A DNA stretch of 64,000 bases from Tubiluchus corallicola. Lineage: Eukaryota > Priapulida > Priapulimorpha > Priapulimorphida > Tubiluchidae. A model generated the notes under the pieces. The model did no database searches. It was not told where the DNA came from and saw only the letters and a program-made list of their open reading frames with translations. Position numbers and translations under genes: made by a program. Below are positions 1 through 64,000 of the stretch, in pieces. The first letter of the stretch is position 1; each line of letters opens with the position of its first letter. The stretch covers positions 124,001 to 188,000 of the forward strand of contig JAQGDQ010000394.1 of NCBI GenBank assembly GCA_030141605.1. The letters are read 5' to 3'.

Positions 1-1288
1 TAATGTTTGTGGCCTAGGCAAGGTCTACTATACAACAGGACGTGTACGGTCAGATCTCTGATTCCGCCAGCGGAGGCGGTCTATTTTTAACATTTAGTGC
101 TAATAATTTGGACATATTTACCCCCATGGTGACCTATAGCATGCCACAATACATATAGAACATATTCCTCATTCATCTGGTAATTTAAAAACAGTGGTAC
201 CTATGATATCCCCCCAAAAAAACACACCATATCTGCAACTCATTGTGTCCCAACATGTCCCATGTCACAACCAGACATGTGTAGTCGATAAATTTGTTAT
301 TCTTAAAAACGTAATAAAATTTAAAGCTAAAAACATACATTTTTGACATACATTTGGTATTTGATCTACTTCTAAAACTTGCCACTGTTCAATACAGTTT
401 AAAGACATTTAGCTTACATAGAAAAGTAGGTTTGAAATATCTAGGCTGAGAATATTCTAATTTTTGTTTCCAAAGAAATCTTCCCGTTTCCAAAAACCTT
501 TCTGAGTTTTGAAAATGCTGGTAATGCCTTAATCTTCCGACTTGATATGACCTCTTCTGTTGCAAGCAAAGTATCAAGATGTTTGCAACTTTCCATGATT
601 CATTACCGTTACGTGTCGCGTGAAATTTTTCAGTTTTTTGTTTGGTTTTGTTTTCAGATTTCTTTCTATTGAACTTCTATAGTGTTAATTGAGTAATTCT
701 AATGTGTCTATTGCAGGAATATGGGAAACTTCTTTAGATTTAAGGAGGTGGAGTTGGGGTTGTAGTTGTGGTTACAGGTGGGGTTGTAGTTGTGGGTTTG
801 GGGCGATAGCGGCGGGCTCGACGACGGTGGTGTGGAACGTACCGGGGTCGTGGTTTAGTTTGTTTGTCTATTACTTGCTTGAAGTTGAATGTCAAATCTA
901 CCAAAGATTTGTGCGTGTCCAGAAACTTCGGAGAAGAGACCAGTGGACACATCTCTGGGTCATTTCCAACGGACGGACAAGTGGACGGCAGGAGGTCGAA
1001 ACTGACACTCCCTTAGATTTTGATATGGTTTCTGTCCCAAGCGACAATGTCTCCAGAGGGGTTATTACCTATCATTTTAGTCATTGCCTCTGTTGAAGAC
1101 ATGAACAAGCCAGTCATTCTCCAGGGGGGTTGAAGCACGTCATGTTTATACTTTCTAAACGAAAAAGAAAACAAACTGTTACTGTTTGAATTATAACGTC
1201 AAATTCGAAATAATCAAACTCTAATTCAAATTTCTTATGCGTGTGCGTGCATGCGTGTGTGTTCTGACCGATTCTAACTTTGTAAATG
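1..1288 (-). repeat. Array unit 1, type II (possibly complete at window edge)
   Basis: Shared head, then the type II body (from about 232, after CATTGTGTCCC), then the shared tail from about 1063. The body holds a 24-bp VNTR near 744-805 (two copies) read on the minus strand as Pro-Pro-Val-Thr repeats. Exon e1 lies at 1069-1154. The short open frames in the body are copied in every type II unit, and I see no sign that they are selected genes. Confidence 0.85.
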
Positions 1289-2296
1289 TAATGTTTGTGG
1301 CCTAGGTTATCTTAATTTTGTATCTTAGCTATTTTATACATATATGAATGTCGAATATTTTTAAAGTCTGTTCTTGTCCTAACTCATGGTAATACGTAGG
1401 ATATTGTACTAGTGAGCATACTTACAGGTTATTTGGCTAGTTCCTTGTTTCTTTGTTTGCATTCTTGTCAGGGTTGTTTGTTTACTATCTGATAAATACG
1501 TAAACAATATATGTCAGCATTGCGAATAATTGTTTCTGTTTTCATAACAGTTTAATACATATACAATGATCCTGTATATAATGATGTATCGCTTTCTGCT
1601 TTTCATACTCTCTTTTCTGGCTTTGTTTAATAAAGAAAATCAAGAGAAAAGCTTATATAAAAACAAAAAAGCAAAGAAATAAAGAAAATGATTTAATTCA
1701 ACATAAACATGTTGTTTGCTAGCTCAAACGATCGTTTCGACAGCATCTGTCATTTTCGATGCTATAAACAAATAAAAATGTAAATAAAGCCAGAACAAAT
1801 AATAATAATCTTTACAATTTTCTTTTCAAAAGAAGCTCTTTCTAAGTTGTAGTGGTAGTTGTTGTTATTGTAGTTTCTACATTCTGACAATTTGAGTTTT
1901 TCCTCTTGTGATTGTGTAATGATATCATTTATTTTATGCCTTGAATAGAGAATGCCTGTCAGAGAGAAAACTGGCAGGTGTGAACGTGCCATCAAAATGA
2001 CAACAAAATGGTACAGATAAATTCAATTTAATACTTTATTACCTATCATTTTAGTCATTGCCTCTGTTGAAGACATGAACAAGTCAGTCATTCTTCAGGA
2101 GGGTTGAAGCATGTCATGTTTATACTTTCTAAACGAAAAAGAAAACAAACTGTTACTCTTTGAATTATAACGTCAAATTCGAATTAATAAAACTCTAATT
2201 CGTTATAATCAATGTCATTTGCAGAATGAACAATTTCAAATTTCTTACGCGTGTGCGTGCGTGTGTCTGTTCTGACCGATTCTAACTTTGTAAATG
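1289..2296 (-). repeat. Array unit 2, type III
   Basis: Shares only the first 18 bases of the head, then switches to the type III spacer (GTTATCTTAATTTTG...). It rejoins the type I tail at the splice acceptor CTCTCTGACAG (about 1952-1962). Exon e1 is at 2043-2128. An open frame on the minus strand runs from that acceptor to a TAG at 1762 and would be in frame with e1 (about 67 codons, Asn-rich). It also contains a dispersed repeat (ACGATCGTTTCGACAGC) near 1728 that recurs in CTTNBP2 introns. Confidence 0.8.
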
Positions 2297-3858
2297 TAAT
2301 GTTTGTGGCCTAGGCAAGGTCTACTATACAACAGGACGTGTACGGTCAGATCTCTGTTTCCGCCAGCGGAGGCAGTCTATTTTTAACATTTAGTGCTAAT
2401 AATTTGGACATATTTACCCCCCATGGTGACCTATAGCATGCCACATTACACATAGAACATATTCCTCATTCATCTAGTAATTTAAAAACAGTGGTACCTA
2501 TGATATCCCCCCCAAAAAACACACCATATCTGCAACTCATTGTGTCCCGAAGATTACCTGTCACTTTCTATAGAGAATAATGCACTCACCATTTTGCAGA
2601 GATGTTTGCGACAATTAGTCGGCTAGTCGTGCCTTCTTAATGGAGGTCTGGTAAAGGGCTGAGTTCTGCTGGTGATCCTTCTCCAAATTGCGTAGTCCAT
2701 GCAGCAGTACATTCGCCAGGCGTCTCAGAGCATTTCTTGAAAATTCTCCAAAATCAAAGTAGGCATTGATTATGGAGAGGATGTTCATGAGCTTGTTGCG
2801 GCAGCAGACTGTGTGAGTTGACTTCTTCACAAAACACAAGCCAGTTCTTACGAATTCGAACGTGAATGTGTGGGGCACTATAAGATCTCCCCTAGACACT
2901 TCTTCAATGAACATTTTCATTTCCTCAGAAAGGAGAGGCTCATCCTCGGGAAAAGAAATGTCATTTTGGCACTTACTCTCCAACCAACCTGCAAAATATG
3001 CACACGCGTTCAGTTCAGTTTTGGAAAGAGTCTCGTCAACACAAATCTCCATAATTTTGGCATCCTCGAAATCAATCCCATTGCATGTGTGCAACTGGAT
3101 TTTGGATGATATGTCTGTGTCCACAAACTCCGGTAATGATGCAGAGAAACGCGCCAGTCTCCGCTTGAATGCTGAACAGACATCTCCAGCTTGCATGAAT
3201 GCATTGGTCCCCCTTGACTGCCTGTAAACTGAGAACTCACCCTCTATTCTGTCACTCTGAAGTTCATGCAATGATACGTAGTGAAATCCAACAGAAAACA
3301 AGTGCCTACAGATAGCGAGGAGTCCCTCCGTGGTCTGAATCAAAGCTTTTCGCGTATCATGTGTCAGGCATTCAATTCTTTTTGGTCCGTGTCCTGATTT
3401 GGTTTGCTTAAACAGAGTCAACAACGACTGAAGAGTATCAGATGTATCTTGTTGAACAGATCGATCAGGGTCTCTCATCCTAGTGTCTTTACCTCTGGCA
3501 GAAACATTTACCACATTCCACCAGCGTAGCACTTGCTGAATGAATTCTGTCAGAGAGAAAACTGGCAGGTGTGAACGTGCCATCAAAATGACAACAAAAC
3601 GGTACAGATAAATTCAATTTAATACTTGTTGAAGACATGAACAAGTCAGTCATTCTCCAGTGGGGTTGAAGCATGTCATGTTTATACTTTCTAAACGAAA
3701 AAGAAAACAAACTGTTACTCTTTGAATTATAACGTCAAATTCGAATTAATAAAACTCTAATTCGTTATAATCAATGTCATTTGCAGAATGAACAATTTCA
3801 AATTTCTTACGCGTGTGCGTGCGTGTGTGTGTTCTGACGGATTCTAACTTTGTAAATG
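2297..3858 (-). repeat. Array unit 3, type I
   Basis: Head, transposase exon and tail. Relative to the other units about 29 bp are missing at 3627-3628 (the TATTACCTATCATTTTAG region), which removes the end of e1 and its splice donor. This unit should therefore not splice normally although its transposase frame is open. Its exon groups with unit 12 rather than units 4, 6 and 8. Confidence 0.85.
2615..3583 (-). CDS. P-element/THAP9-like transposase, C-terminal region (unit 3)
   Basis: An open frame of about 322 codons from ATG 3583 resembles the C-terminal part of P-element-type (THAP9-like) transposases. It has a WWN-V-N segment, an L-TH-DT-KALI-TT block, and the D-IE-EF--YRQ-RGTN motif typical of that region. 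The full-length family is more than twice as long and carries a THAP zinc finger and RNase-H-like core, which are absent here. The true exon probably starts at 3546, right after the acceptor CTCTCTGACAG, because the first residues (MARSHLPVFSLT) are read-through of intron sequence. No catalytic core is present, so this cannot be an autonomous transposase. Family call is from remembered motifs, not a search. Confidence 0.7.
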   Translation of the reverse strand: MARSHLPVFSLTEFIQQVLRWWNVVNVSARGKDTRMRDPDRSVQQDTSDTLQSLLTLFKQTKSGHGPKRIECLTHDTRKALIQTTEGLLAICRHLFSVGFHYVSLHELQSDRIEGEFSVYRQSRGTNAFMQAGDVCSAFKRRLARFSASLPEFVDTDISSKIQLHTCNGIDFEDAKIMEICVDETLSKTELNACAYFAGWLESKCQNDISFPEDEPLLSEEMKMFIEEVSRGDLIVPHTFTFEFVRTGLCFVKKSTHTVCCRNKLMNILSIINAYFDFGEFSRNALRRLANVLLHGLRNLEKDHQQNSALYQTSIKKARLAD

Positions 3859-5451
3859 TAATGTTTGTGGCCTAGGCAAGGTCTACTATACAACAGGACG
3901 TGTACGGTCAGATCTCTGATTCCGCCAGCGGAGGCGGTCTATTTTTAACATTTAGTCCCAATAATTTGGACATATTTACCCCCCATGGTGACCTATAGCA
4001 TGCCACAATACATATAGAACATATTCCTCATTCATCTGGTAATTTAAAAACAGTGGTACCTATGATATCCCCCCCCAAAAAAACACACCATATCTGCAAC
4101 TCATTGTGTCCCGAAGATTACCTGTCACTTTCTATAGAGAATAATGCACTCACCATTTTGCAGAGATGTTTGCGACAATTAGTTGGCTAGTCACGCCTTC
4201 TTAATGGAGGTCTGGTAAAGGGCTGAGTGCTGCTGGTGATCCTTCTCCAAATTGTGTAGTCCATGCAGCAGTACATTCGCCAGGCGTCTCAGAGCATTTC
4301 TTGAAAATTCTCCAAAATCAAAGTAGGCATTGATTATGGAGAGGATGTTCATGAGCTTGTTGCGGCAGCAGACTGTGTGAGTTGACTTCTTCACAAAACA
4401 CAAGCCAGTTCTAACGAATTCGAACGTGAATGTGTGGGGCACTGTAAGACCTCCCCTAGACACTTCTTCAATGAACATTTTCATTTCCTCAAAAAGGAGA
4501 GGCTCATCCTCTGGCAAAGAAATGTCATTTTGGCACTTACTCTCCAACCAACCTGCGACATATGCACACGCGTTCAGTTCAGTTTTGGAAAGAGTCTCGT
4601 CAACACAAATCTCCATAATTTTGGCATCTTCAAAATCAATCCCATTGCATGTGTGGAACTGGATTTTGGATGATATGTCTGTGTCCACAAACTCCAGGAA
4701 TGATGCAGAGAAATGCGCCAGTCTCCGCTTGAATGCTGAACAGACATCTCCAGCTTGCATGAATGGATTGGTCCCCCTTGACTGCCTGTAAACTGAGAAC
4801 TCACCCTCTATTCTGTCACTCTGAAGTTCACGCAATAATACGTAGTGAAATCCAACAGAAAACAAGTGCCTACAGATAGCGAGGAGTCCCTCCGTGGTCT
4901 GAATCAAAGCTTTTCGCGTATCATGTGTCAGGCATTCAATTCTTTTTGGTCCGTGTCCTGATTCGGTTTGCTTAAACAGAGTCAACAACGACTGAAGAGT
5001 ATCAGATGTATCTTGTTGAACAGATCGATCAGGGTCTCTCATCCTAATGTCTTGACCTCTGGCAGAAACATTTACCACATTCCACCAGCGTAGCACTTGC
5101 TGAATGAATTCTGTCAGAGAGAAAACTGGCAGGTGTGAACGTGCCATCAAAATGACAACAAAACGGTACAGATAAATTCAATTTAATACTTTATTACCTA
5201 TCATTTTAGTCATTGCCTCTGTTGAAGACATGAACAAGCCAGTCATTCTCCAGGAGGGTTGAAGCATGTCATGTTTATACTTTCTAAACGAAAAAGAAAA
5301 CAAACTGTTACTCTTTGAATTATAACGTCAAATTCGAATTAATAAAACCCTAATTCGCTATAATCAGTGTCATTTGCAGAATGAACAATTTCAAATTTCT
5401 TACGCGTGTGCATGCGTGTGTGTGTTCTGACTGATTCTAACTTTGTAAATG
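3859..5451 (-). repeat. Array unit 4, type I
   Basis: Complete type I unit, directly abutting another type I unit on its left. This is the only I-I neighbour pair in the array. It has an intact e1 (5198-5283) with donor ATAG|GTAATA, an 87-bp intron (5111-5197) and an open transposase exon. Confidence 0.85.
4191..5283 (-). CDS. Two-exon transposase fragment: e1 (5198-5283) + e2 (4191-5110), unit 4
   Basis: Exon e1 follows an acceptor (TTTTTCGTTTAG) and ends ATG-ATA-G|GTAATA. The second exon begins G|AATTCATTCAGC after CTCTCTGACAG. Joined, they read ...STEAMTKMI-EFIQQVLRWWNVVNV without a frame change, the expected order for the end of the RNase-H-like region running into the P-element C-terminal domain. 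The frame then stays open to a stop at 4191. Upstream exons (THAP domain, DDE core) are not recognisable in the unit. It is open and spliceable but lacks the catalytic part, so it may be a transcribed remnant, a repressor-like fragment or simply undecayed sequence. Confidence 0.6.
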
Positions 5452-6844
5452 TAATGTTTGTGGCCTAGGCAAGGTCTACTATACAACAGGACGTGTACGG
5501 TCAGATCTCTGATTCCGCCAGCGGAGGCGGTGTATTTTTAACATTTAGTGCTAATAATTTGGACATATTTACCCCCATGGTGACCTATAGCATGCCACAA
5601 TACATATAGAACATATTCCTCATTCATCTGGTAATTTAAAAACAGTGGTACCTATGATATCCCCCCCAAAAAAACACACCATATCTGCAACTCATTGTGT
5701 CCCAACATGTCCCATGTCACAACCAGACATGTGTAGTCGATAAATTTGTTATTCTTAAAAACGTAATAAAATTTAAAGCTAAAAACATACATTTTTGACA
5801 TACATTTGGTATTTGATCTATTTCTAAAACTTGCCACTGTTCAATACAGTTTAAAGACATTTAGCTTACATAGAAAAGTAGGTTTGAATTATCTAAACTT
5901 ACTACTATTCAGTAGAGTTTATAAAAAGACAGTTAGCTTAATTAGGAAAGTAGGTTTGAATTATCTAGGCTGAGAATATTCTAATTTTTGTTTCCAAAGA
6001 GATCTTCCCGTTTCCAAAAACTTTTTTGAGTTTTGAAAATGCTGGTAATGCCTTAATCTTCCGTCGTGATATGACCTCTTCTGTTGCAAGCAAAATATCA
6101 AGATGTTTGCAACTTTCCATGATTCATCATCATTACGTGTCGCGTGAAATTTTTCAGTTTTTTGTTTAGTTTTGTTTTCAGATTTCTGTCTATTGAACTT
6201 CTATAGTGTTAATTGAGTAATTCTAATGTGTCTATTGCAGGAATATGGGAAACTTCTTTAGATTTAAGGAGGTGGAGTTGGGGTTTTAGTTGTGGTTACA
6301 GGTGGGGTTGTAGTTGGGGGTTTGGGGCAATAGCGGCGGGGTCGACGGCGGTGGTATGGAACGTACCGGGGTCGTGATTTAGTTGATTTGTCAATTTCTT
6401 GCTTGAAGTTGAACGTGAAATCTACCAAAGCTTTGTACGTGTCCAGAAACTTCGGAGAAGAGACCAGTGGACACATCTCTGGGTCATCTCCAATGGACGG
6501 ACAAGTGGACGGCAGGAGGTCGAAACTGACACTCCCTTAGATTTCGATATGGTTTCTGTCCCAAGCGACAATGTCTCCAGAGGGGTTATTACCTATCATT
6601 TTAGTCATTGCCTCTGTTGAAGACATGAACAAGTCAGTCATTCTCCAGTGGGGTTGAAGCATGTCATGTTTATACTTTCTAAACGAAAAAGAAAACAAAC
6701 TGTTACTCTTTGAATTATAACGTCAAATTCGAATTAATAAAACTAATTCGTTATAATCAATGTCATTTGCAGAATGAACAATTTCAAATTTCTTACGCGT
6801 GTGCGTGCGTGTGTGTGTTCTGACGGATTCTAACTTTGTAAATG
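5452..6844 (-). repeat. Array unit 5, type II with local duplication
   Basis: Type II unit with an extra stretch at about 5885-5965 that partly duplicates the neighbouring GTTAGCTTA...AGGTTTGAATTATCTA sequence, making it longer than the other type II units. Exon e1 is at 6593-6678. The VNTR block (about 6270-6330) has two 24-bp copies. Confidence 0.8.
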
Positions 6845-8430
6845 TAATGTTTGTGGCCTAGGCAAGGTCTACTATACAACAGGACGCGTACGGTCAGATC
6901 TCTGATTTGGTCAGCGGAGGCGGTCTATTTTTAACATTTAGTGCTAATAATTTGGACATATTTACCCCCATGGTGACCTATAGCATGCCACAATACATAT
7001 AGAACATATTCCTCATTCATCTGGTAATTTAAAAACAGTGGTACCTATGATATCCCCCCCCCCAAAAAAAAACACACCATATCTGCAACTCATTGTGTCC
7101 CGAAGATTACCTGTCACTTTCTATAGAGAATGAGAATAATGCACTCACCATTTTGCAGAGATGTTTGCGACAATTAGTTGGCTAGTCACGCCTTCTTAAT
7201 GGAGGTCTGGTAAAGGGCTGAGTGCTGCTGGTGATCCTTCTCCAAATTGTGTAGTCCATGCAGCAGTACATTCGCCAGGCGTCTCAGAGCATTTCTTGAA
7301 AATTCTCCAAAATCAAAGTAGGCATTGATTATGGAGAGGATGTTCATGAACTTGTTGCGGCAGCAGACTGTGTGAGTTGACTTCTTCACAAAACACAAGC
7401 CAGTTCTAACGAATTCGAATGTGAATGTGTGGGGCACTGTAAGACCTCCCCTAGACACTTCTTCAATGAACATTTTCATTTCCTCAAAAAGGAGAGGCAA
7501 ACAAATGTCATTTTGGCACTTACTCTCCAACCAACCTGCGACATATGCACACGCGTTCAGTTCAGTTTTGGAAAGAGTCTCGTCAACACAAATCTCCATA
7601 ATTTTGGCATCCTCAAAACTAATCCTATTGCATGTGGAACTGATTTTGATTAGATATATTCAACCACAAACTCCAGGAATGATGCAGAGAAATGCGCCAG
7701 TCTCCGCTTGAATGCTGAACAGACATCTCCAGCTTGCATGAATGGATTGGTCCCCCTTGACTGCCTGTAAACTGAGAACTCACCCTCTATTCTGTCACTC
7801 TGAAGTTCACGCAATAATACGTAGTGAAATCCAACAGAAAACAAGTGCCTACAGATAGCGAGGCGTCCCTCCGTGGTCTGAATCAAAGCTTTTCGCGTAT
7901 CATGTGTCAGGCATTCAATTCTTTTTGGTCCGTGTCCTGATTCGGTTTGCTTAAACAGAGTCAACAACGACTGAAGAGTATCAGATGTATCTTGTTGAAC
8001 AGATCGATCAGGGTCTCTCATCCTAATGTCTTGACCTCTGGCAGAAACATTTACCACATTCCACCAGCGTAGCACTTGCTGAATGAATTCTGTCAGAGAG
8101 AAAACTGGCAGGTGTGAACGTGCCATCGAAATGACAACAAAATGGTACAGATAAATTCAATTTAATACTTTATTACCTATCATTTTAGTCATTGCCTCTG
8201 TTGAAGACATGAACAAGCCAGTCATTCTCCAGGGGGGTTGAAGCATGTCATGTTTATACTTTCTAAACGAAAAAGAAAACAAACTGTTACTCTTTGAATT
8301 ATAACGTCAAATTCGAATTAATAAAACTCTAATTCGTTATAATCAATGTCATTTGCAGAATGAACAATTTCAAATTTCTTACGCGTGTGCGTGCGTGTGT
8401 GTGTTCTGACCGATTCTAACTTTGCAAATG
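6845..8430 (-). repeat. Array unit 6, type I (broken transposase)
   Basis: Type I unit with intact e1 (8177-8262) and acceptor but a damaged transposase exon (see the separate entry). The head has GATTTGGTCAGCGG where other units have GATTCCGCCAGCGG. Confidence 0.85.
7186..8089 (-). pseudogene. Transposase C-terminal exon, frameshifted (unit 6)
   Basis: Same exon as in unit 4, but the region 7615-7665 carries several substitutions and small indels that break the frame, leaving an N-terminal part (about 7650-8089) and a C-terminal part (7186-7599). A separate 12-bp in-frame deletion near 7499 removes the EDEP segment. The remaining sequence is almost identical to units 4 and 8, so the damage is recent. 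Confidence 0.8.
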
Positions 8431-9748
8431 TAATGTTTGTGGCCTAGGCAAGGTCTACTATACAACAGGACGTGTACGGTCAGATCTCTGATTCCGCCAG
8501 CGGAGGCGGTCTATTTTTAACATTTAGTGCTAATAATTTGGACATATTTACCCCCCATGGTGACCTATAGCACGCCACAATACATATAGAACATATTCCT
8601 CATTCATCTAGTAATTTAAAAACAGTGGTACCTATGATATCCCCCCTAAAAAAACACACCATATCTGCAACTCATTGTGTCCCAACAGGTCCCATGTCAC
8701 AACCAGACACGTGCAGTCGATAAATTTGTTATTCTTAAAAACGTAATAAAATTTAAAGCTAAAAACATACATTTTTGACATACATTTGGTATTTGATCTA
8801 CTTCTAAAACTTGCCACTGTTCAATACAGTTTAAAGACATTTAGCTTACATAGAAAAGTAGGTTTGAAATATCTAGGCTGAGAATATTCTAATTTTTGTT
8901 TCCAAAGAAATCTTCCCGTTTCCAAAAACCTTTCTGAGTTTTGAAAATGCTGGTAATGCCTTAATCTTCCGACTTGATACGACCTCTTCTGTTGCAAGCA
9001 AAGTATCAAGATGTTTGCAACTTTCCATGATTCATCACCGTTACGTGTCGCGTGAAATTTTTCAGTTTTTTGTTTGGTTTTGTTTTCAGATTTCTTTCTA
9101 TTGAACTTCTATAGTGTTAATTGAGTAATTCTAATGTGTCTATTACAGGAATATGGGAAACTTCTTTAGATTTAAGGAGGTGGAGTTGTAGTTGTGGTTA
9201 CAGTTGGGGTTGTAGTTGTGGGTTTGGGGCGATAGCGGCGGGCTCGACGACGGTGGTGTGGAACGTACCGGGGTCGTGGTTTAGTTTGTTTGTCTATTAC
9301 TTGCTTGAAGTTGAACGTGAAATCTACCAAAGATTTGTACGTGTCCAGAAACTTCGGAGAAGAGACCAGTGGACACATCTCTGGGTCATTTCCAACGGAC
9401 GGACAAGTGGACGGCAGGAGGTCGAAACTGACAATCCCTTAGATTTCGATATGGTTTCTGTCCCAAGCGACAATGTCTCCAGAGGGGTTATTACCTATCA
9501 TTTTAGTCATTGCCTCTGTTGAAGACATGAACAAGCCAGTCATTCTCCAGGGGGGTTGAAGCATGTCATGTTTATACTTTCTAAACGAAAAAGAAAACAA
9601 ACTGTTACTCTTTGAATTATAACGTCAAATTCGAATTAATAAAACTCTAATTCGTTATAATCAATGTCATTTGCAGAATGAACAATTTCAAATTTCTTAC
9701 GCGTGTGCGTGCGTGTGTGTGTTCTGACGGATTCTAACTTTGTAAATG
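8431..9748 (-). repeat. Array unit 7, type II
   Basis: Type II unit with a shortened VNTR block (about 9178-9225) and e1 at 9495-9580. No feature beyond those of the other type II units. Confidence 0.85.
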
Positions 9749-11332
9749 TAATGTTTGTGGCCTAGGCAAGGTCTACTATACAACAGGACGTGTACGGTCA
9801 GATCTCTGATTCCGCCAGCGGAGGCGGTCTATTTTTAACATTTAGTCCTAATAATTTGGACATATTTACCCCCCATGGTGACCTATAGCATGCCACAATA
9901 CATATAGAACATATTCCTCATTCATCTGGTAATTTAAAAACAGTGGTACCTATGATATCCCCCCCCCCCCAAAAAACACACCATATCTGCAACTCATTGT
10001 GTCCCGAAGATTACCTGTCACTTTCTATAGAGAATAATGCACTCACCATTTTGCAGAGATGTTTGCGACAATTAGTTGGCTAGTCACGCCTTCTTAATGG
10101 AGGTCTGGTAAAGGGCTGAGTGCTGCTGGTGATCCTTCTCCAAATTGTGTAGTCCATGCAGCAGTACATTCGCCAGGCGTCTCAGAGCATTTCTTGAAAA
10201 TTCTCCAAAATCAAAGTAGGCATTGATTATGGAGAGGATGTTCATGAGCTTGTTGCGGCAGCAGACTGTGTGAGTTGACTTCTTCACAAAACACAAGCCA
10301 GTTCTAACGAATTCGAACGTGAATGTGTGGGGCACTGTAAGACCTCCCCTAGACACTTCTTCAATGAACATTTTCATTTCCTCAAAAAGGAGAGGCTCAT
10401 CCTCTGGCAAAGAAATGTCATTTTGGCACTTACTCTCCAACCAACCTGCGACGTATGCACACGCGTTCAGTTCAGTTTTGGAAAGAGTCTCGTCAACACA
10501 AATCTCCATAATTTTGGCATCTTCAAAATCAATCCCATTGCATGTGTGGAACTGGATTTTGGATGATATGTCTGTGTCCACAAACTCCAGGAATGATGCA
10601 GAGAAATGCGCCAGTCTCCGCTTGAATGCTGAACAGACATCTCCAGCTTGCATGATTGGTCCCCCTTGACTGCCTGTAAACTGAGAACTCACCCTCTATT
10701 CTGTCACTCTGAAGTTCACGCAATAATACGTAGTGAAATCCAACAGAAAACAAGTGCCTACAGATAGCGAGGAGTCCCTCCGTGGTCTGAATCAAAGCTT
10801 TTCGCGTATCATGTGTCAGGCATTCAATTCTTTTTGGTCCGTGTCCTGATTCGGTTTGCTTAAACAGAGTCAACAACGACTGAAGAGTATCAGATGTATC
10901 TTGTTGAACAGATCGATCAGGGTCTCTCATCCTAGTGTCTTGACCTCTGGCAGAAACATTTACCACATTCCACCAGCGTAGCACTTGCTGAATGAATTCT
11001 GTCAGAGAGAAAACTGGCAGGTGTGAACGTGCCATCAAAATGACAACAAAATGGTACAGATAAATTCAATTTAATACTTTATTACCTATCATTTTAGTCA
11101 TTGCCTCTGTTGAAGACATGAACAAGCCAGTCATTCTCCAGGGGGGTTGAAGCATGTCATGTTTATACTTTCTAAACGAAAAAGAAAACAAACTGTTACT
11201 CTTTGAATTATAACGTCAAATTCGAATTAATAAAACTCTAATTCATAATCAATGTCATTTGCAGAATGAACAATTTCAAATTTCGCGTGTGCGTGCGTGT
11301 GTGTGTTCTGACCGATTCTAACTTTGTAAATG
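9749..11332 (-). repeat. Array unit 8, type I (broken transposase)
   Basis: Type I unit with intact e1 (11086-11171) and e2 acceptor. The head has the longest C-run of the early units (CCCCCCCCCC at about 9959). Confidence 0.85.
10084..10998 (-). pseudogene. Transposase C-terminal exon with 5-bp deletion (unit 8)
   Basis: Identical in layout to unit 4 except that CATGAATGGATTGG has become CATGATTGG at about 10651-10660. The 5-bp loss shifts the frame and splits the exon into an upstream part (about 10529-10998) and a downstream part (10084-10692). No other disabling change was seen. Confidence 0.82.
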
Positions 11333-12643
11333 TAATGTTTGTGGCCTAGGCAAGGTCTACTATACAACAGGACGTGTACGGTCAGATCTCTGATTCCGCC
11401 AGCGGAGGCGGTCTATTTTTAACATTTAGTGCTAATAATTTGGACATATTTACCCCCCATGGTGACCTATAGCATGCCACAATACATATAGAACATATTC
11501 CTCATTCATCTAGTAATTTAAAAACAGTGGTACCTATGATATCCCCCCTAAAAAAACACCATATCTGCAACTCATTGTGTCCCAACATGTCCCATGTCAC
11601 AACCAGACATGTGTAGTCGATAAATTTGTTATTCTTAAAAACGTAATAAAATTTAAAGCTAAAAACATACATTTTTGACATACATTTGGTATTTGATCTA
11701 TTTCTAAAACTTGCCACTGTTCAATACAGTTTAAAGACATTTAGCTTACATACAAAAGTAGGTTTGAAATATCTAGGCTGAGAATATTCTAATTTTTGTT
11801 TCCAAAGAAATCTTCCCGTTTCCAAAAACCTTTCTGAGTTTTGAAATTGCTGGTAATGCCTTAATCTTCCGACTTGATATGACCTCTTCTGTTGCAAGCA
11901 AAGTATCAAGATGTTTGCAACTTTCCATGATTCATCACCATTACGTGTCGCGTGAAATTTTTCAGTTTTTTGTTTGGTTTTGTTTTCAGATTTCTTTCTA
12001 TTGAACTTCTATAGTGTTAATTGAGTAATTCTAATGTGTCTATTGCAGGAATATGGGAAACTTCTTTAGATTTAAGGAGGTGGAGTTGGGGTTGTAGTCG
12101 TGGTTACAGGCGGGGTTGTAGTTGTGGTTACAGGTGGGGTTGTAGTTGTGGGTTTGGGGCGATAGCGGCGGGCTTGACGACGGTGGTGTGGAACGTACCG
12201 GGGTCGTGGTTTAGTTTGTTTGTCTATTACTTGCTTGAAGTTGAATGTCAAATCTACCAAAGCTTTGTACGTGTCCAGAAACTTCGGAGAAGAGACCAGT
12301 GGACACATCTCTGGGTCATTTCCAACGGACGGACAAGTGGACGGCAGGAGGTCAAAACTGACACTCCCTTAGATTTTGATATGGTTTCTGTCCCAAGCGA
12401 CAATGTCTCCAGGGGGTTATTACCTATCATTTTAGTCATTGCCTCTGTTGAAGACATGAACAAGCCAGTCATTCTCCAGGGGGGTTGAAGCATGTCATGT
12501 TTATACTTTCTAAACGAAAAAGAAAACAAACTGTNNCTGTTTGAATTATAACGTCAAATTCGAAATAATCAAACTCTAATTCAAATTTCTTATGCGTGTG
12601 CGTGCATGCGTGTGTGTTCTGACCGATTCTAACTTTGTAAATG
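11333..12643 (-). repeat. Array unit 9, type II (contains 2 Ns)
   Basis: Type II with three 24-bp VNTR copies (about 12084-12160) and e1 at 12424-12509. Two undetermined bases lie at 12535-12536 where the other units read TA. Its tail reads TTACTGTTTG-type and TATGCG, shared with unit 1 but not with most other units. Unit 1 is likewise followed by a type III unit. Confidence 0.85.
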
Positions 12644-13607
12644 TAATGTTTGTGGCCTAGGTTATCTTAATTTTGTATCTTAGCTATTTTATACATATAT
12701 GAATGTCGAATATTTTTAAAGTCTGTTCTTGTCCTAACTCATGGTAATACGTAGGATATTGTACTAGTGAGCATACTTACAGGTTATTTGGCTAGTTCCT
12801 TGTTTCTTTGTTTGCATTCTTGTCAGGGTTGTTTGTTTACTATCTGATAAATACGTAAACAATATATGTCGGCATGGTGAATATTTGTTTCTCTTTTCAT
12901 AACAGTTTAATACATATACAATGATCCTGTATATAATGATGTATAGAAAATCAAGAGAAAAGCTTATATAAAAACAAAAAAACAAAGAAATAAAGAAAAT
13001 GATTTAATTCAACATTAACATGTTGTTTGCTAGCTCAAACGATCGTTTCGACAGCATCTGTCATTTTCGATGCTATAAACAAATAAAAATGTAAATAAAG
13101 CCAGAACAAATAATAATAATCTTTACAATTTTCTTTTCAAAAGAAGCTCTTTCTAAGTTGTAGTGGTAGTTGTTGTTATTGTAGTTTCTACATTCTGACA
13201 ATTTGAGTTTTTCCTCTTGTGATTGTGTAATGATATCATTTATTTTATGCCTTGAATAGAGAATACCTGTCAGAGAGAAAACTGGCAGGTGTGAACGTGC
13301 CATCAAAATGACAACAAAATGGTACAGATAAATTCAATTTAATACTTTATTACCTATCATTTTAGTCATTGCCTCTGTTGAAGACATGAACAAGCCAGTC
13401 ATTCTCCAGGGGGGTTGAAGCATGTCATGTTTATACTTTCTAAATGAAAAAGAAAACAAACTGTTACTCTTTGAATTATAACGTCAAATTCGAATTAATA
13501 AATCTCTAATTTGTTATAATCAATGTCATTTGCAGAATGAACAATTTCAAATTTCTTATGCGTGTGCGTTCGTGTGTGTGTTCTGACCGATTCTAACTTT
13601 GTAAATG
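12644..13607 (-). repeat. Array unit 10, type III
   Basis: Second copy of the type III spacer, about 50 bp shorter than unit 2 (a piece around 12943 is missing: GATGTAT|AGAAAATC). It rejoins the tail at the same splice acceptor (about 13265-13275). Exon e1 is at 13354-13439, and the in-frame Asn-rich open exon ends at 13073. Confidence 0.8.
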
Positions 13608-15034
13608 TAATGTTTGTGGCCTAGGCAAGGTCTACTATACAACAGAACGTGTACGGTCAGATCTCTGATTCCGCCAGCGGAGGCGGTCTATTTTTAACAT
13701 TTAGTGCTAATAATTTGGACATATTTACCCCCCATGGTGACCTATAGCATGCCACAATACATATAGAACATATTCCTCATTCATCTAGTAATTTAAAAAC
13801 AGTGGTACCTATGATATCCCCCCTAAAAAAACACACCATATCTGCAACTCATTGTGTCCCAACATGTCCCATGTCACAACCAGACATGTGTAGTCGATAA
13901 ATTTGTTATTCTTAAAAACGTAATAAAATTTAAAGCTAAAAACATACATTTTTGACATACATTTGGTATTTGATCTATTTCTAAAACTTGCCACTGTTCA
14001 ATACAGTTTAAAGACATTTAGCTTACATAGAAAAGTAGGTTTGAAATATCTAGGCTGAGAATATTCTAATTTTTGTTTCCAAAGAAATCTTCCCGTTTCC
14101 AAAAACCTTTCTGAGTTTTGAAAATGCTGGTAATGCCTTAATCTTCCGACTTGATATGACCTCTTCTGTTGCAAGCAAAGTATCAAGATGTTTGCAACTT
14201 TCCATGATTCATCACCGTTACGTGTCGCGTGAAATTTTTCAGTTTTTTGTTTGGTTTTGTTTTCAGATTTCTGTCTATTGAACTTCTATAGTGTTAATTG
14301 AGTAATTCTAATGTGTCTATTGCAGGAATATGGGAAACTTCTTTAAATTTAAGGAGGTGGAGTTGGGGTTGTAGTCGTGGTTACAGGCGGGGTTGTAGTT
14401 GTGGTTACAGGTGGGGTTGTAGTTGGGGGTTTGGGGCGATAGCGGCGGGGTCGACGACGGTGGTGTGGAATGTACCGGGGTCGAGGTTTAGTTTGTTTGT
14501 CTATTACTTGCTTAAAGTTGAATGTCAAATCTACCAAAGCTTTGTACGTGTCCAGAAACTTCGGAGAAGAGACCAGTGAACACATCTCTGGGTCATTTCC
14601 AACGGACGGACAAGTGGACGGCAGGAGGTCAAAACTGACACTCCCTTAGATTTCGATATGGTTTCTGTCCCAAGCGACAATGTCTCCAGAGGGGTTATTA
14701 CCTATCATTTTAGTCATTGCCTCTGTTGAAGACATGAACAAGCCAGTCATTCTCCAGGGGGGTTGAAGCATGTCATGTTTATACTTTCTAAACGAAAAAG
14801 AAAACAATTAGCTTAATTAGAAAAGTAGGTTTGAATTATCTAGGCTGAGAATATTCTAATTTTTGTTTCCAAAGAAACCTCCCTGTTTCCAAAAACTTTG
14901 AATTATAACGTCAAATTCGAATTAATAAAACTCTAATTCGTTATAATCAATGTCATTTGCAGAATGAACAATTTCAAATTTCTTACGCGTGTGCGTGCGT
15001 GTGTGTGTTCTGACCGATTCTAACTTTGTAAATA
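13608..15034 (-). repeat. Array unit 11, type II with a type II patch in its tail
   Basis: Three VNTR copies (about 14360-14435) and e1 at 14702-14787. At 14806-14895 the tail sequence CAAACTGTTACTC is replaced by about 90 bp copied from the type II body (TTAGCTTAATTAG...CCAAAAACTTTG). The patch resembles the extra segment of unit 5, which suggests gene conversion or unequal crossing-over. Confidence 0.8.
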
Positions 15035-16622
15035 TAATGTTTGTGGCCTAGGCAAGGTCTACTATACAACAGGACGTGTACGGTCAGATGTCTGTTTCCG
15101 CCAGCGGAGGCGGTCTATTTTTAACATTTAGTGCTAATAATTTGGACATATTTATCCCCCCTGGTGACCTATAGCATGCCACAATACATCATATAACTCA
15201 TTCATCTAGTAATTTAAAAACAGTGGTACCTATGATATCCCCCCCCCCCCCAAAAAAAAACACCATATCTGCAACTCATTGTGTCCCGAAGATTACCTGT
15301 CACTTTCTATAGAGAATAATGCACTCACCATTTTGCAGAGATGTTTGCAACAACTAGTCGGCTAGTTGCGCCTTCTTAATGGAGGTCTGGTAAAGGGCTG
15401 AGTTCTGCTGGTGATCCGTCTCCAAATTGTGTAGTCCATGCAGCAGTACATTCGCCAGGCGTCTCAGAGCATTTCTTGAAAATTCTCCAAAATCAAAGTA
15501 GGCATTGATTATGGAGAGGATGTTCATGAGCTTGTTGCGGCAGCAGACTGTGTGAGTTGACTTCTTCACAAAACACAAGCCAGTTCTTACGAATTCGAAC
15601 GTGAATGTGTGGGGCACTATAAGATCTCCCCTAGACACTTCTTCAATGAACATTTTCATTTCCTCAGAAAGGAGAGGCTCATCCTCGGGAAAAGAAATGT
15701 CATTTTGGCACTTACTCTCCAACCAACCTGCAAAATATGCACACGCGTTCAGTTCAGTTTTGGAAAGAGTCTCGTCAACACAAATCTCCATAATTTTGGC
15801 ATCCTCGAAATCAATCCCATTGCATGTGTGCAACTGGATTTTGGATGATATGTCTGTGTCCACAAACTCCAGGAATGATGCAGAGAAACACGCCAGTCTC
15901 CGCTTGAATGCTGAACAGACATCTCCAGCTTGCATGAATGCATTGGTCCCCCTTGACTGCCTGTAAACTGAGAACTCACCCTCTATTCTGTCACTCTGAA
16001 GTTCATGCAATGATACGTAGTGAAATCCAACAGAAAACAAGTGCCTACAGATAGCGAGGAGTCCCTCCGTGGTCTGAATCAAAGCTTTTCGCGTATCATG
16101 TGTCAGGCATTCAATTCTTTTTGGTCCGTGTCCTGATTCGGTTTGCTTAAACAGAGTCAACAACGACTGAAGAGTATCAGATGTATCTTGTTGAACAGAT
16201 CGATCAGGGTCTCTCATCCTAGTGTCTTGACCTCTGGCAGAAACATTTACCACATTCCACCAGCGTAGCACTTGCTGAATGAATTCTGTCAGAGAGAAAA
16301 CTGGCAGGTGTGAACGTGCCATCAAAATGACAACAAAATGGTACAGATAAATTCAATTTAATACTTTATTACCTATCATATTAGTCATTGCCTCTGTTGA
16401 AGACATGAACAAGCCAGTCATTCTCCAGGGGGGTTGAAGCATGTCATGTTTATACTTTCTAAACGAAAAAGAAAACAAACTGTTACTCTTTGAATTATAA
16501 CGTCAAATTCGAATTAATAAAACTCTAATTCGTTATAATCAATGTCATTTGCAGAATGAACAATTTCAAATTTCTTATGCGTGTGCGTGCGTGTGTTCTG
16601 ACCGATTCTAACTTTGTAAATG
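15035..16622 (-). repeat. Array unit 12, type I
   Basis: Rightmost complete unit, with e1 (16373-16458), an 87-bp intron and an open transposase exon. The head has a small deletion (CAATACATCATATAACTC) relative to the others. Confidence 0.85.
15354..16458 (-). CDS. Two-exon transposase fragment: e1 (16373-16458) + e2 (15354-16285), unit 12
   Basis: Intact counterpart of unit 4. The joined frame runs from e1 through the WWN and YRQ-RGTN motifs to the stop at 15354. It belongs to the same subfamily as unit 3 (both read FAGW and SEEM where units 4, 6 and 8 read VAGW and FEEM, and both end a few residues later). It lacks the THAP finger and catalytic core of a full P-element transposase. Open but probably not an active enzyme by itself. 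Confidence 0.6.
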
Positions 16623-16699
16623 TAATGTCTGTGGCCTAGCTTATCTTAATTTTGTATCTTAGCTATTTTATACATATATGAATGTCGAATATTTTAAAA

Positions 16700-17635
16700 G
16701 TTTGATCTCATCAGTAACCTGATCAACAATATCCTGTGACAGATCGTAAATTCTACGCTGAATAGTATCGTTTGATAGGGGTGTCTTTTCAACAGCTTGT
16801 CTCTCCTTTTCACCACAGACAGCTCCAACCATAGCCAATGCACACGGTTTGATTAACGTTTCTCCAATTGTGTGGGCTTTCTTCGCTCTGGCTATATTAT
16901 ATGCAACTTGGTACGATGCCGTCAGGACAGGCTTCTTCGGAGCAACAAACCCGAACGTTTTCACTGTGGCTGTAGACTGGAACCGAGCTCTCTTCTGCTG
17001 CATACTCTCTTTTGAGTCACCAACATTGGCAGTATGCATGGTCTGTAAATGTTGCTGTAGAATAGATGGCTTCATGCTCTCATTGCACAGAACTTTGCCG
17101 CATATAAAGCACTGTGGCTTTTCGGTACCATCATCTTCGCGTTTCACACAAAATCCGTATGAAACATAATCGTCCAAGTACTTTCTCTTCTTGAGAGGCA
17201 TCGTTATGGTGATAAAAAGAACGGCTTTTAACTCTCTTGATAGTACAGCAGTATAGCGAGAGTAATAATCTAAATGACTCATGGCGCATCTACTGATCAC
17301 CATCTCTCACGCCCACACACTAGTATGCAGTCCCAGATTCCAGGAAGTTGATTGTGATTGTAACAAGTTTGAGGACCGTTCCCATGAGAAAGCCACCAAC
17401 ATGTCAACTAGCTACGTCAGATTCAATAACAATGCATGGGTATGGGTAACAATATGCTTTGATCTCACTGTGACACTGTCTTTAGGTTCATCACATGGTC
17501 ATATCGCTTAATACATCACTCTGCAATCTAATAACAGGCGTGATCTAACAAATAGGTGATTTTTTTCTTCTGAGTGTAAAGTCCCATTAACCCCCAGAAT
17601 TGGTGCCATTAATTAACCCCCGGTTGAGAAATCTG
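16700..17635 (-). mobile_element. Truncated hAT-family DNA transposon
   Basis: On the minus strand the element starts with CAGATTTCTCAACCGGGGG (ending at 17635), a terminal inverted repeat of the CAG...TTCTCAACC type common in hAT elements, followed by about 430 bp of leader and a BED-finger coding region. The other end is missing: coding sequence stops abruptly at about 16701 against type III sequence, with no second inverted repeat. Units 2 and 10 carry the uninterrupted site (GTTCTTGTCCTAACTC), so the insertion happened only in this copy. Confidence 0.78.
16701..17201 (-). pseudogene. hAT transposase N-terminus with BED zinc finger, truncated
   Basis: From ATG 17201 the frame reads MPLKKRKYLDDYVSYGF and contains a BED-type finger (C31-X2-C34 ... 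H51-X4-H56), then the conserved PVLTASYQVAYNIARAKKAHTIGE block and DIVDQVTDEIK, as in ZBED5/SCAND3-like hAT transposases. About 167 residues remain of an expected 600 or more. The catalytic domain is gone and the frame reads into array sequence before stopping at 16668. An upstream in-frame ATG at 17303 gives 34 more residues but lacks family resemblance. Confidence 0.8.
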
Positions 17636-18191
17636 GTCCTAACTCATGGTAATACGTAGGATAGTGTACTAGAGAGCATACTTACAGATTATTTGGCTAG
17701 ATCTTTGTTTGTTTGTTTGCATTGTTTGTCAGGGTTGTTTGTTTACTATCTGATAAATATGTAAATAATATATGTCGGCATTGTAAATAATTGTTTCTCT
17801 TTCCATAACAGTTTAATACATATACAACAATCCTGTATATAATGATGTATCGCTTTCTGCTTTTCATACTCTCTTTTCTGGCTTTGTTTAATAAAGAAAA
17901 TCAAGAGAAAAGCTTATATAAAAACAAAAAAGCAAAGAAATAAAGAAAATGATTTAATTCAACATTAACATGTTGTTTGCTAGCTCAAACGATCGTTTCG
18001 ACAGCAACTGTCATTTTCGATGCTATAAACAAATAAAAATGTAAATAAAGCCAGAACAAATAATAATAATCTTTATAATTTTCTATACAAAAGAACCGCT
18101 TTCTAAGTTGTGGTTATATTCTGACAATTCGAATTATGTAATTGTCTCTTGTGATTATGTAATGATATTATTTATTTTATGCCTTGAATAG

Positions 18192-18900
18192 AAGTGTCAT
18201 AATTGTACTACTCTTTGTTTTGAATGCTTGATCTATAGCATGCCAACTTGGTAACAGTAACTCACTTGAAACCACACCTTATGCATTATCAACGTTCACC
18301 TAGTAGTCTGTAGTTAGTGGCAGATCAAAACCTGTCATGCATTAACATCATATCAATTAAAAGCCACCATATGCAAAAAACTCAAGTCACCAACACAAAA
18401 CTACCATAAAGCACCCAATTTCGATTTCAGTTTGTAAATATTGTAATGTTTTAAAGTCTTAAAGTGTCTTAATTCTTAATGTAATTAATAACAGTCTTAC
18501 ATGTGTTTTTAATTGTGAATTCATTTTGTTGTACAATACTATTTCTCACAGCAGTGGAAACACTGGTTATGCTATCAATTTTTGAATGTGTAGTTTACAG
18601 TTCAACGATGCGTAATTTTAACAGCAATAAAGAATTTTATTTTATTATTATTATATTACTATTTTTAACCTCGATTATATCCAGAAAAATGGCATAAAAA
18701 ATAAGTAATATTACGTTGATATATAATTATAAATTTTGACCACATTTGATTTAATTTTGACTGTGAAGGTCTCATTGAGGTTTATAAAAACTGGCCAGAA
18801 AGGAAAATGCTGTTTCAGAAAATTTGACGTCAGTTGTTATATCACTGTTTAGAAGAAGTGAAAAGAAAGGTAATTGTAATCAACTAGGGCCTGTCTCATT
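18192..18900. other. Gene-free AT-rich flank of the array
   Basis: No gene seen. The stretch 18497-18640 is one copy of a dispersed repeat whose partner lies at 21168-21300. Confidence 0.5.
18497..18640 (+). repeat. Dispersed repeat, copy A
   Basis: Shares TCACAGCAGTGGAAACACTG and flanking sequence (TTGAATGTGTAG, AAAGAATTTTATT) with 21168-21300 at roughly 80 percent by eye. No coding potential. The end AAAGAATTTTATTA also recurs at 21444 and 21570. Confidence 0.6.
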
Positions 18901-18918
18901 AAGGCATATTTTCCTTAC

Positions 18919-19048
18919 CGTTTTCTAATGTGTTATGAGCTTTCCTAACCTTCGAGGCAAGATGTGGAAGTTTGGCAAATTGTTTCAGACCCTTGTCAGA
19001 GTATTGACCATCAGTTCCAGTGCTTAATGTCAGCAGAAGCATCAGAAC
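18919..19048 (-). CDS. Single convincing exon of an unidentified gene
   Basis: 130 bp bounded by AATCTTTTCAG| and GAAAACG|GTAAGG, open in phase 0 for 43 codons and ending in phase 1. It reads VLMLLLTLSTGTDGQYSDKG..., ending VRKAHNTLEN. Codon content and splice sites look real, and none of its neighbours explains it. I do not recognise the family, and I found no partner exon with confidence on either side. It could be an exon of a host gene disrupted by the array, or part of an unrecognised transposon. Confidence 0.4.
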
Positions 19049-19399
19049 CTGAAAAGATTAATGATTTAGCAAGAAGCTAAAATTAATAATTATGATATGA
19101 TTATGATATTACATGTACTAGTACACATTTTACAAAATGTAGTTACGAGAATTTGATTACTTTAACAAAGAAGCGTAAAGATATCTAATTTATTTTATTT
19201 TTATTTATTTATTTATGAACTATTTATTTAGATGCATCTATGAACAGAAGTCTAGGGACTTATAAATTATGTCCATTAAAAGATTGTAAAATTTATCGAC
19301 AATGTGTGGGAAGGTAAAATGGATGTAAAACTGCTTAGTATGATAAAATTGTATAATTATGGTAAAAAAAATACATATTACATGATTTCTCGAATCACA

Positions 19400-19640
19400 C
19401 GTTTTCTAGTAAATATTTTTTTTAAAGTTTCATTTATTTAAAATACTCACTTGTTTTATTTTACTGGATAAATTATTCCACATTTTAGCACCATTGTACA
19501 TGACAGAATGTTTCATATGCACCTAGGGGTATGGAATTTGTGGTATTGTCGAGTTTGGTATGAATACATACTCTGCTATTATAATTGAATATACTGTGTT
19601 ACACACTAAAGGAAGAACCAACCCTTGAACAGCGTTTATT
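19400..19640 (-). pseudogene. Non-LTR retrotransposon reverse-transcriptase C-terminal relic
   Basis: Minus-strand frames carry YQTRQYHKFHTPRC, then after a frameshift MKHSVMYNGAKMWNNLSSKIKQ-like sequence (19516 downwards), then a decayed NFKKNIY segment. This order (TR-...-PR, SV-Y-G-K-WN-LP--IK, SFK--LK-YLL) is the usual tail of LINE reverse-transcriptase ORFs. It contains stops and at least one frameshift, so it is dead. Confidence 0.6.
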
Positions 19641-20798
19641 GCTTTTTAATGTACAATTGAAAATATTGAAATCACAGTAAAAAAGAAATACAAACTATTT
19701 CAGCGTGGAAGTAAAAAAGAATTTTTGCAAAAGCCAGGCAACACCGCCTGCATATTTTGCATTTAATTACAATATCGATTTGCATTATGATATAAACAAA
19801 TTTGTTTACTCTCCCTGACGCGAGGTTCATTTGACTGTTCAAAATTCAAAACGAAAAAATCATAGTTTGTGCATGACGTAAGCAAAATGAAAATTCAATG
19901 TCTGAAATTAACCTCATATTTGACTTCATTTAATTTGTGAAGTTACGAGCAAAGTTTGCAAATTAACAATGAATCACGCTGTCACACTGACGAAACTTGT
20001 CCAGTATGTATTATAACAAAATAGTCAGTATCCTTCATGCAAACTCTACATAGACTTTAAAGTGTCTACATAGACTTTAATTAAGCATAATCACATTTGT
20101 CCAAATATTAAAATGAAATATAGAACTGAAAATGAAAAAGAGAAGAGAAAAAAATGAAAAAACATCAAAAGACGAAAGAACAAGTGCGCGATGAATGAAA
20201 TACATGATTGTGTGAGCAATTAAATTGTAAGAAATAACAAATTCACTGTGCAAGATGCAAAACAAGTGTTTCTTACATAAACGCATCAAGTACGTTTGTG
20301 TAAGTTTAAAACAGTACTGCTTAAATACGTGAGGTCACGAAAATGGGCTCTATATCATATGACGTCAGAAACTAACACTGCAGTTCATGATCATGGTTAT
20401 CACGGTGCCGCCTTCTATTTGTCGGCCACGCGAATTTGACAAAAAGGTGCCGCTGCCAATCTTAGTAGATTCACTGAGCCGCGTGTAGCTTTGAAAGTTT
20501 AACAAAATTTGAGTATCTGAGCTAATTATTATTTAATCTAAGCTTTGATTTAAAATAAGCTATTGTAGTTTCCAATATTTTAGAGCATTCTTTATTCGGA
20601 ACTAATGTTCACGCACTCATCGGGTTTTCCTTTGAACATCCGAAAATTATTGGCAATTTAATATAATTACCGCTGCAGAAGTATAAGCTATATACATCGG
20701 TATGTGCCTACAGTAAGCGATATGAGCGGTGCTCACTCTGCTAGGCACAGCTGATGCCACGTTATCCTAAGACACCACAAGCACTAAGCTAAGCAGCG

Positions 20799-20908
20799 CC
20801 TATATATAAGGAGAAGGAAAAGCAAAGCATTACTTCTTCTTACTTCTTCTTAGCTTTTTGGACGCCGCTTTGTTTGCTTGAACAAGCGGCTTGGAAAATA
20901 GAATAAAA
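20799..20908 (+). promoter_or_regulatory. TATA box, stem-loop and AATAAA in about 110 bp (possible LTR remnant)
   Basis: CCTATATATAAGG (about 20799-20811) is followed 70 bp later by a strong hairpin (GCCGCTT-T-GTT-loop-AAC-AAGCGGC, about 20872-20898) and then AATAAA (20902-20907). A promoter, hairpin and poly(A) signal packed this tightly is typical of the U3-R-U5 part of an LTR. A small independent transcript is the alternative. No coding sequence follows. Confidence 0.35.
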
Positions 20909-21167
20909 ACTTATTTGTTTATTTAATATTTATTTAGTAATTATTTAGTAAGATTACAGTTTTCTTTAATATTTTAGTTTTTGCACATACCTTTAGGTTA
21001 AGGAATTTGATAGGAGGTAATGGACTACATTCAAGTGTGTTGCATAAAAGAGACAGAATAATTATTGATGCTATAAGGTTAATTCAGTATGATTTTATTT
21101 CAAGAAACTGCAACGTTCAAGTGTTTTGTATAAAAGAGACTCGTGTAATTAATTGAAACCTCGCTTG

Positions 21168-21295
21168 TGTTTCTAATTGTAAATTCATTTTATTGTACAG
21201 CACTGTTGCTCACAGCAGTGGAAACACTGATTATATTATCACTCTTTGAATGTGTAGCTTAACAGTTCTATTATGTGTAAAGAATTTTATTATTA

Positions 21296-21300
<5 letters not shown>
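21168..21300 (+). repeat. Dispersed repeat, copy B
   Basis: Partner of 18497-18640 (see copy A). It ends in a TTATTA microsatellite at about 21283-21330. Confidence 0.6.
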
Positions 21301-21326
<26 letters not shown>

Positions 21327-22059
21327 TATATCGCTAGCTACGAAGACTTCACTATATGATGACGTAAATTTATTAAATTTTTTTAATTATCAGCCTGCAA
21401 ATGGAGGCACTCTTTATATATTATTGCATCATAATTTGTTCAATAAAAGAATTTTATTATCGCGATTAAGCTAGACAACATGTGACTCGGCCACAGTTCT
21501 ATACAAAAATTACAATTACACAAACTATCAGACGCTATCAGTGGCAATCTGATACTAACAATAACAGTGAAAGAATTTTATTAGCTTTGCTAGATGCTCT
21601 AACATCTAAAAATGATTCATGACTGATCAATACTGCAATTCACACGAATCAAGTCTTAAACAACTTCTTAAACTCATTATATTCATTATATAATGAATTT
21701 TATTACATTTTTATTAGAAAAATCCAACGTTTCCACTGCAAACTAGCAGCCATCATCAGGTGTATTTATTCCCGCTTAATATAAATCAATAATATTTCAT
21801 ATTTAATATTGTTTAATCGGGAAAACTGCAGACGCAAAACCATTGTTCTGACGTCATCCATTATACTCTGCCTATAACTTTAATTCAGTAAAAGCTGCTG
21901 CTGGCTTTGCGTTATAAATGAGGACTATGTAGGATGTTTGCGTATTTTTAATTATACGTGTATTTATACGCAAAATTTTTTGCGGGGCCCTTGCTAGTCT
22001 ATATATTAATTCTACTAGTATATATATATATATATAGATAAGATTCGAGGCTACATCTC

Positions 22060-22530
22060 CAACGACGGCACCATTTGCAGCGATCTATACATCAAGAGAA
22101 ACGTCTCGATCTAGTATCGTGCCATTGGGGGTTTATTTTTCGAATCGGGCCCACCGGAAGGGACGGGGTGTGAAAACCCTCCAAAAATGGCCATTTTTCG
22201 GCCGTTTTTTGCAAAAATTATACGCCTGAGATCTAGAGAACGGGAAGGGGCCAGGGGCGGTGCCGGCTATGGATAGATAGCTCATTCAGCGGTGGGTGTC
22301 ATAGGCATATTTAGAATTCGCAAGAGGGCCACGGCGTCCCGTAACGGGCGTTTTCCCGGACCCACCTCGCCTATTTTTTCGAAATTTTGGTCAAACAGCC
22401 TGCAGAAAAAACGTTCTAGCGGCGCTTGGTGCGACTTTCGGAAGGAGTTATATAGCTATTTAGAAAGAGGAAGAACGGGGCTACACGATGACGTGGGCTG
22501 CATTTAAGGACACGTCCCCCGGCATTTTTT
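22060..22530. other. GC-rich anomalous block without genes
   Basis: Base composition and word use (CGGGCCC, GGACGGGG, CCCGTAACGGGCG) differ sharply from the AT-rich surroundings. It begins after a TA microsatellite (about 22013-22036). No frame exceeds about 70 codons, and no RNA structure or protein was recognised. Probably a fragment of an unknown repeat or recently acquired DNA. Confidence 0.5.
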
Positions 22531-22728
22531 TGCATTCGTATTGCGACCGTTGACTCTTGTACATGGGGAGCAGCTTCTTTTTTCTGATGATCTTGGAGTG
22601 CTTCCTGCTTCTTTGCTTTCTGCTTGTCTCTTGCTGGGTGTACGATATTTTTGCAATCTTGCTTGAAAATATTTGTAGTTATGCATAAGTTTGAGTAATT
22701 GCACGTAATGTATATCTCATAGTTTTAG

Positions 22729-23667
22729 TAAGTCAAGTTGAACGTACGGTGGTGTTGCCCTATCCTGTCTACTTGAAAAGGTAATGTATTTAACTATTTT
22801 GTTTTGTGCTGTGATTAAGGATTGTAATACATTTATTTGTGCTCTGCCCCAGCAGGTGCTGAAGGTATGGGTAAATTAATGAGTAATACGTCGTTTTCAG
22901 TGTATTACGCAAGGAATACAGAAGTTTACAAATACAATTTGAGCATATGCTTTCATGCAGCCCTTACTATTTCTGGTGCCTTTGCTACCTTTCAGTATGT
23001 CTGTACTATAGGTTGGTCAGTATAGCGAGCACTGTCTTATATAGTGTGAGAAGTTAGACGTTACAATGGATACAGTAAAATGTTTTTAACAAAATTTTTA
23101 TGCTTCAATTAATTATCTCATCGTAGTTTTCAACGAAGAGTTCCTGGAGAATGGAAACAGGCAGTTGGAGAATTGCAGAAGGCAGGCGAAGGAAAGATCT
23201 GTCATATTGCTAGGTACTTGTAACACAAAAATTGAAAGCTTTTTTACATTTTCTGCCCACAGAATTCTGCCTGCCCAATGTCTTCAATAGACGCGACGTG
23301 CGTATGATGATGATGATTTTTACATTTTTTGTTCTGGGTTTTTTGTTTTATTGAGTACTTGCATTGTAGTATTTTATAGTTTGCAGATCTGTTGTCCAAG
23401 AATTGCTTAGAAGTGGAAATATGAAAAATAGCAAGTATTGACTTTTTTGAATCGACATAGTTTCTATTTTCCGATAATCTGATTTTCAATCTTTTCATGC
23501 AGATTGGAGAATGGCTGCGACGAAGCCGGTACCTAACTCAGTCTTGAAGCTCTGCCTCTAAGACGATCAAGGAAGCCAGCAAGGATCCACGTTCGGATCA
23601 AAAAGTGTTACAACATAGCTTGTATCATCGGCCGCTATGCATGCTGTATTCTTTCATGCTTAATAAA
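22729..23667 (+). CDS. Possible three-exon 3' end of an unidentified plus-strand gene
   Basis: Three pieces join in phase: 22729-22780 (donor AAAAG|GTAATG), 23127-23213 (acceptor CATCGTAG|, donor GCTAG|GTACTT) and 23503-23536 (acceptor TTCATGCAG|, stop TAA), giving ...SQVERTVVLPYPVYLK, then FQRRVPGEWKQAVGELQKAG, then CHIARLENGCDEAGT-stop. An AATAAA at 23662-23667 could end the transcript. No family recognised, the 5' part is not found, and alternative splices give stops, so this may be a non-coding transcript or chance. Confidence 0.3.
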
Positions 23668-24477
23668 GCAGTTTGAAATAAAAAGATCCCAGTTGTAGGA
23701 GGTAAATAGACAATAAAAAATGTAAAAATAAAATTGAATTGATATTATAATATTACTCTATGAAATTATTAGGCAGCGAAATTTGCAGATCTTTTGTCTT
23801 TCAGCAGTAAAATAAAGTGTCAAATGCAGATTCTTTACCTGGATTGGGCATATACACATTCATTTTATTTATAATAAAAAAATCAACACTTTTGCTTTTA
23901 TCAAGAAATCATTGCCACACTTCACTCATTCCAGAAAATAGCTCAAAAACAACTCGATTTTTTGTTTGATTTGGAGTTTGTGTTGATTTGATTTTTTGTT
24001 TGATGTGCGTGATAAATTGTACATTTTGAAATGATTAATTCTGTTAATTAGTTTAATCCCTTTTTTCTCTAGCAGTCAGTGATGTCTGGGCTAATTGATC
24101 AACAAACTGAAATTGGGTTTTTGGAGGTCTTGACTTTCTTTCTAAAAGTCATACAAAACTGAATGAAAATCAAACCAGCAATGATTCTGTAAAATAGTCA
24201 TCATAACAGTTAAATATTCAAACATCAGAGTCATCTGGTGAGTGTGTTAGAAATTATCTGCTTCTTACCGATCACTATGCCCGGGAGGAAAAAACAGTTT
24301 TGCAACAGGACAACATAGTTAACATCAGCTGCGATGCCCCTTGGGGTACCTCTTCCAGATTTATCTCTCGGGATGTCAGCGATGTGGCAGACCAAGACGA
24401 AGTCTCAAGAAAAATGTTACGACGAGACGAATGAGAGTGTAACTTCCTTCACATGTTCACGAGCAGCAGAAGTTGGT

Positions 24478-24765
24478 GGTACTTTCAAGTGTGAGCAATG
24501 TCAAGCAGTTTCCTGAGATTGTGGGAGATTAAGCAGCATCTACTGATACATTACCCAGAAAAACCTTACAAGGGCAAAGTACAAAACCGTTTTGCAAGTT
24601 ACGTAACTTGTCGACACATTTAAAAAGACTTTCTGAAAAAACTACCATTACTTCTAGAAGATCGGCCAACCTAAATCGGTGTCCAGTTACAAATAAAAGA
24701 TAAAAGTCATGTAATTGTACTAGGTGCAGTATTTCAGCTTGTCAGCTCATTTTTCTAAAGGATTA
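24478..24765 (+). pseudogene. Decayed C2H2 zinc-finger remnants upstream of the intact gene
   Basis: Fragments of fingers survive in different frames: FKCEQCQAV followed by a stop (24484-24516), then IKQHLLIHYPEKPYKG (about 24531-24578), with a finger end, a linker and the start of the next finger, then a CNCTRCSI piece near 24712. Stops and shifts separate them. They look like lost N-terminal fingers of the gene at 24773, or a dead tandem copy. Confidence 0.5.
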
Positions 24766-24772
24766 CTAAAAA

Positions 24773-25969
24773 ATGATGCAGCCTAATGAAAACCCCGAAA
24801 GAAACACGCGATTACAAAGTTCATCAGTGTGGACAGACCACATTTGCATGTGCAAAACGCCTAGTAAATATGATCAACATGAATTATTGTTTATACCGTC
24901 TGCTGTGTTAAGAAATCATGATAAAATCTCCAAACGAGGACCTTACAAATGCACCTCATGTTGGTGTGTTTGCAAAACACTAAATTCACTTAAGCAGCAC
25001 AAAAAGCATTTTAAGCAAGGACCTTATCAATGCCCTTCATGCGAATTTGTGTGCAAAAACCCAAATTCCCTTAAACAGCATCAGTTGTCTCACATTCGTA
25101 AGACTCGTGACAAAAGAACATATTTGTGTGACCAATGTGCTGCCACCTTTTCAAAACGAAACAACTTAGAGAAACACATGATCACACACACCAAGGACAG
25201 GGCTTACTTGTGTGCTTACTGTGGGAGGAGCTTTGCTAGAACAGATTCATTGAGAAACCACGAAGCAATCCACTCCGACCAGCGACCACACAAATGTGAC
25301 ATATGCGAAAAGTGTTTTATCCTGCCAAACCAGTTAGTCTTGCACAAGAAGACTCATTATGGAGAAAATATTTCGTGGAGAAAATATGACAGAAAAACTT
25401 ATCATGAGGAAAATTTGCCAGAAAAGTGTTTAATGCGAGACAGAAAATATCACAAGAAGTGTGTTTTGTGTGACTGTGATTTTAACTGCCATAAAGATTT
25501 TCAAGAACACTTGATAGCAAAGCACAATGATGACAGACCTTATAAATGTGATGTTTGTGGTGCTGCTTTCTTCCAGAATAATATACTGATTGAGCATAGA
25601 TACACTCACATGGCTCAGAAACGTTACTCGTGCTGTCACTGCAATGCTTCTTTTGTTAAACTGTGCAATTTGAAGAATCACATCATGAAGCACGAAAACT
25701 ATCGGCCTTATAAATGCAACTCCTGCGATGCTGCTTTTATTCAGCTTGCTCACTTAAAAGATCATGTTATGATTCACACGGGAGAAAAACCTTATTTATG
25801 CAGCCAGTGCGGAAGTAAATTTAACCGTAAGAGTCATTTAAACAGGCACATGCTAGGTGTTCACACGAATCAGCGCCCTTACAAATGTAAGCAATGCAAT
25901 GCAGACTTTTCTTACTCACATGCCTTGAAGCAACATCTAAACGTGCACTCTCGAAAGCAAGCCGAGTGA
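24773..25969 (+). CDS. C2H2 zinc-finger protein, about 11 fingers
   Basis: A 398-codon uninterrupted frame starts ATG-ATG and ends TGA. After a short N-terminus with one degenerate finger (about residues 23-50), C2H2 fingers run from residue 58 to about 392. The first ends HKKH and is irregular. A spacer of about 38 residues separates fingers 5 and 6. Only one linker is the canonical TGEKPY (before finger 10); others are variants such as NQRPYK and NDDRPYK. Such proteins are usually nuclear, DNA-binding transcription factors, and the target here is unknown. There is no recognisable KRAB, BTB, SET or ZAD domain. The stop is followed after 160 bp by AATAAA (26129-26134). Decayed fingers upstream raise the possibility of a longer ancestral protein or an undetected 5' exon. 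Confidence 0.85.
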   Translation: MMQPNENPERNTRLQSSSVWTDHICMCKTPSKYDQHELLFIPSAVLRNHDKISKRGPYKCTSCWCVCKTLNSLKQHKKHFKQGPYQCPSCEFVCKNPNSLKQHQLSHIRKTRDKRTYLCDQCAATFSKRNNLEKHMITHTKDRAYLCAYCGRSFARTDSLRNHEAIHSDQRPHKCDICEKCFILPNQLVLHKKTHYGENISWRKYDRKTYHEENLPEKCLMRDRKYHKKCVLCDCDFNCHKDFQEHLIAKHNDDRPYKCDVCGAAFFQNNILIEHRYTHMAQKRYSCCHCNASFVKLCNLKNHIMKHENYRPYKCNSCDAAFIQLAHLKDHVMIHTGEKPYLCSQCGSKFNRKSHLNRHMLGVHTNQRPYKCKQCNADFSYSHALKQHLNVHSRKQAE

Positions 25970-26128
25970 CTCTTTGTGCAAGCTCGTATATCACAAAATT
26001 TCCGTGCCTTCAAGTGCTCGTTTTAGATTTATAAAATTTCTCTCTAAAACAAGCTTACTGTGTTGATTTGCAAAAGAAATATATCTTTATAAATCTAGTT
26101 TTCAAACAACATTTACAAGCTAAACTTC

Positions 26129-26134
26129 AATAAA
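26129..26134 (+). terminator. Poly(A) signal AATAAA of the zinc-finger gene
   Basis: First canonical AATAAA downstream of the stop at 25969, in ACTTCAATAAAAATC. Confidence 0.6.
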
Positions 26135-26149
26135 AATCAAACTATAACA

Positions 26150-28689
26150 TGGCATTCTTTATTCGCTTGACGCAATGTGGTTGGTAAATACTACCTACAT
26201 GAAAATATATCCATCACATTCTGTAACCTAAAAACATGGGTATGGCTAGAACGTTAACATAGTTAGGCACTTTCTTACTCAATTACAGATCGAAACCAAT
26301 TTTTGCTAACCTGCTAACATATTTTCCATTTTCAGGGTTCTGAAATGCTTCTTTAGAAACGTTTTTTTAAGTTGTATAATAAAATTTCCATTTTTTGGTA
26401 TTGGCTGATAGTTTTTTGCATTTTTGTGAGTTTTCCTCCTGCTTGCATGAGGTAGATTTTAGTACGTTCATCAACATATTTTTCTATAATAGGTACAAGC
26501 AAGAACATTTTGTTAAAGTTTGCTTACAAGACTCAATGAAAGTTAGAACAGAGCGATCACGGCATGTACTTGGCTACCAAAAGTTAAGCACCACTAAGCC
26601 TGGTTATTAAATCAATGGGTTACCATCTAAAAAACTGCTTTAGTATTGTTAACCTGCCATGATTGCAGCATGCAATAACCTTTTCTATACTGAATTTGTG
26701 GAGGATCCAGAACCTACCACTTACAAGGGCAGCCCAGTAATAGAAGTTTGACTGGTAGGTGTGTTGACCGTGTCTGGACGCTCTAAAAGATATTCATGAG
26801 GGTATATACTGATGTTCCCTAGATGGGTGTTAGAGGGCTTAGAAATTAAATTAAATTTGAAAGCAGCTTTGCCAGAATGCTAGATAACTTGTATGATATA
26901 ATGCACAGAAAAACAACGTAATTGCGATTTATGGCACATTTTCATAGTTACGAGACCAAGGAGGAAAATTCTTACAACCAACATTTTGGCTGCATCTGTA
27001 ATTTTGTGTCAATTCAAAAAACATCTTATACAGAAAAGCAAAAACAGATCAATTCTCATAATAGTTTAATATCATCAAATTTATTTCGTATAGTCTGTAC
27101 TACGATTAATCGACTTTCAGCAAATAATAAATAGTAAAGTAACAATTATTCCCTAGATTAATGATCACTAGTAATTATTAGTTAACAAATTTATGTACAA
27201 ACTGGCCTGTACAATCATCAAGTTAATCAGAGCAGAAGGTATAGGACCATATAGAAGCAATAATAAAAGCTTTAGGCTAAAATGGTGACCTATAACAACA
27301 AATTTTTGAGGGTTAAGCAAGGCGTAAATGGTTAGAACATGTTTTCCAACCTCCAACATCATTTGTGCTTTTGAATAGAATAATGCATCAGAACAATGCA
27401 TTTTGCATGAGAAAACACTGAAATATGTCCGACGCATCAGAACAATGCACTTTGCATGAGAAAACACTGAAATATGTCCGATGCACTTGTGCAATGCAGT
27501 CACAGTTATCAGTACTGATGTAGATTTACAATTTGTTTATTACGATTCAAAAATGAAATACCAAAGCAGAAGGTTCAATTCTAGCTTTGCCTACCTTCTT
27601 TTTGCCATACTCCACGGTTTTTAATTAATGATTATCTGAAATAACCGTGATCATTAGTTATTTTCTCTAGATATTCACACAAATCACAAAACTCAAATGA
27701 ATTATTACAATCTTCCAAGAAGTTCTACGTTGGTTTGTACTATTACTAGATACAGAGTTGTAAAAATAGAAGAGAAAACGTGTGATATTCACTGATAATT
27801 TTAGCAGCTGTTGCGGCATGTACAAAGCATTGTTAAACTACAACTATGTAATTGTATAGAATTGTTGCAAAATCAGTACATTCTTAGAATAGAGCTAAAT
27901 ATTATAGTTACTATATACAACTAATTAGCTCTGCATTATAAACAGGGCCATATTTCATATTGTGCCGCACAGCCCGCACATACATTGAAATCCTCTGTAC
28001 AGAGCATTAACCATATTAAACATGAGACATTTGTGCTATTATTACATGTATTATACAAAATATATGCATTGTTTAGTGTTTGATAATAATTTACAAACAT
28101 GATAATATTATAGTCGAATATACTGACCAGTTCACAACCTTACTCACAAATATCTTACTGACCAGTGCCCATCACTGGTATTAGAATAATGGTATTACAG
28201 TAGGAGGCACACAAAAGGCCTAAAATACCTTCACAAAAATGAGACAAATTGTTAACAAGATTAAGTTATTTAGATTTATTAAAGCATTTCTACTTTTGTA
28301 CACGAAATTGTGTTTGTACGTACATACAAACATACAAAAATGTGTTTGTACATTCATACATACGAAAACTGATGTACAGAATTACAAACACAAGGTTACA
28401 AAAATACTAAAATAATATGACCACCTAAAACAATTATTAAAGAAAACATAAACAGTTACAATCACTATTTGGAAACCTAAAAGTTGTGCTGCACTTAAAA
28501 TAAAGAAATAAAATAGAGTAAAAAATAAAAATGGATTTTCCAGTAACAGAACACTTTAAAATATTTAAGATGTTAAAGAACATTAAACAGGTACCTTTAT
28601 TAAAATTTGAGGCAGATCGATCTGACAAAATAAGGCGAGACAAATTGAACAAACAGCATAAAAATGTGTTAAAACCCTCATTCAATAAA
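26150..28689. other. Intergenic region between two convergent genes
   Basis: No gene seen. It contains a 5S-like relic (26550-26630) and a 48-bp direct duplication at about 27384-27481 (GCATCAGAACAATGCA...TATGTCC, two copies). The remainder is AT-rich sequence without recognisable structure. Confidence 0.5.
26550..26630 (+). repeat. 5S-rRNA-like relic (possible 5S-derived SINE)
   Basis: AAGTTAAGCACCACTAAGCC-TGGTTATTAAATCAATGGGTTACC matches the internal-promoter half of animal 5S rRNA (GAAG-TAAGC...GCCTGGTTAGTACTTGGATGGG-ACC) with many changes. A related sequence in reverse orientation occurs twice at 56406-56540. Too degenerate to be a working 5S gene. Confidence 0.4.
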
Positions 28690-29153
28690 ACTATGTATTA
28701 CATGCCATGAAACTTTTATTTACTAAACAATTAAATGCTACACCATGATAAGATCTTGTAAGCTCTACTATCACAACCAGAAACCAGCTGGTTGCCAACA
28801 CGACATGTTACCATGGTTACTGTACACAGTCACAAGCTGAATGACAATCATTAACAAGAATTATTTTACATTAGGAAAAGAATGGCTGCAGCCGATATGG
28901 GTATGTTTACAGATGAGAATAAAAATTAGCCACAAGAAACTTATAATAATCAATACTAGGAGGTGACACTCGTACTTACACTAAATTCGCTGTTAAATAA
29001 CTACATAAGCTGTGCATGTCAATAAGGTGCATTTGGCACATATCCAGTAACAAACAAGCATCTGTGTAATTGGGTGCAATCTAGTAACAACCATGCATCT
29101 GTGTTGATTTGGTGCGATCTAATAATGACCAAGCGTCTATGTTGAAGCTGCCA
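28690..29153 (-). other. Predicted 3' UTR of the CTTNBP2-like gene
   Basis: Downstream of the TAG at 29154 on the minus strand the first canonical AATAAA is at 28715-28720 (plus strand TTTATT), about 435 bases away. The end point is an estimate. Confidence 0.4.
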
Positions 29154-29250
29154 CTAGCTGGAAAGCTCTGCATCCGGTGAAGAATGCCTGATGAGAGATC
29201 GAGCAGTAGCACGAGGTGAGAACGGATCCGGTACTTTGCCTTCCACGGCA
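29154..29250 (-). CDS. CTTNBP2: CTTNBP2-like exon 19 (terminal)
   Basis: Acceptor TTTTGTCGTTTCAG|. The frame reads AVEGKVPDPFSPRATARSL and ends HSSPDAELSS before TAG. The vertebrate proteins have a much longer tail, so this is a short C-terminus. Confidence 0.8.
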
Positions 29251-32200
29251 CTGAAACGACAAAAAAAAATGAAAGGAGATCAAGTGTTGAACTACAGGAA
29301 GTCCTTGCTTAATGACGCTAATGCGTTCCAGCAAAAGGAAAGGAAACATCATTATGCAAAACAATACCTTCCATAGAAAATAATGTAAAAGCATTCAGTT
29401 GTGTTCCCCACCCAAAGATCAATAATGCTTGGCCTACATAAGAGTGCTTACTAAGCTGCCAAAACAAAAGTCAATGATGTCTGGCTATGGAAAGACTCTC
29501 TTTTTTCTGCTGAAACTTTCAACACTGTTAGCAACATCTTGTTCCACTTCTTGCCTTTGCTCTCTAACTTGAACATTTTCACAAAAAAGCTCAAGTCTTA
29601 CACCAATACTGTATGTTATGAAGCTACTTTATGAAGATGTTTATCACTAGTCATTTTATGTTCTTACATAAATGCAAATGAGATGGAGGCAGCAAAAATT
29701 AACCTTGTAATGTAAACATTTTTATCAGTGGAATTTCATCTCTAGGCACGCGGTGAAAGCGCTATAGTAATCAGCCTGTGGTCAGCAAAGAATCGTCACT
29801 GCGGGCCTTTGACTGTGGTCAGCAATGAATCATCACTGCGGGCCTTTGACTGTGGTTAGCAATGAATCGTCACTGTGGGCCTTTGACTGTTCAGTACGAA
29901 AATTATTACTGTGATTTCTGTTAATAGGGTGAGTGTAGCAAACGAAATTTCAGCACCTGAAGGCCGAAAAATCGTCGTTAAATCGAATCATGTGCCGTTA
30001 AGTGAATAAAAGGTGTCAAAAGATCAGCATCGCTAAAACGAAACGTCTCCAAACGGGGAGTCGTTAAGTGAAGACTTATTGTATGTCAATTTGTGGATTG
30101 GCTTTGGTTTGCAAGCACACATATGTAGATTGCCAATTGTTACCGCAACGCATCCGTACCACTTTATTAAGGCACTCTAGTGAAATTTCACATCAGACTC
30201 GTATTTTAGCACTTTACTCAACGGTCACTTTATATTGTGCAAGTTTTGATAGGCAACGTAATTTTCCACAAGAATCTGTAGATGTCATGTTTCACTTTAA
30301 GCATTATAATACAATATATGACAACAACGAAATACATACTTGGGGTGGGGTATGTTGATTGGCTCTGACGTCGAATTAAATTCGGGAGCATTGACAGAGG
30401 CAGGTGAACGAACGGGTATCACTGAGGTGTCGTCCACTTTTTGAAGGTGTTGCTGCAGTTCCTGACCGCCTCGGTAACTACCAATGTACCTGTCTTTGTC
30501 TTCACAGAAAAACAAATAAACAATTTGATCAAACCAGCGGGCAGCTACAATTACAATTTTCGCAATATGAAGGCACACAAAAATCACATAATCTAAATGA
30601 CGGTATAATATCACAACTTATTAAATTTTGATACCAAACTTGAAAGACAGGAAGTGTGAAAAAATTTGAATGCAGCTTGGAATTGCAATGGAGCACGTAG
30701 AATTGAAAATGTTATATTTTGGCTAGCCGAGTATGAAGAACAGAATTTTGTAGTGCATTTATAACTAAGGGTATGGCTTGAAGAACAGAATTTTGTAGTG
30801 CATTTATAACTAAGGGTATGGCGGTTTAGTTTTGCTAAGACAGGCGTCTTGTAAATAGAAGGTCGACAGTTCAAATCTACACTGTATTACAACTTTTTCA
30901 CGTTTCCTGTAAAATGTAATTGAGAAATTGCAACGAAGCGGTGAAATCTGTTTGCGAAGTAACCTTCCGTAAGAGATCTGCTTAGCTGTCAGCCAAACAT
31001 ATCGTTTGATAAAATAAAAAACTCAATATATCCAGCCCTGTACATACGAATCATGCGAAATTGCAACAAGCAACTTAATGACTCACACCCAGGACTAGTT
31101 GTGATATTATTCAACACCAAATTCCACAGCTTGAGCAGCAAAAATGAAAAAGAGATTAGATTACAATCCAAGTTGACTAGTCAAGTGTCAAGAGTAAGTA
31201 AAGAAAATGTAAAAATGGAATGTCATACCTGCGCCAGAAATTGGACATCCTGGCAACACTGCCCTCTGCAGGAGCACAAACAAAGCAGTCTCGACCAGTG
31301 TCTGCTGACCAATAGGCGCCGACGATTTTGGACCCTTGAGGATGGCGTTTTCCACTGCCGGAGCAATGGCGTGGTTCCAGGATAGGCTGAGCCAGCGAAG
31401 GATGGCCTTGGGTTTGTTCATCTCAATGGGGCAACTGTAAAAGTGACGGGGGCCAAAAACAAGTTCAGGAAGACCAAGTTTGGCGAGACATTCATTGAGC
31501 CGTTGCCACACACTGAAAACCCATTCAACAGCCCTGAAATGTACAAGAATTTGCGAAATCAATAATTTTATGTAAAAAAACGCTTAAATCTTCTATTATG
31601 GTGGTTATAAAATTAATAAACATCAAAGACAAATTGTTAATAATTTCTAACAGCATAGTGCTTATTACTGAAGACGATCGTTTCAACAGCAATTGTCATT
31701 CTCAATGCTATAAATCAAGCCAAAACAAATAATCAATATATGTATGAACAATACTAGCTATGTCCTAAAACGTAATTACCAAATCAAAAGAGTGAAATTT
31801 AAATTGAAAGAATTGAAAGAAAGTGGAAGTAACTTATCACAATGTCGAGTAAAACAACACATTTTTAGTTAGTATCTGTTTTGTCAACTTGATTTTAGTT
31901 AGTATTGGCTTTGTTAACTCAAGTTGACAAAGCAGGTACAAACAAAAAATCTAGACATACTGCGAGGGTCAGTTGTTGCAGATTGTATAATTGCTAGTAT
32001 GTATATTCAACAGTTTTGTTATTATGTATATTTGTCTGTTTTGCTATTATGTATATTCAACAGTTTTGTTATTATGTATATTTGTCTGTTTTGCTATTAT
32101 GTATATTCATCAGTTTTGCTATTATGTATATTCATCAGTTTTGCTAGTATGTATATTCATCAGTTTTGCTATTATGTATATTCATCAGTTTTGCTATTAT

Positions 32201-35200
32201 GTATATTCATCAGTTTTGTTATTATGTATATTTATCTGTTTTGCTATTATGTATATTCATCAGTTTTGCTATTATGTATATTCATCAGTTTTGCTATTAT
32301 GTATATTCATCAGTTTTGCTATTATGTATATTCATCAGTTTTGCTACTATGAAGTTGTGCCAACGTGGCAAGGTGATTTTGTGTTGAAAATGCTTTCACG
32401 CCCATTATATATGTACAATAGAGTGCAGTAATGTTTATTTGACTTAATATAGTGCTACAAACTAGTACCAATGATTTTGCCTAAGAGCTGTTTTTTGTCA
32501 TAGAGTAATGTCCAGTAAAGGCCACACATATTAACCTGCTCAAAAGTGAATTCACTAGCCTGGCTAGTTGATTTATACCTGTGCCAGCAAGAAGGAATAT
32601 GAAAACTGCCACGCACCTGTACACAGGGTCCCCAGGTGTCGGTAACTGTCCACCATATTTGTGAATGACGCGACGTAGCAGATGCCTGGACAGTTGTGAG
32701 CGAACGGGTTCTGTATCGATGCGACAATGCACCCAGCGGAATCTCTGCTGTATGGAGAGGTCGAGAGACTGAGACCGCGATTTATCCATCGTGCCGATGA
32801 TGTAACACTCGTTTAACAGGTAATACAGGTGAGGTTCTGAATCAGCATCTACATGAAAAATAAAAATTATCTATGATTTAACAGTACCTGTAAATTTATA
32901 CTTGAGGAAATCAACGTATCTTAAAATGCAGATGATCGTTTTGACAAAAATGTCACTTTCAATACTGAAAATTAAGCCAGATCAAAAATCGGTACATTTA
33001 TTTATGACACTGAAATTATCACTGCATGAAAAAATATTACAAAACAAAACTGACATCTAACTTACTATAGCGAGAGACTTTACCTTGACTCTGCGAGAGA
33101 TTCTATAAAAAACATGAAAAAGATTTTCGCAGAAGGAAAATTTTTTCAGATTTTCTATAAACTCTTCCTCTCGGTGTCATAAACATTTTCATTGTTTTGT
33201 TTGGTTTACTTCTCAGCATCAAAAATGACAATTTCCTGAAGTGATCAGCTGCACTCAGTTGATTCCAAGACGCTCTGACACTTTCATACACTTGAAAGAA
33301 TGTTTCAAGTAAAATGTTTCATATTTCAACATAATTACAGACAAGACCTTTAGGCTGTAACAAAAGCCAGTGGCTTAAAGTTAGCTAATTCAGCAAAACC
33401 CTAACAGCACTTGAATTTTAGCATCAACAAAAACTTTTCCACAATGTCAGTTCATCGTTCAGCAGCAATAAAAGGATTACAGCAGCCGTTCTGTATACCT
33501 ATTATGGATGAGGGTTACAGATAAGCAAAAATGTCATTCAGTAAGCAAAAGCTACAAATGTCTATTAAATTAAATTTATAACTAGTTTTGTACACTCATA
33601 TCTTGGTCTGCCGGACAAAAGCGAAGAGACATCAGTCCGAATATGCCGATTGACCGTATTTACTGATACTAAGCTAATATAGCAAGCAATGTTCAATTGC
33701 CTCAAAAAAACTATAGGGTCGCTCCTATGCAAAAGTATATAAATACTGTCAATAAAGGACCTTAATAACTCCACATAATCGATTCTATATTGTTATACCT
33801 AGAGATATGCAAGTGGTTACACTGATGTACGTGATGCAAATAAAATGACAGCCTGCCAACTAGTGGTCAGCTCACAAAATAACGGACTATGCCAGTAGTA
33901 TGCGGGCTTTTAATGAACCAAATTTTGTCCAAATTTTTCGATATCCATAAAAGTGAGGTCCGGCAAACCGAGATATGAGTGTGTATACAAATTACAAACT
34001 GAGACAATGTCACACCAGCTTGTCAGTACTTCATGCTGAATCGTAAAATTTCTACAAAAAAAACAATGGCAAACCTATTTTCACGCTGATAGCATTAGCC
34101 GGGCCTCGGCGCTCGATGGCCGTTAGAATTTCTCCAAAAACCTCTGACACGTCGATTTTGCTCAAGTCGTCCAGAATAATCACAGGTGCATGATTCAACA
34201 TGGCAGGTACCTCGGCACGTAGGAGACAATCTGTAAAATAAAATGACAATTAAATACTGAAATGAAACATACAACGTAAGAGCTGACATGGACTTCTCTT
34301 CCAACAAAATGACTAACAGGTTTGAAATGCACATAGCTAAAAAAAACCAAACTATCGATTTTTTCAGTTCCAGCTTTTTTAGAAACAGTGTCAACTTTTT
34401 TAGTAATGGGACACTTGCAGTTCATGGTTTCGTATCTTGTACAAACCTAAATGCTACTGTTTTTCTGACGAATAAAGAAATGTCTACATACATATTTTGA
34501 GTGCAAAATAACTGAGCTTCAAAGCATAGTAAATAAAATATTGAAACAATGACCAGACATGCAGATGACAAGGATGTTTACAATAAGAACAACAGAAACT
34601 GTTCTCTTACGATAATCACAACTCAAAACAATAGTCTTTCTTTTCAAAGCTGATTATTTCACAACAAAAACACTTGTCAGTTTTTAATTAGGGTTTTATA
34701 AGATAAACTTGTTGCCTCGTAAATGAAACAATACTTGATGCATTTATTGTTAAATACGAGTTTGATAAACTACAAACTATTTTTATCCGCAGCTCAGTTT
34801 CCTTGTCAAAAAGCTTACAAAACACAACAGTGTTATTGCAATGTTATTAGTTCTACATTTAAATGGCACTAATACAATCATGTATATGTGCAAAGACTGT
34901 AAAAGCCAGTAACATAAGATCAAAAAGTATGACTGGAATTCAGAAAGCTTCAGGTTCAATCCAGCTGGTCTTCAGATTTTCCGGTTGATTTAATACTTAT
35001 GTCATTCGAGGCAATAACAATTTTTAAGGAAAACCGGACCCAAACTTAAGCTGTTGGTCAAAACAATCTACCCTTTAAAAAATTGAAAAACTATTTTTTC
35101 AAAAACACACTTGAAAGAAGTATACCACACAAACACAATTTCACGTTCGCGCCACTAGTTCTTTGCTGTTACATGCATTTCACCATTCGCTAGTTAGACG

Positions 35201-38200
35201 GGCATTAGTGTCTGCATTTTGGAAATGTGTTGCACAAAAAACAGGTGCTGTACCTATCAGTTCAGAGATATTATTTTCTGACGAACTACACATTGAATAA
35301 GTTACAGTAGCACTGTACTCCAATTTTCGTTTTAGCAAACACGTGCAATACACCCGTGGAATATTTTTGCTGTTGAAAATTATGTTAGTTCGTGATGTCG
35401 TCAATAGTTGGGCTTCGCCTTAATAGATTAATTAAGTTTTTAATCTATTACTTAACTATCAGAAACACTTTTGCAGTATTAATTTCGTTAAAATGTGTAT
35501 ATTTAATGCACTTGAAAATGGGGTAGTATAAGAATAATCATCCTGTCTTCCTTTAATGTAATTTACTTGATAAAAATGCTAGTGTGAATTAGTCTTTAGC
35601 AACATGCTAACAAACACAACTGCAATTATTACTGGTGTAAGCTCTAAATAAATGATCTAAACACATAAACTGACAAATAAAAATAAATAGTTTAAACACG
35701 GATCTCTCCATACATAGTCCACATTTTTGCAAATTCCACATAAATACAATCGTCTTACCCTTGGCTGAAAGAAGGTTAACCAGATTTCTCCTTGAGTAGG
35801 AAGAACTCAAGCTCACGTAAGTAATCTCACTTCGATTGCCAGCCTGCTGTTCCTTCTCTTGAATAGACTGAGCAAGTTTCTTAGCCAAGTAGGATTTGCC
35901 TACACCACTAGGACCGTAGAAAACCAGGCTCCGATATTGGTCAATCTAAAACATCAAAAAGTCTTTTATCAAATATAGTTTACTAAGCTTAATTAATGCG
36001 CATTCTAAGAACCCTAAGAATCAGTGGCGGCTCACGTACAGGCACTGCAGCAGCCCCAAATTCACTAGATATTATCGATAACGTTCAACTTAATGGGTCT
36101 TTTTTCGTTAATTCCTTTAAAGGGATTTTCTTCATACTTCTTCAATGCATAACCCTTAAGCACAATGTCAATAGTTATGAAATCCTTTAGTTCATGAAAA
36201 AATTACAAAAATCCTTATATGGCACTGTGCGCTTCATAGTTCCAGCATAGTGATGTTTCGCTGTTGTGCACAATTGGCTATATACGCATGTCCGAGATAA
36301 GCTGCACACTAGGTAGAGAGAGCACTGTCGCTCGCGCAGTACAGACACTGTTGTGTAAGTGTAAAGTTGTGTTTCTTTTCCACTAAATCCTCTTTTCATA
36401 TGTTTATTTCGTTTTACAACAATATTAAAACAAAAGTTAATATTTTTCTGAAGCAGCACCCCTAGTAATTTTAGCTACGAGCCACCACTGCTTGAAGATC
36501 TTGAAGTCTTGAATAATATACTTCTAAGATTCTTTGACAACATAGTAGAAGTTTGGGGTGCACATGGTTAGTATACACACTAAGAAAAGCAACTCGCTAA
36601 CTGGTGATGGTATTAGCGGTTACAAAGAGGTGAAACAAGCAAAGCAAACATGGTGGGTGGGGCTAAAAATGCATTTACAGACAGGTTAGGTGGGATGGCA
36701 CCCTCATAGTAGAAACAGCCAGTGCTCAGAAGTGATTTCTAAAAGTGATTTCTCAGATTTGTGGTGGAAGTTTGTCCCAAAAGCGTATTACTCTACGGTA
36801 GGAGAATAAATAAATATTGACTCTTGCTGCTGGCTAAACAAATCTGTTGTTATCTTTGAGCTGTTTGAGTAGTTTAGATAACTTTGTCTTTCTCTTAAAT
36901 AAGTTTATCTTCGAGTTTTTGTTGTTTTCTTTGTTGTTGTTTGTTGTTATCGTTGAGTCATTTGAGTTTAAATAACTTTGTCTTTCTCATAAATAAGTTT
37001 ATCTTGGAGTTTAAATAACTGCTAATAATGCTACTGGTTTTATCATTTTGAACAAACATTAAGACTTTTTTAGTTTGTATGAAAAACTGAAATCCAATAA
37101 ATGGCGTAAAAATTGTATGATGAAAGAATAAGAATCTTAGAAGTGAGTTTTTAACTATACTGCTTAAACTTTCAAAAACGATCATTACAAATTACCTGAT
37201 ATACAAAAATTATGTTACATCCCCGGTGATAAAAATATAAGTGACACAACAAAACCCACACCAAAATTTAAAAAGGTAAATATCTGCGTTTAAGAAATTT
37301 TCTTGAGTAATGCTTTTTTCCATGATGTGATATCTGTAATAATGAAGTAAGGTTAGATGAGCATGTTCTATAGGAATACTTAAACTGATGATCTGTTTTA
37401 TATGTTTTTATTTTTAGTGTAAAAATGATAGTCTTTTGTAAACCTGTTTATACTGATCTTATATGTATTCTTTAATTGTTGTGTCAATAGGTGATTTTAT
37501 AGGCATCAAAATTGAGATTTAAATCTAAGAGTGTTTAGACGACACCAAATCTCACTCCGTCAAACTCTGATAATAACTATTTAGCGAGGTGTGGCATCCA
37601 AATTGTGACGCCAATATGCAGACGTGCTTTGTTGTTTATTGGGCTAGCATGTATGATCAAAAAAGGAGAAATTAGAAAAGAAAGAGTTAGAAAAGGTTGG
37701 ATGAAAAAATAGCCACAGCAAAGAATTGAAAAAGGCAACTATAGCCTAATTTTTAAAAATGTACAAGTTGAAGTATGACTTGAGTTTTTGAATTATGTGT
37801 TTATTTTACATTTATCTACTGCGAGAAATTCATTTTAACTAACAAACACCTGCAGTAATGTCACAAATTGATTAGGTGACTGATAGGAAGCAGTACAGCA
37901 AAATCAGAAGTTTCTTTTTGTAAGCAAAACGTAAATCTCCTTTGCATTACCACCGTTTCTACCCACCAGGTGTCAGTGCAGCAGTGCAGGTTGCCATATA
38001 TTTCAACCACTTGCTGGATTAATAACAAAAAAATTTCCAGTCTCTCATGTGAAAATGAACAATCAGCATGATGTAATGCCCGCACAACACCATAAGTTAT
38101 TGAGTCTGAGTTTGTCAGTTTGTGTTTGAATTCAAAATGGTTTGATGCCATCAAACTTTGTGTGTGAAAGTTTTTTGGTTTCCTTGTTTATATGATCAAA

Positions 38201-41200
38201 CTAGTTTGTCAAATAAATAAACTAAAACTTGTCGTCTAAATAGCACTGAAGTGACGAAATCAAGCAAACTGATACCAATTTTATGACGAAGGCAATAAAG
38301 TTCATACACAAGTTACAATAAACTTTGAAAACACATTAGTGAAGTTTCATACAAAAAAACCTACCAATCGCAAATAGTTGTGCAGTGTCCCGGTCGGTAT
38401 TAAGGTATCATAAGCCAGATTGTCTAACCGTCCGACGTCAAAGCCGTACAGGTACACAGCTATCAGATCGCTGTCCGTCTCTTGGAGTAATTCCCCGGGA
38501 CTTGCAGTCAACGGGTAGCCAACTTTCCAACGTTTTGTACCTATAATTGTAAAAAAGCAGCTCATAAATTTGCTCAGATACAGCAAAAGTTCATGATCTT
38601 TTTCATGCTATTCTGCCAAGGGTTAATGTAGGTGGTGTGGCAGGACCGGAGCATAACTTATTATAAGGGCTGAGATTAAATGAGTGATATGCGAAACCAC
38701 AAAGAACAATCTCTCTCACAGTTAACCCCATCCACTTACTAAACAATTCTGTTGTAGCTTAACTTTAGTCGCTGGGCACAAACCTTGACAACTGCACTAT
38801 CCCCTCAGCTATTTTAGGTAGAATGGTTTCTAATAAAAGTTTCAATCTTGTCTGGCAATTTCATGAAGTTTTGACAAAAAGTTACTAATTGTTAAAACTT
38901 TTAGATAATGACTTCATACAAAAACAAAGATAATTACTTTTCATGAATTTTAAACTTATTGATCTTTTAAAAGTGTTCATTCAGAATGACACGTTTCAGT
39001 TTTTGTCATTGCTAAACCGACTGCTAGTAAAAAATTTGGATGAATAGAAAAGATAATGGTGTAAAATGAATCACCGTATTCTTATAGCAAACTAATTAAT
39101 TTTCTGAATCTCATATGTAAGGCAAAATTTTTAACACTTCTCTACGATTTCTTCTAGTTACATTCACATTTATTTTGATAATTTAAATTCTAATCTGTTG
39201 ATTTGTAATGAGATTTTGTGCATGTGCATTTTAGTATCATCAGTGCATTAATTATTCCTGGATTTACGATATTGAAAATGACAGTAATAGTGGAAACGCT
39301 CAATAAACAAGTTGATTCCCAGAAGTTTGCTCTTTCATGTATTAAATAGTAATCAATTCATTATGACATTATGCAGCATAGACATTTCTACTTTGTAAAG
39401 AAGATTACCTTGGTAAGACGTGAAGATAACAGCAAATTCCACAGTGTAAATCCAGAAGTTGGCCGCATAACACACTACTCACCTATCGCACACTACTCAC
39501 CTATCACACACTACTCACCTATCACACACTACTCACCTATCGCACACTACTCACCTATCGCACACTCTTTTACACTTTCGAAAGTCAATCCCAGTGTCTC
39601 GTACTCTTGCTCCGCATCGGAACCTCCCTTGCTGGTTCGTCGAGTCTTCACCCCCTCCGATATCGCAGCAAAATGAGCTGCCACTAGATGTCTCAGGCTG
39701 TCCTCCAGCACCTGCCAAGTGGTGGCGCAGTTGATCATCACCGTACCAATGCTCACAGCCGTGTCCGACTTTCCTCCGCAGGCTGTTTCATCCAGTTCAA
39801 CTACCACCATGCACACTCGATCCTCATTGTTGACTAGGATAAACAACAAAAATTAATTTTAACAGACTGAAATTTAAATTCAATTCATTTATGCGACTGA
39901 ATTAGAAAAAAACAAGAAAGCCTACGGTATGACATTTCTACAATGTGAAAGTTCATTACTGACCTGAAAGCCTACAGTATGACATTTCTACAATGTGAAA
40001 GTTGATTACTGACCTGAAAGCCTACAGTATGACATTTCTACAATGTGAAAGTTCATTACTGACCTGAAAGCCTACGGTATGACATTTCTACAATCTGAAA
40101 GTTGATTACTGACCTGAAAGCCTACAGTATGACATTTCTACAATGTGAAAGTTGATTACTGACCTGAAAGCCTACGGTATGACATTTCTACAATCTGAAA
40201 GTTGATTACTGACCTGAAAGCCTACAGTATGACATTTCTACAATGTGAAAGTTGATTACTGACCTGAAAGCCTACAGTATGACATTTCTACAATGTGAAA
40301 GTTGATTACTAACATGAAAGCCTACAGTATGACATTTCTACAATGTGAAAGTTGATTACTGACCTGAAAGCCTACGGTATGATATTTCTACAATGTGAAA
40401 GTTGATTACTGACCTGAAAACCTACAGTATGACATTTCTACAATGTGAAAGTTGATTACTGACCTGAAAGCCTACAGTATGACATTTCTACAATGTGAAA
40501 GTTAATTACTAACATGAAAGCCTACAGTATGACATTTCTACAATGTGAAAGTTGATTACTGACCTGAAAGCCTACAGTATGACATTTCTACAATGTGAAA
40601 GTTGATTACTGACCTGAAAGCCTACAGTATGACATTTCTACAATGTGAAAGTTGATTACTGACCTGAAAGCCTACAGTATGACATTTCTACAATGTGAAA
40701 GTTGATTACTGACCTGAAAGCCTACAGTATGACATTTCTACAATGTGAAAGTTGATTACTGACCTGAAAGCCTACGGTATGACATTTCTACAATGTGAAA
40801 GTTGATTACTGACCTGAAAGCCTACAGTATGACATTTCTACAATGTGAAAGTTGATTACTAACCTGAAAGCCTACAGTATGACATTTCTACAATGTGAAA
40901 GTTGATTACTAACCTGAAAGCCTACGGTATGACATTTCTACAATGTGAAAGTTAATTACTAACATGAAAGCCTACGGTATGACATTTCTACAATGTGAAA
41001 GTTGATTACTAACATGAAAGCCTACGGTATGACATTTCTACAATGTGAAAGTTCATTACTGACCTGAAAGCCTACAGTATGACATTTCTACAATGTGAAA
41101 GTTGATTACTAACCTGAAAGCCTACAGTATGACATTTCTACAATGTGAAAGTTCATTACTGACCTGAAAGCCTACAGTATGACATTTCTACAATGTGAAA

Positions 41201-44200
41201 GTTGATTACTGACCTGAAAGCCTACAGTATGACATTTCTACAATGTGAAAGTTGATTACTAACCTGAAAGCCTACAGTATGACATTTCTACAATGTGAAA
41301 GTTCATTACTGACCTGAAAGCCTACAGTATGACATTTCTACAATGTGAAAGTTGATTACTGACCTGAAAGCCTACAGTATGACATTTCTACAATGTGAAA
41401 GTTGATTACTGACCTGAAAGCCTACAGTATGACATTTCTCCAATGTGAAAGTTGATTACTGACCTGAAAGCCTACAGTATGACATTTCTACAATGTGAAA
41501 GTTGATTACTGACCTGAAAGCCTACAGTATGACATTTCTACAATGTGAAAGTTGATTACTAACCTGAAAGCCTACGGTATGACATTTCTACAATGTGAAA
41601 GTTGATTATTGACCTGAAAGCCTACAGTATGACATTTCTACAATGTGAAAGTTGATTACTGACCTGAAAGCCTACAGTATGACATTTCTACAATGTGAAA
41701 GTTGATTACTGACCTGAAAGCCTACAGTATGACATTTCTACAATGTGAAAGTTGATTACTGACCTGAAAGCCTACAGTATGACATTTCTACAATGTGAAA
41801 GTTGATTACTGACCTGAAAGCCTACAGTATGACATTTCTACAATGTGAAAGTTGATTACAAACCTATACTATGCAGAATCTGTTTACAAGCCGAGGAAGC
41901 CACATCCACCGGTTTCTTCCCTTGTTTATCACGTGCAAGTAAACTAACAAGGCTATGAACATGAAGCACTTCCAAACATTCCTGTAAAATGAAACGATTA
42001 GATTTTAGATTCCAATTTTAATAAGTGATAACTGATTCCACTGATGGATCTGAACCCTATAGTAAAACATTTCAAAAATCATTTTGCTTTTTCATTGAGG
42101 TTGATTTTAACAACGATTACCCATTCTGGGATGAGAGTTGGAGGAAAAAGGGAGGTGATGAAAACTCTGGACTAATGAGGATTTGAAACCAAGACCTAGG
42201 ATTAGTACTCGGTTTCTCAGATCCCAGATTCAAATCCCGACTAGTCTACAATTTTCCAATGTCAGTATCATCAATGCCAATTCAATACCGACGCTGAGAG
42301 AGAAAACACATTTCTGAAATTAATGATGAAGGTAAGTGATGTGCAAGAGATCAAATGACACCTGCTTACAGAAGATAAGCACAGAAGAGGAGAAGTACCA
42401 CATTTTCACCTAAATAATATAACTAAATAGAGGTGCTTGGGATGCTTTTGCAACCATTTCCGGCAGCTGAGGGTTGATGATGTAATAACAGGCACTTGAT
42501 GGCAAACAAAGAAAAAACAAACAAAAAATAAACAAACAATAAACAAACACGAGTCGACTACAAAGAAACAACTGTACGAAAAAAACAAAAACTTGCTTAT
42601 GAAACAGCGGGTTCACGAAGAAGCAGTGCGGTTGAAAACTTGGAAAAGAAAAATTTCTTATTGGACCTCTACCAAAATATTCCAGAAACATTAAATGGAT
42701 AAACTCACCGGTGACTGTTGTAATGCAGCTGCATGCGTCAGTGTCTGACCCATCTCGTCCACTATGTCCGCCAGGGACGACGGCCCTTTGTCAGGTGAGT
42801 AACGAGTGGCAGGAGATTCCGACATTGATACAGATTTCGCTGATGCTTGCTTGTCCTGGGGCTTCCGGTACGGACTTCGGTATGGAATGAACCTACGCAT
42901 ACGTCATTAACAAATGAATCATTATCGGCAAAAACACATAACAAAATACAAGCAACAGTTTCACCAAGTGGTCAGGAAGTAAAAACGATGCTCAAAATCG
43001 ACACATACGTGACTTGACTCGAACCTCTGACCATGTTAATGAAAGCACGGGCATACCTATCCGGAGACTTCCGATTCCAGTGAGAAATAGGATTAAACGT
43101 TGACAGCAGTTTTGCTTGTTTAATGAGCAACTCTAAGCAGTCGGGATGATTCTCCTCTATGGAACAGTGCATGGCAGTGCAACCATTCTGAAATTAAATA
43201 AACAATTTTAAATTTTTATATCTTACATTCTCACAACTGCTACAAAATGACATTAAATTACAAGTTATATGAAAAAATATGCTGCTAAATACATACTAAA
43301 CATAAAGAGGTAAAAACCATCAAAAGTGAAGAAAACGTCACTGTGGAAAAGCTCAGTTTTTAGTATTACCTTAGAGTGAATGTATTGAATGAGGATTGTT
43401 TCAATCACATCGTATATTTTAATTTCAGTGGAATCTGAATAATAAATTAATCACATTGTATTTAGATGTAGATTCACAAGTCTTTGTCACTGTAGCGTGA
43501 ACAACAGATTTAAGTAATATCCTGCCATATATGAAAATTACCCTTTGCCACTGGTTAAAATAAAACATAAGTAACAATTAAAAGCTAACCACCATAGGTA
43601 ACAGCTGCTAGTTTTGCGATATGAATTCTTTACATTACATCATTACTGTTTACTTGCTGCTTTTCAAAGGTATCTCACATTACTGCTAGTTTTGTGATAT
43701 AAATTCCTTACATTACATCATTACTGGTTACTTCCCGTTTTTCAAAGGTATCCCACATTACTGCTAATTTTGTGATATAAATTCCTTACATTACATCATT
43801 ACTGTTTACTTGCTGTTTTTCAAAGATATCCTATATTGCTGACAGTTTCGTGATCTGAATTCCCTACATTATGGCATTAGTGTTTCTTTCCTGTTTTTGT
43901 ATGTTTAGCAAAACTCTCTTCAGACATCTTTATGGAAAAGATAAAAACTGCAATTTCGGGACAAGATTCGCAGTGTCACTAAATGAAAGCTTCCTGTAAT
44001 TAAAGTGACTTTTATTCTTTTCTTGAATTGTATATAATTTACATAAAAATAATTAAATACTTTTTTATCATAAAATTTTGCATCACAGTATAAAATGTTC
44101 TTGCACATTTAATTTCCGAACACCAATGATCATTCTATGGTTCTTGACAACATAAACTACATGCAGTCACCTACCTTGTCTCTGACAATGCACACAGCCG

Positions 44201-47200
44201 GTGCAGCGGACACTAGTAGCTTCACACAATCCACATGTCCAGCTGTGGATGCCAGGTGCAGCGCTGTTTTACCGTTTTGATCCTGTATTGTAGCGTCTGC
44301 TCCAGCATCAACGAGCAACCGAACGCACCTGAAAAAATCACAATGATGTGACTAAGGCCCGGGTCACACAGAGTTGGACATAAAGATTAAACCATAAGGA
44401 AAAAAAGTCGCCTTATGAGAAATGAACGTATGCTAAGCAATGGTCCCTGTCACACAGATACTCCATCTGTCTTCTTCAACCTAACACAGTTTACCCAGCG
44501 TAAGCTATCAGCTAAAATCCTCCTTACAAGCCATTTTGAGTACTTCATAAGTCACTTTATGGCAAAATGAATTTGGCCAATAATTTCGTTTACCATAAGG
44601 CATTTTTAGACAGCGCTATCGAGATAATTAGCTTATTTGCAGTATTTATAGTGTACAATTCATTTATATCATAAGAATTCATAACACTGATGTACTATGA
44701 GCATTAAAAAGCATTTTTAACCCACACATCTTATTTACGACTGCCATATTATTACAATATACGAATATGGTACATGTAGGAGGCAGCATACCAGCATATA
44801 TATATGAAACAATGTTGCAAATTATCCTCCACTTTGCTAAAAATGGGCCTAAAACAGAGTTCTAAACTTACACACAGTAAACCAAGTCTTTCTAGCATTT
44901 AACGTAATGAGCTGCTATTTTCTGTTATGAAAGACACAGCTTTTCATCGCCATTAAATCTTCACATTTTCTTCTAACAACACCGATCACATTGACCGTGC
45001 TGTAACTGAAACACGAAACTTACCTTTCATGTCCATAGAGGGCAGCAGCATGCAATGCCGTTGTACCAGTTGAAGTATAACAGTTAAGATTCGGTTCTTT
45101 CTCAAGCAGAAGTTGTAAAAAAGCTGTAAACAAACAAAGAAACAGATGGAAGTGACAGTAAACAACGCTTATTATAATAGAAGTAAAACAAACATCTTGA
45201 ACATTTCCCACACGAGTTTCAGTTCATCGTAGTGATGATGCTCTTTTAGCCAGCAAAATGCGTGAAGTTTTATTGTAGCAATTAAAAATAGTGCAAAAGT
45301 TAAGCAACGTCAAACCTGCAGGGTAAAGGAATGGGAACACTGCCAATACCACTACCACTACCACTACTATTACTACTGTTATTATTATTATTATAATTAT
45401 ACTGATAAAATTAATGTTGCAATGTATAAGAATAAATTATCATGAGGCAGCAAATGTCTAAACTGTGTTGTTAAGTAGCAACAAATGCAAATTGAATGAA
45501 ATGATTAAATTTTCTTTTAAGTAATACTGTAAATACTTCTTTGTTTTAACCAAATTAAGTTATTCTAAAACACATAAAAGCCTGCAAAATGTCCTCACAT
45601 TCAGCAAAACCCCAGACGGCCCGTAACCCACTGAGGGAGCTAACAGTACTCCTGCACACCTGCTGTATGCTTGATGGGTGGGCCCTTGTGTCATAATTTA
45701 TTAAAAAAAGTGTGCAATGTGAACCCATGTTTTAATACAAAACATAGAAAAAAACGGCCGTGAGCAAAACACTTTTCAAAAGCATACGTTTTAACACAAT
45801 TAATACTGGAAAAGTGTTTCTGATAATTGAATAATAGATTAAAATCTTAATTAACAGTGGGCGAGCCCAACTATTGATGACATCACAAATGAACGTAATT
45901 TCTAACAGCAAAAAAGTGACAGTGACAGTGAAAGTGACAGTGGAGGTGACAGTAAACAACGCTTATTATAATAGAAGTAAAACAAACGTCTTGAACATTT
46001 CCCACACGAGTTTCAGTTCATCATAGTGATGATGCTCTTTTAGCCAGCAAAATGCGTGAAGCTTTATTGTAGCAATTAAAAATAGTGCAAAAGTTAAGCA
46101 ACGTCAATCTAGCAGGGTAAAGGAATGGGAACACTCGAGTTCAATACTTGTGCTAAGTGGATTTAAAATGCCACACAGCCCATGGATGCATATTAGTTTA
46201 CTGAGGAATGTATGAATACCCACTGGGGCAGAGACACCTCCACTGAACCAGTGTCTCACTCTGAATGACAATGAGACATGTCCTGGTCCTGCCACTGCAG
46301 AAAATCATTAGAACACTTTATATTGTACTCACCGTCGTGACCTTTGCTAGCAGCTATGATAAGTGCAGTTGATTTATCATTTCCAAGTGCAACATCAACA
46401 TCTACAGTAGATTCATCTAACAGCGATTTTAGTTTATCAGTATCACCCATATCAGCAGCTAAACACAGAAAATGTTTTGTAAAGTCACCGAAAGATGGAG
46501 GTGAAAGAAACAAGATTGATGATAAAAACTTACTTCTGCAGACAACAGGAACAAAATTATAAGAAAATCATTTAAGCATTTCTTCTTCAGGAGGAAGGTA
46601 AATGTATTAGAGGGGTAATATCCCAAATTCACACAGACACACCAACAAGGAAAAGCAGAAAAAGAAAATAAATAAGTTCATATGAAGTCATTTTGCTTTT
46701 CTAAGACACATGAAACATACATCATCTTTCGATGTTTGTGAATGTGACTTTGGCCCAAGAAGCAATCAAGAAGAGAAGCTGATTGTCCGAGGATAAACTC
46801 TAGTTTTGGACAAAACCCCATCAAGGCGTAATGTGAACTGCCTTTTAAGTGACCACAATAATATTGATAATAATACCTAAACTCAATATTAGCAATAATA
46901 TTGCCAATACTGAATAACTGCAACATTACTGATCATCTACACTCAATACTGAAGTAGAAAATATGTTTCTGCAATACAGTGAGCTCAATGGTTCATGGTA
47001 CAAGCAAAATAAAATAAAAGGAATCTCTTTTTAGAAGTGACAGAAGATTGTTATCGATCTAGAAAACAAAAAGTAATGAAACTGATAACATCGTCAATAA
47101 CAGCCGCTGCAGAAATACTGGGAACGTAGAAAAATACATCAAAGTTAAACACAGCTTGGTCAGTTAACAGACAGATGACCACCATAAGTGCTGCATCTGA

Positions 47201-50200
47201 GCAATTTCGTCAGTCATATACAGTTTGTACGCAGTTTGAGAAAGGTGGCTTTGCAAAAATGGTATGTTCCTTTTCAATATTTTAAAGAATAGACTGCGTC
47301 TGGTTTTCCTTTACTAGGCAAGAGCTAAACTATATTAAGCAATCACTCACCAGTAAACAATAATTGTGTAAGTACAGTTGAGCTATTATCATCATCTACA
47401 CTAGGTGGACCACCTGTAATGATTAAACAATAAGTCACAGAAAGCAAATAAATTAACGAACAAATCATGCATACCAACACTGTAGAATAATCACATTTGT
47501 TAATTGATATCAAAGAACAATTGTGGTATTAAATTAATAAATGTAATAAGCTATATGTATAAATCATGTTTAATTAGTTTGCAATTGGTAGAGCATACTT
47601 TTAATATGCATTTTGGTAGAAAATACTTTTAATATGCATTTCTACAACGAATTAATATGCCATAACTGTGAATAAACATTTGCTAGATATTGCATAAGTT
47701 CCGAACTAATTCAGTTATTCACACTTACGAAATCTCTGTTTGCAAAGAAAATAAGTATCACAATTTGATGTGCCAAGTCAAAGGGAAGTGATTATACTGC
47801 TGCCATTTGAATTATAACAATTCCATAGAACTGTGATGACAAAACAGCATTTTCTGTGCATTTGGGAAAAACAATTAAAAGGTTTGATATGTCATTTGCT
47901 TAATTTCAAAAAGCTAGTTATTATTACACAGGATCTATGTACTATTTTTAATCACATGTCTGTTACACAATAATTCATGAGTAAACTAAAGGGAAAATGA
48001 TTTCTCTCTCTCTCAGTATTGGCACATCACAAACATTTTACCAATTATGTAGTATTAAAATTGCTTTTACTATTAAAATCGCATTTCAAATTAGCCAAGC
48101 AGAAAGCAGGCAGAGAATTTCAAATAAGCAAGGCATTTTTTTATCACAGAACAACTTAGCACAAAAGTTAAAAAAATGTATGTGAAGTGAAGTTTCAATT
48201 GTCAAACATATAATCACATTAACTAAACCTTGAAACTGTTGATTGCCAATGAGTGTGAAACTGTCTACTCCCTTTTCTCTTCATTAGTTACTGTTGTACC
48301 TTCTGCTGTTGTTCACTGTGGGTTCATTTTGACAAACATGTTCAAGAGAAACTTAGGGTGTCCATACAATAATGGGATTAGGAAACTTAAATGAAATTGC
48401 AATGCATCTCAGATGTGTGTAGATTTATCTTTTCCATATTTCATCCACATACAATGCAGGTGTTATTATCAATTGCTCACAAGAATTATGCAATCTGTGC
48501 TGATTGCAAATGACTCTGATGTGCGGGGCATACATCGAAATTTTCTTGTTTGTGGGCATCCTCCTCATTTGGTCTGGGTAGTTTTTGATACCTTTTTGTT
48601 GTTGCAGAGTTAGTAAAGATAGCATTTTTGTACAGTAGACTCATTGTATATATTTAGTAATTCATCTTTTTATTCTATTATAATTATGGTAATTTTAATG
48701 CTGAAATAAAAGGATTGAATTCAGTTTGAATTAATCAAAGTTAATTTAGATTAATAAACTTACTACAATTACAATATTACAATTAACAAACTAATCTCAT
48801 GATATAATGACTGTTTTCGTTCTCACATTGTTTAACATTGTAAATTTGCTAACAGGAAGTAGCCCATTGTCTTTAACGAGAGTTTCTCCAAAGCCTTGCT
48901 CATTAGAAGTTCTCTGCTGTACTTTATACCGAGTCCAGGCTTCACTAGTCAATAATGAGTCATTGTGCAAGCAACATTGTGAACAAAAACAGCAGGTGTT
49001 CAATTTGACAACATGCAACAAACCCCCAATGATTAGTGTAGCAGCTCTAATTTCATCAACTATAACAGCATCTGTGCTCTCAATACAAGCTCCGTTAATT
49101 ACATTCGTCTTAATTTTCAAATTCTTTATTAATGATGGCATAAAGCAAAAATGCCAAGTTTAGTCCATCATTAAATTGTCTATTCAATTGTTTCTACACA
49201 GTAATAATTAAAAAACAATAAATAAACAAGTCATGCACTAACAGTGGTAAACAACAAAGGCAAGTGAACAAAGAAAAGCATTCAGAAACACACAAATCAA
49301 CATCGGGACACAAAAGTGACTTTATGATGAAGGAAAAATGTCAAAACTAAAACAACTTTAATAAAGAGACTTTAGCAAATGTGAAAGCTAAAATTCCAGC
49401 AAGTTTTACCTAGGAAAAAATAAAAAGATAATGAGAAATTACTCATGCACATAGCAATTCAATTGAATCACATCTAGTGCAGCACGGTCATTCCATATCC
49501 ATGATTAGAGGAAAAATTTAAAAAAAATCGCTATGAAAAAAGTAGCACGTTTGGTCAGTATGTGTTTCTGAGAAAATGATAATTTAGCTTTCTTACTGCG
49601 ATGTTTTTATATATAAACATCAAGTTATTTTAGCAGTTTTTTCTGGAAATAATCCAACATATTAATAAAAATGTTCGAGGGCAACTATTTCTTTACTTTA
49701 TTTCTTTATTTTATTTCTTTACTAACTGACATAAAATAGGCAATCTTTTTCCGGTTCGAATGAAATCATTGTCGGTGCTTTCAAAAACTAATCAAAAATG
49801 TTACAAATTTCTTGCATAAGAGTACTTTCTTCCTATCAGTTGACAAAAAAAGGTAAAACTTGGCCATTTTTCAACAATGAACTCGTGACATTGCAACCTT
49901 TCCAAAAAAACTGTTAGTTAAAAATTAGTACCGTAACCACAAATGTTATTGTGTTAGTAACACATGACAAAGACGACCAGTTAGTGCTAATATTCATTTG
50001 TTAGTTGAAAAAAGGATTTTTGGTTAGAACAGTTTGCGAAACAGATAACGGGGCAGCTCAGACAGGAGACAGCCTTTTGTTTACCTGTAACCATGGATAC
50101 CAAAAGTTGCTGCAGGTCGGCTAACTCAGGGCCGAATATGTCGAGGTTGGCGCCATCACTGTCATCAGTGGCGCCATCACCCACCTGTGTAGACGCTTTC

Positions 50201-53200
50201 CCCATCACATTGTTCCCGTTTGATTGGTTCGTATTCGGAATGCGAGGCACGGTGGGACCACCCGGGTTTTGTACACCCACTTTTTCCCGTGCACCTGCCG
50301 TGCCGGAACCACTTTTTGCCTCGGAAGCCGAATCGGCTACTCGTTGAGTCGCCGACTTCAAAACCGGTTTATTGGGAGGTACAGGAGGAGGTGCCCCCCG
50401 AGCTGGTCCTGGTACTGATGCTGTTACGGATGGTACTACACGGGGTGCTTGACCTGGAACCACTGCTGTTACGGGCACTGCTACATGAGGACTTTGCCCG
50501 GTCACCGTTGTCACAGTGGGAGGCGCCACACGAGTAGGACCCAGACCAGCAATTCCTGACAGTTCTCTCTGCTTAGGCGGAAGCTCGGGAGGTTTGGGTG
50601 AGGCCGTGTTTGACACAGACTTAGCAGCACTGCTTGTAGCCTGAGGTTTCACACAGGCCGGGCTTGCACTGACTCTGGCCGTACTCGGCGGTATAGTCAC
50701 CGGCGTGGCCTTACTTGGAATCGGATGGGCCACATAACTCTTACTCACAACACTCGTCGACCGTGCCGTATTTATCTGATAAACCTGTTTACTCATTGGA
50801 GGGCCACTGTGGGACCGTCCCGTTTCCAGCGCACTTGGTAACACTTCGCTTAATGGTTTCTGATAACCTTTTGAGGACACGACAGATGAAGAAACACCAC
50901 TAATTCGTGCACTACCATCTCCCAGTTGTTGAGCTTCCAACTGTTGTCGTAAGAGTTCGACCTCGGACTGTAGTTCACCACAAATATCTTCCTGTCGCTC
51001 GAGCTTCGCTCGCCATAGTTTCTTCTCTGACTCATACTCTGACTGTAACTTCTCGTACGACGTCTCCATCCGCAACGACTTTTGACTCTCCTCGACTAGC
51101 CCGTCAGCGACATTCTCATATTTTTCTCGCTGTTCTTTCAGTGCTTGCGTTAGCTCGTCGCATTTCTGCTGCTCGGCCGTTAACCGCTGCGATAGCTCTT
51201 TGCGCTCCTGGACGAGCAACACGGCGACACGTTTGTGTTTCTCGTGTTCCTCCTCCATGACAGTCAGTGTCTTCCGCAACTCCTTCTCTAGTTTGCCGAT
51301 GCGACGTTTCTGCTTCTCAAGCTAAAGAATAGAAAAAACAGAGATCATGTACATCTGTAAGAGATATTATGAAAACAAAAGTGAAAATGGCTAAAATTGA
51401 CCAGTAAGATAGACAGATACAATCGCATAAAATAAAAATAAAAATCAGCTCAAGGATTTAAAAATGAACTGTGTCTACAAGAGTTGGTTATCAGTAGCAT
51501 TAACTTTTGAACACGGTTCAAGTCCGTATCTTAATTTAAAATAAGTTTCAAAACCTAATCGAATCTCAATTTTTAGCTATTATTTAAACTAGAAATAAAG
51601 TCTTATTTGACTCTAATTCATCAAATAGTTTTTTATCAAATTATAGCAGATTGATAAGGCACCCGTGACTTTAATGAAAAAATATCACAGATGACCTGTG
51701 TGAACAGCGTGCCACATAGTTGACTGTAATCCTAAAATAGTAGAAACCGTGATTTAGTTCGTCAAAAGTAATACAAGAAATCTTAGCACTTTTATTGAAA
51801 CTAGCAGTTGAGAGCCTTCGTGAGGTGGACAGGCATTTAAGCTTAATATAGCGACATTTGCTTATCTCAACTGGGACAAAATTTTCAAAAAAGGCAGCGA
51901 TTTAAGTGATTGAAAAGCGTAAAAGTAAAGCGCAGGAAAGCGATATAGAATTTCAGCAAACTGAAAGGAATTGAAGCTGTGATTGGGATTCGGTTTCGAT
52001 TTCGAAGCTCAGATTGGGATTCGGTTTCGATTTCGAAGCTCAGATTGGGATTCGGTTTCGATTTCGAAGCTCAGATTGGGATTCGGTTTCGATTTCGAAG
52101 CTCAGATTGGGATTCGGTTTCGATTTCGAAGCTCACATTGGGATTCGGTTTCGGTTTCGAAGCTCACATTGGGATTCGGTTTCGGTTTCGAAGCTCAGAT
52201 TGCGATTCGGTTTCGATTTCGAAGCTCTGCTTGAGATTCGGTTTCGATTTCGAAGCTCAGATTGGGATTCGGTTTCGGTTTCGAAGCTCAGATTGGGATT
52301 CGGTTTCGAAGCTCGTGTTCTAGCGGAGCTTCATGACATGGTCCATAACTTCACTAAATGTCTGTTTTCTCCATATCAAAATAAACTTAATCACCCATAG
52401 AATTAAAAGGAGAGTTTTGAAAGGAAACAAAAGCAGTTTTGAATGTTAATAATGGATTATGCATGTAATTTTTTTTCCAATTCATACAAGATCTGAACAG
52501 TTACGAATGCAGAGACAGCAGTAATTGCATAGTTCAGCCAAACTGTAGCTCTTTATGAGAAACATTACTTGCTCGAGTGTTCCCAATATGCAGTCAGTAG
52601 AACGAACCTTAAGGAACAACTAATTCAGCTGCATCAACACGATATTTTCCAATTTAATTTAACTTGAGAAAACTCTCTAGTCTGAAAGTGCCATTAAGAA
52701 ATTATAAATTGGCAGCTGTCCAGAAAAAACTTGCAAAACGAACTCTTTGAATCTATAGAGATGAGCAGCTACGAGTGAGTTTAACAGCTAGTTGAATGAG
52801 CAATTAACTTAAACACACAGAAGCACGTGTCTGTTTTACAATACGAGTCGAATCAAACGTGGATAACAAAAGGGTCAATGTGACCGTCGGTGATAACAAA
52901 AGCAACGTCACTTAGATCAGCTGCAGTTTTTTTTACTAAATCAGCAAACTTTGGACGCTCGTGTAACTAGAGAATGAGCTGCGGGCAACAATATAAAAAG
53001 CTCCGTGCCATTAATATTGATTTAACATGAAATGTCAATAGAGAAGAGTGCAGAGAGAAACGTTTGCAGCCACGTTGGCACACTGAATGGGTCATGGCAG
53101 AGGACGCAAGTTGCGAGAAATGGAGTTTGCAAATTAGAAGGAGTGGAGAGTCAAAAAGCTCAAAATGTGCTTTTAAGCGTATAAGCACCTGGTAGTCATG

Positions 53201-56200
53201 GCAACGTAAAGGAAGCAGCAGGAAATTGGCCAAAACATCTGGGCACATTCATCAATTTGGGATAAAAAGAATTACAAGATTAGATTACGTGGACTATAAT
53301 GAACCTCGTCCCACAAGCTCAGCATGTCGCAACCATGGCAACCTGACCGCAAGGATGCTGCAAGTATTACGTTCATTTGATCTGGTGTGAATAATACATG
53401 CATGTGGCAGAATCGCTGATTGACTTTCTCACATCTTGCTCATGAATACATAATAAGTGTGGAAACAGTCTTGTCATATCAACTGATTTTCAATACCTTA
53501 AAGCTCAATAATGAATAAATTACAACAACAGTATGAGAGATCTAAGGCGGGCTCTAGTGCGTGCTTGTTTAGTTACTACAATGGCTGGAAGTTATAGCAG
53601 ATTGCTTTTTGCCAATCTAGATGTACCATGCTGTTTAGGGCAGCAGGTCAGTTTGTCTAGTGACCAAACGGGACCAGTTAGCTTGGTGGTACCTGCCTCT
53701 TAAGAAACTAATTACAGTGTACAATAATCAAAAGAAACGAAAGGTTTTAATAATGAATGCACGAATGCATGTCTACTCATATACCAAGTTTTGCCCATGA
53801 TGCTATAAATATGCAAATATTAAAATTTTAAGGTTAAACTTGCAAGATAAAAGGAAATATCGACTGTGCCTGAATTTGAACCAGGAACCTATACATTACT
53901 AGCTAAACATCTTAGACAACCAAACTGCTGTTGTCGCAAAACAACTAATGCCAATTATATGTTAAAAGTTCAATAAACAACCTAATATTTTCTAATTTTA
54001 GTTTAGAAATTACAAATCGATTTGATTAACTTTATAATTAATTCAAAGCTTAGCATTTAATCAAGTTTCATTGCAATTTTTTCACATTTCCTTCATTTCA
54101 AGCTTCACATCTCACACTTGACACCCAAGTATTCATGTCATTATTAAATGATAATCTCACAATTATGATTTATAAATAATCAAGCATTACAAGAGTTTAT
54201 CTTTAACATGACATTTCAATGCTGTGCAAGTGTTTACCTTTATCATTACCTTTGCATTACGGCTTCAATTTACCAGTTTCTCATTAACAGACACTTACAA
54301 AGCTGTCAAAAGAATTAGGTGCTTATTTCAGAAATAAACGCAAAACTTTTAGACTATTAGTAAGACTTTTCTAATTCAGATTCATTAACGTAAGTGCCAG
54401 TCAGTTACAATAAACTTTGACAAACACTTTAACACCTGCATATTTTATACGATTGTAAATTTTATAATAGCCAAGTTATAAATGTTAAAAGAACGTTCTC
54501 ACTCTTTTGTCTGTGATTTGCACTCTCAGTGATGCATTATGCCATGGCAGGGCCCCTAGAGGCTTCAAGCTTCTTTTTCCCCTTCCACACAATTACAAAT
54601 GAAGCAATCAATGGAATAACAAAGAAAATAATATCATTTTATCAAACAATCTTTAATTACCATGAAGCAAACAATATAAAAACACAAGTACTATACTGTA
54701 ATGTTAAACCTAAACGTATGTATCCAGCTACTTAATACTCATTAATTTCTCAACAAACTGATCCAGATGATGAAATATGATTTTTTATTTCACACATAAA
54801 ACTAAAACATGGTCAGAAAAGCAATATTATCAATGAGCAAGTTTAGTTTGTGTGATGGGAGTGTAGGACCAAATGATCAAATTTAATTTCCACAGCACAG
54901 ACATTTCTACGCGTATTACTGTCAGCTTTTCATTTTTCAGAGAGGAAGAACTAAAACAGGCCCTACACTTTGTGGGTTCTCCAAGATTCAGCCTAGTCAC
55001 CCTGATGGATAACGTGACACTAGACACTCTCTATAGCACTTGTAGGACTAGTATGTCTAGAAAACTACGCTCCAAATTATTTTTATCAGCGACTGATTTT
55101 ATGACATTAACATAGGCGAGTAGATAAACTTGCATCTTAAACAAATTGCTTTTATACAAACCTTCATGTAATTTATTCATGCTTACTGGTCACTGGTCAT
55201 ATTCGTACCCTTTCATTGTAATTGTCTGGTGCATTTTTAACCTATTTTACATACTATGCTCTTTATTACTTTGTAATAAATGTTCACATCATGAAAATAT
55301 TATTATTATTATTAATAACTTTATATCTCTATCCCTGAATACTTGTTTCTAAGTGAACAGTAGGCAATAGAATACTTTTATAATACTGAAAAGTAAACTT
55401 AAGTTTACCAAAAAACCTCTTATTTCTTACAAATGTTCTGTTTTGCATATGATATAGAAAATTGTTTGTAACCTGCCCACTAATTCAGTTACAGAGTTTC
55501 AGCCCGAATGTAAAACTAGTTAGCTACGGTCGGTGTTAGTTACTAACCAAAACTAGTTAGTTATGGTCGGTGTTAGTTTCTAACCAAAACTAGTTATTAT
55601 ATGCATAGATAATTCATGTGCACTAATGGACTAACATGACCAGGGAAGCTGTCCCAGATTAATCTCCAATAAAGCAAAATTCTCAGACCAGCAGCACAGA
55701 GATCTAAGCCAATCTCGATCTCAATGCATCATAAACCAAGCCAGTTGTAGGATTATAATTGAGTCGCAATGATACGCCAGCAGCACGATGCAGCATTGTA
55801 CAGAGAGTAAAGATTTCATTAAATGATGCGGAGAAATTGATCCAAATAATATCACATTCATTAGTTGCGATGCCCAGGGAATCATGGGATGCGATTGCGA
55901 GCGGTAACCGTCGAGGAGCAATGTACTCTCCGGTGGCAATTAAAAATAGATTGTGCCGAGTAACAATAAAAATGTTATTGCACTTGTTCTAGATTGTGAA
56001 CATGAGGAAATACAGGTCCACAGTGGAGCAGGTTATGCTAGAATAGAGGCACATAATAGATTTCTACTGAGTAATAAAATTAATTGTTACTTCCTGTACA
56101 AAACGTAATAAAACATGGGTTGTTATGAATTCAAATTGAGTGATTGCAATGAATAAACCGACAGATTGAAATTAACCAAAGTGTGCAAGCTCAACTATAG

Positions 56201-59200
56201 GAAGAACTCAACATAGATGGGTGTAGCAAGACTGGAACTTATCCCAATAATAAGAATGATTCTCTAAGGCAGGACATTGGACCAAACTGCGACCAGTACC
56301 ATCAGTGTCCAGCCAGGTTTTGCTCGGACAAAGTAATGACCCATGTCAACAGTATAATAGATAAAAGCATCTTGGAATAGGCAATGAGCCTAGCAGACGC
56401 ATCCAATCACTGACCATGCTCTGCATTGCTTAACTTTGTTTGCAGTACCCACTTAGTCATTTTCCCTAAGTAATGGTGGTCATCTGTAGGATCACTGACC
56501 AGGCTCTGCACTGCTTAACTTTGTTTGCTAACCACCTGCAGTACTACTCAGGTGTTTTGCCTAATAATGAAATGAGTTAATGATGAATAGTTTCAAACAG
56601 CTCTGCTTGACAGTAAATTCTACGTAGTGAATAGCTAACCTTACTAAATCATTCTGCCACAAACAAATATTGGAAAATTTGTAGGAATGTAACAACCCGC
56701 ACCCGAATGTAGAGACATTGTTCGTGTGTCTATTTGCCTATCAATTTGGTATTTTGGGCAATGTGATAATCACAGAATATAGTTTGAAAGCTGCAGGAAT
56801 ATTACACTCAAACGTTTTGAACTGGTCCTGGGAAATATCACAAATTGCACTGAGATAATGTGATCTTGAGAAGGTTTCCAGATTGTCATTTTCATCAAAT
56901 TTATTTAGATGTTGAAATGTATCTTAGTGGCATTACTTAATTGATCTTTTGCTCTTTCCTACACATACATCACTATCGATAAACTCTTATTTTGTTCCAA
57001 ATGTTTATTGATAACTCTGTCCGAAATATGGTTCTGGTTTATATTAATGTCATTAACGTTACAGTAATTTATGTAATAAAGCTTTATATCATCTTCTATA
57101 ATTAAGGGCTAAAAGTTGAAACGTTAGACTAATAAAGATGTTCACAATGTCTTTCTACATTTGGATGAGCACTGGATAGTTGAGTCTTGTGTCTAAAATC
57201 TTTTCTAAGCTTTTGTATCAGAAATAGCAAAAAAAACTTAAACTTCTACAGAAAAACTGCATATCTACAGTCAGTAGCTGCCAGGCAAATTAGGCAATAC
57301 GCATAAAAATCTCTAGGGCAGTAGATATTACACATTATTAATTATTAACCAGTGACATTAACACATGGATAATGACCCAAATACTGCAACCTGATTAAAC
57401 AATGAAATTCCCATGTTATCAAATTACATCACGGTCATTCACACAAAACCGAACTATTATAATAGTTGTAACGCTATGACCAGCCCAAATGCAATTACGA
57501 CACCGTGTCAAGTTTCAAATGTTGGCGATGGGAAAGGGAGGAGGGGGAGGGTGGGTCAGTAATAAGATATAATGCAAATTGAAAAGCTTAGTTCCAATTT
57601 AATCTATTTCTAACACAAAACCTGTACATGTATGTGCTTGTCCATTAAGAAACATATAAAAAACCTTACAAATGTGATTGACTAATTAATTACATCTGTG
57701 TTTTTTCCAATTTTAAACTTCTTAATCAATGATGAGATTTTCAACAGCTTCAACTGCTGGAATTTTAGAAGTCAGGCTTATGGGAAATGGGAAAAGTCTG
57801 GTAATGAACAGCATGGTTTTGAACCAGGGACTTTGAGATGAATAATACACACCTCGACTCGTAAGCGCTCCCTGTCTTTCTCTAGCATGTATGTGACATC
57901 ATCACCTTGCGCAGTGTCTTGTGCATGCTTCTTTTTCTCTTCTTCTAATTCATTCACAACCTGCAGGAGATAAAAGTCTGGTTAGGCCGGCCACATTTGT
58001 TCCTGTCTTACCTCATGAGCTCAAAAAATGTCGTGAATGTTTAGAGCTAAATTGTGGAATATTTAAAACTGGTTGAAACCAAAGTTTGTTTATTTCCCAC
58101 TGGTTAGCAGCAACGTTTTTAATTTTTTTCAACGCACATTTTTTTCACGCTTTGTTTTTTAGTTTCTCATCACTCAAACGATTTGGCATCCATTATCGAT
58201 GCAACAAAAATCACAGACGGATTCACAAATGTTTTTAATGAAGAATTCTTTTTCTATGCTTTCTTGCAAAACAAATATTTTAAAACCATCACAGGTTTCT
58301 TTCTCTGTGTTTATATGAGCAACATGGCACACCTTGAAATGTGAGATTGTAGAAGAGCCCTAATAAAAATACAAAAAGTGACCTCCCATAACCAACATCA
58401 CCGCCATGCAAGCCCCATTAACCGTTACATTGAAAAGAAAAAGTATACACATAAATAATGCTAAAAACATCCATGAATCAGCCTATGATTTTTGGTATAC
58501 TGAATACTTTGAAAAGTATTTTTGATAAGCAAACTGGTAAAACCAATCTGTAGTGCATGACTGAATGTAGGTGTGGCTTCATACAACTTTACTGGAAAAG
58601 AAGCCATAGAAGCTTGCAACATGTACGGACTCTTGATCATGAATATGAAATACTGTGGCTTCCTTCATACACACTTTCTTGACAATACATTCTTTATTGT
58701 GACCTTGATAACTCAAAGCAGTTGTTCAATTACATGACTAGTTCAATATACAAAGAAGCCTGTCTCGTACCTTTGAATGTCGCTTCTCCGCTGCATGCAG
58801 ATGCTCTTTCATCCTCCGATGAGCTTGTTTCTGTTGGGAGATGAGTGCTTCTAGTTGCTGAAGCTGATTTTCATACATCTGCTTGATCTGGCTTTCATCA
58901 AAGCTTGCATCAGGACTGGTTGTGGAGTCTCGGATTAATGCAGCGTACGGGTCATCCAAACCAAACTTCCCGTACTTTGCTTGATATAGCAAAGATTTAG
59001 CCTTTTCTGACTGAAATGTGAATGAACAGGATCAATACAAATGAGAAGTTGTTTCAGAATTTCATAAGAGAGTTATTTTGTAAATCCACAATGTGACAAG
59101 TCACATAAGAGACGAGCTTTTTACTCGAAATTTCTTGAATGGCAAAACTAACTAACAGAATCAAAGTCTTGGGTTCAAAACCAACATATTTCATGATTTC

Positions 59201-60651
59201 TTAGCCTTCTTAGTTTTAATTTAAACTGCTAAAAATTATTTGCTAATCAATGACAGACTGTGTTTTATAAACAATATTTCAGAAGTTACAGGATTTAAAC
59301 TGCAATGTTAACTTGGCGGGTCACTTTTACAAGAACCTTTTTCTTCTCATGCAATTTTGCAATTCATCATTAGATATAAGTTAATTACAACGTAACTTAT
59401 ACATTAGAAAATAATGGCAAGACTTTGTGCACCAAGCCTTAATAGAGCGAGCTCTAAATCCTACAACATTAGAACTATAATGTAATTAAGTGACCCATTG
59501 AAATAAAAAGAGATTCACGAAGACCATGTTTTTATTTTAAAACAGTGTTGGCACATCACCTGGCATAACTAACCTGCAACATTGCTGTCATTTTCCAACT
59601 AAGAAACATTTCAAAATAACACGACTTGCTAACAGTCAAAGCTAAAACAACTTTGCAACCGGTTCAGTTAATATTTAAGTTTTCTGGCTGACAATGCATT
59701 TTATTTTAAATTAGAAAAATTCTCAGAAAAAACGTTAATGGATCACATAAATACAACTGAAACTCCATGATTCTGTTAAGTACAAATGTAAATAAGCACT
59801 GATCAGGGCCGTCTTAACAACATTATGGGCCTCCAAGTAAAGCAGTGTACTGGGGCTTCTATCTGCACAATTACTCACAAGAATAAAAATGTTAATGGTC
59901 GATAAAATTAAACATATATTTATTGTGTTGCTACTTTCAGAAAAATCAGTGTTTAAACTGTTTAAACATTAAAAACATGCTGTACAGAAAAGATTAATCA
60001 ACAAAAACCGTTTCATTAATGCCAATGTCCACTTTTAACACAATGACAAATATTTATAGTTTAGTATAGCATAGTATTTATTAATTGGCAGCAAGCGTCA
60101 CAACATGCATAGATTACCATAGTGCCCTTACGCTTGTGGAACACCTGTCCAGCAAGACACACAACACACATAGATTAGCATAGGGCCCCTATGCTCGTGC
60201 GGCCTCCAGGCTAATGCCCAGTTTGCGCATATGTTAAGACGACACTGATAAAGGAAGGGTAGCTGACTCGACCCACTTAACCACTGCCTTCTTTTACTTT
60301 TGTGTAAACTTTACAAGTTTAATCAATTGCATTCTTTATGTAAATATGCTTAGAAGAGATCAATAAACATATCTATATCTATTTTTATATCTATGTTTAT
60401 TCCACTATCAAACAGTCCACATGGCGGGCAGTCTGAGATTCTGAGTCAGTGGTTTTAGGTGACTCAATGTTAAGATGCAAAAACAATAAAAGTTTACACT
60501 GCAATTTCCGTGCGACTGATTTTACGATTCTGGAAAGATGAAGAATATAAGTGTTTACCCGTAGCGTTGCTATGACAACTTCGCGTGCTTGTAGCTCACC
60601 CTCTAGGTAGCTCAGGAGTTGAAGTAGTTCCGTTTTTGAAAGCTCAAGCAT
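29154..60651 (-). CDS. CTTNBP2: Cortactin-binding protein 2-like gene, 19 coding exons, 1,381 aa
   Basis: All 19 exons have GT-AG borders and join in phase to a 4,146-nt coding sequence. Order: CortBP2 N-terminal coiled coil (residues 1 to about 260), Pro/Ser/Thr/Val-rich disordered linker with a PPVPPNKP motif (about 260-560), ankyrin repeats (about 577-850), a conserved central domain, then an NTPase-like region with Walker A GPSGVGKS (1014-1021) and Walker-B-like VIILDD (1082-1087), and a C-terminal tail. In vertebrates CTTNBP2 is a cytoskeletal/synaptic scaffold binding cortactin and striatin/PP2A; the same role here is inferred. The vertebrate protein is longer (about 1,660 aa), mainly in the linker and tail. 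ATG 60651 is chosen because MLELSKTELLQLLSYLEGEL aligns with the start of CTTNBP2NL and has A at -3. The exon's upstream part is then 5' UTR. Confidence 0.88.
29295..30081. mobile_element. Tc1/mariner-like non-autonomous element (MITE) in intron 18
   Basis: Ends are imperfect inverted repeats: CAGGAAGTCCTTGCTTAATG at the left, and CAATAAGTCTTCACTTAACG on the minus strand at the right. Each is flanked by TA, the usual target duplication of this group. No transposase remains. It contains three 37-bp repeats. Confidence 0.6.
29777..29895 (+). repeat. 37-bp tandem repeat, three copies, inside the MITE
   Basis: Unit begins GTGGTCAGCAATGAATC and ends GGCCTTTGACT. Copies differ at a few bases. Confidence 0.8.
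30340..30499 (-). CDS. CTTNBP2: CTTNBP2-like exon 18
   Basis: Acceptor TTTTTCTGTGAAG| (chosen over CAG 10 bp further in because only this keeps frame), donor CCCCAA|GTATGT, phase 1 to 2. Encodes DKDRYIGSYRGGQELQQHL and a disordered Ser/Pro tail. Confidence 0.78.
30735..30822 (+). repeat. 45-bp direct duplication in intron 17
   Basis: GAAGAACAGAATTTTGTAGT through AAGGGTATGGC occurs twice in succession, the second copy running into the tRNA-like sequence. Confidence 0.8.
30815..30890 (+). repeat. tRNA-Thr(TGT)-like pseudogene or SINE head
   Basis: GCGTCTTGTAAATAGAAGGTCGACAGTTCAAATCTACAC matches the anticodon arm to T arm of animal tRNA-Thr, with TGT at 30850-30852 in a CTTGTAA loop and a B box (AGTTCAAATC). 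The anticodon and T stems do not pair, and no acceptor stem forms, so it is not a working tRNA. Confidence 0.5.
31229..31533 (-). CDS. CTTNBP2: CTTNBP2-like exon 17
   Basis: Acceptor ACATTTCAG|, donor GGCGCAG|GTATGA, phase 2 to 1, 101 codons. Encodes AVEWVFSVWQRLNECLAKLG, FGPRHFYSCP and WNHAIAPAVENAIL, closely resembling the vertebrate C-terminal domain. Confidence 0.92.
31673..31735 (+). repeat. Dispersed repeat shared with type III array units
   Basis: ACGATCGTTTCAACAGC...GTCATTCTCAATGCTATAAA matches the type III spacer (near 1728, 13044 and 17989). A more diverged copy is at about 32930-32995. Confidence 0.6.
31991..32347 (+). repeat. 25-bp minisatellite, about 14 copies, intron 16
   Basis: Unit ATTATGTATATTCATCAGTTTTGCT with CATCAG/TGTCTG/CAACAG variants. 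As 25 is one more than a multiple of 3, a stop-free unit gives open frames in several frames. They are artefacts, not genes. Confidence 0.95.
32617..32848 (-). CDS. CTTNBP2: CTTNBP2-like exon 16
   Basis: Acceptor TTTTCATGTAG|, donor GTACAG|GTGCGT, phase 1 to 2. Encodes YIIGTMDKSRSQSLDLSIQQ then RFRWVHCRIDTEPV, a highly conserved stretch of the family that follows the NTPase strands. Confidence 0.9.
34075..34230 (-). CDS. CTTNBP2: CTTNBP2-like exon 15 (Walker B)
   Basis: Acceptor TATTTTACAG|, donor AAAATAG|GTTTGC, phase 1 to 1. Encodes NHAPVIILDDLSKIDVSEVF, a Walker-B-like hydrophobic strand ending in two acidic residues. Confidence 0.9.
35759..35945 (-). CDS. CTTNBP2: CTTNBP2-like exon 14 (Walker A)
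   Basis: Acceptor GATGTTTTAG|, donor GCCAAGG|GTAAGA, phase 0 to 1. Encodes IDQYRSLVFYGPSGVGKSYL, an intact Walker A (G-x4-GKS) directly after a beta-strand-like LVFY, then a helix and a TYVSLSSS strand. Confidence 0.92.
36022..36490. mobile_element. hAT-like MITE in intron 13
   Basis: Terminal inverted repeats CAGTGGCGGCTC (left) and CAGTGGTGGCTCGTAGC (minus strand at right), both near AGCAGC/GCTGC motifs. The interior is AT-rich with no transposase. The 8-bp flanks (CTAAGAAT and CTTGAAGA) agree only partly. Confidence 0.6.
38365..38540 (-). CDS. CTTNBP2: CTTNBP2-like exon 13
   Basis: Acceptor ACAATTATAG|, donor CGATTG|GTAGGT, phase 1 to 0. Encodes GTKRWKVGYPLTASPGELLQ and ...GTLHNYLRL, the lead-in to the P-loop exon and similar to the vertebrate LQNYLRL segment as I remember it. 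Confidence 0.85.
39471..39560 (-). repeat. 18-bp tandem repeat duplicating the exon 12 splice donor, five copies
   Basis: In sense orientation the unit is GTGAGTAGTGTGCGATAG: a perfect GTGAGT donor at the start and AG at the end. The unit copies the last bases of exon 12 (GTGTGCGATAG) plus the first of the intron. Confidence 0.93.
39555..39833 (-). CDS. CTTNBP2: CTTNBP2-like exon 12
   Basis: Acceptor TTTATCCTAG|, donor GCGATAG|GTGAGT, phase 1 to 1, 93 residues after the ankyrins (VNNEDRVCMVVVELDETACG..., WQVLEDSLRHLVAAHF). The donor is repeated five times at 18-bp spacing, and only the exon-proximal copy avoids an in-frame TAG. Confidence 0.88.
39916..41863 (-). repeat. 50-bp minisatellite, about 39 copies, filling intron 11
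   Basis: Sense unit GTCAGTAATCAACTTTCACA ... GTAGGCTTTCAG: it starts with a donor-like GTCAGT and ends with an acceptor-like CTTTCAG. The first copy (GTTTGTAATCAACTTTC) begins at the first base of the intron, so it contains the real donor. Only about 80 bp at the acceptor end of the 2,030-bp intron are not repeat. Confidence 0.97.
41864..41981 (-). CDS. CTTNBP2: CTTNBP2-like exon 11 (last ankyrin repeat)
   Basis: Acceptor CATTTTACAG|, donor AGTATAG|GTTTGT, phase 0 to 1. Encodes ECLEVLHVHSLVSLL and DKQGKKPVDVAS, completing the split repeat. The donor is the first base of a 2-kb minisatellite. Confidence 0.9.
42709..42892 (-). CDS. CTTNBP2: CTTNBP2-like exon 10
   Basis: Acceptor GTATGCGTAG|, donor TCACCG|GTGAGT, phase 2 to 0. 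A Ser/Pro/Lys-rich insert (FIPYRSPYRKPQDK...) within the ankyrin domain, followed by GQTLTHAAALQQSP, the start of another ankyrin repeat. Confidence 0.85.
43057..43187 (-). CDS. CTTNBP2: CTTNBP2-like exon 9 (ankyrin)
   Basis: Acceptor TTTAATTTCAG|, donor GATAG|GTATGC, phase 0 to 2. Encodes NGCTAMHCSIEENHPDCLEL and the start of a non-ankyrin insert (HWNRKSPD). Confidence 0.9.
43607..43910 (+). repeat. 78-bp tandem repeat, nearly four copies, intron 8
   Basis: Unit from GCTAGTTTTGTGATATAAAT to CACATTACT. The first three are well conserved and the fourth is diverged. Confidence 0.85.
44175..44328 (-). CDS. CTTNBP2: CTTNBP2-like exon 8 (ankyrin)
   Basis: Acceptor TGATTTTTTCAG|, donor GACAAG|GTAGGT, phase 2 to 0. 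Encodes CVRLLVDAGADATIQDQNGK and TALHLASTAGHVDCVKLLV, near-consensus ankyrin repeats. Confidence 0.93.
45024..45123 (-). CDS. CTTNBP2: CTTNBP2-like exon 7 (ankyrin)
   Basis: Acceptor TTGTTTACAG|, donor GAAAG|GTAAGT, phase 1 to phase 2. Encodes FLQLLLEKEPNLNCYTSTG and TTALHAAALYGHE, a standard ankyrin core. Confidence 0.92.
45152..45341 (+). repeat. 190-bp direct repeat in intron 6, copy A
   Basis: GTGACAGTAAACAACGCTTA ... GGAATGGGAACACT. A copy differing at only a few positions lies at 45946-46135. A (ACT)n/(TTA)n microsatellite follows at 45351-45400. Confidence 0.9.
45946..46135 (+). repeat. 190-bp direct repeat in intron 6, copy B
   Basis: Partner of 45152-45341, same orientation, about 600 bp apart, preceded by a GTGACA-rich short repeat (45913-45945). 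Confidence 0.9.
46333..46458 (-). CDS. CTTNBP2: CTTNBP2-like exon 6 (ankyrin)
   Basis: Acceptor TGTGTTTAG|, donor CACGACG|GTGAGT, 126 bp, phase 1. Encodes AADMGDTDKLKSLLDES and NDKSTALIIAASKGHD: the first ankyrin helices and the start of the second repeat. Confidence 0.9.
47351..47413 (-). CDS. CTTNBP2: CTTNBP2-like exon 5
   Basis: Acceptor TCATTACAG|, donor TTACTG|GTGAGT, 63 bp, phase 1 at both ends. Acidic linker (GGPPSVDDDSSTVLTQLLFT) leading into the first ankyrin repeat. Confidence 0.8.
50085..51321 (-). CDS. CTTNBP2: CTTNBP2-like exon 4 (large exon)
   Basis: Acceptor ATTCTTTAG|, donor GTTACAG|GTAAAC, 412 codons plus one base. First about 120 residues continue the coiled coil (heptad-rich, VAVLLVQERKELSQRL, family-conserved). 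The rest is Pro/Val/Ser/Thr-rich with PPVPPNKPVL, a likely SH3-type ligand, and ends in an acidic DDSDGANLDIFGPELADLQQLL segment. More GC-rich than its flanks, as expected for coding sequence here. Confidence 0.92.
51981..52314 (+). repeat. 31-bp minisatellite, about 11 copies, intron 3
   Basis: Unit GATTGGGATTCGGTTTCGAT TTCGAAGCTCA, with TTCGAA palindromes and a GGTTTCGG variant. CpG-rich relative to surroundings. Open in all plus frames only because of the period. Confidence 0.95.
53880..53950 (-). repeat. tRNA-derived SINE-like relic
   Basis: Minus strand reads GCAGTTTGGTTGTCTAAGAT...TTAGCTAGTAATG...CTGGTTCAAATTCAGGCAC, with A-box-like and B-box (GGTTCAAATTC) elements at tRNA spacing. Confidence 0.4.
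56406..56545 (-). repeat. Two tandem 5S-like relics
   Basis: ATCACTGACCAGGCTCTGCA-CTGCTTAACTTTG occurs twice about 85 bp apart. It matches the reverse complement of the 5S internal control region and of the relic at 26550. Confidence 0.4.
57853..57960 (-). CDS. CTTNBP2: CTTNBP2-like exon 3
   Basis: Acceptor TATCTCCTGCAG|, donor GTCGAG|GTGTGT, 36 codons, phase 0. Highly charged coiled coil (VVNELEEEKKKHAQDTAQ...). A tRNA-like B box (GGTTCAAAACC) lies just beyond its donor. Confidence 0.88.
58771..59010 (-). CDS. CTTNBP2: CTTNBP2-like exon 2
   Basis: Acceptor ACATTTCAG|, donor CAAAG|GTACGA, phase 0 at both ends, 80 codons. Contains KYGKFGLDDPYAALIRD, equivalent to the (R/K)YG-(F/Y)---DP--AL-RD motif of the family, then the start of the coiled coil (QLEALISQQKQAHRRMKEH). 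Confidence 0.9.
59804..60247. mobile_element. hAT-like MITE in intron 1
   Basis: Inverted ends CAGGGCCGTCTTAACA (left) and CAGTGTCGTCTTAACA (minus strand, right). GGGCC-rich subterminal repeats, no coding capacity, and no clear 8-bp target duplication. Confidence 0.6.
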
Positions 60652-60663
60652 CTTGGGATGCCT
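60559..60663 (-). CDS. CTTNBP2: CTTNBP2-like exon 1 (coding from 60651)
   Basis: Acceptor CTATTACAG| at 60664, so at least one non-coding exon lies upstream. Donor CTACGG|GTAAAC. Codes residues 1-31, with the LSK-EL--LL--LEGEL-AR--VI-LR motif of CortBP2 proteins. The frame is open through the 12 bases before the ATG, so a coding upstream exon is not excluded. Confidence 0.85.
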
Positions 60664-61796
60664 CTGTAATAGAAAAATGACTTTATCTTATAATAAACGT
60701 CTTCATATAGATAGATCCATTGTGCGACACACATATGTGCATTAAAAAAACTCTTTCAAATTTCATGTTTTTTTAACAAAATGCTTTGCAAACTGAAATA
60801 TCATATTCAGTTTTTCTATTTTCTTTTACCTTTTTTAGTTTTCACCGAATCCAAAATGCTGAATGCAGACAGAATGAAAATTTGATCAAGAAACAAAAAT
60901 TGAACGCACATTTTTTTAACTTTTCAGAGTCTGTTATGTTTGTTATTGTAACAACGACGGCCAGGCTTCTGGTTGCTAATAAGATTATAGATCATAAGTA
61001 AAACGAATATCACTGATTATTTGGAAGAAAGTTCAGCTTGTCTAAATTTACCAATCTACAAAAATTTTTACTGCAAAAATAAATAGTAGAGGTATAAAAA
61101 AGTTTAAAAAGTAAACTAAAAGCAAAAGATCTTATGTCAACAAAAACAATTGTTGATAGTTAATATATACATATAAACATAAATATCAAGCTATAAGCAT
61201 CATTCAGCCAATTCCTTTACGCAGAAGCAATTTTAAACGAATTAAAAAACAGAGTTTGCAAAAAAATGTTAACTATTCCTCAATACAGTTTATGTCTATG
61301 ATATGTTTACGCCTACACGAAGGTGTTATAAATAATTCAGAAAAACAACCCCTATATCAGTAAATAAATGAAAACCAGTTTAAAATGCTGATAAGCCTGT
61401 AAATATAGGTCCAACAGACCTTGACATTTCAACAGCATGTAACAGCTGACACACAAGATCATGTAGAAAGTTTTTTACATTGACTTGTCAATTGTCATAA
61501 TGCTCAGCTACATTGACGGAATAAAAAAATGAAAGGGAGGCAGTATTTATAAATAAGCGCCAAAAAGATATGAAGCTAATTAGGACAAGCTGGGAAGAAG
61601 CTGTGATTATTCATCTAAGCAACGCTTGGATGAGTCAGATGCTTGAAACACAGATGCTGAGCTCAGTAGGTTAACAAATTCACTAGCAGTGAAGATAATT
61701 TGCAGCTTAGCAATTCAAATCAACATTAAAGCTTTTAATCACATTTTTCATTATCAGGATAAATTTATGGGACTTGATATATTTAAATAAATACAG

Positions 61797-62526
61797 GTGT
61801 TAAAGGTTCACCTAACAATACATTGTGTTAAAGGTTCACCTAACAATACATTGTGTTAAACGTTCACCTAACAATACATTGTGTTAAAGGTTCACCTAAC
61901 AATACATTGTGTTAAAGGTTCACCTAACAATACATTGTGTTAAAGGTTCACCTAACAATACATTGTGTTAAAGGTTCACCTAACAATATATTGTGTTAAA
62001 GGTTCACCTAACAATACATGGTGTTAAAGATTCACCTAACAATACATTGTGTTAAAGGTTCACCTAACAATACAAGGTGTTAAAGGTTCACCTAAAATTA
62101 CAAGGTGTTAAAGATTCACCTAACAATACACTGTGTTAAAGGTTCACCTAACAATACATTGTGTTAAAGGTTCACCTAACAATACATTGTGTTAAAGGTT
62201 CACCTAACAATACATTGTGTTAAAGGTTCACCTAACAATACATTGTGATAAAGATTCACCTAACAATACATTGTGTTAAAGATTCACCTAACAATATATT
62301 GTGTTAAAGGTTCACCTAACAATACATGGTGTTAAAGATTCACCTAACAATACATTGTGTTAAAGGTTCACCTAACAATACAAGGTGTTAAAGGTTCACC
62401 TAACAATACAAGGTGTTAAAGATTCACATAACAATACACTGTGTTAAAGGTTCACCTAACAATACATTGTGTTAAAGGTTCACCTAACAATACACTGTGT
62501 TAAAGGTTCACCTAATAATACATTGT
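61797..62526 (-). repeat. 28-bp minisatellite, about 26 copies
   Basis: Sense (minus) unit GTGAACCTTTAACACAATGT ATTGTTAG, again GT...AG. Short higher-order repetition is visible (AAGGTGTT and ATGGTGTT variants recur in the same order). The copy nearest 62535 begins GTAAGTTTACAATGTATTATTAG. Confidence 0.95.
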
Positions 62527-63304
62527 AAACTTACTTCAGTAGAATCAGAACAAAATTTTTAAAACCTAGTTAAGTTTATACTACAAATATAAATTATAAT
62601 GAAATCATACAGCAAAATTATATAAAAGCCTAGTGCATGAAATTTTAAAACCGTCTAAGTTAAGGCTAGGCGAGTCGAGTTTTGTTAGAAGTAGCAATAT
62701 ATGTTTCAGCACTCATTAGCTAGCAATGTATCTTAAAACTAATTCATTAATTGGCATAGTTGCCCCAGAAGAAAAGAAGACTTTGTTCAAATCTAAACTG
62801 AGTCACAAGACAGGCTTTCCACAGATTACAATCTACTTCAGTTCGAAGCTGTTATAAATGTAACGTTTATAAGCTCAAGGAATTTATAAAAATTCAGCAC
62901 ATACCTACTTAGTCATAAGAACCTTACTAAAGCACACAAATAAGTTTTTAAAATGTGTACGGACAACCATAATTAATAATAATCAATTTAACAGTAAATT
63001 GAAGAAGACAAAAACATACAAAGTACAATGGAGACCATAAAAGAACAAGTTAAGTTTAAGTTATTTATTTCTCCAAAGCACATAGCAAGTAAAAATAAGA
63101 GCTTAATGGCTTAAAATGATACACAGAAAAATTAAGCTTGAACCCTTAAAACAAAAAATAAATTATGACAATTTGAAATACCACAATATACAAATTACAG
63201 AAATTAGACCTATAGGCTTACAAAAAAAATAGCAGCATTCTGTTTTAATTAAGCAGTTGATGAAATACAGCTCATTCTGTATTAAATTAAGTCACATGAG
63301 GTGA

Positions 63305-63500
63305 GCATTGTCTACAGTGGACAATGGGAGAGCAAAACCTCTAATGTCATGTGACATAAGCATTGTTCACAGTCGACAATGGGAGAGCAAACTTCTAATG
63401 TCATGTGACATAAGCATTGTTTACAGTCGACAATGGGAGAGCAAACTTCTAATGTCATGTGACATAAGCATTGTTTACAGTCGACAATGGGAGAGCAATA
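63305..63500 (+). repeat. 54-bp tandem repeat, about 3.6 copies
   Basis: Unit GCATTGTTTACAGTCGACAA ... GTCATGTGACATAA, containing GTCGAC and TCATGTGA palindromes. The unit has no stop in one frame, giving a spurious open frame. Confidence 0.92.
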
Positions 63501-64000
63501 CCACTAAGAGGAGAGCAAACAGCTTGCTACAAGCTACAAGCACAAGAAGAGCTAACAAGATTCCTCTATGTTTCCCAGTTCAGTATCAGCAAGTACAAAT
63601 ATTTTATAAGTGAGTAAACAGCAGTCGGAATCTGTTCAACATCTTGCTAAGTTAGCTGCTCTCTGAGGGTGCACAACTAACTATAACATGTGCCTGGCAG
63701 ATGTCTTCCTCTAGCTGTCAACTCCAAATGTTATTCAACTGAGCCAGTGAAGCTATTAGTAAAAACTCTTGATGGCCTTCCTTTCTCCCCCACCGATTCA
63801 TACCCTTTGCTCTGGAAAAGCTGCGCAGAGGATCTATTAAAAATCATAAAATCTTATCTGAATTAGTTAAATTTTTATCGCTTTTCTCTCTGGCAACTTA
63901 GTTTTACATTTACCATTCTGTAATTTTGGATAACATCTATATTACCTAAAATTATAGAGCCTAAGTCTGAAACCAAGTTACCAGAAAGAAAAAGAGAGAA

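Follow-up and report, generated by a model that had tools for sequence, protein, structure and literature searches.

The closest described systems are the mirages of amphioxus, known from Adh3, troponin C, globins and PGBD5, with units of 10-72 bp in Adh3 (PMC3087553 and PMC3902484, as far as the accessible parts of these papers go). As described there, mirages are tandem repeats lying across exon-intron boundaries, with AG/GT signals in many repeats (a slash between bases marks the junction below) and with several genes affected per genome, and the straddling arrays presented here have all of this in common with them. They also differ. Globin mirages are described at both 5' and 3' boundaries, whereas the straddling arrays here lie at donors only, the pattern searches having selected for the donor motif. 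The amphioxus accounts include RT-PCR and length-polymorphism data, whereas our arrays are known from the sequence of one assembly, in which one of them reaches 39 copies. The second system to consider is intron gain by tandem duplication of AGGT-bearing sequence, as in potato RdRp and ATP2A1 (PMC4974935, accessible part). Tandem duplication of a sequence holding AGGT is common to both, but in that model, as presented there, the copies form both ends of the new intron, whereas here the unit carries an existing donor and the acceptor lies outside the array. A literature search on intronic tandem repeats found no paper. Intronic minisatellites, or VNTRs, consist of head-to-tail, near-identical units; ours share this layout but are anchored at donors, and the straddlers also contain exon bases.

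We believe that the arrays in our window, a stretch of 64,000 nucleotides from the priapulid Tubiluchus corallicola, are probably exon-boundary minisatellites like the amphioxus mirages, which have lengthened existing introns. The argument is carried by the positions of the arrays, by the exon bases within the repeats (clear in an 18-bp array, two bases in a 50-bp array) and by recurrence at other genes. The host gene lies on the minus strand, as do all features below, and is CortBP2/CTTNBP2-like, with Pfam CortBP2 matches (E 1.3e-20 and 4.8e-11) and ankyrin exons. The original prediction had reported three minisatellites of 18, 50 and 28 bp in it, with sense units running GT...AG and dozens of donor and acceptor decoys. 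TRF recovers every one, dozens of AG/GT decoys are present, and the units do rotate to GT...AG, AGGT standing in register in 35/39 units of the 50-bp array, in 24/25 complete units of the 28-bp array and in 5/5 of the 18-bp array. Introns 11 and 12, whose numbers are taken over from that prediction, are read as GT-AG introns in phase 1, and their three flanking exons join in a single open frame.

The exon 5' of intron 11 (41864..41981) has a CAG acceptor and a GT donor, ends ...ACKQILHSI in phase 1 and is open into the next two exons. Intron 11 itself, predicted from the joined frame, is 2030 bp long (39834..41863, GTTTGT...TAG), and 96% of it (1948/2030 bp) is the 50-bp array. By TRF and unit analysis together this array has 39 units of AGGTCAGTAATCAACTTTCACATTGTAGAAATGTCATACTGTAGGCTTTC at 39916..41863 (39916-41859, 50 bp x 38.9, by TRF alone), beginning at intron base 1 and stopping 82 bp short of the acceptor, with a mean pairwise difference among units of 3.2%. 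With the AG of the exon included, it would begin two bases earlier. These two bases are all that array and exon have in common, which counts against our reading, and the first donor is GTTTGT, unlike the GTCAGT or GTTAGT usual in the units.

The 18-bp array is clearer. The exon separating introns 11 and 12 (39555..39833) ends in the 12 bases AGTGTGCGATAG, and these are part of the array (39471..39566, x 5.3, unit AGTGTGCGATAG/GTGAGT, from TRF and comparison with the exon tail). The array spans the donor at 39554 with 12 exon and 84 intron bases, and the exon bases are identical to the next copy at 12/12 positions. Both arrays had been said to begin at the first base of their introns; this is right for the 50-bp array, but the 18-bp array begins 12 bp inside the exon. 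Intron 12 (38541..39554, 1014 bp, GTGAGT...TAG) and the exon beyond it (38365..38540, beginning GTKRWKVGYPLT) are likewise predicted from the joined frame, and the acceptor lies 930 bp beyond the array. The acceptor-side sequence of both introns is not among the repeats listed by TRF.

The 28-bp array (61790..62526 by TRF, x 26.4, unit AGGTGAACCTTTAACACAATGTATTGTT) lies in the 5' region; the earliest coding exon recognised (60560..60665, Pfam CortBP2, ends read by eye) follows 1124 bp downstream. It was claimed to start at a strong GTAAGT. That hexamer is present (62529..62534) and is, judging by its sequence, a candidate donor of a putative 5' UTR exon, but the array begins 8 bp after its first base. 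With its exon only a candidate, this array too counts against our reading.

Such arrays recur in other genes. Among the matches listed, 7/11 single-locus AGGTRAGT arrays with readable flanks have their start exactly at the donor of an exon whose frame is open and which looks coding, and the exon bases that they repeat number 7-40; 4 of the 7 adjoin exons with homology at E<=1e-4. The exons match HSP60 (E 2.9e-21), an Fz domain (E 1.3e-11, the array staying open for one unit), a dynein heavy chain (E 2.9e-8, 13 identical exon bases repeated) and MROH HEAT (E 7.7e-5, under Pfam's cut-off). Weaker are a PDCL3-like exon, whose sole match has E 5.7 and whose next donor leads to a stop, and one that we take to be a sulfotransferase (E 0.25), its best match being a pentatricopeptide protein (E 7.7e-4); a Pfam search with the exon at C353 gave no match. 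The count of flanks leaves aside C36 (tetranucleotide-like), C480 (5' flank outside the piece), the window itself and the dispersed families (C17, C26, C38, C29:36685, C48 and C100). Counted as non-straddling is C195, a 15-bp array 45 bp past a Kunitz-like exon (E 0.0022), and no exon was seen when the flanks at C30, C161 and C232 were inspected by eye. The matches listed are the first 100 places, reaching contig C38 for AGGTRAGT, C480 for AGGTGAGT and C2145 in one further listing, and the pattern searches chose for the donor motif.

One more case comes from an unselected survey. In a myosin gene an array at the exon end ATG/GTAAGT covers 26 exon bases, 22 of them identical, and has no GT...AG unit. 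It is important to realize what this means for the original prediction, which treated the GT...AG unit as a fact in itself: the unit arises because an AG/GT junction has been copied and is then read in rotation. A switch to the next donor would bring an in-frame stop or a frameshift in 7/10 cases, which is consistent with use of the first donor. Against our reading, the arrays at C338 and C353 are in frame throughout the piece examined and may be coding repeats.

The mechanism that we propose is simple. A short segment across the exon-intron junction would be duplicated in tandem through slippage, unequal exchange or repair, while splicing stays on the first, exon-adjacent donor. With that donor kept, all added copies would be intronic, the protein would be unchanged and the array would be free to grow downstream, which could carry an intron as far as the 96% repeat content of intron 11. 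An exon that ends in AG before the GT would put AG/GT into each copy, and GT...AG would follow on rotation.

How often this happens is a separate question. We consider it an even bet that there is no preference at all, ordinary minisatellites arising at random and some falling on donors since donors are numerous; such a lack of preference bears on frequency and does not conflict with our explanation. The survey took 99 TRF rows in 253,936 bp and kept 50 arrays (period >=9, microsatellite-like and overlapping rows removed), 42/50 having an exon match on both sides, with approximate match ends. The GC content of the 36 survey regions is 32-41%. Only 1/42 of these arrays, the myosin one, straddles a donor, which again counts against our reading, and among the five closest to a downstream exon match 0/5 overlap an acceptor. 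Intronic minisatellites genome-wide had been expected to be placed in relation to donors and to be rich in AG/GT. As to content, the units of non-straddling arrays hold AGGT in 6/49 cases against 6.00 expected by shuffling, so AGGT-bearing units are not general to the minisatellites here. An earlier count gave 4/44 against 4.24; it lacked the straddler and five arrays with long units (three of >100 bp, one of 57 bp and one of the two of 72 bp), and two of these long units hold AGGT.

Counts of arrays also fit the absence of preference. In contigs C1-C480, among the matches listed, AGGTGAGT arrays outnumber reversed-octamer arrays 13 v 4, but the octamers themselves differ in abundance (11176 v 7069), and with a correction for this no significant excess is left (P=0.15; leaving out the array in the window, 0.19). 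The 7/11 straddlers, set against an upper bound of 0.367, give P=0.06. Raw counts suggest an 8-fold enrichment for AGGTRAGT (1944 v 235) and a 4-fold one for AGGTGAGT (469 v 108), but these are numbers of copies, with a dispersed satellite included in the former; we rejected them. We also rejected the GTAAGT x3 pattern (19441 vs 18738 reversed), where the rows listed came chiefly from GTAA microsatellites, with one 33-bp array besides.

Position in the intron gives a mixed answer. Taken together, the 42 survey arrays are spread evenly over the length of their introns (KS P=0.83), but those with at least 5 copies, a threshold picked afterwards, cluster near donors: P=0.006 (n=9) or 0.016 (n=10), 0.026 with related arrays merged (n=8) and 0.095 then without the straddler (n=7). 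In these tests the donor offsets of three arrays were set by eye (exactly 0, 20 and 29 bp, with 19 used for the second), and in the tests at n=42 and n=10 a 75-bp row stands as its 25-bp unit, with 9 copies, and a 105-bp row as its 26-bp unit. This contrast between evenly spread low-copy arrays and high-copy arrays near donors would fit donors as preferred points of nucleation or expansion, and donor-anchored expansion as a main, continuing source of intron length. We hold that idea to be unlikely, the more so as the clustering weakened in the last two of these tests. Co-transcriptional structures or nicks might favour slippage at donors; alternatively, splicing at the first donor might shield donor-anchored arrays from selection.

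Recursive splice sites are zero-length exons at AG/GT, and the arrays could be tandem sites of this kind, or functional decoys that regulate the splicing of this gene. GGCTTTC precedes the next AG in 38/39 of the 50-bp units, and GGCTTTC before AG/GT makes a plausible ratchet-type site. However, the sites would stand only 50 bp apart, and the AGGT columns hold 4/37 variants where 3.0 are expected, so the 50-bp array has no extra AGGT conservation. In the 28-bp array they hold slightly fewer than expected (1/26 vs 3.7). Different genes also have different units. We think this explanation very improbable.

Very improbable too, in our opinion, is intron gain under the Rogers model, in which a tandemly duplicated, AGGT-bearing exon segment made the introns, with the array giving donor and acceptor. 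The AG/GT of the units speaks for it, as does a fission yeast precedent, multi-copy AGGT duplications with introns across copies (cited in the accessible part of PMC4974935). But 48/50 bases of the first 50-bp copy are intronic, and in introns 11 and 12 the acceptor falls beyond the array, where TRF lists no repeat, and therefore intron gain is unsupported. What survives of the repeated route to intron growth in the original prediction is growth: two arrays sit at well-supported donors, one fills nearly all of its intron, and other genes have such arrays too. The insertion at donors of mobile, introner-like units, or of units from a dispersed satellite, can be all but dismissed: two families in this genome, their units being AGGTAAGT or AGGTGAGT, are indeed dispersed, but where introners have near-identical copies at many sites, the 18-bp, 28-bp and 50-bp units each matched only their own locus in the 343.5-Mb assembly (failure to match being no proof of absence), and the 18-bp repeat includes exon bases.

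Exon-boundary minisatellites of this kind would give a simple route to longer introns with the same protein, if the first donor remains in use. They explain how a repeat can come to resemble a row of tiny introns, and they call for caution, since AG/GT in a minisatellite is by itself no evidence for the birth of an intron. Should large arrays prove to lie near donors across the whole genome, donors would be tandem-repeat hotspots.

The CTTNBP2-like gene lies on the minus strand of the window (C34:124001-188000 in an assembly of 343.5 Mb) and carries CortBP2 exons (Pfam PF09727) and ankyrin exons. Its introns 11 and 12 are predicted from reading frame and splice signals. The exons before intron 11 (41981-41864), between the two introns (39833-39555) and after intron 12 (38540-38365), as rebuilt from the sequence, join into a single open frame, and the introns, 2030 bp and 1014 bp long, are both GT-AG. 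TRF located all three arrays that had been described in and around this gene. The original prediction started two of them at the first base of an intron, and this holds for the 50-bp array of intron 11 only. The 18-bp array starts at 39566, ahead of the donor of intron 12 at 39554, and the final 12 exon bases (AGTGTGCGATAG) all match the corresponding stretch of the next copy. Since the array opens 12 bases inside the exon and these are repeated identically, its unit is 12 exon bases plus the initial 6 intron bases. The 39 units of the 50-bp array (mean divergence between copies 3.2%) cover 1948 of the 2030 bp of intron 11, beginning at base 1. Put in register, the first copy opens with the exon's terminal AG, and comparison with the exon tail finds no other exon bases in common with the unit. 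The exon-adjacent donor is GTTTGT, while the inner ones are GTCAGT (28), GTTAGT (9) and GTCAAT (1). The 28-bp array, which lies 1124 bp upstream of the first coding exon located, starts 8 bp past the first base of a candidate donor, GTAAGT at 62534. Because the exon at that GTAAGT is putative, this array neither supports nor weakens the claim.

The units had been read as mini-introns of the form GT...AG. As a description this stands for most of the window's units: AG|GT is retained in 35 of 39 units of the 50-bp array and AGGT in 24 of the 25 complete 28-bp units. In the 50-bp array AG|GT shows no trace of selection, its four columns holding 4 of 37 variants versus 3.0 expected. A mini-intron is unnecessary; any tandem unit with an AG|GT junction inside it will end in AG once it is rotated to start with GT. 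The test of the reading is a donor whose exon ends otherwise than in AG. At L014, a locus of the unselected myosin survey, a myosin-head exon (E 1.4e-18) ends in ...GAGACAATG|GTAAGT, and a 36-bp array of 9.9 copies lies across this donor. There 26 exon bases are repeated, 22 of them identical, and the unit is not GT...AG. The form is thus a consequence of the copied junction.

To learn how general the pattern is, we surveyed 17 myosin regions (138.3 kb) and 19 kinesin regions (115.6 kb), picked through Pfam exon matches, and retained 50 arrays, 42 of them flanked by exon matches on both sides. The relative intron position of these 42 is uniform (KS P=0.83), as it is for the 32 with fewer than 5 copies (P=0.47). 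One of the 42 straddles a donor, and none reaches the downstream exon match, as judged by reading the five closest. Within 30 bp of an exon there are three on the donor side and one on the acceptor side, versus 0.8 expected for each. The 10 arrays of at least 5 copies do lie near donors (mean relative position 0.24, P=0.016; P=0.006 for a 9-array set), with a cut-off set post hoc and introns with missed exons counted. With related arrays merged P is 0.026 (n=8), and with the straddler removed too it is 0.095 (n=7). A possible tendency of highly expanded arrays to cluster towards donors is the sole open, new lead, and a weak one. AG|GT is not enriched in minisatellites generally, since AGGT occurs in 6 of 49 units of non-straddling survey arrays versus 6.00 by shuffling. 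A 72-bp satellite (TAAAGGAAAGGACAAGTCA...) is common to introns of a myosin gene (L016 3280-4853) and a kinesin gene (L032 3879-4296, sense coordinates), about 100 bp and 60 bp past the exon, respectively.

Across the genome, three AGGTGAGT at 16-46 bp spacing give 469 matches versus 108 for the reversed octamer; single octamers number 11176 forward versus 7069 reversed. The array-level excess in contigs C1-C480, 13 versus 4, is not significant (P=0.15; 0.19 minus the window's array). Donor-octamer arrays were taken from the first 100 places of each set of matches (one extending to C38, the other to C480). After removal of the dispersed families, a single tetranucleotide-like row, an array whose flank was unreached and the window itself, 11 single-locus arrays were left. 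Among the matches listed, seven of these 11 start exactly at an open exon's end and repeat the exon tail. The exons are those of HSP60, an Fz domain, dynein heavy chain, MROH (C338; match under Pfam's own cut-off), a PDCL3-like protein, a weak sulfotransferase resemblance and an unnamed ORF (C353), and four of the seven have homology at E<=1e-4. Another array starts 45 bp past a Kunitz-like exon, and no exon is visible beside three of the 11. The surplus of forward over reversed octamers puts no more than about 37% of octamer occurrences at real donors. Because the octamer is itself enriched there, 7/11 exceeds the expectation only mildly (P=0.06 against that bound).

Other repeats were seen as well. 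A dispersed satellite of unit AGGTAAGTCAAATGTAGACACAGGAAAGTTCAAATGTGACTT occurs, among the matches listed, at least at C17:50586-56310, C26:84268 and C38:20001-65143, with similar sequence at another locus (L042 2048-2216); at C17 and C38 it forms inverted pairs about 5-6 kb apart, like the termini of a fold-back type element. A second dispersed satellite, of 26 bp (AGGTGAGTCAGTGGTGCACACTGGGA), is found among the matches listed at C29:36685, C48:60779 and C100:42789, and no coding exon was seen in the 5' flank of its copies. By eye, the 3' end of the MROH-like 39-bp array (L058, C338:42960-43260) continues into inverted copies of its unit. Within the window, a transposon-like ORF of about 330 aa, with no significant Pfam match, is present in several similar versions at positions 1-18000, a possible BED-finger ORF lies at 16668-17306 (E 0.06), and a 399-aa ORF with about nine C2H2 zinc fingers at 24770-25969.

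We infer the mechanism of duplication, the use of the first donor, and neutrality. Most probably a stretch at the end of the exon is duplicated in tandem; with the first donor in use the later copies would be intronic, and the array would be free to expand. Judged from sequence, use of the first donor fits the finding that in 7 of 10 cases splicing from the next one would bring in a stop or a frameshift (the cases being the window's two, the seven donor-array loci and the myosin). Three loci are exceptions: Fz, where one unit is open before a stop follows, and C338 and C353. The boundary arrays of the latter two, of 39 bp (L050) and 27 bp (L047), are stop-free in frame over 110 codons and 88 codons, as far as the sequence examined extends, and may be coding repeats.

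The closest known system is the mirages of amphioxus. PMC3087553 and PMC3902484 describe minisatellite-like tandem repeats across exon-intron boundaries in Adh3 (units of 10-72 bp), troponin C and globins; PGBD5 has imperfect ones, and many of the repeats carry AG/GT signals. According to the same papers, mirages reportedly leave regular splicing intact, are unstable in length and were suggested to give rise to new introns; PMC4974935 sets out the Rogers duplication model with its cases. No mirages beyond amphioxus were noticed in the literature searched, at abstract level and with subscription journals mostly outside its scope. The boundary arrays are real and recurrent, and they are best classed with the mirages, as exon-boundary minisatellites of that type. 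The proposal that they are a route to intron gain is not borne out, as the array in intron 11 ends 82 bp before the acceptor. What the boundary arrays do instead is add length to introns.
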